This document shows, in pieces, positions 1 to 64,000 of a DNA stretch of 64,000 bases. This DNA is from Bryoerythrophyllum caledonicum. Taxonomy: Eukaryota; Streptophyta; Bryopsida; Pottiales; Pottiaceae. The translations under genes and the position numbers were made by a program. The stretch's first letter is position 1. Each line of letters starts with the position of its first letter. The stretch lies in the NCBI GenBank assembly GCA_963971425.1, contig OZ020525.1:17180187-17244186 (forward strand), in the 5' to 3' direction. The notes below the pieces were generated by a model that did not search any database, was not told where the DNA came from, and was given only the letters and a program-made list of their open reading frames with translations.

Positions 1-3000
1 GTACTTCTCCGGCCGAACATTCCACGGAGGAATGGCCGGATGAGGAACAAAGATCCCTGGAATGGGCAAATTTCTCTGGAATGTTGGCAATTATAAGATC
101 CAATCGAGAGTGCTTGTAAGTTTCACTTGAAACTTGCCGTGATCGATCTGTTCCAACCTGAAAAGCAATTAAAGTAAGAAATTGGAAACAATGTTTTACA
201 TAAATTTCAACAAACAAAAGTGATAAAATCAAATCATACCTTTGATATGAATTCATGAAGACGAGCCCAAGGCTGTGGTGGACCACCGGGCTGAGAAAGA
301 GACTGCATGAGCAAAAATAGAGAGCAATTCAGAATTAAAGACTCTGAAGAGACAATCTGAATTGGTGCAACGGATGACTCTGATTGTTGAAATTGACGTT
401 GTTTGCGTTGGTGAACCTCCATACGTGTAACTTCAATAAGACTGGATCCTGCAGCTTGAGAAGATGCCATGACCAGCGATCAATTCCAAGCAAGTTCATT
501 ATCTCTGGTCACATCTGTTTGGTTTGGTAGCACAGAAACATTAACAGTTGCCCTTGATGCAAGGGCAGTAGCTACAGCCTCCTCAATCTCAGCCTTCTTA
601 GCCGCCTCCGCCTTCTGAGCCACTTCAATCTCCAACTTTGCCTTCTCAGCCTTGGTCAAGCGCTTCTTTTTGTTCGAAGTTTCATCTTGGACAACTACTG
701 GCGGCACAGATGACTCCTCGTGTTCTAAATCCTCGCCCTCAGGATTAGTTGAAACATTGGGGGATGTAGAACCACAAAGACTACTGTAAAGCTCCAACTC
801 CTCGTCTTGAATGAAATTAGAGCTACATTCAAGGTACCATCCACCACCCTTTAGAAGAGGGACAGAGTATTTCTCCTGCTGAATATTTGTGAAAATACAT
901 AGATCCGAAAAAGATTGAATCCATGGAGATAGGAAAGCAGGGCATGAGACAACTCCAAGCGCATTTTTAGGCATCAATTCCCTGATAATGTACCTAAATG
1001 AACACAAAGCAACGTGATAAGAAATGAGTGAATGAATTTGAAATGTTTAAAGAGGCACAAAGTGGAGAAATTAAATGAAAAATACCTGTAGAATAGACGC
1101 TTGATGAGAAGGTCATCTTCCAGTAAACCATTGAAGTTTGATTCCTTCAGAAATGGTGGCTTAATACTTAGATGGACAATATGCATGAATGCCTTCTCCC
1201 ACAAGATCATACGCCATTTCTCAATATAGTCCGACGGACGCATAATCCCCGGAGAGGCGTTCCAGTCCACAGTCAATGCGCCCGACTTACAAAGATTCTC
1301 GAATTCAGAAATGAAGCTATCTTCAAGCTGAATATTGTAAACAAATATTAGGAAACAATAAAAAAAAATATGATAAGAAAATAACAACAAATGAATAATT
1401 GAATCACCTGTGCCCAAAATGATGCACGATTCAGGAATAAGTCAAGTGTGGTGTCTTTGAAACGTGCACTTGGAAATCGATAGGAAGATTGAATAAAAGC
1501 TGGAGAATTCCACTGATGCAACCACCTTGCTTTGAAAAGTGGCCCAACAATAGGGGTTGTAACCTTCTGCAACCTCTCGATAGTCATTTCAGTTGTTTTG
1601 AATTGACTGAAATGATTGTTGATCTACAAGAAGAAAATTCTAATGAATATGATGAAAAATAATCAACAAAAGAATTATCAAATTGTCTAAACAATCATTG
1701 AAAACAAAGTAAGATAATAAGGGAAAAAATACCTCTTCAAAAAATCCTTCGCCGTGCTTTGGATTTGCAACAGAAAGATATTTGTGAAAATCTTTGTTTT
1801 TAATGGATTTCACCATCGATTCTTCAGCAACATTCATAACTCTCCACACACCTTCTGCCGTTCTCTCCTCTGCAGGCGTGGTTCTTTCGTATTCGATGGC
1901 GGCTTCGTCAGCAACTCGAGCGAGGTCTTGCTGCAATAAACAATATTGTTTGAGACATATAAATTTGATATTTTCATAGTGTTATTTATTCTTTAAACAA
2001 AAAATATAAATGCATAAGTGATACAAAAATTCAAAATACATCTTGAGAAAGCACTTACCCGGTATAAGAAGGATATGAATACATCAATAGTCAAAGAATA
2101 CCAAGCTGCACGGGACTGTCTATCTTTCACACAAGACTTGAATTCTCTGGAGGTCAGAAGTTCCTTGAAGTCTTCAAGCTTGAGGGACCCATAATATCGA
2201 ATGCGTTGCAACCTTGCAGGGAGACTGACCTTTACATGGTTATTCTGAGTTGACCTGCATATTTAAAATCAAATATGTCAATCCAAAGTCAGAGATAATA
2301 GAAGATAATTAATAATCAAGTTATCGATGGAAAATCAAATATGGGTGGATGGTAATACCAATTTACATCGTGCATACAATTAAGCAGAACCGAGATCTGC
2401 CCTTTTGGATTGAGCACAACACTGGAAACCGAGTGATGCCAGGATTTGTTATTAGGGTGAACGTCATTAATATAGCGCCACCATGCATTATATCTGTGGT
2501 TTCCATCCCACACAAAAAACATTTTTCCTTTGAAATGTGCATACTCTGGATTCAAACCCAAAAACTCCTCAAATTTCTCATTGGCAGATTGCCAATGAGA
2601 ATTCCAGCTTGCCTTGATCTCAGGAGACACATCACGGGTTAACTCAGCATCGTCAAACAAAGAAATATAAAAAGAACGATCACCGTCAATGTATCTGCCT
2701 TCAAATCGCTTTTGAAGGACGCATACATCGACCTCCTGCACAGGACGAACACGTGGCAATGGAACCATCCTGCAAACAGGTACATAAAAGGGGCCTTTGG
2801 TGACGCGCATATTTTCAAGGACAGTCACAAAATTTGATTTCTGGTGAAGTCGTCGTGCCCTCTCTCCATCTTGAACATTGACCAAACCACTTGGGCATTT
2901 TGGTGAATCATCTTCAAAATCAAATGAAGAAACGTCCTGTATTTTAAATTTACATATTAAAGTATTCAATAATTGATAACACGTGCGACAACATTACTAA

Positions 3001-6000
3001 ATGCAAAGAGTTGCTAATGCCACAATCTTGAAAAATAACTAATGTCTAAAACAAATGATTAACTAACCTGAATTTCTGGGTTGAGAGGGCCTTCCTTGTC
3101 GTCTTGAGTTGTGTTGACCTCTGAAGAAACTTCTGCATTAATCTGAATAACAATGCACATACTTTTGAGAATGATAAGGCATATGATATACATAACCATA
3201 GGTATTTGAACAAGTTACTATAAATTAGTATACAAATTACGTCAAATCTTAAGTCAATAATGAGGTCATTCTTGATTTCATTAAAGCCATTGTTGAATTC
3301 ATTAACTCTATAGCCAACAAAGACTACATTAGATCAGAATAAAAATTTGAACATAGCCTCTTTGAACAAGCCTTTGTCCACAAAGGCTATTCACGTACTT
3401 CTTAATTGTCAGTTTTCAATTAGTTTATTGAATCACAATTGAGCAAAAAGAGTAGCTTCGTCCACGAAGCCTTCTCACAACATTCAAATGTTCAAAAGCA
3501 ACTATAGTTCGACAGCATCACAAGAGGCTTCGTCCACAAAGCCTTATCATAACATTCAAATGTTCAAAATCAACTTTAATTGGACAGCATTACAAAAGGC
3601 TTTGTCCACGAAGCCTTATCACAACATTCAAATGTTCAAATGATCAAAATCAACTTTAGTTTGACAGCATTACAAAAGGCTTTGTCCACGAAGCCTTATC
3701 ACAACATTCAAATGTTCAAATGATCAAAATCAACTTTAGTTTGACAGCCTCACAAGAGACTTCGTCCACGAAGCCTTATCACAACATTCAAATGTTCAAA
3801 TGATCAAAATCAACTTTAGTTTGACAGCCTCACAAGAGACTTCGTCCACGAAGCCTTATCACAACATTCAAATGTTCAAATGATCAAAATCAACTTTAGT
3901 TTGACAACTTCACAAGAGACTTCGTCCACGAAGTCTTCTCACAATATTCAAATGTTCAAAATCAACTTTAGTTTGACATCATCACAAGAGACTTCATCCA
4001 CGAAGCTTTCATTCATAAATTCACACTCCGAACAAGAATTCATATTTGGACTATGAAACCACATTAAATCAAACAAAAATAAGCGTTCCAATTCATCACA
4101 TGTTGAATTAAAGAGTTCAACCATACCATAGGTTGAGATGATCCCTCGATAATGCCAATATCGCCAACATTTGTGGTACTTACTCCTCTTGGTATGCTCT
4201 GCCACATGCACACAACAATTTAGAATCCACGGTCGCAGAAGTTCTCAACTCACAATAGCATAACATCAAAAATTGCCAATATATAAATGAGGCTTCGTCA
4301 ACAAAGTCTCATTGGACATGCATGATAGCTCATGCCCATGTTCCAGCACAAAAACATGCTTCGTTGACAAAGCTTCATGGCTCAAACTCTGGTGGTACTA
4401 GAAGAACATTTTGATGAACTCAAAGAACATGCTTCGTTGACGAAGCATAACAATTTGCCTCAAACATGCTTCGTTGACGAAGTTCCATCGTACTCAAAGT
4501 TGTTGCTGATTCATTCACAAAATTTTCAAACTTGCTGCTGATAAACTTTCTTACTTGCTGCTGTTCATTCATAAAATTCAGAGATCTTCATGTGTCGTAC
4601 GAACATGATTTGTTATGACGTCGTCCACAAAATCTTTTTTTCATTATTTTTTAAAACATGTCATTACTGTGATTTTATGAATGACGTCGCAGAAAAAATG
4701 ATTTATGCCAAACATGTTTTTTTATGACGAGAATGCTGTAGTGATGTGCTACAAATCATTAGATGCCAAACCTGCGTGTTGAGTTCGAACTGAAATTTGG
4801 TCTTCACTTGGCTCAAGTCATCTGAGAATCTAGTAAAAAAAATGCACAGATGCTCACCTTGTCGCCTGAGAAGGAGTCAATGGTTGCCGCTAAAGGAGAT
4901 GAGCACGCCATATCGTCCAATCCAGCAACAATTCCTCCTCTACATATGACCTGCCACACCAACACAACAAATTAGATTCAAAGAAAACAATCAAAAATTT
5001 CCACTCACTAAAAAGGTTTTGTTAGATCACGAAGCCAAAGCCTGACGATCACAAAGCCTAAGGTCCGTGATCCATGAAGTTAAGTCACACGAAGCCAAAG
5101 TTTTGGACCGTTAAGGACGTAAGTTCCTGGAGTTCTCGACGTCCAAAGAAGAGGGTGAGTAACAGGCTTCGTCGACGAAGCCTTAGTTGACAGCTCAAAC
5201 TAGTTGTCACTTCAGAAGATAGTATGTGCTCTCAGGCTAAAAGGAGCTCTGACACCTCATGATGTGCATCCACGTTGAGAATGTGGACCCACTCTTCCTA
5301 AATAGGTGCAAAGTCAGCGCGTAACTTAAGCGCGTATTTTGAGACACTACCAAAACAAGGCATCCTGGAGATGTCTAAATCCTAGCATCCTGGAGATGCT
5401 GCCGAAGATCCTGTAAATGCTGCCGTAATTGGTGGCACGTTCATGAGTTCATGTGGGCATGATCATGTCAATATCCACTCTAACCAGTCTATCCAGTCCT
5501 AACTTCGATAAAGCTTCCGAGTCTATCCAGTCCTAACTTCGACGTCCAGTTCTGCACTTATCCACATGTACGTGGTGGACACTGCTCATAAACCGTGTAT
5601 GGTGACCCATGCTCACGCGCAGCTTCCATCCGCTTCCTTCCCAGCAATTCCTTCTCACCAGTACACTAATCACTGAATATAGTGTAGAGGGATGATCGAT
5701 GTAGATCACCCATACTAATTTCCATCAAAGCATGTGCATGCCAAGTTCTGATTGGGTATTTGTTCTCAAGCAAGTGTGTGTTAGTCAACAAATATAGCAA
5801 TTTCCCTACAAAATTTTCACGAAAATTTACTATATTTAGTAATTTTTTCTCCGCCCCTTCAATCCCCCCGGGCACACGTCGAGACAGATAGGAAAAAACA
5901 TATTTTTTGGTTTGGAATCACAGTCTCCACCGCTTCTGGAGTTGATTGTGCCTCCGCTAGTGATGGGATTGATTCCTCAATATCCTCCGTAATTGCATCG

Positions 6001-6438
6001 GTTCCTCCTCTTTCCTTGTCCTTCCACACACATATTAGTATAAAAAATTAGATGAAAGTATAGGAACAATGAAGATGAAGTTAGCTAGGTCAGCACATCA
6101 TTGTTACATAAACTCTTGCAAAGACATTCAGAAATTGACGTAGACATAACTATATACTACTAACTAAAAAGTCGCACAACTGAATCTCCTTCATTGTCAA
6201 GAACGAGGTGTTGTTCTCCATCTCTATCACGTTGTCTTAGATTATACGACAACACCCTTGCGGTATCAGAAATGTCAATGTCAGAAATATTTGCCTTTCT
6301 CCTTCCCATCCTAGCCCTCTGCAATTGCTTACGACTTGAAAACAAGATGCCTTGCCTCCTACGCTTCTTCTTCCTCTGACTTTCTACAACTAGACAATCT
6401 GTCGTAGTTTCCTCATTCCAACCTAATGACAATTCCAT
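1..6438 (-). CDS. ParB-like / DNA methyltransferase-like protein, multi-exon, 3' end outside window
   Basis: I infer about twelve exons from GT-AG borders with matching phases: 6181-6438 (ATG at 6438), 5922-6020, 4858-4950, 4127-4198, 3068-3142, 2359-2936, 2059-2254, 1733-1930, 1408-1623, 1086-1327, 240-993 and 1-157. The reading frame holds across every junction; the donors at 6181 and 5922 are weak. The product exceeds 970 residues. It starts with a basic, NLS-like stretch (RKKKRRRQ), then acidic linkers. Exon 2359-2936 has VWDGNHRYNAW, the DGxHR motif of ParB/sulfiredoxin folds. The last visible exon has LDLIIANIPE, which resembles motif IV (DPPY) of amino-methyltransferases, though the PP is replaced. 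One in-frame TGA (480-482) breaks the frame between residues N and S and could be a mutated CGA. The gene is divergent from the MULE transposase at 7113, and a related 3' half lies at 20599-21965. DNA N6-adenine methylation is my inference. Confidence 0.72.
480..482 (-). other. In-frame TGA stop in the methyltransferase-like gene
   Basis: The exon 240-993 is open except for this TGA; the frame continues for 80 more codons to a good donor (AAG|GTATG) at 239/240 and then in phase into exon 1-157. A CGA to TGA change would explain it. It could instead mark the true end of a shorter product, but the downstream methylase-like motif argues against that. Confidence 0.7.
2359..2936 (-). other. Exon encoding the ParB/sulfiredoxin-like DGNHR domain
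   Basis: This is the longest early exon of the gene above: 578 nt, entering in phase 0 and leaving with two bases that the next exon (2059-2254) completes. Downstream of a conserved-looking strand (VCVLQKRFEGRYIDGDRS) it carries MFFVWDGNHRYNAWW. In ParB-type nucleases and sulfiredoxins the DGxHR motif forms the nucleotide-binding pocket. The assignment rests on the motif and its spacing only; no helix-turn-helix is apparent. Confidence 0.6.
3455..4010. repeat. Eight-copy 72/80-bp tandem repeat with CTTCGTCCACGAAG palindrome
   Basis: Units begin at about 3457, 3529, 3601, 3681, 3761, 3841, 3921 and 3993. The spacing is 72 or 80 bp, the longer form having an extra ATGATCAA. Each unit contains an interrupted palindrome (GGCTTCGTCCACGAAGCC or a variant) and a CATTCAAATG core. 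The array sits inside the intron between exons 4127-4198 and 3068-3142 of the methyltransferase-like gene. Confidence 0.93.
4285..4490. repeat. Dispersed GCTTCGTTGACGAAGC hairpin motifs
   Basis: Four more copies of the palindrome (near 4291, 4355, 4430 and 4465), now with TTGAC at the centre, are spread through the next intron of the same gene. They are spaced less regularly than the tandem array. Confidence 0.8.
5164..5183. repeat. Perfect 20-bp palindrome AGGCTTCGTCGACGAAGCCT
   Basis: This is the fully symmetric version of the motif repeated at 3.4-4.5 kb. It lies in the intron between exons 5922-6020 and 4858-4950 of the methyltransferase-like gene. Confidence 0.9.
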
Positions 6439-7112
6439 AAACCCAGGCGTACAAATGAATTTGAAAACCTCTCTTTTAAGGTTGTCAAAACATCTTTGAA
6501 AGAGGCTTCTTAATTGAATTTAGAAGTTTCCAACTCATTGTTGCTATATTAATTTGCATACAACTTGGCAGAAATATGATAGCTTCTTCTCTGTCAGCCG
6601 CCGCTATTCACTTCAATAATTGTTCACACTTTATTTATAGCTTACATATTTATGAGTTGTTTGTCACTAATTGTTATTTTGGGTTCATTGCCGTCATTCT
6701 AATGCCTGATAATAACTAGTCACTTTAATTCATGAACATGATGGGTTGTCAACCTTTCAATCTTATTCCAATCATATAGCGCAGTCAGAGTGCAATTATA
6801 CACCGTGAATTGTGCCTTCGTCTATTCTTTAAAAGTTTCTCTAATTGCATCTATCCGCCGTCATTCACTATCAAGAATAGGACTTGCAAAAATATCGAAT
6901 ATCAACATTTACTTTTTCATTTACGGCTATTCTGTTAAAGAGATTTTATTCCTGGATTACTCCCAAAATTTACTTCTAGTAAATTGTTTACATTCGTCCA
7001 TGTTAGAAGTTTTTGTTTGTGCAAGTACTTAATCTTCTGTGCCTCTGCTAAACTCCCTCTTTTGTATCGATTTCATTATGTCTTTGTGAGGTTGCAATTT
7101 ACTTAGACTACA
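6439..7112. promoter_or_regulatory. Divergent intergenic region between methyltransferase-like gene and MULE transposase
   Basis: The 674-bp AT-rich gap separates two start codons that point away from each other, so any promoters for both genes should lie here. I see no unambiguous TATA box or known operator. The role is inferred from position only. Confidence 0.45.
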
Positions 7113-10100
7113 ATGGCCTTCATTTGTGCTGATTTGCATTCTGTGCCAGTTACATTTCCGTTGGGTGAAGATGGTCATGCCATGGTCACTTCCACAACTC
7201 TAGGTCTGAGGTTTCAATTTCGTGAAGAGTCTGTCTTTGTGGAAGAAGAGGTTTTTGACATTACAACGGGACAAGTCTCGCATGCTATTGGTCAGTTGTC
7301 AAGTACGAACGATGTGGAGACATTCTGGTTACTTAAACCCGGAAAGTATCGGGCATACGGAGTCTCTGAGTCAGTTTCAGCAGCTTCCACTAAACTCCTT
7401 ACTCCTCGGGAGTCTTCCACTATTAGCATTAAGACCCCAATGCTTTCCAAAGTCAAAGTAGAGCGAGGTCTTCAGACCATCTATGAGCTTAGTGATGACT
7501 CGGACAGTGAAGACGTCTAGGGTTCACTGTTAGAACCAAAGTGCAGAGAGCAGAGGGCGCTATCTCCGCAAACTATACGCCAAAAGTCAACTCATCCTAT
7601 CAGTCCGTCACGCTCCAGCGAGCCGTCAAAAACTCGACCAAGTTACTCAATCAGCGTAGTTCAGTCCTTAATGAAACTTAGTGCACGTAAGAGGTAAAAA
7701 AAAACGTCTTGTCCCGAATAGATTTCAATGCGATTAAACTAGAGCAGGTAGAATTTCTTCCGCCTCAATACAATGGAGACATTGTTTTTGAATTTCCTCC
7801 GTTGGGAATCCATGGCCAGCAAACTGTAGCCAAGAAGCTTCGTGGCATGGACAAACGTTATGATGGCCATGCTTGGTCTCGCACCATCACGTCTAATATT
7901 CAAAACGAATTGAAACTTACATTCCGTACCTCTTCCTGTCTTGGCCACCTCCGTTGTGACAATGTCGACTGTGAGTATCTATCTCGAGACCATAGAACCG
8001 CCGATGTGAATGAGACTGAGTGGGATGGAATATCTGTCAAAGTGTTTGAAGTTGGATCCAGTCCTCCTACCGGTTCTACACTAGTTTGCAAAACATGTAA
8101 TGTCCCACCTACATGTATTGCAGTTTGCCCTGCGAAGATATACTATGTGTTTGGAACACCACACATGACGAGAGCATGTGTGCATTTAGGATCTCACGAC
8201 CATCCTGTCAAGACTGGTGATTACCGTGACTTCATTGAGCAGACAGAGAGCTTGATTGGTGAACAGGTGGCACAGACTCCATCAGCAACTCGTTCTGCCA
8301 TTGTGCTTGAAACAGCGAAGGAAGTACTTGGCCCACTCCTTTTGGCTAGAGAAGGTGAGGAACGGAAGACCTTGGAGCTCTCGGAGTTGTTGCCACTCTT
8401 TGATCGGTGCAAGCATCTAACCTCTCCCAATCTTTGTAATTCTGTCTCTACTTTTAGGCATCTACGACGGTATGGAATCATGGACAGCATTACCAAGCTT
8501 CGGGGCTCGAGCACCTGGAATTTTGTTCAGGAGAATATGTTTCCGGGACAAAGATCAGACATGGACAAGGTCTTCGTCTTCAAGATGTTCGAGGTCGGGC
8601 CTGGCAGCGGAGTTGACTTGGTGAAGCGAATGCAGTCTGGGGGTAACCTTGAGAACGCCTGGATAATATTTGACCATGTCAAACGTGTCAGATCCTGGAC
8701 TACCATGGCTTGCCACGTGTACGACTCCACTTATTGTCGGGTCATGACAATCGCAGTATGTGACATGCAATCGGAGGACGTTGCAGCCCAATCAGTAGTA
8801 TGGAAGAATCTGAATGCTGTCATGGCGCGCCACGGTGTGCATCAAGTCAATTTCAAGGGATTCATGGCCGACAGCGCCCAGGCTAATTGGAACGCTGTTC
8901 ACATCATCTACGGAAGTGGAGTCGCGAGTGAGAAAATGGTGGATAGAGAAAGGACTTGCCTTTTCCATTGGACACAGCCTCTGGAAAAACACACCAAGGC
9001 TGACATTCGCCAGGACCTCCAAGCTCAACACCGGGAACTCTGCCAGCAATACAAGAATGCGAAGTCCATAACAGAGGCCGATACTAAGTATCTTGCAATT
9101 CGAGCATGGTGGATGTCATCCAGTGCTGCATCTGAACAAGGCCTTCCTCGACTTGAGCTTTGGCTCGCCTTCTGGCACTTTCGTTACCGGCAGTGGGGTG
9201 GCTTCATGCAGCTAGTAATTCCTCTATCTTCCTCTACCTTTTTTTCATAATCTACTTCGCCTCTAAACATTACATAAGTACTTTGATAAGGCTAAATTGA
9301 CACCATATTACAATTGCAGGATCTCTCTCAAGACGAACCTGCAAAAATGCCATCTTGTAATCTTGCAGAATCGATCCATAACAAGTGGAAACAGCAATCC
9401 GGCGATCGAGGGAGCGACCTGTACGTGGCGACCGTGGACGACTTTGTTCGCGGCTTCATGCAGTGCTTAGCATACTACCAATTCCTCAAAGGAGAGCGCC
9501 CTGGTACTGGTCCGTCAAAGGAAGAACTCAAGCTCAGAAGTGCTCAGAGGTTATCGGCTCGAACTCGAAACTCGAAACCACTCCACGAAGCGTTCTTGAA
9601 GATGCCTGGCGCCGACGTGTTGTGCACCAGAACTCCTCACCTTGAAAGGGAAGAGGTATTTATTTCTCTTAAACGAAAGCCGGATACCGCTTTTGGTTCT
9701 GAATATGAGTCTCACAGGCCTGACAAGATTAGCATGTCAAGACCGCGCGTCCAAACCAGATCAACACGCAATGACAACAATCACAACCTTCCACCAACTG
9801 ATTCTCCTACACCTTCTGATCAGGAGGAGCCAAGCCTTGAAACACACCGACCTATTCATCAAATCGATTGCCACCACCTCACTGCTGTGGAGGAGACTGC
9901 ATGCGACCCTTCCGAATGGCACATCGCACGCCTTGCGAAGACATCCGCCAAAGCGTGCTTTGCTCAACAAGCCTTCACCAAGAAGAAGTGCGTCGCACGG
10001 ATTGTGCAAGACGGGAAGAGCACTGTTGCTCGAACCTACACTGGCATGATGGACAACTACAAGAAGAACAAGAAGGAGTCTATGCAATTCTTCTTCTGCA

Positions 10101-10684
10101 ATGACGACATTGAAAGATGCGTGAAGGGCACTCGTCGAAAGTGGGTGATGTCAAGACCTGAGGTTCCAGAGGTTTGGCCGGTTAAGTTGGGGACTAACTT
10201 ATCTTGCAAAGAGATCCTCTCCTTGGAGAATGGAGGCTTCAGACTACCGCAGCGGAAGGAGATGTTGCCAGCAAGGCTCTTTCAGGACCAACCATTATTT
10301 ATGGACTTATCAACTTACACGACTCCAGCATATCCAGACGAATTTCCCACCCGCAGATCAGGGAAGAATATTCAGCGCAACAAGAAGGCACCGTCCACCA
10401 AGCATGCCAACAATTGTGCATCGGCCCTATCATTGAAAGGAATTGTGCGCAAGTTATGCATGCTTCCCGCCCCTGCCCTTGGATGCATTGTCTCATTGGA
10501 TTCGGGCACACCTCCAAAGGTCCAGCAGTATTATTTGACAATTTCGCAGCCTCGGGGTAGCCAGTGCGTAAAATGTAGAAACCACGTGAGAACAAAACTA
10601 GGGTGCTCTTTATTTATAAGAGGTAAACTTTATATATTTTTTTTAACTACTATAGCTATGGTGTATTGTAGGGTATCCAAGTAG
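7113..10684 (+). pseudogene. Mutator-like (MULE) transposase, copy 1, decayed
   Basis: The protein falls in parts: 7113-7517 (N-terminal domain), 7709-9214, intron 9215-9319, then 9320-10684. After an acidic linker comes a Cys/His-rich region (CDNVDCEYL, CKTCNVPPTC, CVHLGSHDHP) like a GCM/FLYWCH DNA-binding finger. The catalytic region follows, with HVYDSTYC, FMADSAQANWN, a C-x2-H (CLFH) and SCNLAESIHNKW, recalling the Asp residues, Cys/His pair and NxAES block of MULE transposases. Defects are a TAG at 7518-7520 (copy 2 reads on here) and a frameshift near the A-run at 7697-7705. The C-terminal SWIM finger has also lost its Cys-x-His pair, although an unrecognised intron from the GTAAAC at 10623 could explain that. 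It cannot be active unless repaired. It is about 45-60% identical to copy 2 by eye. Confidence 0.82.
9215..9319 (+). other. Intron in MULE transposase copy 1
   Basis: The intron is 105 bp, GTAATT to TTGCAG, phase 0. It is supported by an intron of 103 bp at the same protein position in copy 2 (26715-26817), and flanking protein (GGFM before, ExAxMPSCNLAE after) aligns when both are removed. Confidence 0.88.
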
Positions 10685-11200
10685 AAACAATGAAGGGGAG
10701 GATATAATATCAGTATTTATGTTTCAAGTAAATATATTTTATCATGGAGAAAATGGGGTAAAGGAGGATTTGGATGATAACTGAGATGAAAACCTGTTCT
10801 ATTTTCATTCACTGTGATGAAGTAGGAAGAGGCCGGAGCCGAGAGGGTATCCCATGTCATTTTAGGGTTTTGGGTGGCCTTGACGAGGGAACTCCGCCGA
10901 TGTCGTCTTTGCCTTCCAAATGTGAGGGTTTGGTTATGTCCGTTGAATTGTTTGCTTCATTGGCATTGTGGTGCATGGGGTTAGGGTTTCATGATTTTCA
11001 ACGTCTGTATTTTCTATTGGTATCTGTTTGCTACTGGATTGAAGCGCTGCGAGTTGCTGCTTGCACACGAGTTCTCGGTCAGGTGAGGCGACATTGTGGT
11101 GCACTTCAGTTTTCAGATTCATAGAAATAGAAATCGTTGTAGGGTGCATACTATTAGGGTTTAACGATATTATGTGTGGGTTCTTTTTGTATTGGATAGT
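10685..11200. other. No gene recognised between MULE copy 1 and the next transposase gene
   Basis: The stretch is AT-rich then mixed sequence. A 116-codon frame (10774-11124) lacks recognisable motifs and a relative in copy 2. The right border of the copy-1 element and the left border of the next element must lie here or nearby, but I found no convincing terminal repeats. Confidence 0.5.
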
Positions 11201-14200
11201 ATGGCACGAAAAAAGGTGAAGATTTATTCCTTCGACATCGAAGATGGAGGCAAAGATTGGGTGGGTACTGTTGATGTGAATGACGGCGACTCGTATGCAG
11301 CATTGAGGGTAGTTCTTGACGACCCCCCCGCTCTTGACTGGCCATATGATTTTTGGGACGTTGAAGAGGGTTGTCGGATCCGGCAAAAACTTGAGCGTTT
11401 GAACAAGCTCCCATCTGAAGTGTTGGTCGTGCGACAAGCTGAGGGGGTTGAGGAGGGAGCAAAGCGACGTCGTGTGGAGGACGCTAACTTCAATATCGAC
11501 TAGAATTCGGGGACTGATAATGGTGACGTTGGTGGCCAAGCCAGCACCGAGCCCTTGTCTACTACGGACACTATTCCGGCGGCCTCATCAAGGGTTAGTG
11601 TTTCAGCTGGGATTGATGGAGACGACTCCGGATCTGAGCCCATGTTGCAATCAATATTGATCTCGAAGGAGGTATTGGGTTGGTATCAAAGTGGCAAAGA
11701 GAAGCTTAGAAAGGATCTGGCAAATGTTTCCCTCAAAGATCACATTTGGCACTTAAAAACATGGGATCAACATAAAGCTGAAGTGGTGAAGTTGCATTGC
11801 GCCGATTGCGTGGTTGACTTCGGAGGAGACACCGGTGAGCATTCAAAGGATTCTGTTAGAAACCTTTTCTCCAATTTCAAAAAGAGCTACATAATGAGTT
11901 CGAAGCACATAAGGAATTGGTGTCGTCGAAAGGGCCTTGACTTTGCTAATCACCCTCAATCAACAGCAAAGAAGGGAAAGCCCGTTGTCATTACTGTAAG
12001 TGATAATAAAAGACTAGTCCAAGAGGGGCTCGAAATTTTACAAGGGGTGAACGACAACATTGGTGGAGGCCGACCAACGTTTGAGGTAGTTGGTGACACA
12101 GAATCAGACAACGTAAGATGTTTCTTTGTGAAGGTCAAATGCACTTTCTGCAGTGGCAGGTTCTTGTAGTTGTGTCCTCCAAAAAAGAATTTGGAGGCAA
12201 ACTTGGTCAATCATGTCCAAGGATCCAATCATGCAACTGCTGTGGAAAAATGTCGAAGCGAAGGATCCCAAAGATCAGCCTTGAATTGGGGGAAGAAGGG
12301 GAGGCCGAGTAGATCCTCTGGAAATAGTGGGAATTCCAACCAGAGTCAAATGCACAAATTCTTCAGGCATTCGCAGGAGAACGGTGAGCCGGGTGAGTTT
12401 CTATCCTCCAATAGGGCTGCTTTGTTTTCTTTCATGTGTTGGGGTTTAAGAGGGCCCAAATGTTCCTATGGTGGGAAGGTTTATGACGTAAGTGCATTGC
12501 TCCAAGATCCCCACCCTGGTAAGAAACTGGTTTGGAGAACCACACGTGAAAGCAGATGTGAGAGTCGATGATAATATCGTAAAGGTCAATGGTGTATTCC
12601 GCCATAAAGAGTGCTTGAGGTTCGCGTTAGGTGACGATCCGTTCCTAGACTTGACATGTCCAAAATGTGCAAGGATTCCTCACGAGGCTGATTTCAGGGG
12701 TCGGGTTCTTCGTGAAGAACAAGCTGTAGAAAAGCGGGGTTGTAGGGGAATGGAAGGAGGTAGAAGATTAGGGTACCTGTCTATGGTGGAATTAGCTGCA
12801 CACGGCCGAAACTTGAGTAAAAAATATCGTCATGAAAGAATGTCACATTGGGCTTGTAAAGCAAGAATAGTGCAACTAAAAGTAAAGCGCCCTACTTTCA
12901 AAGAGGCCGCAAAGGGATCCCGGGAGCAAGGCAATATTGTTAAATTTTGTAATAACATTTTGCTTGCTCACAGAACCGGTGCCTTTGGCGGCAGACCAAC
13001 CTTGTGGGATTATTTGAAGGACGTGGCTAAGAATCTTAATCGTAGCAAGCGTGGATTCAGGTTCAGCGATAACACCAAGGCCTTCAATCAAGCTATGAAG
13101 GTCTTCGGTGGGCGTAGAATGTGTGATTTGTTCCAATTAAATTATGATGGTCCTTCATATTCTACTACGAAGCGAGAGTGTAAGAAAGGAGTTCAGTTTA
13201 TTGCAGCAGAGCATTCAGAGATCTTTGCATCAGTTGCACAAATCTATAGAGATGCTAAAGCGAAGCACATGATTGTTGGTCCAGTCCCGGTACTGTTGGC
13301 CGAAGATGAAACAAAATGGGATACATTGTCTGGTTTTTGTAGGTCTAAGGTTGATCATGTTTGTGTGTCAAAGTATAAACCAATGGTTGGTTCAGGCGAC
13401 AATGGTTATAATAAAATTGTTGATTCTTTTAGATCTGACAAAATCGGGGGATTTGCCAGGGTTGTAATGGTTAACCCCCTTCATCAAAGTTTGCCTCGGC
13501 TTGTGTTGGTGGTCAATTGTACCTGTAATTGCTTTGACGCAAGTTGGGTGAGAAACCAGTGGCGGGTCATCGATGACTTGTGGGACAAAGAATGCAAGGC
13601 AGATATTGGGCCCATTATCGATAGGGCGAGTGATGGGGACAGTAGGAGACGACAACTTATGTTGGCTGACTACAAAATTATGGAAGGTGATCGACTGAAG
13701 CTTGATTGGCCTGGGTGGTTACTCTCTGCTGGTTTGGACTCGCTGGGGGACGCGTGGGGACTTCACGATCAGGATTTCATCCATAATGGAAAGAAATTGA
13801 TCAATCCCTTATATTCTCCTATTTGGGTGCTACACCTTGGAGAAGATCTGGCTACACTGGAGCAGGTGGGTATGGTGTACAATAAGTACACCTTTGATCA
13901 ACACGGCCTAAAGCTCGAAGACATTGAGCGTAAGGACCGCCAAAATTGGGCTGCAGCTCAACGGATCCCACAGAAAAAGGTAAGAGAGTGTTTGGCTCAT
14001 ATGCGATTAGTCCAGGAGGTCCACAGAGATCGTACATTAGGGACTGAGAAATATCTTGAAGTGGTGGCAGATTACATAGACATCTTTCTTTCCCGAAGAT
14101 TAGATTTGCGTTCCCGTATTGTTTTAGCTTCGAAAGTATCTTTTTTCTTTCGTTTGTGGAAATTATGGTTCCATCACGGAAACACTGCTGCAGGTGGGAA

Positions 14201-14574
14201 CACGGAAAAATTAACAGTGGCAAGTAATTTTGTGAGCCAACAGTGCTTTGTGGACATTCAGTTATCTTGCCATTTCGTTGTTCTGCTCATTTCTCACTTC
14301 AGAGATAAATATTCCCATCTCCCAGTACCGCTTCACTTGACAGGTAGTGATAGTTGTGAAATCTTTTTCTCGAAGATTGGTGGGATGAACGGAATGGAGA
14401 GGGCGTACGATTTCCATGACCTTGTCAACACTGCCAATACCGTGAACCGCCTTGCTAGTATCGAGTATGCAGATAATGGTCTGAAATTTGGACGCGTGTA
14501 CAATAAAATGGAAAACATTTGGGATTTGCTCCACCCGATGGCCGAAGGAGAGTCACATGCACAACTGGATGACT
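11201..14574 (+). pseudogene. P-element/THAP9-like transposase, 5' part (gene split by Ty3 element 1)
   Basis: One reading frame from ATG 11201 is broken by TAG at 11501-11503, TAG at 12167-12169 and a 1-nt frameshift near 12525-12540, then is open to 14574, where the retrotransposon begins. The N-terminus (MARKKVKIYSFDIED) looks like a small beta-grasp or PB1-like domain. A zinc-finger-like block (CTFCSGRFL then NLVNHVQGSNH) is cut by the second TAG. A second Cys/His block is HKECLRF..CPKC. Candidate catalytic residues are AEDETKW (about 13306), SDGDSRRRQLM (about 13627), HDQDFIHNGKKL (about 13765) and SDSCEIFFSKIGG (about 14346). The DxxHxxxKK block followed by E-x-FFSKI recalls P-element/THAP9 transposases; the superfamily is tentative. 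The 3' part resumes at 40639. Confidence 0.72.
14570..14574 (+). repeat. Target site duplication (TGACT), left copy, Ty3 element 1
   Basis: TGACT directly precedes the TGTCGT start of the left LTR and is repeated at 40639-40643 directly after the right LTR. Removing the element plus one copy restores an open frame through the transposase gene. Confidence 0.95.
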
Positions 14575-14799
14575 TGTCGTAGTACGTGTTGGCAACTATT
14601 CACATCTTAACACAAAGATATCCTTAAGGTAATCGTTCCCACAGAGAATCACCGAGAACTACAACGACTAACAACTCATCTATATGTACACCAGGTTATC
14701 TATATCACAATAATTACATCAAAAGAAGGAAAAGGGTTAGATTACAACGCCGGAGCGTTTATCTACAGCCACCATCCCGCTCTCCGTACGAGTACTTCC

Positions 14800-14985
14800 C
14801 TTCGGATAGGGACCTTCGGGTAGGGACCTACCTCGTCGGAAGGTAGGGACCTTCGGGTAAGGACCTACCTCGTTGGAAGGTAGGGACCTTCGGGTAGGGA
14901 CGTACCTCGTTGGAAGGTAGGGACCTTCGGGTAAGGACCTACCTCGTCGGAAGGTAGGGACCTTCGGGTAAGGACCTACCTCGAC
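14800..14985. repeat. Tandem repeat GGTAGGGACCTTCGGGTAAG in LTR 1
   Basis: About five units of roughly 36-37 bp with alternating GTAGGGACCTTCGGGT and GGACCTACCTCGTCGGAA, each an imperfect inverted repeat. The right LTR has only about three units (37430-37520), so the array changed length after insertion. Confidence 0.85.
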
Positions 14986-16129
14986 TTAGTCCCGATTAAG
15001 GGAAGGGGGGGTTATCTTTACAGCTATATAGACTATAGACATCCGGGGTACACGAGTACCCGGATACAGATTATATCACCACGGATGGTAGTCCGTGGGC
15101 TCGCAGAGATTTTAGTGTTCGACACAAGTAACAGCTACTCTACCTCCCATTCTTTCCTTCTAACTCTACTCACTCACTTGGATGGTTATGGTGTTACTGA
15201 GATCACCCGAAGGGGTGTTAGACCTGTGTTTCCGAGGCTGCGAGCGACGTAAAGTAAGTGAGCAAGGGGCCTACCCGCCCACTATTCGTCCTCCTCCCAA
15301 TCTCCCTCCACCTCCGATGCAGCTGGAAGTGGGATGTTTCAGGGAATGACATGAGTCTTCACAACCGACACCAACCGGTACGCCGGAAGGTCACTCAAGA
15401 CTCACTTATGACCCTCATACATCCGTCACTCCCCCCCTCGTCCTTCCCTAGACACGTACAATCTCACCTGTTATTCCCATCCACCCAACTAATCTACTTG
15501 ATGGAACAAGGAAACGACTGTAACAGTTAGAGTTGGAGTCACGCCCCTACTAGCTATCTTCTCACCTCACCTGTTATTCCCACCCACCCGGACTAATCTA
15601 CTTTGATGGAACAAGGAAACAGTGATTAGATAGTTAGTATAGACTCGAGGAATGGACTACTTGAAATGGCACTCACAGTCATGTATGCAATCCGAGCTCT
15701 CCAACCATCAAAGGTCTTCTCAGAGCGTAGGTTTAGAATTCAACTGAAAGCAAATACACACATCAAGCAGTGAAGAGAGGTGCCAAGAGACTCCTCACTT
15801 ATACTGCCAAGAACACACACAAACGCCAAAAGCATAAGATGCCTTCTAACTAAAAACGACGGCATTAATTACCCTTGGCGGCCACCGTCCTACCTACTCA
15901 ACGTACCAAGTCAAAAGACATCTAAACACAAATTCCAAGGCAAACCAAGTCAAATCCAAGTTCAACTCGGGGCCTAATCCGCTAATGAATAGTGACCTAC
16001 GGAACAAGATTCCAGGCCTACTTCCGAACCAACTCCTCAAGTCTTCTCTTCTCTGGCTCGGAACCCGCTCAGCTCGCACCTCTCGTCTCGCACCTCCGCT
16101 CAGCTAGCTTGGTTCTCTTGTCTCGAAAT

Positions 16130-16582
16130 TTCTGTCTCGTGTTACGGTCTCGTGTCTCGGTCTTGCGTCTCGCGTCTCAGGTTCGCGTCTCGGACTTTTG
16201 TCTTGGGCTTCCGTATCGCGTCTCCGTCTTGCGTCTCGCACCTCTGTCTTGTGTCTCGCATCTCGGGTTCGCGTCTCGGTCTCACGTCTTGGTCTTGGGT
16301 TCGCGTCTCGGGTTCGCGTCTCGGGTTTCCGTATCGCGTCTCCGTCTTGCGTCTCGCGCCTCTGTCTTGCGGCTCGCGTCTCGGGTTTGCATCTCAGTCT
16401 CACGTCTTGGTCTCGGGTTTGCGTCTCGGGTTCGCGTCTCGGTCTCACGTCTTGGTCTTGGATTCGCGTCTCGGGTTCGCGTCTCGGGTTCGCGTCTCGG
16501 ACTTCTATCTCGGGCTTCCGTATCGCGTCGTCGTCTTGCGTCTCGCGCCTCTGTCTTGCTTCTCGCGTCTCAGGTTCGCATC
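16130..16582. repeat. 13-bp minisatellite (GGGTTYGCGTCTC type) in left LTR, outer part
   Basis: Units of GGGTTCGCGTCTC and related CTTGCGTCTCGC variants follow each other with almost no other sequence. The array continues at 29514-30045 after the MULE and corresponds to 38670-40265 in the right LTR. Because 13 is not a multiple of 3 and the unit has no stop codon, all three frames stay open. Confidence 0.93.
16573..16582 (+). repeat. Target site duplication (GGTTCGCATC), left copy, MULE
   Basis: The same 10 bases recur at 29514-29523. Joining the LTR across them gives the uninterrupted sequence seen in the right LTR near 39265. Nine bases is the usual MULE duplication; the tenth may be chance. 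Confidence 0.92.
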
Positions 16583-16740
16583 GGGGAAAGTTAGCATGTG
16601 AGCAGAGAGCGGAGAGCGGAAAATGGAGAGCAGAAATTTGACCTTTCACCAAATCTTTGATAGAAAAATGTACCCTATAACCGTGGAGAAATACAAAATT
16701 TAGGCAAATATTTTTAGGAATATTTTTAATAAAAGTCTGT
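16583..16740 (+). repeat. Left terminal inverted repeat of the MULE
   Basis: The reverse complement of the right end (29300-29513) shares GAGCGGAGAGCGG near the tip, an AAATATT..TAGGAATATT block, and the exact 14-mer CCTATAACCGTGGA (16674-16687 here, reverse-complemented at 29307-29320). The two ends have diverged and differ by about 100 bp in spacing. Confidence 0.8.
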
Positions 16741-17336
16741 ATTTCTGTGGATTTCTAATCCCAAAACTCTCAGCTCAACTAGATTCATATTAAGCCATTA
16801 AAATTAGGGCTGACGTCATGATGATGTCATGCGTACATCACAGTATATTTTTATGATATAAGACCTAAGTCACTTCTGTTTTATTTACATCTTTCCGTGA
16901 TTATACTAATCCTATCTTCTTTAAATTGTAATAATTACAAAAGCACAAAAAGTCCCACAACGAGACATATGACTTTGCCCCTCTGGACTTTGAATAGAAA
17001 GTAAAAACATATTTCATAGAACATGACATAATGGCTTTGAAAACTTCCTGGAATATATTAAAAATCGTGTACAATAATGGTGTTGCTGAAACCAAAAAAA
17101 CTTCCATGTCATAGTGCTTGTATACATCGAAAATTTCTTCGCCTTTAAAGAACATCACTTGTACCTTTTCTGTGAATCATAATCTCATATAAACCTTGTT
17201 GTAAAGATATCAACACGTCTCAGCGAAACCATTTCTAAAACTGAATCTTGCACCTGCCACAGAGCATTTTCAGAGATTGAGCAATTCCCTTGAGGTCATC
17301 GCCAGTGAAACAACCTTGTAGGATCTGCTTCAGTGG

Positions 17337-17795
17337 ATGGCGGACAGTCCTGACCCTTGGGATCTACTGGGATGTAGAAGAACACGGTGTTTGACTCCTC
17401 CACCGATAATCACGTTTCAAGATGTTGAGAATGCTCGTGCTGTGTCCAAGCTTTGGAAACGTGAGATTGACGACAGTCTTGAATATGCTTGCCTTCGGCT
17501 AGCAAAATGGGATTACATTTCATATAGAGGAGGGCACTGGACTCCGAAGGACGAGTATGAAGCATACTGCTTCAACGTGAGCTGGAACATCTTTAAGAAT
17601 TATTGGTCACTAGCAGATCCAATTAATAATGAGAGGTTAGAGACAGCGTCACTTGGCGAACTTAGTTGCTGTGAAGTAGATCAGTTGAGGTCATTGCTAA
17701 GTGACAATAGGAACCACTCTCTCTGGCTGCAGCCGGGAGAGAAGATTGCACCACGACGTGGTATCTGGGTCTCCTCTAAGAATAGGTTAGATTGA
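17337..17795 (+). CDS. Small hypothetical protein, possibly F-box derived
   Basis: This 152-codon frame is uninterrupted from ATG to TGA. It reads MADSPDPWDLL, then DVENARAVSKLWKREIDDS, then several Trp-rich segments (FNVSWNIFKNYWSL). The V-x-K-x-W block followed by a Leu-rich helix resembles the second half of an F-box, but the match is weak. It sits 750 bp inside the left MULE terminus on the same strand as the transposase. It may be a captured host fragment or an accessory gene of the element. No intron or signal peptide is visible. Confidence 0.4.
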   Translation: MADSPDPWDLLGCRRTRCLTPPPIITFQDVENARAVSKLWKREIDDSLEYACLRLAKWDYISYRGGHWTPKDEYEAYCFNVSWNIFKNYWSLADPINNERLETASLGELSCCEVDQLRSLLSDNRNHSLWLQPGEKIAPRRGIWVSSKNRLD

Positions 17796-18605
17796 TTTTA
17801 CTATGAGAGTGGCTTAAGTCCTTTCCTAATATTTTATTTATGTTTTACACTTTTATATTTTTTTGATTTTTTTGATTTTTTTTTTTTGGTTTTGATTTTT
17901 TGTCTATATTTTAATTTCATTATACTAATCATTTAATACAATTTCTTTGTTTTGCGATTTTAAATTATTAAATTCCAGTTGTATGACGATTTCTTAAATT
18001 CATCTTCACCATGGCATTTTTCCAATCTTAATTAGCAGATAATGATTTAATTCTTCATCCATTGTATCATTTTTTTCTAATTTTTTTATTTTATTTTTCC
18101 TTTTTTCTTATGTCATGTTTTATGTGTTGTTTAATGTTTTAATGTTTCATGTTTTGGTTTAGGGTCTTTATATGGACTGTTTTGAACATTTTAAACAGCC
18201 GTCTTCTCCTTTATCTTTATGATTCTGTGTACGAGTAACCTCGTTGAATGTAATAATTTCCAACGATAATGTCTACCTTAACTTGTGAGTATCCAAGCCT
18301 GGCCAGTCCATTTCTAATGAAGGCGCCTCCTCGTTGTACAAATGATAAATAATTTCAGACATGTCTAATGAATATAATAAATACAGTCATGTGTTTTGCG
18401 GCTGGGATCATCAGTGGTTATCATTTTGCGCCTGGGTTCTACTTGTTGTTCACTCTCCTACAATGTCAACATGGTGATCCATCTGCAGCATTTTCTTTCA
18501 GCACTGTATCGTTGTTCAGTGGTAGTGGAAAGTGAGAAAGTTTACTGCGAAGTATTAGTTACTAAGTGTTCAAAGGTGAAGGGGGACTTCTGAGGGGGTG
18601 GCTCT
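17796..18605. other. AT-rich intergenic stretch inside the MULE
   Basis: Long T-runs (17850-17900, 18068-18120) and low GC. I see no gene, and a 65-codon frame at 18396 has no recognisable content. Confidence 0.6.
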
Positions 18606-20114
18606 GTGATAGATAAGAAGATGACGTTGAAGAGGAAGAAGGCGAGCAAGCAGCACAGAACTAGACACCGAAGTTCTGTGCAGGGTGCTTCTGATGTCCA
18701 AGAAGTTAGTGACGATAACACTGGAATTCAAAGTGATGGAGAGGGCGGAAGTGATCGAGTATTCAACACAGAGGTGTTTGGCGACCCATTTGAACTCGGT
18801 GACATCGAAGAGGGGGTGCGTCAGCGGATGCTTGTTGCAGCGCCAATGCTCATGGGGCGAGATGCAGAGTATGGTAGCAAGTTCTTTACTGATGTTGTTG
18901 GGCTTTGTGATCAAGGGCCGCTTTTAAGAGATGTTTCCAAGTGCTACAGTTTCATCACAAATGAAGAAGTAACTGCTGTGTGGAAGGAGGGAGTCTCAAA
19001 GGGGCGTTACGAGTTTTCAAGGTGCGAAGATGAGGAGCAACTGAAGATGTTTGGTCAGCAGTACTTCAAGGTGTACGGTAACAGGCCCCATAACAACTAC
19101 TTCTGTCTTCGTTTTCTAAAGGCTTGCTTTGCAACTTTTATTTATGGGAAGCCAGTGAATTGGTGTGCTGAGGCATTGGACCGACACGAAGCTCGCCTAA
19201 AGAACGCATGGCGCAATCCAACAAAACTAGGCCTAGTTGCAACTAGATGCCAAGTAGAGGGCCTGTGCACGATAATCAAGGAATTATGTGGTATAGGTAG
19301 AGGTGAAGCGAGACCTGATCCTCTAGTTCATGAGCTCCAAGCAGCACTAGAATTGGAGCGCCAAAGGGCTGACGTAGTGAAGGCTGTGGAGGAGCGCCTT
19401 CACGAGATACGGCAGAGGTACAACGCTAGTCTTTAAAGGATGCGGGTTGAATCCTCTGAAATTGCAGAAGAAGATTTAAATGAGAAAATGGTTTCAAAAC
19501 TTAAGGAGGCCCGGCAGGTTCTACGTAGAGAGGGTCCCACAGTACAATACAAGGCAACTGTTGCAGAGTCTGAGGCATTGTACAAGGAACTGGCTAACAT
19601 GCGGGTGGTTGATGCTCAAATCTGAGAGAATGTTGTTCAGTTGGAATTTGAGTTGGGTAATGAAGCTAAAGTAATGGAGGATGCCAATGCAGAGTTACTA
19701 ACCTCTAAGGCAGCAGTCTCGACTGCAAGGGGATAGATGCTTACTCTAAAAACACCAAGAGTGTTTGAATATCCCAAGGTCCAATCTGTTCCACCTTTGG
19801 GTTACCCACGTAAAGATGCTTGTGCTTACTGTGGCTTGGGATTCGTTTGGAAAGCAGCTGTACTCTCCTCCTGTGGTTGTTTTTTGCACCCTCCTTGTGT
19901 TGCAGAAATGATTTCATGCCAGAGTTATCGATGCAAGATTTGCAAGGATGTCCTCCTAGCCTTGTCTCCAATCCACCTTGCAGAACCATGGGTTGCCCAG
20001 TTTGGTGGCGAGTTAAACCCCCAACAAGAAATTGAGTGTACAAGCTTCTCGGTAGTTTTGAAGGCAGCTAGTGATAGTATCAACGCACCCAAAATTACTG
20101 GAAGCAAGAGTTGA
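18606..20114 (+). pseudogene. Coiled-coil protein with C-terminal RING-like zinc finger, decayed
   Basis: A single frame of about 500 codons is cut by TAA 19434-19436, TGA 19623-19625 and TAG 19734-19736, each explainable by C to T in CAA, CGA and CAG. The N-terminus is basic (LKRKKASKQHRTRHR) then acidic. The middle has a globular region (NRPHNNYFCLRFLKACFATF, NWCAEALDRHEARLKNAWRN). A charged helical region (LEQ-rich, about residues 240-375) predicts coiled coil. The end has CAYC, SSCGCFLHPPC and CKIC, which resemble C3HC4 RING spacing, but one ligand of the middle pair is not in place. It could be a captured ubiquitin-ligase-like gene or part of the element. I do not recognise the family. 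Confidence 0.6.
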
Positions 20115-20598
20115 CATGACCACCACAGATTACTATATAGCACTAAGGAGGCCAAGTGCTAACGGCACTTGTAACAGCAGACATATTTTATTTTTTCCTT
20201 ATATCTCAGCTTTATTCTTGAAGAAATGTCATGGGCGTACTTCAGACATAATTTGTTGATTCACTGACTAGGGTCTCGTTAGGAATTGGAGGGAACGAAG
20301 AAAATCAAGTTAAGTGAGTTGCAAGGTTTTGAGAAGGTCCAGAGGTCAGAAAACACTTCAAAGACAATGGATTAGGTGTTGAGGCTGATAAATTGAAATT
20401 TGAGATATACTTTATGTTTGTCTTAGCCTTGTCGTTGGTAAATTCAACAACAACATTCAAACTTCTGTGAAGAGAGTAATGCACCATATGATATATTAGG
20501 AAGACATGATCCATAGAAGAACAATGGCCCAAGCATTCAACCAAATTATATAGTAGAGGACTGTACAAAGAAGTCCAAATCCATATAACTGTAAAGTC
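20115..20598. other. Convergent intergenic gap in the MULE
   Basis: The gap lies between the stop of the RING-like frame and the stop of the minus-strand methyltransferase-like gene. It should hold both 3' ends. Nothing else is recognisable. Confidence 0.5.
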
Positions 20599-21965
20599 TC
20601 ATGGTACAAACTCGTCTTCACTCTCTGAGGCACTCACATCTAAGAAAACTCGGGCCCTAGGATCGAATCTCTCACGGGGAGAAGAGGACGCGCTGGAGCT
20701 TTGGGAAGATTCTTCAGCCATTCGGGTTGCCAAACTTTCTGCATAACATGGAAGCAGTAGGTCTGAGGTAGTGGGTGACCTGTATCCTCCCCAAGAGCTC
20801 ATCGGACTCAGACTGCAAAAGAAGGTAATGATTAGTTCTAAATCGGATTATGGAATGACAGATAGGAACCATGAGACTTTGACAAAAAAGGACTTACTTA
20901 CAGAGGTCAATTCGATCCACGTCGGGCAAGGGTTCTTCATCGTCCAGCATGACAACATCAGAAGCAGTCGGGGCCGGGGCGATCTGGAGAGGCTTGAGTT
21001 CCTCCTCGTAGATTTATGTGTCAGCCTCGAGGGCAAGAATCTGCCTGCCAGTATTCATGGCCGCTCAAATAGAAGCTCCTAAAAACAACAAACCAATGAT
21101 GAAATCACATGAGAACCATATGAAAGAGCGGTATCGGATCATGGAATAAAGTATATGCAATACCTGTTCTAGCATTGAGGTCGATGACTATGCCCTCGTT
21201 GGGGCAAAGGCCAGTAATTAGCAATTGGAGGAAAGCCACTGCTTTCTCCTTCGGACCCCTCCATAGCGTCCCATCCTTCTTCACCTTGAGAGCTGAATCC
21301 TCGGTGACAACATTCTGATGCAATCATCTTTTACAAGATTTACTTTTCCAAAACGTGGATCGTGTCTAATGACCAAATCCTTCGGCTGCCTCAGTGATAG
21401 ATCTAAGGATCGAACCAACAGTATTGCTTTGAACATTAGAGTCTGATATGCAAGGAAAACAAATGATAAGTTAATATTGGCTTTGCAATAAAAGTAGAGG
21501 TGAAGGGACAAATGGAAAGATTTGGTTGGCTTACGAATTTGGAGTGCGTGGTGGGATGAGTTAAATGCATGGAATTCACGATTGTCCAGTCATCCTTGAC
21601 CTTCAGACTGTTGTTGTTAAGGTAACTCTAGATCTCCCTCTTGACCTGCGGGTTGACTGGATGAAACAAAAGGAGTGCCCCGTCGTCATGCAAGTACCCC
21701 CCGCAAAAGCCAATAACAGTTTTCAAGAAATATAGAGATTCTCCTTGAGCATCTCTGGAGCTTCAAATTTTTCGTAGTGGACTTTGATCTCCTCAAGGAA
21801 AGCCGGCATGAGATCTGGATCTGCGATTGGAAGCAACTTCTTTAGCTCCGACTGCTGACTGTCCTCCACCCTTTTCACCGCCGTAGAGACCCAGTCATCA
21901 ACCGATTTTCTGGTCCATTGTCGCTCCTCAGGATATTTATCGTAAAATTTTTGCGAGACTATGGG
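20599..21965 (-). pseudogene. C-terminal half of a methyltransferase-like gene (copy in MULE)
   Basis: Exons read from splice borders: 21535 to about 21965, 21344-21442, 21164-21314, 20902-21078 and 20599-20812. Exon 1 contains FYDKYPEERQWTRKSVDDWV and, after a frameshift, GFCGGYLHDDGALLLFHP, a typical methylase strand. Exon 3 has DGTLWRGPKEKAVAFLQLL then GIVIDLNARTG; exon 4 continues ASI-x-AAMNTGRQILALEAD. This matches motifs X/I of beta-class amino-methyltransferases, where the SAM-binding motif I lies C-terminal to motif IV. The tail is acidic (SASESEDEFVP). Stops at 21628-21630, 21065-21067 and 21014-21016 plus the frameshift make it a pseudogene. The 5' half is absent, replaced by palindromic repeats. 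It complements the N-terminal half at 1-6438. Confidence 0.7.
21315..21343 (-). other. 29-bp GT-AG segment (possible micro-intron or insertion)
   Basis: GTAAATC to CATCAG on the minus strand separates two exons that join in phase (GGA AAA | AAT GTT). Keeping the 29 nt would shift the frame and lose the motif I region. Either a very short intron or a small duplication is possible. Confidence 0.5.
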
Positions 21966-23760
21966 GGTGACACTATGCCATAGTGACACTATTTGCGCGA
22001 CACTATCGGGGTGTGCCGCCAGCGGCATACCTCCCATCACTCAAACCTTGGTTCCTAAAAGGTGCCAAGGTATGAACGATGGGAGGTGTGCCGTTGGCGG
22101 CACACCCCCGCAGCGTCGTGCTTATGAGTGATTGCGCGACGCTATGGCGGTGTGCCGCCAGCGGCACACCTCCCATCGCTCAAACCTTGGTTCCAAAAAA
22201 GTGCCAAGGTATGAGCGATGAGAGGTGTGCCGCTGGCGGCACACCCCCACAGCGTCGTGCTTATGAGTGATTGCGCGACGCTGCGGGGGTGTGCCGCCAG
22301 CGGCACACCTCCCATCGCTCAAAGCTTGGTTCCAAAAAAGTGCCAAGGTATGAGCGATGAGAGGTGTGCCGCTGGCGGCACACCCCCGCAGCGTCGTGCT
22401 TATGAATGATTGCGCGACGCTATAAGGGTGTGCCGCTAGCGGCATAGCTCCCATCGCTCACACCTTAGTTCTTAAAATGGCCATATCTCACTCAGAAATA
22501 GTCCAAATTAAGCGTGCGGTATGTTTTTTGGCATCTAGAGAAAATTCTGATGTCAAAACACACCTCAAACGCTTAATTTGGGCTATTTTTGAGAGAGTTA
22601 TGACCATTCAAAGGTGCCAAAGTGTGACCGATGGGATGTATGCCGCTGGCGGCACATCCCCACAAAGTAGTGCAATCACTCATTAGATTGACTCTGTGGG
22701 GGTGTGCCGCCAGCGGCATACCTCCCATCCCTCGCACCTTGACACCTTTTATGGTCATAACTCACTCAAAAATAGCCCAAATTAAGCGTTTGAGGTGTGT
22801 ATTGACATCAGAATTTTCTCTTGATGCCAAAAAACATATCGCACGCTTAATTTGGACTATTTTTGAGTGAGATATGGCCATTTTAAGATCTAAGGTGTGA
22901 GCGATGGGAGCTATGCCGCTGGCGGCACACCCTCATAGCGTCGCGCAATCATTCATAAGCACGACGCTCCGGGGGTGTGCCGCCAGCGGCACAACTTCCA
23001 CCGCTCATACCTTGGCACCTTTTAGGAACCAAGGTGTGAGTGATGGAAGGTGTGCCGCTGGCGGCACACCCCCATAGTGTCGTGCAATCATTCATAAGCA
23101 CGACGTTGCGGAGGTGTGCTGCCAGCGGCACAACTTCCATCGCTCATACCTTGGCACCTTTTAGGAACCAAGGTTTGAGTGATGGGAGGTGTGCCACTAG
23201 CGGCACACCCCCATAGTGTCGCGCAATCATTCATAAGCACGACGTTGCGGGGGTGTGCCGCTGGCGGCACACCTCCATAGTGTCGTGCAATCATTCATAA
23301 GCACGACGTTGCGGGGGTGTGCCGCCAGCGGCACAACTTCCATCGCTCATACCTTGGCACCTTTTAGAAACCAAGGTTTGAGTGATGGGAGGTGTGCCGC
23401 TAGCGGCACACCCCCATAGTGTCGCGCAATCATTCATAAGCACGACGTTGCGGGGGTGTGCCGCTCGCGGCACACCCCCATAGTGTGGTGCAATCATTCA
23501 TAAGCACGACGTTGCGGGGGTGTGCCGCCAGCGGCACAACTTCCATCGCTCATACCTTGGCACCTTTTAGAAACCAAGGTTTGAGTGATGGGAGGTGTGC
23601 CGCTAGCGCCACACCCCCATAGTGTCGCGCAATCATTCATAAGCACGACGTTGCGGGGGTGTGCCGCTGGCGCCACATCCCCATAGTGTCGCGCAATCAT
23701 TCATAAGCACGACGTTATGGGGGTGTGCCGCTAGCGGCACACCCGCATAGTGTCGGGCAA
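21966..23760. repeat. Palindrome-rich block (GTGTGCCGCTGGCGGCACAC), 203-bp higher-order repeat
   Basis: About seventeen copies of GGTGTGCCGCYRGCGGCACACC-like hairpins are joined by three linkers: CATCGCTCATACCTTGGCACC, CCCATAGTGTCGCGCAATCA and TTCATAAGCACGACGTTGCG. From 23088 to 23700 the pattern is a 203-bp direct repeat (units at 23088, 23291, 23494), each unit containing inverted halves. It occupies the position where the 5' part of the methyltransferase-like gene would be expected from copy 1. Frames of 60-110 codons inside it (MPLAAHP, ASGTPPI) are repeat artefacts. Confidence 0.92.
22474..22888. repeat. Fold-back element with about 138-bp inverted arms
   Basis: 22474-22611 and 22751-22888 are near-perfect reverse complements (GGCCATATCTCACTCARAAA, CCAAATTAAGCGT, GAAAATTCTGATGTCAA). 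The 139-bp loop carries two copies of the GCCGCTGGCGGC palindrome. It interrupts the surrounding repeat array. Confidence 0.9.
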
Positions 23761-24691
23761 TCACTCATACTTTTTCAATTTTCACTTTTTTGTAATTTTT
23801 TTTCACTTTGTTTTTATCTTTTTTGTCACTTTTTTCTCTCTTTTATTTTCTCATTTTTTTTACTTACGTTTTTTTTCCTCTTTTTTGTTTGTTTTTCACA
23901 GTTTCTGTCCGCGGTCATGTACGTGAAATTGTCTTGCTCCTTTCCCGGTCATAAGGCCGTCTTGGAATCCTTATTTTAGATTATTTTTGGTAACATAAGT
24001 TTCAGTTCCTGTAGTCTGATTACTATCGTCTAGTTAAAAAATTACTTTTGTATAGTAAAAAAGTAACTTTGATATAGTGAAAAAGTAACTTTCATATAGT
24101 AAAAAGTGATAATTTTCAAAAACTTTTTACCAACTTTTTCTGACCGCTCACCGTTCACCGCTCATGCCTCACCGCTCACCGCTCATGCCTCACCGCTCAC
24201 CGCTCACACCTCACCGCACCCAAGATAGCTTCGTCCGGTATGCAATATCAAAGTAGTTGCTGTCACCCTAATGTAGCTTCTAGCTCTACACCCTATATTT
24301 TATAGGATGGACACTTGCCAGGATGTCTTGTCATAAATAATAATGATTTACTTCCATTTCAAAACAATCACCTATTTCTAACTAGCAAAGACGGCTGATA
24401 CTAATCTCAGAGAATTTTATGGACAAGTAGAATTTGCAGCATGATTTAGTAATGAGAAATGGCGGCTACCTGATAAAATTAAACTACGTGCCAGGTAGCC
24501 AACAGGATTACGTTCGTTCATTGAAGTATCGTCGAGAATGCATTCAGAACTGCCTGATCTATTGGATTGCATAAATTGATGATCGTCGATGCAACATTCC
24601 TCTCATTCTAGGTTATCAAATTCCTTACGTAATTTCCATTCGCGCCCCACTATCAGTGATGGTGCAGCTCCTTGCAGAGAGAGTGTTAGGT
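23761..24691. other. T-rich region and short repeats upstream of MULE transposase copy 2
   Basis: 23775-23890 is a T-rich tract. 24040-24110 holds three copies of a TATAGTRAAAAAGTAACTTT-like unit. 24145-24215 holds about four units of CTCACCGCTCACCGCTCATG. The last 400 bp should contain the transposase promoter; I identify no specific element. Confidence 0.6.
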
Positions 24692-27600
24692 ATGGCCGTA
24701 CTCCGAGCTCAAGGCGTTGGCATCCCACTTACAGTACGTGTAGATGATGATGGGTTGGCAACAGTTACGGCGCTTCGCCTCAGCCTTAGATTCCACTTCA
24801 GAGAGGATACTATTAGTATTGAGGAGGAGATATACGACGATGAGACCTCAGAGGTTATGCATACAGATGATCAGGTTTCAGAGAGAGACGATGACAATAC
24901 TGTGTTTTGGAATCTCTATCCCGGTAGGTATAGAGTATACGGTCTCACAGATTCTCAGATGCAGGCATCCACGGTGATTCTAACTCCCCGTCGTTCCTCT
25001 ACATGTACTGTTCAGACTTCACTTCCTCGTGACGTGAAGGTTAAAGTAGAGCCTGGTTTAGAAACTCCTGTTGCAACGCCAGTCATCTCTCTCTCCTCAG
25101 ACGAGGAAACTAATCCTATGAAATCAACCCCTCATGTTCCAAAACAAACTATAGATTCCAGGCCGCCGGTTGCGCTTCCAGTTAAATGTCCCAATCCCTC
25201 TCAATCTTCAAAGGTGGAGACTGTTAGTCTAGTCCCATTGCTTCGCAAACTTGCCGAGAGACCAGGAAAGAAAAACATTCTGAAAAAAATAGACTACTCA
25301 TTCATTAGACACGAGAGAGTTGAGTACTTGCCTGCAGTGTTCGATGGTGCAGTTATTTTTGAGTTGCCCCCAGCTGGTGAAGGAGCCTCAAGGTCGCAAG
25401 CGAAGTCTATGCAAGGAATGGACAAGCGATACGACGGCCACGTGTGGACCAAGACCATCACCACCAACATCACAAACAACTTTGGCCTCTCTTTTCGCTA
25501 TTCCAGCTGCGTTGGATGGCTGCGTTGCAACAACAAGGAGTGCCCATTTCTGGAACGCCGACCTCGCATTTATCAAGTTAACGAGACTGAGTTTGAAGGT
25601 TGTACCCTCCAAGCTTTTACAGTGGACCAGCCACCCCCATCCAAATCTACACTTGTATGCAAGGTATGCAAAGAACCCCCAGCATGCATCGCTACATGTG
25701 GAGCTAAAATTTATTATGTGGCTGGCAAAGTCAAAGGCCGAGATCAGTAGCTGGATAGAAGAACAGGTTGAGAAGACTCCCCAAGCAACGAAGAGTTCAG
25801 TGGTGTTGGAGGCGAGCAAGGTTCTAATCGGCAACTACATACTACAGCCTGAGGACTTACCTCCAAAGAAGCTGAGCATGGAGGAGCTTGTTCCTGTACT
25901 TGATCGTTGCAAGGACATGGCATCCCCAAACATCCGCAACAAGGTAATGACTTTCCGGCGGTTGAGAATGTACCGTGTCATGGATGCTATCACTAAGCTA
26001 CGTGGAATCAGTTTATGGGCCTTCGTCCAGGAGAACAAATTTCCAGGTCAAGGGGCTGATCGCGACAAGGTATTTGTATTCAAAATGTCAGAAGTCGGGC
26101 CAGGTAGTGGGGTCGACTTGGTGAGAAGAATGCAGCCCGGCGGAGATCTCGAGAATGCCTGGCTGATGTTCGACCATGTCAAACGGGTAAGACAATGGAC
26201 CACGATGGCATGCCATGTGTACGACTCAACCTACTGCCGTGTCATGACCATTGCTAGCTGTGATATGCAATCTGAGGACTGTGAGGCCCAAATCGTTTTC
26301 TGGAAAAACCTTAATCTTGTCATGGAGAATAATGGCGTTGTAGCGCCAAACTTCAAGGGATTCATGGCCGACAGCGCTCAGGCCAACTGGAATGCAGTTC
26401 GGATCATCTACGGCAATGGGAAGAAGGAAGACCGTATGGAGGACCGGGAGAGGACCTGCCAGTTTCACTGGACGCAATCGATGGTCAAGTATACGGAGAA
26501 GTACATCCCGGAAGAGCTTTGGGAACAACACAAAAAAATGTGCCACCAATATAGGACAGCGAAGACTATGGACGAAGCGGATAGTCTGTACCACGGGTTG
26601 CAAGCCTGGTGGGTTTCCGCTGGAGCTGTCACTGAGAAAGCCCTAAGCAAATTGGAGCTCTGGCTTGCATTCTGGCACTTCCGCTATCGCCAATGGGGAG
26701 GATTCATGACTGGGGTATGATATTTTCTAACTCATTTAACTTTTCTTTTTTTCCTAGCAAATCCGACCCTAAATAAAGTTGTAACAGATCTAACCGGTTC
26801 ACCTTGGTACTTTGCAGAAATTTACTGATGAAGAACTTGCAGAAATGCCTTCATGTAACCTTGCGGAAACGATTCACAATAAGTAGCTTCAAGCTTCTGG
26901 AAACAAGGGCGGCGACCTCTACGTGGCTACAGTGGACGACTTTGTTCGGGGATTTCTACAAGTTGTCAATTTCTACCAGTTTCTGAAAGGTGACGTAGGA
27001 GGAACGGGTCCATCAAAGAAGGAACTAAAACTAAGGATGGCAGAACGAAGGGCAAAGCTCACAGGGAATCCTATAGAGCTTGAAGACCCCATGTTAGAAA
27101 TGCCTGGAGCATAAGAGTTCTGCACGCGTCAGCCTCGCATGGCTGGAGAAGAAGTTTTTGGGTCCATCGAGCGGAAGGCCGACCTACCCCTTGGAGCTGA
27201 GGAAGAGTCACATCGTCCGGATAAGGTAAACTTCTCTTATCCAAGAGGTACAGGACGTGCTGTGAGGGCTCGCACTGTGCAGATGCCCATCATTTTGGAA
27301 GATGATACCGAAGATGATACTGAGGTACAAGAAGATCATCCTGCAGCATCGGAGGCTGTGACTACCCCGGTGTCCCCAACAAAGGAGATGGGAATTCGCC
27401 ATGTGAATGCAGTTGAAGAGACCAAGGTAAACGTCAAGGAGTGGCACATTTCAAGACTTCCCAAGACTTCTGCGAAGTGTTGTTGGGCCCAGAGAGTTGT
27501 CACCAAGAAGAAGTGTACTGAGAGAATTGTTAGGGGCGCTAATTCTACTGCAGCACCTACCTACACTGGAGTTTGGACTAACATACGCAGGAACATATCA

Positions 27601-28307
27601 GAGAGGACGGAATTCTTCTTCTGCTCCGATGACATTGAGAGGTGCGTGAAGGGCTTCAGACGCAAGTGGATTGCTCGGTACTCAAAGGACCAGGAGATGC
27701 CTCCGATTCCAGACGTTTGGCCAGTGAAGCTAGGAACAAACCTGAAGCTCACAGAAATCCTTGCACTTGAAGCGGCTGGATTCCAACTCCCACAGAAGAA
27801 GCCGGTCTCCCCAAGACGCCTCTTTTCCTCGGCCCCGCCACCCTGGTAAGTTCGTTGCCAGTCCCTGCACAGGCTGACCGCTACCCTGGTAAGAGAGACG
27901 GCAAGATGGTCAAACGCACTGCAACTCGCCCTAATCCGGCTCATCGACTCTCCATGGGCTCCTCTGACTCCCTCAAAGCTTGCCTCCGTTCTGTCACCAT
28001 GATCCCTCATCCAGGCCATGGTTGTATCATCGGGCTAGATTCAGGCGTTGCTCCTACCATCACACAGTACCAGATCACCATCAGCTCTTACCCTGGTTGC
28101 ACTTGCCCTGCATTTAGGAAGACTATGACTAAGTTCCGAGGGAGGACTCAATTCTCCTACTGCAAGCATGTGTACTTCATCCTCTTGAAGGTCTGCAACC
28201 GTGATCCCGACGCCGACCTTTTCATCCACGCGCCTACCTTTAGCTTCAACAAGGTCAAGCTAGTCCTAGAAAGCGGAATCTTGACTCACCCTTTGGCGAA
28301 AAAGTAG
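24692..28307 (+). pseudogene. Mutator-like (MULE) transposase with SWIM finger, copy 2
   Basis: I choose ATG 24692 (MAVLRAQ) because it aligns with copy 1 (MAFICAD). Order: N-terminal beta-like domain (LRFHFREDTISIEEEIYD, YPGRYRVYG) of unknown type; acidic linker; Cys-rich finger (CVGWLRCNNKECPFL, CKVCKEPPACIATC); catalytic core (HVYDSTYCRV, CDMQSEDC, FMADSAQANWNAV, CQFHW); intron 26715-26817; SCNLAETIHNK; then a C-terminal SWIM finger CTCPAF..YCKHVYF (C-x-C-x(n)-C-x-H) at about 28100-28177. A deletion of about 70 nt near 25728, relative to copy 1, removes the CVHLGSHDHP ligands and shifts the frame. Stops are TAG 26884-26886 (Trp in copy 1) and TAA 27112-27114, and the frame changes again near 27849 before the SWIM part. 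SWIM fingers are usual in MULE transposases. Confidence 0.85.
26715..26817 (+). other. Intron in MULE transposase copy 2
   Basis: The 103-bp GTATGA to TTGCAG intron is in phase 0 at the same codon position as the copy-1 intron. Confidence 0.88.
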
Positions 28308-28567
28308 GAGGCAGACTACTTTCCAGTCACGGTTTTTCACAGTGGACGGTGGTCATTGGGGTTGCTTAGTCATTGGTTTTTGAATTATTCCTTGTACTGA
28401 GTCAGCAATACAAATTTCGTATTGTCTTTTTCAATATAAAGGTTTTGTCATTCACATTGATTGCATTGTGTAAGAATAGCTTCCACCTAGGACAAGTGCA
28501 CTGTGAACCTCGTATCCACTGACGGATGCACTTTATTAGTGCCAATCAATACTAGTTAATAGTCATT

Positions 28568-29020
28568 TTATTGTTTGAACTTAATGCGTTTAGGTTTGCC
28601 CCTTGCATTTTTAGCATAACTACCAACCCCCGGCTGTACTACAGGACAAGCTACATTCACGTCCATTTTTGGTCCCACACTTGGCATTTGTCCTAGGTGG
28701 GAACGTTTCAACAATGGCCCACCTCCACTCATCCCTCTAAGTGCTTTCCTAGAATAAGTTCCCGATGGAATCTTTCCAACCTTGGAGTATGCATGTGGTG
28801 GCAGCGGCACATCCGCCTCGTCGTCAAGCACTATGATCTCACTTGAATCTTCTATAGCTGAAGGGTCTCCTCTCAAATCTGATCTTACATCTACGTCCAC
28901 CATCACAGTAAGCCCTTGGCTGCAGGCCTTCACCTCCTCCTCCTCCTCGACCTCCAGATATGGTTGAAATGGGCCAACAACGTCACCAAGTGATGCAGCA
29001 ATAACCCCGACGTCCTCCAT
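28568..29020 (-). CDS. Small acidic hypothetical protein with SIM-like motif
   Basis: This 150-codon frame runs from ATG 29020 (MEDVGVIAASLGD) to a stop and is uninterrupted. It has an acidic run (LEVEEEEEVKA), a core SSEIIVLDDEAD that fits the SUMO-interacting consensus (four hydrophobics next to acidic residues), and a basic tail (KPKRIKFKQ). It is convergent with the transposase and ends 260 bp from its stop. I found no counterpart beyond copy 1. Function unknown; the frame may be fortuitous, though its composition looks protein-like. Confidence 0.42.
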   Translation of the reverse strand: MEDVGVIAASLGDVVGPFQPYLEVEEEEEVKACSQGLTVMVDVDVRSDLRGDPSAIEDSSEIIVLDDEADVPLPPHAYSKVGKIPSGTYSRKALRGMSGGGPLLKRSHLGQMPSVGPKMDVNVACPVVQPGVGSYAKNARGKPKRIKFKQ

Positions 29021-29299
29021 AATCGTAGCCCGCTTCTACAGAGACCTGTTCCAAAAAAAAAAAAAATCGAAAAAAATGAAGAGATTGTCCATAGCCTAAG
29101 CTTAAATATCCGTAAAGAAGGTGCTTGGCGCCCTTGAAAACCGGCCATTAAACTCGTAAACAACTTTCATCCTGCAGAAGAGAATGAAAATCTATATGAA
29201 CTATTTTATATTACGTCAACCTATTCTACTGGAACAGCAATGTTGAAAAAAATAACACGGTAATAGGAAAAAAATATAGCTTATTTCCACTATAGTATC

Positions 29300-29513
29300 T
29301 AAAAGGTCCACGGTTATAGGCCCACAATAAATTACTAAAAAGGTAAAATTCCAAGAATATTCTTAGAATATTTGAATCTTCTAATTTTAGTTTCTAATTT
29401 TAGTTTAAAAAGTCTATATTTGAATTCAGGTCTGTTTTCTCTGCTCCTCGCTCTCCAAATCTCCGCTCACCGCTCTCCGCTCTCCGCTCTCCGCTCGCAT
29501 ACAAGTCTCGTCC
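29300..29513 (-). repeat. Right terminal inverted repeat of the MULE
   Basis: It is the inverted partner of 16583-16740, ending in CTCTCCGCTC repeats and GTCTCGTCC. It shares the 14-mer TCCACGGTTATAGG with the left end in inverted orientation. The direct duplication GGTTCGCATC follows. Confidence 0.8.
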
Positions 29514-30421
29514 GGTTCGCATCTCGGTCTCACGTCTTGGTCTCGGGTTTGCGTCTCGGGTTCGCGTCTCGGACTTCTGTATCGCGTCTCGGTCTTGCGT
29601 CTCGCGTCTCGGGTTCGCGTCTCGGGTTTGCGTCTCGGTCTCACGTCTTGGTCTCGGGTTTGCATCTCGGACTCGGGTTCGCGTCTCGGGTTCGCGTCTC
29701 GGTCTCAGGTCTTGGTCTTGGGTTCGCGTCTCGGACTTCTGTCTTGGGCTTCCGTATCGTGTCTCCGTCTTGCGTCTCGCGCCTCTGTCTCGCGTCTCGC
29801 ATCTCGGTCTCAGGTCTTGGTCTCGGGTTTGCGTCTCGGGTTTGCGTCTCGGGTTCGCGTCTCGGACTTCTGTATCGCGTCTCTGTCTTGCGTCTTGCGT
29901 CTCGGGTTCGCGTCTCGGGTTCGCGTCTCGGACTCGGGTTCGCGTCTCGGTCTCACGTCTTGGTCTCGGGTTTGCGTCTCGGGTTCGCGTCTCGGACTTC
30001 TGTCTCGGGCTTCCGTATCGCGTCTCTGTCTTGCGTCTCGCGCCTCTAGACGTCCCCTCTTTCCTCCGTAGACTTCCGGCTCGCAGGTTCCTTCTCTGGA
30101 CTTTACTCATGGTTCGTCCTCGAAGATGCTGGCCTACTACCTGGTTCGTTGACTTGTACCCATGGGCTTGGCCCTTAAACTCGAGTCCTTAGGCTTGGAT
30201 CCTTGAGCTTGGGCTCGGGTCGGTATGGGTTGGGTTAAGGTGCGGGCTCGGGTTAGTATTTATCCCCCTTAACATTTTGTAAGCACTCTCTATTTTCCTT
30301 ATCCTAATACTATCTAAGGATTAACACTTAGATTCGCCCTAACCTTTCCACCTACTATTTTCTGTATTTTAACCTCTTCTATATAACTAACTTAATTTTT
30401 TTTAAAATTCATGGTACGACA
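29514..30421 (-). repeat. Left (3') LTR of Ty3 element 1, inner segment
   Basis: It continues the LTR after the MULE: GGTTCGCATCTCGGTCTCAC, 13-bp minisatellite, then unique sequence (CGTCCCCTCTTTCCTCCGTA to GGTACGACA) matching 40260-40638. The inner border is at 30421, next to a polypurine tract on the minus strand. Confidence 0.93.
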
Positions 30422-30436
30422 TCACCCCCTTTTCAC
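30422..30436 (-). other. Polypurine tract of Ty3 element 1
   Basis: On the minus strand the sequence GTGAAAAGGGGGTGA lies directly before the TGTCGTACC start of the 3' LTR, where plus-strand DNA synthesis is primed in this element class. Confidence 0.85.
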
Positions 30437-31446
30437 ATGGGAGCGTCCTCGCGAACAAATGAACTGTCTTCTTCCTCTTCCTCTGTCTCGCGGTACAATT
30501 TTACTCGTGACCCGTTGGTTCGTGTCTCCAAGAGGTTTCCTTGTAAATCCTTTAATTGTAGGGATCCATTTTCAAATACCTCATGTACTTCAAAAGGTCC
30601 CATCCATTGGCGGTGTAGTTTACCTGGAAAATCTTGGTGTCTGCTATCAAAGAGCAGAACAAGACTCGCAGTCTGAATGCCCTTGTTGCTGGTCAACTTC
30701 AGGTCGTAAGTCCTCTTCCTCCGAGCTTGGACTTCTATTGTTTGTTGCAGTGCGTCACTCCGGGCTTCTTCTAGGGCATCAATTCCGGCAAACCGTTCTC
30801 CTAGGGAGGTACTCCGAGTGGCGTGTTTGGAAGCCAAGACCCTGTGGGTCTCTATGGCCGTCTCGATGTGTTGCAATACCTCTTGTCCATGGACCAGGAA
30901 GTAGGGGCTCCTTCCGGTGGTGGTCTTTCTTGTCGTGTTGTAGGCGTATACGGTGGAAAAGAGCTTCTTATCCCAGTCCGTTTTGTGTGCCGCGACCACC
31001 TTGTTGAGGATCCCCCCCACTATACCATTTGCACGCTCGGTAAGACCGTTGGCCTTTGGGTTGTAAGGCGTGGTCTTCCTATGCTTGATGGCGTACCTGG
31101 AGGTTAGCTCCTGAATTACTTCATTCAGAAAGTGAGTACCCCTATCACTAACAATCTCAAGGGGGTGACCAAACCTCATACATATTTGTTCGAAGAGGAA
31201 GGCGGCGGAAGTGTTGGCATCATTTCTCCTAGTTGCTCGAGCCTCGACCCACTTGGTGGCGTAATCGGTGGCTAGGATGATGTATCGACTCTTGCTCTTG
31301 CTCACCGGAAAGATGGGGCCGATGAAATCTATTCCCCATTTCTCGAAGGGTGCTAAGGGGATTATGGGAGTCAAAGGCCAATGGTTCCGCGTCGCCGGAT
31401 TGCCGATCCGTTGGCAAGGGTCACAACTTTGGACGAAGTGTTTCAC
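30433..31446 (-). pseudogene. Integrase region of Ty3 element 1
   Basis: The frame is continuous with the upstream RNase H frame but is separated from it by TAG (31462-31464) and TGA (31474-31476). The zinc-binding part spans the break: GGHFAVMSTVERIRA upstream and HFVQSCDPCQR here. The catalytic core shows KWGIDFIGP (first Asp), VSDRGTHFLNEV (second Asp) and NPKANGLTERANG (Glu). The C-terminal part is basic and ends 12 nt inside the polypurine tract. Both stops are consistent with C to T changes (CGA, and TGG read on the opposite strand). Confidence 0.9.
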
Positions 31447-31473
31447 ATCTCTGTGGAGATGCTACCACCAGTA

Positions 31474-32334
31474 TCACGCCGCTCGAATCCGCTCCACCGT
31501 ACTCATCACAGCAAAGTGTCCTCCAGCCGGGTCATCGTGCAAGGCACGGATGACAGGTCTCTTTTCCTTCAGCTCTAGGCATCTTCGTAACTTCTCATCG
31601 GGGCCATACTTGAAAAGGATTCCCTCTACGAGGGTGTAAGGAGCTACCTTATGCTGGAACACGGCCTTCTCTTCTCTGCTGCAGCCCCTCGGATACGTGT
31701 GATCGCGGAGATAGATTCGGATGTCCTTGTACTCGGAGTCTTCGTCGGGATCCGCTTGGAAGATTGATACCTCCCCCGGGGTCTGTCCTCTACCTTCAGC
31801 ACATCTCTCCCCTTCGGTGTTTGGCTCGGAGTGGTGTGGCTCATTAGCAAGCTCTTGAAGGATGTACGAATTCAGATCCGCGCTGCCGTCTATGTCAAAA
31901 TTCGATGCGGAGTCTGGAAATGCGTTAGGGAACTCTATTTCGAGGTCGTGGGTGCTCTCCGATCCTCGTTGTCGCGACAGGTAGTCGGCATTTTGGTTGG
32001 CCTTGCCGGGTTTAACTCTCACCTCATAGTTAAACTCTTGAAGCAGAAGTATCCAACGAGCAATCCTCCCTGAAAGGTCAGGCTTGTTCACAAGGTATTT
32101 CAGTGAGTCATGGTCGGTGTGGAAGACGATCTTGTATCCCAGAAGGTAATGGCGGAACTTCTTACAGGCGTACACTACTGCTAAAGCCTCCCGCTCGGTG
32201 GCCGTGTAGTTCTTCTCGGCAGCGCTCATCTGACGACTAGCATAGTAGATGGGCTTCTCCCCACCACTTGGTCCTTCCTGCCACAAGATTGCTCCTAGGC
32301 ACCATCCAGATGCATCAAGAGTAACGTAAAAATC
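31474..32334 (-). pseudogene. RNase H region of Ty3 element 1
   Basis: In frame after TAG 32335-32337, it begins DFYVTLDASGWCLGAILW and continues KPIYYASRQMSAAEKNYTAT, ALAVVYACKKFRHYL and TDHDSLKYLV, the RNase H Asp-Glu-Asp pattern of Ty3 polymerases. It is followed by the linker and the first half of the integrase zinc domain, and ends at TGA 31474-31476. Confidence 0.9.
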
Positions 32335-34686
32335 CTAATCCCATTGAGGTGGGGATAGGATGGGAGCGGACGACACTCGTACCTTCAACTCTTCAAAGGC
32401 CGCTTGTCTTTGTTCTGTCCACACGAACTCCTTGTCTTTCTTGAGTAGTTCCGTAAGGGGTGCGGCTAATTGGGCGTACTTGATGAACCGTCGGTAGTAG
32501 CCTACGCACCCTAGGAACCCTCTAATCTCGCGTACATTGGCCGGCGCGAGTAGCTGGAGTATCACCTTCACCTTGTCGATGTCGACATGCAATCCGTCCT
32601 TGCTGACAACATGTCCAAGAAGTACGCCGGAGAGCATCGCAAAGAAACACTTACCCGGGTGAAGTTTCAAGTTGGTTTCTCGGCATCTCTGGAACGTCCT
32701 CCGTAAGTACTCCAAATGGTTCGTGTGGGTGCTGAACACCGCAAAGTCATCGATGAACACTTCCAGGAAATGCTTAAGGAAATCCTGGAAAATGTCCATC
32801 ATGAGGCGCTGAAAAGTGCCGGGTGCGTTGCATAGTCCAAAGGGCATGCGGTTGAACGCGTAGGTGCCCCATTTGGTGGTGAATGTCGTCTTTAGCTGGT
32901 CGGTTTGTCTGATGGATACTTGATTGTATCTGGAGAACCCGTCCATGAAGCTAAAACACTCGTGCCCTGCTACGTGATCTAACACCATGTCGATGAAGGG
33001 AAGGGGGAAGTAGTCTTTCTTGGTGGCCGCGTTCAACTTACGGAAGTCTTGGCACACACGGATTTTTACCTTCCCGTCTCGTCCGACCTTCTTGGATACG
33101 ATCACTATGGGTGATACCCATTCCGAGTTGTTAACCGAGTAGATGAACCCGGCCTCCAACAATTTGTCCAACTCGTCCTTTACCATAAGTGCATACTTAG
33201 GGTTCAGGCGGTATTGGCGTTGCCTGACTGGTACGACACCCTCTATTAGATCGATCCGGTGCTCTCCTAGCGTGGCGGGTATGCCTGTTAGGTCGGAAGT
33301 CTCCCATGCAAATACGTCCACAAACTCTTGCAGAAGCTCGGTGTACAACCTCCTATCGTTCTTCGTTAAGTTCTTTCCGAGGTTGAACGACTTGCCTGGA
33401 AGGACTTCGATGGTGTCGTAGTCTTCAGGAGACACGACCGGTTTGATGCGGTCTGCCCCATCTACTCCGAGCAAGCTTGGATCGCTCCACTGTTGGGGGA
33501 TCTGAAGATATTCTCCTTCTTGGGTCGGGAGTGTCCCGCCTTCTAATTGTTTTCTTATCCACTCTTGGGTAAGGAGCTGCGAAGTCTCCCCTAAGGAACG
33601 ATCTTCCTGTTGAAACGGGTAGGCATTCGGTATGGGCTCCTCCTCGTCCAACTCCTCTATCTCACCTCGCTCCTGGACTGCTTCCAAGAATCCGTAGTCA
33701 GTTTCGACTTGGTCCCGGAAGTTTTCCACAAGGTAGGATGAGGTAGAGTCATCTCCTTCCCGGTCTGACCAGTTGGAGGTGTACCCTTCGTTGTCACTAG
33801 TCTCCCCCATGGCTTCTTCGTGCTTCCATGGAAGGGAGGTAGGTGGGTTGCCGAAGGTGAATTCTTTCTTGCCCCAGTTCACCCGTACATCTGCAAGATA
33901 TAACCACGGGCGTCCAAGTAGCAATGGAAAAGGCTTACCCATTTCGACTTTGAGTATGACGTAGTTGAGGGGATAGGTGATCGGACCTATCTTAGTGGGA
34001 ATACCTGATAGCCTCCCTAGAGGTAAGACCCGAGATTGGTCAGCCATCCTAAGAACTTGATTCGTAGGATCAAAGGTTGTATACCCCAGGTCATTGGCCG
34101 TCTCTTCTGTCATGAGGTTGACTCCCGATCCTCCGTCGACAGGTACATTACGGATCAAGCACCCATCTATCTCTACAGATATTTTCGGGGCGCCGTAGTC
34201 TTCTACTGCGGAAAAGTTCACGGCTACAGTAGGAAGGCGGATCCGACGTCGCCTCGAGTGGGTACAAGCTTCTTTGACTATTTTTTGGTAGTTGGGGTTG
34301 TCCCGTAGGAGCTGACCTATAGTCACGTTGGCTTGTGATCCTCTAATGTCCTGAAGGATGTCATATTTGTCTACTCTGAGATTTGGCTCTTTCCCTATGG
34401 TGAGTCCGGGCGCAAATCTGACTTGGCGTCCAGTTCTCATTTCCTGCCTTCTAGGCTCTACTAGCTGTCTCCTTACCTCTGCGCTAATGTCCGGGCAGGT
34501 GGCATCTACCCCCTTCTCGGCTTCGGCTAAAGGAGCTTCTATATGACTCGGGTTAGCTCTAGGATAGCTCTCGTCCGGGTCTGCTCTGATAAGATCCGAG
34601 CTGGCTCGGGGAGGTTGGGTTTCAGCTCGGATAGGATCCGAGCTAGTCTCTTGTCTTCCTTCTCGCACGATCGGCTCGCTCTCCAC
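32335..34686 (-). pseudogene. Protease and reverse transcriptase region of Ty3 element 1
   Basis: The protease has NVPVDGGSGVNLM (D-x-G motif) near residue 180. The reverse transcriptase has VCQDFRKLN, MDGFSRYNQVSI, MPFGLCNAPGTFQRLM and VFIDDFAVFS; the FIDD box is the catalytic pair, and the Arg in GFSRYNQ replaces the usual Gly. The frame is the same as gag, from which it is separated by TGA stops at 34870-34872 and 34762-34764, so gag-pol was probably one polyprotein of about 2,060 residues. It stops at TAG 32335-32337 just before RNase H. Confidence 0.92.
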
Positions 34687-34869
34687 AGGTCCAGGATCGG
34701 GGTTCCCGTGATCGGTGTCCGAGCCGGAACTACTATTACTACTGACCGGCCTTACTAGAGGTCAGGATGCTCTACTCCTATGCTTGTGACGATTGGTTCG
34801 GGTGGAACTGCGAGTACTAACCTTCTGGACTACCTCCTCCTTAACGCCTGGCGGTTCCACCTCCTCCCG

Positions 34870-36618
34870 TCATTTCGGAGGGTTCTCCACCCCTTGAGTA
34901 TTGCCGTAGTTCAGGGCCGTCTGACTCCGGGGAGGAGTCTCCACCTGTTTGTATGTTACCTTTGGAACTGGCGGTTGTGGGCAGTGGGGTGCGTCATGTC
35001 CGTACTGCTGACAGTTTTGGCAAGGTAGCTCCAACGGTGCTCCTTGTCCACCTCTTCTCGGCTGGTCACAAGCATTAGCAAAATGGTAGGGAGAACCGCA
35101 ATTGTAACACACCGGCGTACCTGCTAGAGCGGAGTACGGGGGATACAACGTTGGGGCCGGAGCGAACGGAGCTACGCCTTGGTAGGATGGCTGCGGATAG
35201 GCTGGTTGCTGAAAGGCCGGCTTGTACCCAAGTTGTCGCAAGGGGGGGTTCGTGGCCCGATAGGTTGGGGCTGCGCCTCGCCCTCGACCGTAGGACGGGA
35301 GTACTTGGTAGACTGGAGCTTCCTCCTCCAATACCTCTTCCTCTTCTTCGGCCCAATAGCTCGTCGTTCCGTCGGCGTTGACAAGGTGCACCCTCCTTGG
35401 CCCGTACTTGGGACACTCCCGGTTGGCATGTCCGGCCTCCCCACACTTGGTACACCATACATTGTTGCGTACCGTAGGTATGGACCGTCGTGGTGTCGGA
35501 TTGGCCGCCAGATTGACTTTGATCGCCTCCATGGTGTCTCGGAGGCTCTTCAGTACCTCCTTTGATTCTTGGGCTTCTACCTTGACCTCCTTCAGCCGCC
35601 GTGCTGTCCTCTCGTCCGCTCGAGACACATCTCGATGGTGCGTGGTTTTTGCGGGGGTATCACTGGAGGATTCTTCACTTGAGGACGAGCTCGAGGAACT
35701 ATCCTCCGAACTGGAAGAGTCGCGCTTCGACTTCTTCTTCTTCTTCTTGGTGTCGGTGGTAGCGTACTTGTCGCGTGACTTCCTCATCGAGTGAAGGGAG
35801 TCCTCATAATCTTGGGCTGCATGTATGGCTTCTGCAAGGGTCGTAGGTTTAGCCATTCTTACCGCAAATCCCATGGCAGAGGGAAGGCCCTCGACGAACC
35901 ATTCTTTCTGCAATCTTGGGCTGCCCTCCGTGGCGCACTTCTTGATGAGGCTCTTCACTCTCTGGCTGTATCTACGTACCAACTCCTTATCTTTCATGGT
36001 GATCTTGTTCAGCCGACTTAGAGCACGTGACTCCCCACCCGACTCTCGGAAAGCTTGGATGAAGTGATCCTTGAGTTCTTCCCAGTCCGCCTTCACCTCG
36101 TCGGCTAGGCCATGGTACCAGTTAAGGGCTTCGCCTTTGAGCAACCCGGGAAAGACCCGAAGTCGTGAAGGGTCATCTTCCTGGTTGGCCATAGCGATGG
36201 TCTCAAACTCCCCAAACCACTCATCAACGTCTGCCTCCCCGTTACCTTTGAATGAGCTGTATCGCAGGCGAGTCGCAGGTCGAGCCATGGTGACGGGTTC
36301 TTCCTCTTCTTCTTCTTGTACCTCCTGGTCTTCAAAGTCAAAGATTGAGACCTGTCCTAATTGGTTTACCTCAAAGTGTTCTACGAAGGGCTCAAAAGCC
36401 GGAGTGAGAGGGGTTGTGTCAATCCCTACGTAAGGTGGTACTTCCAGGATGTCTACTTGGGAACTCACTACCCTCACTTCTCTGTTTGGCCTACGGGTTG
36501 GGGTGCTCCTAGGACTAGGGGTAGGATCGGCACGGAAGAGCTGGCTACCTCGTCTTGTACCGTTGTTTCGGCGTTGGGATCGGCGTACTCCTATTTCGCT
36601 AGCTTCTCCTTGACTCAT
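34870..36618 (-). CDS. Gag of Ty3 element 1
   Basis: It starts at ATG 36618 (MSQGEASEIGVRRSQRR), 571 nt downstream of the 5' LTR. A retrotransposon gag domain (EWFGEFETIAMANQ, KGEALNWYHGLA, AFRESGGESRALSRL) covers about residues 130-290. A lysine/serine-rich linker follows. Three zinc knuckles are CTKCGEAGHANREC, CYNCGSPYHFANAC and CQNCQQYGHDAPHC. The TGA at the end is probably a mutated CGA because the same frame continues toward protease. Confidence 0.9.
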   Translation of the reverse strand: MSQGEASEIGVRRSQRRNNGTRRGSQLFRADPTPSPRSTPTRRPNREVRVVSSQVDILEVPPYVGIDTTPLTPAFEPFVEHFEVNQLGQVSIFDFEDQEVQEEEEEEPVTMARPATRLRYSSFKGNGEADVDEWFGEFETIAMANQEDDPSRLRVFPGLLKGEALNWYHGLADEVKADWEELKDHFIQAFRESGGESRALSRLNKITMKDKELVRRYSQRVKSLIKKCATEGSPRLQKEWFVEGLPSAMGFAVRMAKPTTLAEAIHAAQDYEDSLHSMRKSRDKYATTDTKKKKKKSKRDSSSSEDSSSSSSSSEESSSDTPAKTTHHRDVSRADERTARRLKEVKVEAQESKEVLKSLRDTMEAIKVNLAANPTPRRSIPTVRNNVWCTKCGEAGHANRECPKYGPRRVHLVNADGTTSYWAEEEEEVLEEEAPVYQVLPSYGRGRGAAPTYRATNPPLRQLGYKPAFQQPAYPQPSYQGVAPFAPAPTLYPPYSALAGTPVCYNCGSPYHFANACDQPRRGGQGAPLELPCQNCQQYGHDAPHCPQPPVPKVTYKQVETPPRSQTALNYGNTQGVENPPK

Positions 36619-37189
36619 GAAGGTGCATGGTACTACCTATGTCTTCGCTACTTCTATCTTTGGATCTAAGAAAACCGACAGCAACTACTTACTATCTCTA
36701 CGGACTAACTGTCTTGCTTAGAGAGTAATAGGAGCTCTGCACGGATTTGTGCTCGGACGTGGCTCAGGCATGGTACGGGTGCGTAATGAACGTGGCACGG
36801 GCACAACGTGGGTACAGCTATCTTTGTCAGATCCGGACAACTGTCAGTTGCTTGCAGGCGGGCAGGCACATCTCTAGTTGTACTTGCGATAGAGGCATCC
36901 ATTCCGCAAACGGGAGTCCCAACCTTTGTTGTCCGCCGGCTTCAGGTATGGTTCTTGAGCCGCTCCCCGTAAAGACACCGCAGCTCGGGCAACCAGTGAG
37001 GAAAACAAGGGGGATGTCGTGATGGACGGTTGATGCTCCTTCACTACCTTACTCGTTCTCTACCCTCTTCGCCGCGTAGCTGCTAAGTATCCACGAATCA
37101 CAAAATTAGTTTCAGAAACAAAATTCAAAACGACAAGCTATTAGTCCTTGAGTTCAGCGAAGTGATTCCCCGGCAGCGGCGCCACTTCG
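36619..37189 (-). other. Leader of Ty3 element 1 with primer-binding site
   Basis: The minus-strand sequence TGGCGCCGCTGCCGGGGAAT (37165-37184) lies 5 nt inside the LTR edge and closely matches the TGGCGCCGTTGCCGGGGA primer site common in plant Ty3 elements (Asp-tRNA type). The rest of the leader has no recognised gene. Confidence 0.85.
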
Positions 37190-38669
37190 TGTCGTAGTAC
37201 GTGTTGGCAACTATTCACATCTTAACACAAAGATACCCTTAAGGTAATCGTTCCCACAGAGAATCACCGAGAACTACAACGACTAACAACTCATCAATAT
37301 GTACACCAGGTTATCTATATCACAATAATTACATCAAAAGAAGGAAAAGGGTTAGATTACAACGCCGGAGCGTTTATCTACAGCCACCATCCCGCTCTCC
37401 GTACGAGTACTTCCCTTCGGATAGGGACCTTCGGGTAGGGACCTACCTCGTCGGAAGGTAGGGACCTTCGGGTAAGGACCTACCTCGTCGGAAGGTAGGG
37501 ACCTTCGGGTAAAGACCTACCTCGACTTAGTCCCGATTAAGGGAAGGGGGGGTTATCTTTACAGCTATATAGACTATAGACATCCGGGGTACACGAGTAC
37601 CCGGATATAGATTATATCACCACGGATGGTAGTCCGTGGGCTCGCAGAGATTTTAGTGTTCGACACAAGTAACAGCTACTCTACCTCCCATTCTCTCCTT
37701 CTAACTCTACTCACTCACTTGGATGGTTATGGTGTTACTGAGATCCCCCGAAGGGGTGTTAGACCCGTGTTTTCGAGGCTGTGAGCGACGTAATGTAAGT
37801 GAGCAAGGGGCCTACCCGCCCACTATTCGTCCTCCTCCCAATCTCCCTCCACCTCCGATGCAGCTGGAAGTGGGATGTTTCAGGGAATGACATGAGTCTT
37901 CACAACCGACACCAACCGGTACGCCAGAAGGTCACTCAAGACTCACTTATGACCCTCATACATCCGTCACTCCCCCCCTCGTCCTTCCCTAGACACGTAC
38001 AATCTCACCTGTTATTCCCATCCACCCAACTAATCTACTTGATGGAACAAGGAAACGACTGTAACAGTTAGAGTTGGAGTCACGCCCCTACTAGCTATCT
38101 TCTCACCTCACCTGTTATTCCCACCCACCCGGACTAATCTACTTTGATGGAACAAGGAAACAGTGATTAGATAGTTAGTATAGACTCGAGGAGTGGACTA
38201 CTTGAAATGGCACTCACAGTCATGTATGCAATCCGAGCTCTCCAACCATCAAAGGTCTTCTCAGAGCGTAGGTTTAGAATTCAACTGAAAGCAAATACAC
38301 ACATCAAGCAGTGAAGAGAGGTGCCAAGAGACTCCTCACTTATACTGCCAAGAACACACACAAACGCCAAAAGCATAAGATGCCTTCTAACTAAAAACGA
38401 CGGCATTAATTACCCTTGGCGGCCACCGTCCTACCTACTCAACGTACCAAGTCAAAAGACATCTAAACACAAATTCCAAGGCAAACCAAGTCAAATCCAA
38501 GTTCAACTCGGGGCCTAATCCGCTAATGAATAGTGACCTACGGAACAAGATTCCAGGCCTACTTCCGAACCAACTCCTCAAGTCTTCTCTTCTCTGGCTC
38601 GGAACCCGCTCAGCTCGCACCTCTCGTCTCGCACCTCCGCTCAGCTAGCTTGGTTCTCTTGTCTCGAAA

Positions 38670-40265
38670 TTTCTGTCTCGTGTTACGGTCTCGTGTCTCG
38701 GTCTTGCGTCTCGCGTCTCAGGTTCGCGTCTCGGACTTTTGTCTTGGGCTTCCGTATCGCGTCTCCGTCTTGCGTCTCGCACCTCTGTCTTGCGTCTCGC
38801 ATCTCGGGTTCGCGTCTCGGTCTCACGTCTTGGTCTTGGGTTCGCGTCTCGGGTTCGCGTCTCGGGTTTCCGTATCGCGTCTCCGTCTTGCGTCTCGCGC
38901 CTTTGTCTTGCGGCTCGCGTCTCGGGTTCGCATCTCAGTCTCACGTCTTGGTCTCGGGTTTGCGTCTCGGGTTCGCGTCTCGGTCTCACGTCTTGGTCTT
39001 GGGTTCGCGTCTCGGGTTCGCGTCTCGGGTTTCCGTATCGCGTCTCCGTCTTGCGTCTCGCGCCTCTGTCTTGCGGCTCGCGTCTCGGGTTCGCATCTCA
39101 GTCTCACGTCTTGGTCTCGGGTTTGCGTTTCGGTTCGCGTCTCGGTCTCACGTCTTGGTCTTGGGTTCGCGTCTCGGGTTCGCGTCTCGGACTTCTGTCT
39201 CGGGCTTCCGTATCGCGTCTCCGTCTTGGGTCTCGCGCCTCTGTCTTGCGTCTCGCTTCTCAGGTTCGCATCTCGGTCTCACGTCTTGGTCTCGGGTTTG
39301 CGTCTCGGGTTCGCATCTCGGACTTCTGTATCGCGTCTCGGTCTTGCGTCTCGCGTCTTGGGTTCGCGTCTCGGGTTCGCGTCTCGGTCTCACGTCTTGG
39401 TCTCGGGTTTGCATCGCGGACTCGGGTTCGCGTCTCGGGTTCGCGTCTCGGTCTCACGTCTTGGTCTCGGGTTTGCATCGCGGACTCGGGTTCGCGTCTC
39501 GGGTTCGCGTCTCGGTCTCACGTCTTGGTCTTGGGTTCGCGTCTCGGACTTCTGTCTCGGGCTTCCGTATCGTGTCTCTGTCTTGCGTCTCGCGCCTCTG
39601 TCTCGCGTCTCGCATCTCGGTCTCAGGTCTTGGTCTCGGGTTTGCGTCTCGGGTTTGCGTCTCGGGTTTGCGTCTCGGGTTTGCGTCTCGGGTTCGCGTC
39701 TCGGACTTCTGTATCGCGTCTCTGTCTTGCGTCTCGCGTCTCGGGTTCGCGTCTCGGGTTCGCGTCTCGGGTTCGCGTCTCGGACTCGGGTTCGCGTCTC
39801 GGTCTCACGTCTTGGTCTCGGGTTCGCGTCTCGGGTTCGCGTCTCGGACTTCTGTCTCGGGCTTCCGTATCGCATCTATGTCTTGCGTCTCGCGCCTCTA
39901 GACGTCCCCTCTTTCCTCCGTAGACTTCCGGCTCGCAGGTTCCTTCTCTGGACTTCTATCTCGGGCTTCCGTATCGTGTCTCCGTCTTGCGTCTCGCGCC
40001 TCTGTCTTGCGTCTCGCATCTCGGTCTCAGGTCTTGGTCTCGGGTTTGCGTCTCGGGTTTGCGTCTCGGGTTCGCGTCTCGGACTTCTGTATCGCGTCTC
40101 TGTCTTGCGTCTCGCGTCTCGGGTTCGCGTCTCGGGTTCGCGTCTCGGACTCGGGTTCGCGTCTCGGTCTCACGTCTTGGTCTCGGGTTTGCGTCTCGGG
40201 TTCGCGTCTCGGACTTCTGTCTCGGGCTTCCGTATCGCGTCTCAGTCTTGCGTCTCGCGCCTCTA
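38670..40265. repeat. 13-bp minisatellite array in right LTR
   Basis: Runs of GGGTTYGCGTCTC alternate with longer blocks (GACTTCTGTCTCGGGCTTCC, CGTCTCCGTCTTGCGTCTCG). Open frames of 577, 402 and 394 codons in all three plus frames are by-products of the stop-free 13-mer. Confidence 0.93.
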
Positions 40266-40325
40266 GACGTCCCCTCTTTCCTTCGTAGACTTCCGGCTCG
40301 CAGGTTCCTTCTCTGGACTTTACTC
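39890..40325. repeat. Internal duplication (about 366 bp) in right LTR
   Basis: CTAGACGTCCCCTCTTTCC through TTCTCTGGACTT occurs at 39897-39956 and again at 40263-40320, whereas the left LTR has it once (30045-30102). The duplicated segment includes one minisatellite block. Confidence 0.88.
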
Positions 40326-40638
40326 ATGGTCCGTCCTCGAAGATGCTGGCCTACTACCTGGTTCGTTGACTTGTACCCATGGGCTTGGCCCTTAAACTCG
40401 AGTCCTTAGGCTTGGATCCTTGAGCTTGGGCTCGGGTCGGTATGGGTTGGGTTAAGATGCGGGCTCGGGTCAGTATTTATCCCCCTTAACATTTTGTAAG
40501 CACTCTCTATTTTCCTTATCCTAATACTATCTAAGGATTAACACTTAGATTCGCCCTAACCTTTCCACCTACTATTTTCTGTATTTTAACCTCTTCTATA
40601 TTACTAACTTAATTTTTTTTTAAATTCATGGTACGACA

Positions 40639-40643
40639 TGACT
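40639..40643 (+). repeat. Target site duplication (TGACT), right copy, Ty3 element 1
   Basis: Identical to 14570-14574. Confidence 0.95.
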
Positions 40644-41698
40644 ACAGCATGATTTCACGAAATGAAGATGTCATTGCAGCGTTGCAGGAGGGACTCAAAG
40701 AGGCCCAGAAATTGCTAAGAATTCTAAACATGGCGCCAGCCCAACAATGTCTGAATAAGGTGTGGTTCAACACCCCTTGAGTAGAAGAGCGTAAGGACCC
40801 GAAGCACATGGCTTTCGAACGTAGGGTGAAACCTGTTGCTGGGGACGATGGAGATGCTGAGGTCCAAGCTTATGAAGTCCAAACTACTGCTGGTAATATG
40901 GAAACTGAGGAGGTTATTCTAAATCCAAATGTCGACCTTGAAGACGATTTAGATGATGACGACTGTAGTCGAGAAGAAACGATTGTTGACGACACTCGAG
41001 CTGTGGTGAATGAATTGTTGGCCGACGAGGAGAACCAAGTATCTTCTAAACCTGTTCCTAGCCAAGTTTTGCCCTATGTCACATTTGGGCAACACCACAT
41101 TTTCAAGTCAACTCTGGTTTCACAACTCAATGGTAATCCCTATCTGTCTAAAGATAGATTAACCAAAGTACGAAATTCAATTTTTTTTAATAATTCAGAT
41201 GATTATATTTCAGCTTCCTCTTCTCAAAATTCCATGTTCATTGGACTAGGCATGGATTGTAGTGTATATTTCTTGCATGGGGGGTCTAGTACGGTTTCAT
41301 CTACTGTGTCTGCATCGTTGAGGAGAAGCAGGGGACGACCAAGTAATATATTGCAAGGCCGGGATGGAGGCACATGGTGGATTGGCAGGATCCAGAAAAT
41401 GAGGAAGAAGTATGGACGTTCCTAGGGACTGTGTAGGCAACCAATTGACCTGCAAAAACGAGTAGCCGAGCCCAGAAAGAAAGGCCTGTCTACTCCCACC
41501 TGCATGGTGTATTTACAGTATTTTACCAAGGCCCCTGGTCATTTGAAATTTCATTACAATCATACCTCTTGCAAGTGGGTAGATGTTGATTCAATTATCT
41601 CCACGGTTACCCTTGAGTTCAATCCTAGTACTAGCATTTTCTCCCTAGACCCTGTAGATGCGAATTCATTAAATGAATTCGTGGCCACTAAGAAGTGA
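40639..41698 (+). pseudogene. P-element/THAP9-like transposase, 3' part
   Basis: After one TGACT copy is removed, the frame from 14574 continues (..QLDD then YSMISRNEDVIAALQEGL). TGA 40778-40780 and TAG 41423-41425 interrupt it but the same frame carries on to TGA 41696-41698. The tail is acidic (VDLEDDLDDDDCSREE) and ends in a segment with conserved-looking aromatics (MVYLQYFTKAPGHLKFHYNH). In total the ancestral protein had about 1,470 residues. The two stops fit C to T changes. Confidence 0.75.
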
Positions 41699-41885
41699 AT
41701 TCCTCCCCAACCCGTCTGCTGAACATCCTCTTCTTGGTATGTCTTTCTCCCTTCCTATTCAGTTTTAGTCTATTCCTGGGTTTTAGGGTTTAGGCCGACG
41801 CCGCATTACTAGTGTTTTACGTTTCTTTCGTTTTCATTCCTTCATCAAGCCATGGATCATCGCCTGGAGTTGGTTGTTAGGGACG
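41699..41885. other. Short flank between transposase stop and Ty3 element 2
   Basis: This is the probable 3' untranslated region of the transposase gene. Its last five bases (GGACG) are the candidate target duplication of element 2, which cannot be checked because the right end is outside the window. Confidence 0.5.
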
Positions 41886-44381
41886 TGTGAGCCAAATAAA
41901 CCACCCCCTAATGGGTGGCTTATCTTGAACACAAGACCCCAATGTGGGATACAGCCCTTTGTGCAATCAACACTCAAGACCACATGCATACCTCACACTT
42001 AGAGCACAACGGTTCATGATGTGTTTAATGCAATGTTTTACTTATCATAAGTGCATTAGGGGTGAATTATGTTTTTAATTATGGGCGGACTTTGAACCTC
42101 TTTATCTTTTGCATTATAGCTCCGTTTTTAATGTTTTTTGGCTTAAACAGGATCAACACCTTCTTGCTAACTTGATTAGACGATTATGCTTTGAGTCAGG
42201 ACCCTTACACGACCTCTACAGACAGATAACAGCAGACAGACCCGAATTCAAGCCAACCTTTACTCAGCTGTAACTTGTTGAGTTGGAATCCAAATTGAAC
42301 GATTTGACCACCCATATTGACTTATTTTTTGTGCTCTTGCCAATGGATTAATAAAAGTTTAGGTTAAGACCCCGGAGACCACCGAATTCAGACAGCCAGC
42401 CGCGACAGAACCCAAGATCCGCAGAAACTTTAGTTGATCATAACTCATTGAGTTTGACTCCGAATTGGGTGTTCTAAAGCTTATTCTTACTGAATTGGTG
42501 TGTTCTTCACGATGAGACCTCCCAAAACAGACCGATGGACCAGAATTACCCTAGAATCAGCAGGCCAAGGCGACGGCAGACCACACCAACAACCAACTCA
42601 CATACACCAACGACTTCACCATCATCACCATAACTTGAGGAAGATAAAATCAATCGACACATGCAAATAAGCAATGCCCGATAGTTCATGAATTGGTGCA
42701 ATTGCAATAGGTTCCAATTTGATCAAATACCCAACTCTGGCCAAAATTGAGCATTGCTTCCGCACTGATTTCAACACCGGAAATTTGCAACAACCTAGGA
42801 TCTTACATCACAACGTCCATCAAAAAGCATGGAATTTCGGAAGAATGAGAACTCCCTGGTTGCCTCTTGCCGAGGCACCCTCGCAGCCGCTGCGCCGGAG
42901 CTACTCTCCGTCTCGCGATCTGCAACTGATCTTGCGATCTCGCGATCGGCGCTCCAGCTCCTCCTCCGGATCTGGTGCTCTACTTGTTTCTCGTCCGCCC
43001 TTTCTCGCAGCAGCCCGGCGCTCTCCTCGCACAGCAGATCCGTACCCGATCGGAACCCAGCAGCCTTCCAGCACCAACACGCCGCTCCGGATCCTCAACC
43101 TCCAGGCCCTTCCCTTCTTCGTCGCACCCTACCGACTCGCAAACGTCTGCTCCAGCCCTCCGAACCCTCTCGCACTTACTGCCGAGACCAAGCACACCAG
43201 TCGCGAGCGCCCGCACAGCGTCACCTTGACTCCCTTCAACGGACACCACGAGACGACCACCTTCAGTACCGCCTCCACACAGAACTCCACACCGACAATC
43301 TTCGGCGCTCCACCAGGGCTCAGGCCGACCTCCAGCAGAACCTCCGTACCGGACTCCACGATCACCAGGATCACATCCTCCAGCCGCAATCTCCAAGAGC
43401 CCACTTCCCACGATCCAGCACTCGCGGCTCCTTCGTCAACACAACAATCAACAGACTCTCCCGATTTCCAACCAGAAACCCTCAGTCTCCACACTCAAGT
43501 GCCCCGCGATCTCTCAACTCCCCAACAATCACTCTCGCTCACTGCTCGTGGCTTACGCTCCGCTCTCCCACACACTCTCACAGGCGGGGCTCTTCCCCTC
43601 CACACGTCTCCCTCGAGACCCAACGACCCAAAAAAAAAAAAGAGAGAGAACGAAAACAATCCCTGTTCGCAGTCAACCCAGCACCCTCTAGCCCCAACGG
43701 CAGCCGCGCTCGCAACTCGCGCTGGAAGTCCAGCGTTTCTTCAGCAGATTCCGGGGAATATTCCCCGGGAAAACCCAAAATTCCCCCTCGCCAGCTCGGG
43801 GGAAGGAAGAAAACAAAAATAAAAAAGTTTTTAAAGGCAGCTTCGGCATGCCATTAAGGGCAGCCCATGATCGCCAATAATTGGTGCTAATTTCTCCCCT
43901 CGTCACCATCTAACTTTTCTAATTTCTTCCAAGGCCATGTGCCACTACTTCGTGCATGGTTTTTTTAAAAGATTAACTACCAGAGTGGCCACATCATGGT
44001 TGCACTCCGAGTTTTGTTTACTTTTGTTTTTAGTTTGTTTATTTAATTACTTATTTGTCTACTTACCTCTTTGGTTTTTTAGTTTGTTTTTTCCAAGGCT
44101 TCCTCCCATTGTGTTGAAAACACATGTGGTTTGAGGTGTCTCCCCTTTCTTTTTCTTTTTTTTTTTCCCTTTTAATTTTTAGGTTTTTAACAAAATTAAA
44201 TCTCCAATTGGGGATGATGACCTCCTTCTACATTAGGAAATGGCAAGTAAAAGGCCTTTTCGAGCCCTTTAACCACAATAGGTGGTTTAGTCTAACCATC
44301 TCACCCCAACTACCACTTCCTAATGCTAACTAGTTAATCTTAATGCCCAAATGACATCGTGCGCCGGTTTTGGGGCTCACA
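41886..44381 (-). repeat. Left (3') LTR of Ty3 element 2
   Basis: The LTR starts TGTGAGCC and ends GGCTCACA, an 8-bp perfect terminal inverted repeat that fixes both borders. Its middle (42720-43830) is C-rich with few stops, giving 340-370 codon frames that I do not consider coding. I do not see a clear polypurine tract next to the inner border. Confidence 0.9.
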
Positions 44382-44539
44382 CATGGCGGCCATCTGGGAC
44401 AACTCGTAGAGGCAGAGAACCCAAAGGCTCTTGCTCTTGGGCACACGGTCAAAATTCCCTTGTTTCGTATTTGAACAAGAACCAAGACCATAAATAAGTA
44501 AAATGGGGAAGTTCCAAGAGGATGTAGGTTGTGAATAAT

Positions 44540-47500
44540 TCACACCTTGTACTCCTTGCATCGGTTTCCTGAAGTCCTTGTTGGAAAGTCCTCTCCATTT
44601 AAGGTTTGAAGTTGAACAGAATTGTTGGAGAAGACTTCCTTCACGAGGTAAGGACCTAACCATAAGGCATCAAATTTCCCTGGAAAATCCATGCGGCGCG
44701 CGTCTTGGAGTAGCACGAGCATTCCCGGTTGTAGTGACCGGACTTTGTTGCGCCTATCGAACGCAATTTTCCTGCGGCGCTGAATGGCCTCCATGTGTTG
44801 TGCACTAATACGGCGCCGCTCATCTAATTCCTCCAAGTGGCCCAACCGATTAGAAATTGAGGCAGCGATTGGCCACCTTCCAGACACCGCAACTCGGAGA
44901 GAGGGTATTTCTAACTCGATGGGGAGAATGGCTTCCACACCATAAACTAAGGAAAATGGGGTGGCCTGGGTGGTGACCTTAAAAGTGGTTCGGTAAGCCC
45001 ATAAAGCCGCTGGGAGTTTTGTATCCCAATCACGTTTGGAATCCACGACCGTCTTGCGTAAAATATTCACCAAAGTTTGGTTAACACGTTCAGTGTGGCC
45101 ATTGGTTTGAGGGTGGTAAGGGGTGGTTTTCCGGTGATTAATCCTAAACCGAGTTGTCATGGCCGCAATCACTTCATTCAAGAAATGCTTGCCACGGTCA
45201 CTCATGAGGATTTTTGGACATCCAAACCGTGTGATAACTTGTTCAAACAAGAACTTAGCGGCGTGGTTGGCGTCATTGGTTCGCACGGCCTTTGCTTCGG
45301 CCCATTTGGTGAGGTACTCGGTAGCGACCACTATATGTTTCATTCCATTGGAAGAACTAGGGTGAACCTCACCGATATAATCAATTCCCCATTTCTCAAA
45401 GGGAAGCAAGGGAAGTGAAACTCTCAAAGGCAAGTTGAGCCGGAGATCATTCCTAGCATACCTTTGGCATGCGTCACAACGTTGGGCATACTCGTGGGCA
45501 TCTTGGAAAAGCGTAGGCCAATAGTAGCCTGCGCGGAGTACCTTTTGGGCCGTCAAGGCTCCAGAAAAGTGGCCACCACACGCGCTGTCGTGGCAAGCTG
45601 ATAAAATCGTGGGTATTTCCGCGGCTGACACACACCGGCGAAGGAGGCCATCTATACCACGACGATACAACTTTCCACCCACTATGGTGAAGTGACGACT
45701 ATGGAGGCGGACCTTTCGCCTCTCATTTTTGGACAAGGTCTCAGGTAGGCGGTGGGTGGTAAGAAATTCCGCTACTAGGCCATACCATGCAGGAATAGAT
45801 GAAACTTTAAATAAAGTCTCATCCACTAATGTCTCATCGATGGGGACCACTCCAGGTTCTTCGGATAAGCGTGAGAGGTGGTCCGCCTGAAGGTGCATTC
45901 TCCCAGGCCTATATTCTACCGTATAATCGAATTCCTCCAACAACAAGACCCACCGGGCTAGTCGGCCGCTTAAGTCTGCTTTGTTGACCAGATACTTGAT
46001 AGCCATATGGTCTACATAAAAGACCACCGGGTTCAAAAGAAGGTAGTGTCGGAACTTCTTCACTGAGAAAACCATTGCAAGACACTCCCTCTCTGTAGTG
46101 GAGTAATTTCTCTCTGCGGGGTTCAACTGTCTACTTGCAAAAGCAATTGGATGGTCTTTGTTTTTATCTCCTACAGCTTGGCAAAGTGTACTACCTACCG
46201 CCACCGATGATGCATCGCAGAAGACATGGAAGGGTAAATCCCAGTTTGGAGGCCTCAACACTGGATACGAGCTAAGCTCGGTTTTTAAGACATCGAAGGC
46301 TTGTTGACACTCCGGAGTCCACTCAAATTTCACCTCCTTCTGCTGAAGCCTAGTAATGGGCATAGATTTTGTGGCGTAGTCATGAATGACCTCACGATAC
46401 CACCCTACATGTCCAAGAGTCTTCTGAATTTCCTTGACATTCCTAGGAGGGGGCAATTCTACTATGACTCTCACCTTCTCTGGATCTGGCTCTCTACCAT
46501 CCTTAGAAACCACGAAGCCAAGTAGGACTCCCTTCTCTACTGCCAAGAAGATCTTTTCTGGGTTTAAGGCTATTCCCGTGCGTCTACAACGCTCAAAGCT
46601 CTCTTTGACACACTCAAGGTGGGAATCCTTCGAGGATTGGGTACTAAAGTCGTCAATAAAGACCGTCATAGACTTGTGTAAGAGATCGGAAAACGCGTAG
46701 GTCATTGCTCTCTGGAAGGCGGCTGGTGCATTGCACAACCCAAATGGCATCACTAAATAAATGAAGGTTCCCCAGGGAGTAGTGAAGGCCGTCTTATGGT
46801 AATCCTCAGGTGCTATGGAAATCTGGTTGTAGCCTGAATACCCATCCATGAAGGTGTACAACTCATGACCGCCGACCTCTTCTAAAATGGTATTGATAAA
46901 TGGGAGGGGGAAATGATCCTTCTGAGTGTGTTGGTTTAATTTCCTATAATCGATACACACTCGAAGTTTTCCATTTTTCTTTTTGACCAACACCATGGGA
47001 GAGACCCAGTCAGAGATTTCCACTGGTTTGATAAATCCCGCTTGCAGAAGCTTTTCTAACTCTGCCTTCACTATTAGCTGGAGGTTGGGGTTCATTCGGC
47101 GTTCCTTCTGTCTAATGGGAATCGTGTCTGGAAGAAGGGGAATGTGATGTTGGGTCACCTCTGGGGAAATTCCCTTAAGATCCTTGTAAGACCAAGCAAA
47201 GACATCACGATACTCTAGGACTAAATCCTTATACTTGGCCATCTCTTCCTCACTTAATCCTACTCCAACCTTAATGCTACGGTTTCCTTCTCCTTCACGT
47301 GAGACATCCATTAATTTCCAATCTTGGGGGTGCACATGGGGTTGTTGAGTAGGGCCTCTGTACCAATCACTAGGAATTGGAGGATATATTGGGCCTAAAC
47401 CTCCAGCTAAAATACCAGAGGACGTCCTCCTAAAATGAAGAGATGGATTGAGAGGCCCTTCGTCCACCAAGACCTCTAGCTCTTGAGCTTGTGTGCCCTC

Positions 47501-50500
47501 AACATCCATGCCGAATGCCTCTCCCAATTCCAAGTCATCTAATAGAGGAACTAAGCCTTGCTCTAATTCCGACCCCACGAGGATATCTTCCATAAAGTTT
47601 ACTGAAGTAGCCTCGTCCGCGCTTGAGATGGGGTGTTCCTTTAACCATTCTACATACTCCTCGGTTGGGGCCCATTCATAAAGCCCTGGACCCAGACTTT
47701 TGAATGGAATTTTGTGGGCCTCTACTGGATGGACCCTATCAGCGGCTTCGTGAGGTAAAAACCTCACCTTCCTTGGGGGAACCTTTGTCAACACTTCCAT
47801 TGACTCATCCTCAGAAGAGCTGTGGCATCCACGACAAAATCCGTACTTCAAAGGCTTGATATCCACCTCCGTAAGGTTATGTGGCGGTCCATAAGTAATG
47901 TGAGGCCTAAGGCCTCCCCAATCTACACGAGCATTGGCAACTCTCAACCATGGACGGCCTAACAACAAGGGGTATGTTTCCTTGTTGGAGCGCATTCGAA
48001 GTACCTGGAAGGTGAGAGAATACTCTTCCCCCCCTGTGATGACCTTACAATTACTAATTTGGCCTAAAGGCGCTTCTGCACTTTGGTTGGCCATGTTGAT
48101 GATGAAAGGTGAGGGTTCCGTGATGTCTAGGCCTAATTTCTCCATGGTGGAGAGAGGCATAATGTTTAACCCACTACCACCATCTACCAATACATGGGGT
48201 ACTATCTTGTCCACGATGGAAACTTCAATTGTGCATGCCCGAACCTCGGTGGTAGGTGAGGTAGACTTAACCCGGGCAGCTAGTTTAACCTTGGCCTTGG
48301 GCCGCCGTTTTACTGGGGTTCCAGTCCTGAGAGCTCTTCTCATGGGAGGAGAGACTTCTAACAATTGGGCAATAGTGATGTCGGCCTTAAGACGACCTAA
48401 ATCCGACCACAAGTCATACGAGCCCGTCACCACACTTTCTGCAGTGAGAGGAGGTGGTCTAAGCTCGGGAATGGGAATTTGTGGCCCTTCCCATTGTTCA
48501 CTGAGTTGAGGAGCATGGTTCCCAGGCCTAGAATTCCCTTGGGTGGACCTAGAGTTTGCCCGCTGAGTGTTTTCTATCGCCTCTCTCATGGTCTCATTTA
48601 AGTCAGAGAAATGTGGTGAATCCTCATCAGAGCTATCACTTTCCTCTGGTATAGGTGGAGGAGGGCTAGAATATTTAGGATCACGACGATTGGCCCTTGT
48701 TTGCACTGCTAGAGCTGGCAGCACACAATGTTGCTTTTCACGAGATGAACTAACCTCGTGGAAAACCACATTGAGCTCCGTGAGAGTGGGGGATTGTTCA
48801 GATACAACCTCACTTGAGACTGTAGCAAAACGGACGTCTTGTGGTCCTTGGTTTTGTTGTCCACCTTGAGGTGGTCCTTGGTTAAGAGGAATGTAACCAC
48901 CTTTGGTGTTCACTCCCATTGGAGGGTTTTGGTTTTGGCGGTTGTTATTGTAATCGTAATAGAGGCTAGGGGGTCTAAGTGTGTTATCAAAGGAAGGATT
49001 ACGGGCCCCCCTCAAGTGATCTTGGGCTTGCTGCGGGTAATTCCCTGGCGGAAAGGTCATGGGAATTACCTTATCCGGCCTACGGCATACATGGGTGGGG
49101 TGATTGCCGCCACAGTTACCACATACTACACCACTCTCTATCCAACACTGCCCAATTGCATGTCTACGCCCACAAACATTGTGAATCTCGTGACGTGGTT
49201 TCTGTTGGCCTCCGAAACCTGGACTAGGAGACACATAACCTTGTTGGCCCAGGTTAGGTCCTACTTGCGGTGGGTTCCTATGAGGAGGCACATAAGGCTG
49301 TTGACTAGGGTGGTGTTGTTGTGCAGATGCTCCCATGGTGCAAAATGGGCTAGTATGGCCAGGTTGGCCACATTGAGTACACCAAAGTCCCGAAGCATGT
49401 TTACCAGACTCTATAGGTGGGGGTGGTTGGTTAGGATTTTGGTTCCTAATCAACATAGCCATTTGATCTTGCATGGCTTTAATTTGTTGGACCAACTGAT
49501 TTTGGAACCCTTGTTGACCTTGGAGGACCTCATTCCTAAAATCATCCTTCCACGTTGTTCCTTCAACTGGATAAGTGATTTGAGGGAGAGGTGTGGGCGC
49601 TCTAGCATTCAAGGGGGGAGCGTAATAATTCCACATGGGGACAGGCGTACCTAAGGTGCCTTGAGCGGATTCACGGGCTACTTCTTTTCCTTTAGCGTGA
49701 ATAGGTATGAAACTAGGAATGTGGTGCTCTTCCTTCCTCCACAACCTCTCCTGATCTCTATCAATCCGCTCTATCAACCTAGCTTGATCCTTAGCGGCCG
49801 CTAACGAAGCGGGGCGAGCCCTAAGGATTTCTCGAATGGTAGTCTCGTTGTTAAACCCTTGGATAAAGAATTGAGTCAAGGTATCATCGGTGAGGAGGTT
49901 GCCCACAAATCTAGTGACCACTAGCTCAAACCGGCGAATGTACGTGGTAATATCTTCACCTTGTCCCTGGCGCAAGGCTGCTAAGGCAGTGAGGGCATTA
50001 CTTTGCCCTACTTCGGGCCTAAAGTTCTCCAAAAACGCCCTCATAAGACTATCCCAGCTGTCAAAGGTGTTAGGAGGATGGTTTCTATACCATTCGTAGG
50101 CGGCATCCTTCAATGTGCATGAAAACCAGACTAAGTAGTAGCCCGGATCAGTGATAAGGCAAGTGGTGAGGAGCTCCAAGAACCGCTCTACATGAGCAGA
50201 TGGGTCTTCATCCTTGGTTCCTTTAAAGATGGGCAAATTTGGGGGCATAGGAGCTGCCTGCAACCCAATGGGTACTACGATGGGCAAACCCCTTGGTTGA
50301 ACCAAGGGATTGATAGGAATGGCATCCGGAGGAGGTGGCCCTCCAAAATCCATAGTGGAAGGTGGTGGAGTGCCCTCACGTCGAGTAGCACCCACGAAAT
50401 ATTTAGGATCTAGAGAAAAAATAGGCAATAAAAGTCTAGGTGAGAGAGGAGGGATAGGTTGGGCTTCTAGATGTACTTCTAAGAATCCCTCAGAGATATC

Positions 50501-50506
50501 CACCGT
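44540..50506 (-). CDS. Gag-pol polyprotein of Ty3 element 2 (main part)
   Basis: One open frame of nearly 2,000 codons. The first codon here is not the start: the frame continues across element 3 to ATG 60516. Gag lies at about residues 90-260 (HVERFLELLTTCL, AAYEWYRNHPP, FRPEVGQSNAL). Zinc knuckles include CTQCGQPGHTSPFC (about 376). Protease is VLVDGGSGLNIM (about 773). Reverse transcriptase has CIDYRKLNQHT, MDGYSGYNQISI, MPFGLCNAPAAFQ and FIDDF (about 1283). RNase H is FCDASSVAVGS (about 1429) with YVDHMAIKYLV. Integrase has the HHCC finger (GGHFSGAL..CDACQRY, about 1640-1675) and Asp, Asp, Glu at WGIDYIG, MSDRGKHF and TNGHTERVNQ (about 1705, 1766, 1804). No stop or frameshift is visible. 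It is broken only by the nested insertion. Confidence 0.95.
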   Translation of the reverse strand, partial: TVDISEGFLEVHLEAQPIPPLSPRLLLPIFSLDPKYFVGATRREGTPPPSTMDFGGPPPPDAIPINPLVQPRGLPIVVPIGLQAAPMPPNLPIFKGTKDEDPSAHVERFLELLTTCLITDPGYYLVWFSCTLKDAAYEWYRNHPPNTFDSWDSLMRAFLENFRPEVGQSNALTALAALRQGQGEDITTYIRRFELVVTRFVGNLLTDDTLTQFFIQGFNNETTIREILRARPASLAAAKDQARLIERIDRDQERLWRKEEHHIPSFIPIHAKGKEVARESAQGTLGTPVPMWNYYAPPLNARAPTPLPQITYPVEGTTWKDDFRNEVLQGQQGFQNQLVQQIKAMQDQMAMLIRNQNPNQPPPPIESGKHASGLWCTQCGQPGHTSPFCTMGASAQQHHPSQQPYVPPHRNPPQVGPNLGQQGYVSPSPGFGGQQKPRHEIHNVCGRRHAIGQCWIESGVVCGNCGGNHPTHVCRRPDKVIPMTFPPGNYPQQAQDHLRGARNPSFDNTLRPPSLYYDYNNNRQNQNPPMGVNTKGGYIPLNQGPPQGGQQNQGPQDVRFATVSSEVVSEQSPTLTELNVVFHEVSSSREKQHCVLPALAVQTRANRRDPKYSSPPPPIPEESDSSDEDSPHFSDLNETMREAIENTQRANSRSTQGNSRPGNHAPQLSEQWEGPQIPIPELRPPPLTAESVVTGSYDLWSDLGRLKADITIAQLLEVSPPMRRALRTGTPVKRRPKAKVKLAARVKSTSPTTEVRACTIEVSIVDKIVPHVLVDGGSGLNIMPLSTMEKLGLDITEPSPFIINMANQSAEAPLGQISNCKVITGGEEYSLTFQVLRMRSNKETYPLLLGRPWLRVANARVDWGGLRPHITYGPPHNLTEVDIKPLKYGFCRGCHSSSEDESMEVLTKVPPRKVRFLPHEAADRVHPVEAHKIPFKSLGPGLYEWAPTEEYVEWLKEHPISSADEATSVNFMEDILVGSELEQGLVPLLDDLELGEAFGMDVEGTQAQELEVLVDEGPLNPSLHFRRTSSGILAGGLGPIYPPIPSDWYRGPTQQPHVHPQDWKLMDVSREGEGNRSIKVGVGLSEEEMAKYKDLVLEYRDVFAWSYKDLKGISPEVTQHHIPLLPDTIPIRQKERRMNPNLQLIVKAELEKLLQAGFIKPVEISDWVSPMVLVKKKNGKLRVCIDYRKLNQHTQKDHFPLPFINTILEEVGGHELYTFMDGYSGYNQISIAPEDYHKTAFTTPWGTFIYLVMPFGLCNAPAAFQRAMTYAFSDLLHKSMTVFIDDFSTQSSKDSHLECVKESFERCRRTGIALNPEKIFLAVEKGVLLGFVVSKDGREPDPEKVRVIVELPPPRNVKEIQKTLGHVGWYREVIHDYATKSMPITRLQQKEVKFEWTPECQQAFDVLKTELSSYPVLRPPNWDLPFHVFCDASSVAVGSTLCQAVGDKNKDHPIAFASRQLNPAERNYSTTERECLAMVFSVKKFRHYLLLNPVVFYVDHMAIKYLVNKADLSGRLARWVLLLEEFDYTVEYRPGRMHLQADHLSRLSEEPGVVPIDETLVDETLFKVSSIPAWYGLVAEFLTTHRLPETLSKNERRKVRLHSRHFTIVGGKLYRRGIDGLLRRCVSAAEIPTILSACHDSACGGHFSGALTAQKVLRAGYYWPTLFQDAHEYAQRCDACQRYARNDLRLNLPLRVSLPLLPFEKWGIDYIGEVHPSSSNGMKHIVVATEYLTKWAEAKAVRTNDANHAAKFLFEQVITRFGCPKILMSDRGKHFLNEVIAAMTTRFRINHRKTTPYHPQTNGHTERVNQTLVNILRKTVVDSKRDWDTKLPAALWAYRTTFKVTTQATPFSLVYGVEAILPIELEIPSLRVAVSGRWPIAASISNRLGHLEELDERRRISAQHMEAIQRRRKIAFDRRNKVRSLQPGMLVLLQDARRMDFPGKFDALWLGPYLVKEVFSNNSVQLQTLNGEDFPTRTSGNRCKEYKV
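50503..50506 (+). repeat. Target site duplication (CCGT), left copy, Ty3 element 3
   Basis: CCGT precedes the TGTCGTG start of the left LTR and follows the GGACA end of the right LTR at 60417-60420. It is 4 bp if the LTR ends in CA; a fifth base (A) matches if the LTR ends one base earlier. Confidence 0.88.
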
Positions 50507-52405
50507 TGTCGTGTAGAGAGGGGAGCGCTTTGAGAATACGCGAGGTATCTGGCTGCGACTTCGTATAGTCTGCTACGGAGTTCTGTCAAATCTTGTGGTC
50601 TTCGGTCTTCAGTCTTCAGTCTTCAGTCTTCAGTCTTCAAACTCCTCCCCGTTGGCCTATCCTGTGGTGGCTCTAAAGGGTTAAGGGTAAAGGTGGGTGA
50701 TAAGAAACCACGGCCTCGGACGGGTAAAACGGGACGGCCAGACCACAAGCTGAAACCGTCCGAAAGATTGGCTCCTAAAATTCAAACCCACGGTGACCAG
50801 CAAACGTGCCTCACCGGTGGGAACGACATAAACACGACCGTGTGGGCAATTAACCCCACTTCGCCGCAACAAAGTTTACAAGAACAGAATTGAAATACAA
50901 CTAGCCTCCAAAACTGGCTTGGAATCACAAAAAAAGAAATCGGACCACAAGCCACAACACACTTGTCCCCATCTTCTCTTCTCTTCAATCCTCAAGTCTT
51001 CAATTCTTCCATCCTTCAACTCCAAAGTCTTCAAGTGTTCAAAAACACTAAGAAACTCAAAAGAAGTGTTCAAAAACACAATGGAAAAGTTTCACCAAGG
51101 CTGTAACCTTCAAACAAGTGACACCGATGACTCAAAACTTCAAATACTAAGTGTAATAGCTCTCTGGAAAGCTAATTCAGACAACTAACACTCCTCCAAA
51201 TTTCAAGTCAATCTAAACTACTGTCCGAAAGATATACGAGTTCAAAGTTCTGCCCCTCCAGATATTCAATCGCTCATAACTTCTTCTTCAAAACTCCAAA
51301 TCTAAATTGTATTAACTTTTTGAAGAGCTATGACCATGGTTTACGCACCTTCCAATTCTCAAACAATTCCAAACTACTGTCCAAAAGTTATGGACAATCA
51401 AAGTTCTGCCTACCCCTATTCATTCAAATCTCTATAACTTCTTGCTCACAACTCCAAATCTCAATTGTAATATCTTTCTATAAAGCTAAGATAGAGATGC
51501 ACAGTCCCTCAAAATCTCAAATCAAATTGAGAACTACAGAAAAAGTTGTGGCTCCTCGAAACCTCTGCCCCTCAATGGATGGCCTCGGGTTTTCACAGAA
51601 TTAAAACCTCAATAACTTTTTCTCTACAACTCCGAATTCAAATTTTAAAACGAGTATGGAAAGCTCTTGAAACAAGGAACAAGATCACAAATTTTTCAAT
51701 TCCATAGCATTCAAGCTCAACGAGTTACACACAGTCAAAGTTCTGCTCCAAACCCTTGCTCTCTCACCCGCACACACACACACACTCACTAAGGAATATC
51801 TTTTCCAACTTTTCCACCTCAAGTGGACGTGGGCACTCCAGCCCATGTCACCCTATCCAAAGTACCCCACAAGGTACTTTGCTACTTTCTTATCCTTTCC
51901 ACTTTCAACCACATAAATCCCCTAGTCTTTTATTTATTGGAAGACTAAAAATTTAGACCTTCCAACCAACAAGATAAGTAAAATAAAAAAAATAACTAAA
52001 AAATAAATAAATAAAAACTTATCGAAAGTTAGCTGATGGAACGGACGTATAAAGGTGTTGATTCGCACAACCTGATCGCCAAGTCGTGGACTTGGTTGGC
52101 TGGAAATGTCGTGGTCAGTGGCCGCCGCCAGTCCGGGTTCGAACCCGATCGAGCCCGTCGAGTGGTTGAGCGGCCCACGGCTTGGCTCGCTAGTGAGGCA
52201 GGAAAAATACCAGTCAACCCGCTACCTACCCCCCTGAGCAGTGACAAGAGCGGTGCAGCACCTACATGCTAACACTTGCCCAAATCCTCAAACCGTGGTT
52301 CTCACCACGACCAAACATTTTTATCCCAACTCCTTACTTATTAAAATCCACACATATAAAGACTAATACTTGTATGTACATGATGGAAGAATTTCCATCA
52401 GGACA
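50507..52405 (-). repeat. Left (3') LTR of Ty3 element 3
   Basis: It begins TGTCGTGTAGAG and ends CCATCAGGACA. It contains a TCTTCAG microsatellite (50606-50640) and a CA run (51770-51786). Small frames inside are shared with the right LTR and are not genes. Confidence 0.95.
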
Positions 52406-52418
52406 TTCACCCTCTCTA
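52406..52418 (-). other. Polypurine tract of Ty3 element 3
   Basis: The minus strand reads TAGAGAGGGTGAA immediately before the TGTCC start of the 3' LTR. Confidence 0.75.
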
Positions 52419-52448
52419 AACCTGCACATCCTCTGGTATGTGCCAAGC

Positions 52449-55400
52449 TTAGTCATCCTCACTATCTTGGTTGTCCCGAACTGCATCTTCTAAATCTTCA
52501 TTTTCATCTTCAGGTTGATCAGTGTCATCAAATTGTTGTGGATCGAGAATGTCCTCTAAGTCTTCAAGATGAAACCTGTCACTCCTTCGAAAGACTTTGA
52601 TGCGTTTTCCAGCCACTGGTACTCGAAGAGGAACTCCATCTAACTCTCGAAGTGAATAAGTGCCATTGAGGTGCACTTTAATCACTACATAGGGTCCAAT
52701 CCATCTCTTTGCAAATTTCCGTACCGTGCTGTGTTGATGCTCCAATGTACTATCAAATACAAGGACCCAATCACCCTCTCTGATCTTCTTTCTCCTCAAT
52801 CGATGTGTTTTGTCAAAGCGTTCTTTGTTGCCCAATCTAGCAGTTTTCATCTTCTCCAAGGCTATCTCAAGGTCCTCAGGCAATCTTGCCAACTGCTGAA
52901 TACGAAGTTCCAACAGTCTTTCCCTATTGATGCCATCTTCCCATGAAAGAAACACCCATGTGGGAATATCGTTCTCCACCGGCATGATAGGTTTCTGCCC
53001 ATACATAAGTTCTACAGGCATGTAACCGGTAACCGTACTATGTGTTGTTCTATCAGCCCATAGTGCAAACGGTAGCAATTTTGGCCATAAACTAGGCTTC
53101 CCTTTGCAAGCTTTGACTAGAGCATGAATGATTGGAGGATGTCCCCTCTCGATCTTGCCGTTTGCCTCAGGATTGTAAGCAGTTGTCAGTTTCAACTGCA
53201 CACCATATCGCTTGAAAAATTCTTTGGCTTCCGTAGCATTCAACTCTCCTCTGTCAGCTCTCATTCGGCCAATACTCCCATACCGACTAAAAATATCTTC
53301 AAGTATAAATCGGCATACATTCTCCGTGGCCTTGGTCCTCAATGCTCTTCCCTCAACAAAGTTTGAGAGTTCTTCTCGGGCCAAAACAAGGTACTTCATT
53401 CCCCACATTGCACTTGGCATAGCAACCAAATCGATCATCCATTGAAAATGGATTGCAATGGGATAAGTTGGATGCAATTCGTCTCTGTGTCGCACCTTGG
53501 ATTGTAATTGGCATACTACACAAGAAGCTACAAACTCCTCAACATCTTTGTACAGCCCCTTCCACCAATATCTCTCCTTGATTTTTGTATAAGTGGCCCA
53601 CACTCCTCTGTGACCGGCCCAGAGTGTACCATGAAGCTCTTGTAGGATTTGGGTCTTGGTTCCAGAGTCTCCCACCACTCTTAAAGGCACATCACCAGCT
53701 CTTTTTGCCCTCTTCCATAGAAATCCATCTTTCAGCAGATATCCATAGGACTGATGTCTGATGTCTTTGAATGTCTTATCCATCCAACTTCTTTGTCGTT
53801 CCATTGTGCTCAAGTAGAGTCCAATATCTCTCAGCTTTCCTTCGTACAGCTCATCCTTGAAAGGCAATACTCTAGTGGACGTGCTTTCACCATCTATGTT
53901 CATCACATAGCCTCCGTGTAACAATTCTTCACCATGTTCGTGAGCCATCATCTCCTCTTCTTTGAAATACCTTGCTCTAGACAACATATCGGCAACTGAA
54001 TTCTTTTTGCCTTCAATGTGAACTAGAACAGGATTCAAAGACTTGATGTAGGCTATCCAGCGTAGCATTGCAATGTCTGGTGAAGAACAATTTGCTATCA
54101 TCCCCAGCAAAGGCAAGCAGTCAGTTTCTAAAACTACCTCCGCACCAATCAAGTAGTTCCTGTCTGCTTTTAAAGCTGTAAGGGCACCCCAGAGTTCTCT
54201 TTTTACTTGTGGATAAGCCCTTTGTCGCTCTGTCAAGATCCTTGCTCCAAATCGGATAGCAAATCTTTTCCCTTCTTCATCATCTTGTCCAACAGCCCAT
54301 CCAATAGCTATTGGACTTGTATCAACAGTTACAATCACCGGTCTTCCACAAGTATAACTCACTTGTTTAAGAACCGATGGTGACTCCAGGATTTTCTTCA
54401 GCTCTATCATAGCTTTGTCTTGCTCACATTGCCAAACAAATTTGTTCCTCTTGCGCAATAGCTTGTAAAGAGGTTCTGATATATGAGCAAAATGAGGGAT
54501 CCAAATTTGGTAGAAGACACAGGCTCCTAAAAACCTCCTTACTTCAGTGACATTGCTACAGGCCTTCATTCTCCCAATAGCATCCACCTTCTCAGGATTA
54601 GGCTTTCTTCCATAAGAACCACACAAGTGTCCAACCACCAAAATCTCATCAACCCCAAACTTGGACTTCTCAATGGAAAGAGTCAAATTGACCTCCTCCA
54701 ATTTGCTCAAGATTTTGGCCACATCTTCAATATGATTACTCACAAAGGCTCTGCAACCATCATCTTGAATGGTTAAGTCTCTTTCTTTCTCCTCGCACCC
54801 CTTCATGGGAATGTCATCCACGAATGGTATGGTTTTTTCAGGCACAAAATCTCTTAGGATTTGATTCATGGCGCTCTGCATATGTGCCACCGAGTTGGTA
54901 GCACCTTGAGGCAATGTACACATGCGCACTAATCCCAGTGGAGTCTTCATGGTTGTTAAATCTCTGCTCTCAGCAGCGAGTTGAAATTGATCATAACCAG
55001 AGTATAGATCTCCAATGGAATAAATTGCATGCCCCGCAAATGCTTCAGCTACTTCATCAACATTAGGCCCTGAGCCTTTGTTTCTGATTGTCACTCCATT
55101 TGCTGGCTGCATATCTTGAATGAACCTCAATGCTCCCGATTTCTTTGGCACTGTGAACCATCGGTTGGAATATGGAGCCATCGAAGGCTCAAGTATGCCC
55201 ATGCGTGTCTTTTCCTTAAGCAGCTCCACAAGCTTTGGTAGTAGAGCTCGAGGAACTGGAATTGGCTTCAAATCCCATGGTATATGTGGTACTGTAAAAA
55301 TAACCATTGGTGCCACAATACTTGGTTGAACGCACCCAATCTCATCTGGCGAAGAAGCAAAGGCTTTTCCATGCATGGAAAGCATGTCCTGAAATTTCTT

Positions 55401-56006
55401 CTTCTCCGGCTCAGTCAAGAAATCATCTCCTCCAATCTTCAAGTTTGCCAACGTCTCTTTGGTAAACTTGTGTCCAATCCTTCTTGCTTCTCTCAAACTT
55501 GGCTCTTTCTCAGCTTGTTTGATATGATCATCAGTATCAGATGGTAGCTGAGTAGCCACTGGCTTCACTTTCTTGGCCACAGTTTTATATTTTGTATAAA
55601 CTGCAGCCTCCGGTCTCTGTCCATCAATTTTGAAGTCACACAGCTTTGTTATTGCTGTTGAAATCTCATGATACATTGAACTTGTATGGACATTGACAAT
55701 GCAATGTGTAATCTTCTCTTCATCCTTATCTGCCTCTAGATCTTGCAAAGTCTGTAAGATATCATCTGGCATTCCATTTTCTTCGTAAATACCAGAAATG
55801 CTTTCATCTACCTCTACAACATTCATCTTTTTAAGATTTTTCTCCATCTTTTTCACAAGCTTTCTACATACAGGGTCCAAGTCTTTGACACCCGTAAATC
55901 TTTCAAAGCCACACTTTGTCACACTTAAAAATCCACACTTAACACTAGTATGTACATTGGGGAATCTACCAGTCTTAGTTCCCTTAGCACCCGTGGATCC
56001 CCACAT
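52449..56006 (-). CDS. Pol polyprotein of Ty3 element 3 (RT, RNase H, integrase)
   Basis: The frame (ATG 56006, but open further upstream across the gag stop) is 1,185 codons with no defects. Reverse transcriptase: WFTVPKKSGALRFIQDMQP, DLYSGYDQFQLA, LPQGATNSVAHMQ and PFVDDIPMKG (catalytic DD at about residue 392). RNase H starts VTVDTSPIAIGWAVG (about 557). Integrase has a zinc finger (GHRGVWATYTKI..CVVCQ) and Asp, Asp, Glu at QWMIDLVAMP, MRADRGE and EANGKIERGH (about 858, 915, 950). The RT is unlike that of elements 1 and 2: LPQGATNS replaces MPFGLCNAP, and about 20 extra residues follow the DD box. Pol lies in the -1 frame relative to gag, so a frameshift is probably needed. Confidence 0.95.
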   Translation of the reverse strand: MWGSTGAKGTKTGRFPNVHTSVKCGFLSVTKCGFERFTGVKDLDPVCRKLVKKMEKNLKKMNVVEVDESISGIYEENGMPDDILQTLQDLEADKDEEKITHCIVNVHTSSMYHEISTAITKLCDFKIDGQRPEAAVYTKYKTVAKKVKPVATQLPSDTDDHIKQAEKEPSLREARRIGHKFTKETLANLKIGGDDFLTEPEKKKFQDMLSMHGKAFASSPDEIGCVQPSIVAPMVIFTVPHIPWDLKPIPVPRALLPKLVELLKEKTRMGILEPSMAPYSNRWFTVPKKSGALRFIQDMQPANGVTIRNKGSGPNVDEVAEAFAGHAIYSIGDLYSGYDQFQLAAESRDLTTMKTPLGLVRMCTLPQGATNSVAHMQSAMNQILRDFVPEKTIPFVDDIPMKGCEEKERDLTIQDDGCRAFVSNHIEDVAKILSKLEEVNLTLSIEKSKFGVDEILVVGHLCGSYGRKPNPEKVDAIGRMKACSNVTEVRRFLGACVFYQIWIPHFAHISEPLYKLLRKRNKFVWQCEQDKAMIELKKILESPSVLKQVSYTCGRPVIVTVDTSPIAIGWAVGQDDEEGKRFAIRFGARILTERQRAYPQVKRELWGALTALKADRNYLIGAEVVLETDCLPLLGMIANCSSPDIAMLRWIAYIKSLNPVLVHIEGKKNSVADMLSRARYFKEEEMMAHEHGEELLHGGYVMNIDGESTSTRVLPFKDELYEGKLRDIGLYLSTMERQRSWMDKTFKDIRHQSYGYLLKDGFLWKRAKRAGDVPLRVVGDSGTKTQILQELHGTLWAGHRGVWATYTKIKERYWWKGLYKDVEEFVASCVVCQLQSKVRHRDELHPTYPIAIHFQWMIDLVAMPSAMWGMKYLVLAREELSNFVEGRALRTKATENVCRFILEDIFSRYGSIGRMRADRGELNATEAKEFFKRYGVQLKLTTAYNPEANGKIERGHPPIIHALVKACKGKPSLWPKLLPFALWADRTTHSTVTGYMPVELMYGQKPIMPVENDIPTWVFLSWEDGINRERLLELRIQQLARLPEDLEIALEKMKTARLGNKERFDKTHRLRRKKIREGDWVLVFDSTLEHQHSTVRKFAKRWIGPYVVIKVHLNGTYSLRELDGVPLRVPVAGKRIKVFRRSDRFHLEDLEDILDPQQFDDTDQPEDENEDLEDAVRDNQDSEDD

Positions 56007-56020
56007 CCCACGTGTGCCCT

Positions 56021-58468
56021 CTAGAAATCCGAGAAGTTCGAAGAAGTTGGTAGAGGGATTTCTCTGAGTTGAAGTCGATGCCTCTCATTGTCAGGTCTCA
56101 CCGTTAAGAACTGCACTGACCTCTTTCCATCAACACTTCGGATACGGGCATAATGAGACCCGTCATCCAACACCTTGGTCTCCATTCGTGAAGCAGTGAT
56201 AAATGGTTGGCCCAAAATTATCGGATAGGCGCTAACATTTTGAACAAAGAAATTTTGTTCAACCTCTACATCTCCAATCTTCGTGAGTACTGCAGGGCAA
56301 GCACCATGCAACCGAGTCCGTCCACTATTAGCTGCTCTCATGACCCAACCATGATCCGTGTCGATTGGCCATTTGCCCTTCTCATAGACATTTCGAGATA
56401 TTATGTTAATCTCTGAACCATGATCAACAAGGGCTAAAACGTGGTCATCGATCCCTCCGAGCTTTATCTTCGTTTCAGTAGTGGCCCTAGCCCAAAATGG
56501 TAGATCGAACTCAATCTTCTCTTCATTTTCTTTCATGTTGGGAAGATCATAAGAGAATTGAAAGGTTCGTGCTTCCTCCTTGGAAACTTCTTCTTCTTGA
56601 CCTATTGGCTCACCCATCATAGCAAATACCTCACCAATCTCTGTCTCTTCATCTTCGGTCATGTGAGTATCTAAAGCTCTGACCATCACAGCCTCAGCTG
56701 TCATCTGCCTCTTCCTCTTGATGATGTCAATGATTAACTCATGGAAATCTTTCTTGGCTATGCCAAGTGCTTCTCTCAATGTAAATTCGATCTTGGCATC
56801 CAAGATCCTTTCCTCCAATACCCCTTTCAGATCAATAGAGGTCTCAATGTCTGACTGGAGCTTGTAAGCAGGCATTTTTCCCTTCACCTTGGTAGAGTCT
56901 CCTTTTTCTTCTCCTCTTTTGCTATCACTGGAATGTCTGCTTGGCCCATTCTTCTCTTTCTCTTTATTCTTCTCCCACCATTCCTTTGGTAACGGTGCAT
57001 CACTAGGGCGCACAGTACTAGGGTCCGTCGGCTTTGAACGTGTAGGAACCCTCTTTCTCATCTCCTTTGCAGGCTCATTCTGCACTGGAGATCTTCTCTT
57101 TGCTTCTGGCTCAACACCATCGTCAGCATCAAGTCTTACACGTTTTTCTTCAACGGAGGCCTCGCGGAGCTCATCATTGTCCTTTTCTTCATACATAAAT
57201 GCTCTGATGCTATTTGCATCAACTGGATCTTCCCATCCAGTTGCATTTCTGATGGCTTGAGCTCCTCTCTTCATTAATATTTGAGTTTGAACAGATAAAG
57301 CTTTATCTGAATGGTGCTCGACTTGAACGTGGTAAGTATCAGCTTCGTGCACTTGTACGTAGCTGGATCTTGCCATCTTCTCTTCCATGAGCTTCCTCAT
57401 TCCACCTCTTCCAAAATTGGTCCCCAATGGAGAGTTTGTTGAGGCATCGTGAATCTTCCCATCTTTGTAGTAGACATGAACATTCTTGAGTGCCTCTTCA
57501 TACGATTCACAGCCTCTGAGATTGTGCTCAGTCTCCTCATCACACCAAACACACCTCCTTGAATATTTTCTCGCACCATCGGATGGTTGGGAAGAAGAAG
57601 CTCCCCTAGCCTTCTTCAACTCAGTAAATTCCACCCTTAGCTCTCGAAAACCCTTAATAAGTTCTTCGAGGGCATTTCCTTCGGTGGTCTTAGTGGTTTT
57701 CAAAGTAGGTCCCGAAGTTGTCGAAGGTGTTGGGGCAAAAGACACCTTAAGAGACTTCGGAGTCTGAATAGGCTCCACTTCAACGCCTCTTGACCTCACA
57801 CGCCGTTGTTTGGCCAAGAGAATCACCGTTTCTTCAACCCTCCTCCAATCATTGGTAAAGCCCCCTTCTGTCGTACGATCTCCAAGGAGTAGAAGCAGCT
57901 TGTCTTCAAGTGCAGCATCTGTTGCTTGGAGAAAAAGTTCTGCCTTCCTAGAATCCAAAAGGCGCCTCTCTGCCATGGGTAGTTGACTGAACTTCTTCTC
58001 AAAGTCTCTCAACAGCTCGTTGGGACCCATCGAATTCCCAGGCCGTTGCTCCACCCATTCAAGAAATGACCTCTTTGTCATTCTCTCAGAGTCTTCATCA
58101 AAGTATTCATCTCGGAGCCGCTCAGCAAAGTTTGGCCATGAGATGACCATCTCACGGATCTCTTGAACCCGGTCGCGAATGTCAGGTACAACCGCCATAC
58201 CAAAGATGTGCATCATTTGATTGTCATCAACCTGATGCACTTCCATCTCACACACGTAGGTTCGCAAGAACTTAGAGATGTTCTTGCCATCGAACCTTCC
58301 AATCTTGGAAACAACAGCTTTAAGAGCCTTAGTGGCACCTTGCCCACCTTGATTTGCTCTATGTTGTTCCATGAATAGGGCTAACGCCCCTAAAATGTCC
58401 TCCATAGGCATTTGGACTCCACCGGTGCCTCTTCCTCCAACACCAGCGGTCCCATCAGCGTCTCCCAT
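56021..58468 (-). CDS. Gag-protease of Ty3 element 3
   Basis: I choose ATG 58468 (MGDADGTAGVGG), which is only 49 nt from the LTR. The capsid-like region has IGRFDGKNISKFLRTYVCEM and EYFDEDSERMTKRSFLEWV. A zinc-knuckle-like CVWCDEETEHNLRGC follows (H spacing one residue longer than the CCHC consensus). A long charged linker leads to an aspartic protease with ALVDHGSEINIIS (about residue 679) and YPIILGQPFI. The frame ends at TAG 56021-56023; pol overlaps in the -1 frame around GGATTTCTAG. Confidence 0.92.
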   Translation of the reverse strand: MGDADGTAGVGGRGTGGVQMPMEDILGALALFMEQHRANQGGQGATKALKAVVSKIGRFDGKNISKFLRTYVCEMEVHQVDDNQMMHIFGMAVVPDIRDRVQEIREMVISWPNFAERLRDEYFDEDSERMTKRSFLEWVEQRPGNSMGPNELLRDFEKKFSQLPMAERRLLDSRKAELFLQATDAALEDKLLLLLGDRTTEGGFTNDWRRVEETVILLAKQRRVRSRGVEVEPIQTPKSLKVSFAPTPSTTSGPTLKTTKTTEGNALEELIKGFRELRVEFTELKKARGASSSQPSDGARKYSRRCVWCDEETEHNLRGCESYEEALKNVHVYYKDGKIHDASTNSPLGTNFGRGGMRKLMEEKMARSSYVQVHEADTYHVQVEHHSDKALSVQTQILMKRGAQAIRNATGWEDPVDANSIRAFMYEEKDNDELREASVEEKRVRLDADDGVEPEAKRRSPVQNEPAKEMRKRVPTRSKPTDPSTVRPSDAPLPKEWWEKNKEKEKNGPSRHSSDSKRGEEKGDSTKVKGKMPAYKLQSDIETSIDLKGVLEERILDAKIEFTLREALGIAKKDFHELIIDIIKRKRQMTAEAVMVRALDTHMTEDEETEIGEVFAMMGEPIGQEEEVSKEEARTFQFSYDLPNMKENEEKIEFDLPFWARATTETKIKLGGIDDHVLALVDHGSEINIISRNVYEKGKWPIDTDHGWVMRAANSGRTRLHGACPAVLTKIGDVEVEQNFFVQNVSAYPIILGQPFITASRMETKVLDDGSHYARIRSVDGKRSVQFLTVRPDNERHRLQLREIPLPTSSNFSDF

Positions 58469-58497
58469 AGCAAAACCACGCAAGTCGCCTCAAAACT

Positions 58498-58515
58498 CTC
58501 TCAGTGGAAGCACCA
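58498..58515 (-). other. Primer-binding site of Ty3 element 3
   Basis: The minus strand reads TGGTGCTTCCACTGAGAG two bases inside the 5' LTR. The TGG start fits pairing with a tRNA CCA end; I cannot assign the tRNA. Confidence 0.6.
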
Positions 58516-58517
58516 AA

Positions 58518-60416
58518 TGTCGTGTAGAGAGGGGAGCGCTTTGAGAATACGCGAGGTATCTGGCTGCGACTTCGTATAGTCTGCTACGGAGTTCTGTCAA
58601 ATCTTGTGGTCTTCGGTCTTCAGTCTTCAGTCTTCAGTCTTCAGTCTTCAAACTCCTCCCCGTTGGCCTATCCTGTGGTGGCTCTAAAGGGTTAAGGGTA
58701 AAGGTGGGTGATAAGAAACCACGGCCTCGGACGGGTAAAACGGGACGGCCAGACCACAAGCTGAAACCGTCCGAAAGATTGGCTCCTAAAATTCAAACCC
58801 ACGGTGACCAGCAAACGTGCCTCACCGGTGGGAACGACATAAACACGACCGTGTGGGCAATTAACCCCACTTCGCCGCAACAAAGTTTACAAGAACAGAA
58901 TTGAAATACAACTAGCCTCCAAAACTGGCTTGGAATCACAAAAAAAGAAATCGGACCACAAGCCACAACACACTTGTCCCCATCTTCTCTTCTCTTCAAT
59001 CCTCAAGTCTTCAATTCTTCCATCCTTCAACTCCAAAGTCTTCAAGTGTTCAAAAACACTAAGAAACTCAAAAGAAGTGTTCAAAAACACAATGGAAAAG
59101 TTTCACCAAGGCTGTAACCTTCAAACAAGTGACACCGATGACTCAAAACTTCAAATACTAAGTGTAATAGCTCTCTGGAAAGCTAATTCAGACAACTAAC
59201 ACTCCTCCAAATTTCAAGTCAATCTAAACTACTGTCCGAAAGATATACGAGTTCAAAGTTCTGCCCCTCCAGATATTCAATCGCTCATAACTTCTTCTTC
59301 AAAACTCCAAATCTAAATTGTATTAACTTTTTGAAGAGCTATGACCATGGTTTACGCACCTTCCAATTCTCAAACAATTCCAAACTACTGTCCAAAAGTT
59401 ATGGACAATCAAAGTTCTGCCTACCCCTATTCATTCAAATCTCTATAACTTCTTGCTCACAACTCCAAATCTCAATTGTAATATCTTTCTATAAAGCTAA
59501 GATAGAGATGCACAGTCCCTCAAAATCTCAAATCAAATTGAGAACTACAGAAAAAGTTGTGGCTCCTCGAAACCTCTGCCCCTCAATGGATGGCCTCGGG
59601 TTTTCACAGAATTAAAACCTCAATAACTTTTTCTCTACAACTCCGAATTCAAATTTTAAAACGAGTATGGAAAGCTCTTGAAACAAGGAACAAGATCACA
59701 AATTTTTCAATTCCATAGCATTCAAGCTCAACGAGTTACACACAGTCAAAGTTCTGCTCCAAACCCTTGCTCTCTCACCCGCACACACACACACACTCAC
59801 TAAGGAATATCTTTTCCAACTTTTCCACCTCAAGTGGACGTGGGCACTCCAGCCCATGTCACCCTATCCAAAGTACCCCACAAGGTACTTTGCTACTTTC
59901 TTATCCTTTCCACTTTCAACCACATAAATCCCCTAGTCTTTTATTTATTGGAAGACTAAAAATTTAGACCTTCCAACCAACAAGATAAGTAAAATAAAAA
60001 AAATAACTAAAAAATAAATAAATAAAAACTTATCGAAAGTTAGCTGATGGAACGGACGTATAAAGGTGTTGATTCGCACAACCTGATCGCCAAGTCGTGG
60101 ACTTGGTTGGCTGGAAATGTCGTGGTCAGTGGCCGCCGCCAGTCCGGGTTCGAACCCGATCGAGCCCGTCGAGTGGTTGAGCGGCCCACGGCTTGGCTCG
60201 CTAGTGAGGCAGGAAAAATACCAGTCAACCCGCTACCTACCCCCCTGAGCAGTGACAAGAGCGGTGCAGCACCTACATGCTAACACTTGCCCAAATCCTC
60301 AAACCGTGGTTCTCACCACGACCAAACATTTTTATCCCAACTCCTTACTTATTAAAATCCACACATATAAAGACTAATACTTGTATGTACATGATGGAAG
60401 AATTTCCATCAGGACA
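58518..60416 (-). repeat. Right (5') LTR of Ty3 element 3
   Basis: Same length and apparently same sequence as 50507-52405. Confidence 0.95.
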
Positions 60417-60516
60417 CCGTATTGTCACTAGTATTCCTAGATCTAGTCCGTCTTAGAGTCGAGGTTTCCAATGGCGCTTCCAAGGTGGGGCGTTGAGATC
60501 GAGTGGAACGGGACAT
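60417..60516 (-). CDS. First 34 codons of Ty3 element 2 gag-pol, separated by element 3
   Basis: ATG 60516 begins MSRSTRSQRPTLEAPLE; the frame stays open to the CCGT duplication and, with element 3 removed, enters the main frame at VDISEGFLEV. The predicted first codon of the main part is a GTG, which by itself indicates a missing start. Confidence 0.9.
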
Positions 60517-62037
60517 CTACTCCAAGTCAAATCCAAGCTTCAATCCCTGTGGCTTCCATCCAATTCCAGTGTGATAAGGTATCTACTACGCATTCGATCC
60601 TATCAACGTGCTTGTGAGTAACGTGAGTATGTGGAATTTGCACGTGTGGCCACTTCCACCTACATCACCTTAATCACACTCTATACGGAGGACCACTAGA
60701 ACCAAGACAATAATTTTTTTTAAAAATATTCTTTTAAAGCTCGATGAAGCCGCCGAAGAAACCTGTTCAAAGGACTTACCCATCATGGGCAACGACAAAG
60801 AGCTAACTCGTTGAGAAGTGTCTCCACGGGCATCACCCCGTGCAAAGCCAAATCCCAACAAGCGCCATACAATACAAACCCAACTGTGGGGCTGACCTAG
60901 ATCTTAGCAATAGAAGGTGTGATCCTTGGTAACCCCCTTGGTAACACTCTGGTAACTCCCTCTTGGTAACACTCCGGTAACACTCCGGTAACACCCTCGG
61001 TATCCCCCTTCACCTTCCACCGACTAAGTTAGGCATTACCCGCTAGGAAGGAAACAACATGGAATACGAGACAAAATCCATAAAATGTGTGGACTTGGAT
61101 TATCACCGAGCAGAAAACGTACCTGGCTGCGTCGCCAGCCAACCTGTCACAATTAATTCGAATACGACCGTGGACCTACACGCAACTAACGGGACTAATG
61201 GCCAACTAGGTAATTAATCAGCAAGTTATAGAGGGAAATTACGTACTTCAAGCAACTTCTGCCAATCCACAGTTAGCACAAGTTCGTTGCATACAAGAGT
61301 TTTAGCTGGCCAAGTCTACCGAATCTAAGGCAATTCTCCGTGGGGCACGAGGTTCCGAATTCTTAATCACAATGTCCACCCTAGCATAATTCTAAGTTAC
61401 TAACGCGGTCCTAATGCCATGAAAAAGGTCTAGGGTACATACCTCAAGCCGCGCTCCTTCCTATCACGACCCCAGCTTCTTGAAAACCCTCCATAGCTCC
61501 AACTCTCCTCCATGGCAGCTCATTCAACCATTCATACAATTAACTTAAAACAAAAAATTTAAAAACTCCAACAAATACCAAGTTGTACTAACCTTGGTGG
61601 TTAGTCAAGCACGGGGAGAAGGAAGGGGCGCCCTTGTCCCATACCCGGGCTCATGCACCCTTCCCCTTCGGCCTAGAAGCTCACTGGAATTCTTACGAAT
61701 ACCGTAGGAGGGCCTCAACCTTTCACCCCTAGGCCCCGTTGCTCGACACAAAGCCACAAGACTAGAAGGAGATCCCTCCAGCACAATGTGTTTGTGGCTG
61801 GAAGGTCGGGAAACCACACTCCCTCCTAGTCCCCCACCTTAAAACACAACTTGGCACACACACAAAACTAACAACTAACAACTAACAACTAATACTTAAG
61901 AGAGTTAAGCACTTACCTCAACTACTCAACGCCGCACCACCACCAAAAATCTCATAGCGTTTGCACCTACATCCAAGGTAGAACAACAACACAAATCAAT
62001 CAATAAACACGCCTGGCTCCCGGCAGACGCACCAAAA
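60517..62037 (-). other. Leader of Ty3 element 2 with primer-binding site
   Basis: The primer site TGGTGCGTCTGCCGGGA (minus, 62018-62034) lies 3 nt from the LTR. The leader also has a GGTAACACTC-type short tandem repeat (60930-61005) and an AACAACTAAC run (61868-61898). No gene is recognised. Confidence 0.75.
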
Positions 62038-64000
62038 TGTGAGCCAAATAAACCACCCCCTAATGGGTGGCTTATCTTGAACACAAGACCCCAATGTGGG
62101 ATACAGCCCTTTGTGCAATCAACACTCAAGACCACATGCATACCTCACACTTAGAGCACAACGGTTCATGATGTGTTTAATGCAATGTTTTACTTATCAT
62201 AAGTGCATTAGGGGTGAATTATGTTTTTAATTATGGGCGGACTTTGAACCTCTTTATCTTTTGCATTATAGCTCCGTTTTTAATGTTTTTTGGCTTAAAC
62301 AGGATCAACACCTTCTTGCTAACTTGATTAGACGATTATGCTTTGAGTCAGGACCCTTACACGACCTCTACAGACAGATAACAGCAGACAGACCCGAATT
62401 CAAGCCAACCTTTACTCAGCTGTAACTTGTTGAGTTGGAATCCAAATTGAACGATTTGACCACCCATATTGACTTATTTTTTGTGCTCTTGCCAATGGAT
62501 TAATAAAAGTTTAGGTTAAGACCCCGGAGACCACCGAATTCAGACAGCCAGCCGCGACAGAACCCAAGATCCGCAGAAACTTTAGTTGATCATAACTCAT
62601 TGAGTTTGACTCCGAATTGGGTGTTCTAAAGCTTATTCTTACTGAATTGGTGTGTTCTTCACGATGAGACCTCCCAAAACAGACCGATGGACCAGAATTA
62701 CCCTAGAATCAGCAGGCCAAGGCGACGGCAGACCACACCAACAACCAACTCACATACACCAACGACTTCACCATCATCACCATAACTTGAGGAAGATAAA
62801 ATCAATCGACACATGCAAATAAGCAATGCCCGATAGTTCATGAATTGGTGCAATTGCAATAGGTTCCAATTTGATCAAATACCCAACTCTGGCCAAAATT
62901 GAGCATTGCTTCCGCACTGATTTCAACACCGGAAATTTGCAACAACCTAGGATCTTACATCACAACGTCCATCAAAAAGCATGGAATTTCGGAAGAATGA
63001 GAACTCCCTGGTTGCCTCTTGCCGAGGCACCCTCGCAGCCGCTGCGCCGGAGCTACTCTCCGTCTCGCGATCTGCAACTGATCTTGCGATCTCGCGATCG
63101 GCGCTCCAGCTCCTCCTCCGGATCTGGTGCTCTACTTGTTTCTCGTCCGCCCTTTCTCGCAGCAGCCCGGCGCTCTCCTCGCACAGCAGATCCGTACCCG
63201 ATCGGAACCCAGCAGCCTTCCAGCACCAACACGCCGCTCCGGATCCTCAACCTCCAGGCCCTTCCCTTCTTCGTCGCACCCTACCGACTCGCAAACGTCT
63301 GCTCCAGCCCTCCGAACCCTCTCGCACTTACTGCCGAGACCAAGCACACCAGTCGCGAGCGCCCGCACAGCGTCACCTTGACTCCCTTCAACGGACACCA
63401 CGAGACGACCACCTTCAGTACCGCCTCCACACAGAACTCCACACCGACAATCTTCGGCGCTCCACCAGGGCTCAGGCCGACCTCCAGCAGAACCTCCGTA
63501 CCGGACTCCACGATCACCAGGATCACATCCTCCAGCCGCAATCTCCAAGAGCCCACTTCCCACGATCCAGCACTCGCGGCTCCTTCGTCAACACAACAAT
63601 CAACAGACTCTCCCGATTTCCAACCAGAAACCCTCAGTCTCCACACTCAAGTGCCCCGCGATCTCTCAACTCCCCAACAATCACTCTCGCTCACTGCTCG
63701 TGGCTTACGCTCCGCTCTCCCACACACTCTCACAGGCGGGGCTCTTCCCCTCCACACGTCTCCCTCGAGACCCAACGACCCAAAAAAAAAAAAGAGAGAG
63801 AACGAAAACAATCCCTGTTCGCAGTCAACCCAGCACCCTCTAGCCCCAACGGCAGCCGCGCTCGCAACTCGCGCTGGAAGTCCAGCGTTTCTTCAGCAGA
63901 TTCCGGGGAATATTCCCCGGGAAAACCCAAAATTCCCCCTCGCCAGCTCGGGGGAAGGAAGAAAACAAAAATAAAAAAGTTTTTAAAGGCAGCTTCGGCA
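62038..64000 (-). repeat. Right (5') LTR of Ty3 element 2, truncated by the window end
   Basis: It repeats 41886-43848 without any difference I could see. By comparison with the left LTR it should end near 64533. Confidence 0.95.

Follow-up and report, generated by a model that had tools for sequence, protein, structure and literature searches.

Transposon-borne genes that join ParB-like and DNA-methylase domains are already known as a kind, because one such protein from Ectocarpus and its algal relatives have been published (PMC12477816). As described there, the 21.5-kb Sola1 element Sola1-1_Ec32 encodes, opposite its transposase, a protein of 1104 residues with ParB-like and N4/N6-methylase domains, and similar proteins from transposons of green and red algae are cited (Iyer 2011 and Petroll 2025, therein). 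ParB-methylase fusions are reported to be frequent in phages (PMC12704722). VANDAL/Hiun elements are described as carrying the anti-silencing protein VANC, which acts on its own DNA via short non-coding motifs (PMC13317346, PMC6446971, PMC10398659, PMC5735166), and retrotransposons are reported with cytosine DNMTs or Dam-like enzymes (PMC5890265); the search terms of the last paper do not include ParB.

The elements analysed here are probably Mutator-like transposons that carry, beside a transposase, a phage-related ParB-methylase helper acting on the element's own DNA. By its description, the Sola1-1_Ec32 protein is a close parallel: a single gene on the strand opposite the transposase encodes both domains in a protein of about 1,000 residues. 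The transposase here is Mutator-like rather than Sola1, however, the host is a land plant rather than a brown alga, and altered catalytic motifs and module exchange are added to the picture. Phage and prophage ParB-N6_N4 methylase fusions as described (phrog_498; the DNA methylase of Mycobacterium phage Vincenzo) share the domain pair, the permuted order and the ParB fold, but differ from our gene, in which several hundred residues separate the domains, eight or more introns occur, motifs IV and I are degenerate and the context is a eukaryotic transposon. VANDAL/Hiun elements are likewise Mutator-like elements with an extra gene; VANC is likened here by the description of its role and not by sequence, and anti-silencing is our proposal. 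The retrotransposons also encode DNA methyltransferases, but the carriers are of another class and the enzymes DNMT- or Dam-like, as set out in PMC5890265. In the open-access literature we found nothing on a Mutator-like carrier in a land plant, on module exchange or on an altered active site.

The window, meaning the whole stretch of DNA analysed, covers 64 kb (C14:17180187-17244186 of G000, a genome of 437 Mb in 894 contigs), and coordinates refer to it unless stated otherwise (Table 1). A sequence-only reading had described two diverged MULE transposases in it, each with a methylase-like gene on the opposite strand pointing away. Both transposases are present where that reading had put them, and their two main exon pairs are 64% and 53% identical. 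Minus-strand pieces of the methylase-like gene accompany each, with the motifs that had been read: DGNHR and LDLIIANIPE in the N-terminal part in copy 1, and in copy 2 the C-terminal part, with GALLLFHP at about 21690 and GIVIDLNARTG..ALEAD at about 21200-21020. That the two halves lay in different copies had been counted as a weakness, and it proved to be an effect of the window's edge: since copy 1 extends past the left edge with the same C-terminal exons, both pieces represent one gene type. The damage noted earlier is real, the methylase gene of copy 1 having one in-frame stop and two frameshifts and that of copy 2 being partial with stops. Positions 6192-10550, which include the copy 1 transposase, are 96.5% identical in DNA to an element elsewhere in the genome, S1a (4.4 kb); alignment with copies revealed no element ends for copy 1, the right end included.

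Table 1. Positions of the two window copies, their genes and the four delimited elements. Negative positions lie beyond the left edge of the window.
Feature	Position	Strand	Remark
Copy 1 C-terminal exons beyond the left edge	-303 to -540, -637 to -836	-	
Copy 1 methylase-domain start, altered motif IV (LIIANIPE)	1..157, continuing to -190	-	locus L033
Copy 1 long linker exon	240..993	-	one in-frame stop near 480
Copy 1 linker exon	1086..1327	-	
Copy 1 linker exon	1408..1623	-	
Copy 1 linker exon	1733..1930	-	
Copy 1 linker exon	2059..2254	-	
Copy 1 exon with ParB/sulfiredoxin-fold domain (DGNHR)	2359..2948	-	
Copy 1 transposase (S1 subfamily)	7107..10684	+	frame disturbed in places
Copy 2 left target duplication, GGTTCGCATC	16573..16582		target itself a repeat
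Copy 2 whole element between inverted termini	16583..29513		
Copy 2 left terminal inverted repeat	16583..16634	+	
Third gene of copy-2 subfamily	18594..20114	+	two frames
Copy 2 methylase-gene remnant: linker exon, then GALLLFHP, motif I and ALEAD exons	20900..21983	-	in-frame stops
Copy 2 transposase	24575..28307	+	frame disturbed
Copy 2 right terminal inverted repeat	29460..29513	-	
Copy 2 right target duplication	29514..29523		identical 10 bases
Element S1a	4538-19484		joined coordinates of locus; sharp borders in DNA alignment of copies
Element S1b	5143-19551		as S1a
Element S1c	4557-19574		as S1a
Element S3g	5187-19558		as S1a

Several other features were seen along the way. The stretches 41787-43877 and 61909-64000, about 20 kb apart, have open frames that are 100% identical, as would be the case for the long terminal repeats of a recent retrotransposon; a second pair with identical open frames (50517-52490 and 58528-60453) lies inside the first, and two large minus-strand frames (44543-50572 and 52452-56084) are 26% identical. 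A plus-strand open frame of 696 residues at 12492-14582 had no Pfam match. The genome also has a LEAFY gene, whose DNA-binding part, KMRDYVHCYALHCLD, we take to be of moss type, and the host accordingly to be a moss; the LEAFY SAM domain had seven matches in G000 (L037 and six other places), a higher number than a single gene would lead one to expect.

The central claim of the earlier reading, a Mutator-like family carrying its own ParB-like and permuted amino-methylase gene, is sustained by other copies in the genome. DNA alignment of copies delimited four elements with both genes between matching inverted termini, S1a, S1b, S1c and S3g, all flanked by 9-bp target duplications (GTTTAAGGC, AAGTTTCGC, TACACCGGC and AGCCGTCAC; 9 bp stands for ten shared bases with one border base ambiguous). 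The inverted termini of S1a, S1c and S3g span 48-63 alignment columns and are 71-85% identical between ends; the ends of S1b are alike by eye, and blastn gave another stretch. The definition of MULEs as given in PMC6446971 includes a target site duplication of 8-11 bp, into which range the four elements fall, as do the ten bases shared at copy 2, inside a repeat. The transposase features a SWIM-like CxC..CxH and conserved D, D, C..H and E residues, all recognized by eye, and Pfam gave Transposase_mut (0.21) and SWIM (1.3), both below cut-off, in one of two elements scanned. We tentatively assign the transposase to Mutator from the target duplication, the termini and the SWIM-like spacing, the Pfam matches being weak. 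In all four elements the termini enclose both genes, of which the second has an open frame in S3g but carries damage in S1a, S1b and S1c. The hexamer GTGAGC occurs in 3-4 copies within 200 bp at each end, against 1-3 in the interiors. These ends came out only through the genome copies, the termini not being findable from the window alone; at the other three of seven loci read in detail, the two ends were not both found.

That the same neighbour had turned up twice was earlier judged unlikely to be chance, and the genome-wide pairing of the two genes agrees. A search with the copy 1 transposase exon listed 83 scored matches of 3027 first-look candidates, forming groups of about 95, 81 and 66% identity. 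The copy 2 transposase search listed 123 of 2595, 38 of them at places of the copy 1 search, which makes 168 distinct places (83 and another 85), and two ParB exon searches listed 150 scored matches each, without overlap, of 1737 and 1772 candidates. All listings hold the best-scored matches, and the pairing counts are therefore lower bounds. For at least 65 of the 83 transposases the listings give a ParB exon at 10 kb or less, divergent in 65 of 65, whereas chance would give about 2.3 pairings at this distance between the 300 ParB and the 168 transposase places taken together. Of the 168 places, at least 84 are this close to a listed ParB exon (83 divergent); conversely, at least 85 of the 300 listed ParB exons have a listed transposase within 10 kb (83 divergent). 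Eighteen of the 83 transposases lack a listed ParB exon at this distance, but for at least four of them the gene is close by: it was found by reading the surroundings of C2:37452746 and C7:3524620, and at C10:9325734 and C7:1187709 a divergent motif-IV exon lies 8.5 and 9.1 kb upstream of the transposase. Of seven loci from the three identity groups that were read in detail, all picked without a stop in the transposase exon and one with its right flank omitted, six show the ParB-methylase gene on the other strand, about 6 kb upstream. The seventh, S2e, has a ParB piece downstream only in the 26 kb read; a divergent ParB exon about 22 kb upstream may belong to S2e or to a neighbour. The pair recurs at fixed spacing in identical copies, with ParB-transposase gaps of 5,856-5,860 bp in ten copies with equal-scoring ParB exons.

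The N-terminal domain is placed with the ParB-CTPase/sulfiredoxin group by its predicted ParB fold, obtained with 41 sequences (a prediction with 8 sequences gave a pLDDT of 39.1), and by its DGNHR motif, which we take to be the GxxR box of the ParB nucleotide pocket. Within the 41 sequences, the N and H of this motif are invariant and D, G and R are conserved in at least 90%. Foldseek of the model against the PDB returned nothing at E 0.001 or better, and no relative came out of searching PDB sequences with the ParB profile (two unrelated matches, E 0.16 and 0.88). Eleven of the 41 members weakly matched Pfam DUF1015 (best 0.024). Protein matches numbered seven for the ParB exon and only two for the spliced N-terminal half, and a viral-contig scan with one of these found none.

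The C-terminal domain, of about 230 residues, is homologous to circularly permuted N6/N4 amino-methyltransferases (PF01555 or relatives): profile searches and tblastn with the second gene named N6_N4_Mtase and phage DNA methylases. PF01555 matched one copy with E 8.8e-6 at 26.3 bits, and this score and a second one of 23.8 are both below the curated Pfam cut-off of 26.7. PHROG profiles, phrog_498 among them, matched two copies with E 1.2e-7 and 1e-7. For a third copy, tblastn found similarity over almost the entire domain to phage methylases (E 3e-6), some of them annotated as adenine methylases; the first gene type gave E 0.1 or worse against phage DNA, and Pfam on raw open frames matched neither a methylase nor ParB. 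The permuted order recognized earlier, with motif IV ahead of motif I, is visible in the alignments of copies. Both motifs are altered. Motif IV, (D/N/S)-x-P-(Y/F/W), is absent as such, its aromatic position being occupied by E in 15 of 16 copies read and by K in the remaining one. Motif I is without its GxG (LDWNASTG, LDWKASTG, LDCSTATG and others), the first glycine being lost in ten of ten aligned copies. Most copies retain the aspartate of motif IV, and the second glycine of motif I and the acid of AFEED are kept as well. The phage relatives have DLPY at motif IV, so the first proline of this motif is not required.

The gene appears to be conserved, and its substitutions indicate selection in the pair tested. 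Between S3g and S1b, the methylase gene differs by 31 synonymous and 27 nonsynonymous changes, a dN/dS of 0.25 that comes from this one pair, whose S1b member has one stop, distant pairs being saturated. Five copies from several lineages keep an open frame of about 980-1000 codons in the second gene, the distant ones being 31-58% identical, and by hand count 119 of 150 motif-IV exons among the matches listed are stop-free. The identities of the methylase and transposase parts disagree, which suggests that transposase and helper gene are swapped as modules: in a 5.2-kb stretch with the methylase gene S1a and S3g share 96.5% identity, but their transposases 66-67%, whereas the copy 1 methylase protein is 46% identical to that of S1a and the transposase part 96.5%. 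The copy 1 combination of transposase and methylase recurs at other loci.

Copy 2 illustrates a different equipment between termini of the kind seen in the four delimited elements. Repetitive DNA on both its flanks (15989-16582 and 29514-30190) was probably its insertion target, and because the element sits in a minisatellite, its target duplication alone is weak evidence. An array of repeated units at 22040-24237 ends in terminus-like sequence on the minus strand; no partner terminus was found for this stretch at 24237, and the two together apparently form a nested insertion. The third gene has a RING-like Cys/His-rich stretch, seen by eye, in its second frame. In a genome search with 18597-19436, the first frame only, 22 of the first 50 of 142 matches were 88-100% identical, with a listed transposase on the same strand within 20 kb in 19 of these 22 and within 10 kb in 14; most of the 22 lie beside copy-2-type transposases. 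Distant relatives with long open frames occur elsewhere in the genome, and the matches beyond the fiftieth are mainly fragments or distant relatives. This distribution points to an accessory gene of the copy-2 subfamily's own, a subfamily that may have given up the methylase gene. Because the copy 2 methylase gene is broken and another accessory gene is carried, the ParB-methylase gene may not be needed by every lineage.

The location of both genes within the termini, their fixed spacing, the conservation, the domain identities and the altered motifs are the observations to be explained. An element of this type has two divergent genes between inverted termini of about 50 bp, one for a transposase with a SWIM-like end and one for a ParB-fold, permuted N6/N4-methylase-like protein related to phage methylases. 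The second protein would be a helper working on the DNA of its own element. Its ParB and methylase-derived domains most likely bind the element, for example at the terminal GTGAGC arrays, and the bound helper may protect or mark the element against host silencing or assist transposition; we think its role could be comparable to that of VANC of Arabidopsis. Since motif IV has another residue in place of the one that stacks on the base, we consider binding of DNA or sensing of SAM, with no ordinary methylation, more probable than classical 6mA/4mC methylation. Alternatively, the protein could be an active N6-adenine or N4-cytosine methylase marking the element, so as to counter silencing or label the termini, with DIPE/DLPE as a tolerated variant; we consider this reading unlikely. 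The similarity of one copy to phage methylases across nearly the whole domain, the retained acidic and glycine residues and the dispensable first proline fit it, and epigenetic modification of the element was proposed for the similar algal protein, as described in PMC12477816; the missing aromatic in all 16 copies and the lost glycine in all ten speak against it.

A gene captured once and carried along as functionless cargo would accord with the many broken copies, including both window copies and three of the four delimited elements, and extra, often host-derived, frames are described for Mutator elements (PMC6446971). The long open frames of distant copies, the dN/dS of the tested pair, the stop-free motif-IV exons and the recurrence beside at least 65 of 83 listed transposases disfavour inert cargo, and we regard it as improbable. 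Accidental neighbourhood in a transposon-rich genome, or a host gene family, might seem to be favoured by the 85 of 300 ParB matches that have a listed transposase within 10 kb among the best-scored matches. The earlier reading had held that its claim would fall if the gene were mainly a host locus outside such elements, and this is largely but not wholly answered: 215 of the 300 listed ParB exons are without a listed transposase within 10 kb among these best-scored matches, but at all four such loci that were read a transposase, once as a fragment and once on the same strand, turned up in the neighbouring 10 kb. With both genes inside termini flanked by target duplications and with fixed gaps in ten like copies, accident or a host family is refuted for the delimited elements and highly improbable in general. 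The helper that acts on its own element is the reading we prefer. In a bolder form, a phage-derived ParB-methylase would, within a Mutator-like lineage of plants, have turned into a conserved, catalytically altered clamp on the terminal arrays, a silencing shield swapped among transposases and serving several families, which we offer tentatively as a possibility.

Transposon helpers that join ParB and methylase domains of prokaryotic type are thinly described as a class, and the present elements extend it to a Mutator-like family and to a land plant. The gene belongs to the element, is abundant, shows selection in the one pair examined and has apparently been exchanged among transposases. Loss of the aromatic residue in every copy read raises the question of whether such helpers methylate DNA or act by binding it. 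If the host is a transformable moss, an effect on silencing would be directly measurable.
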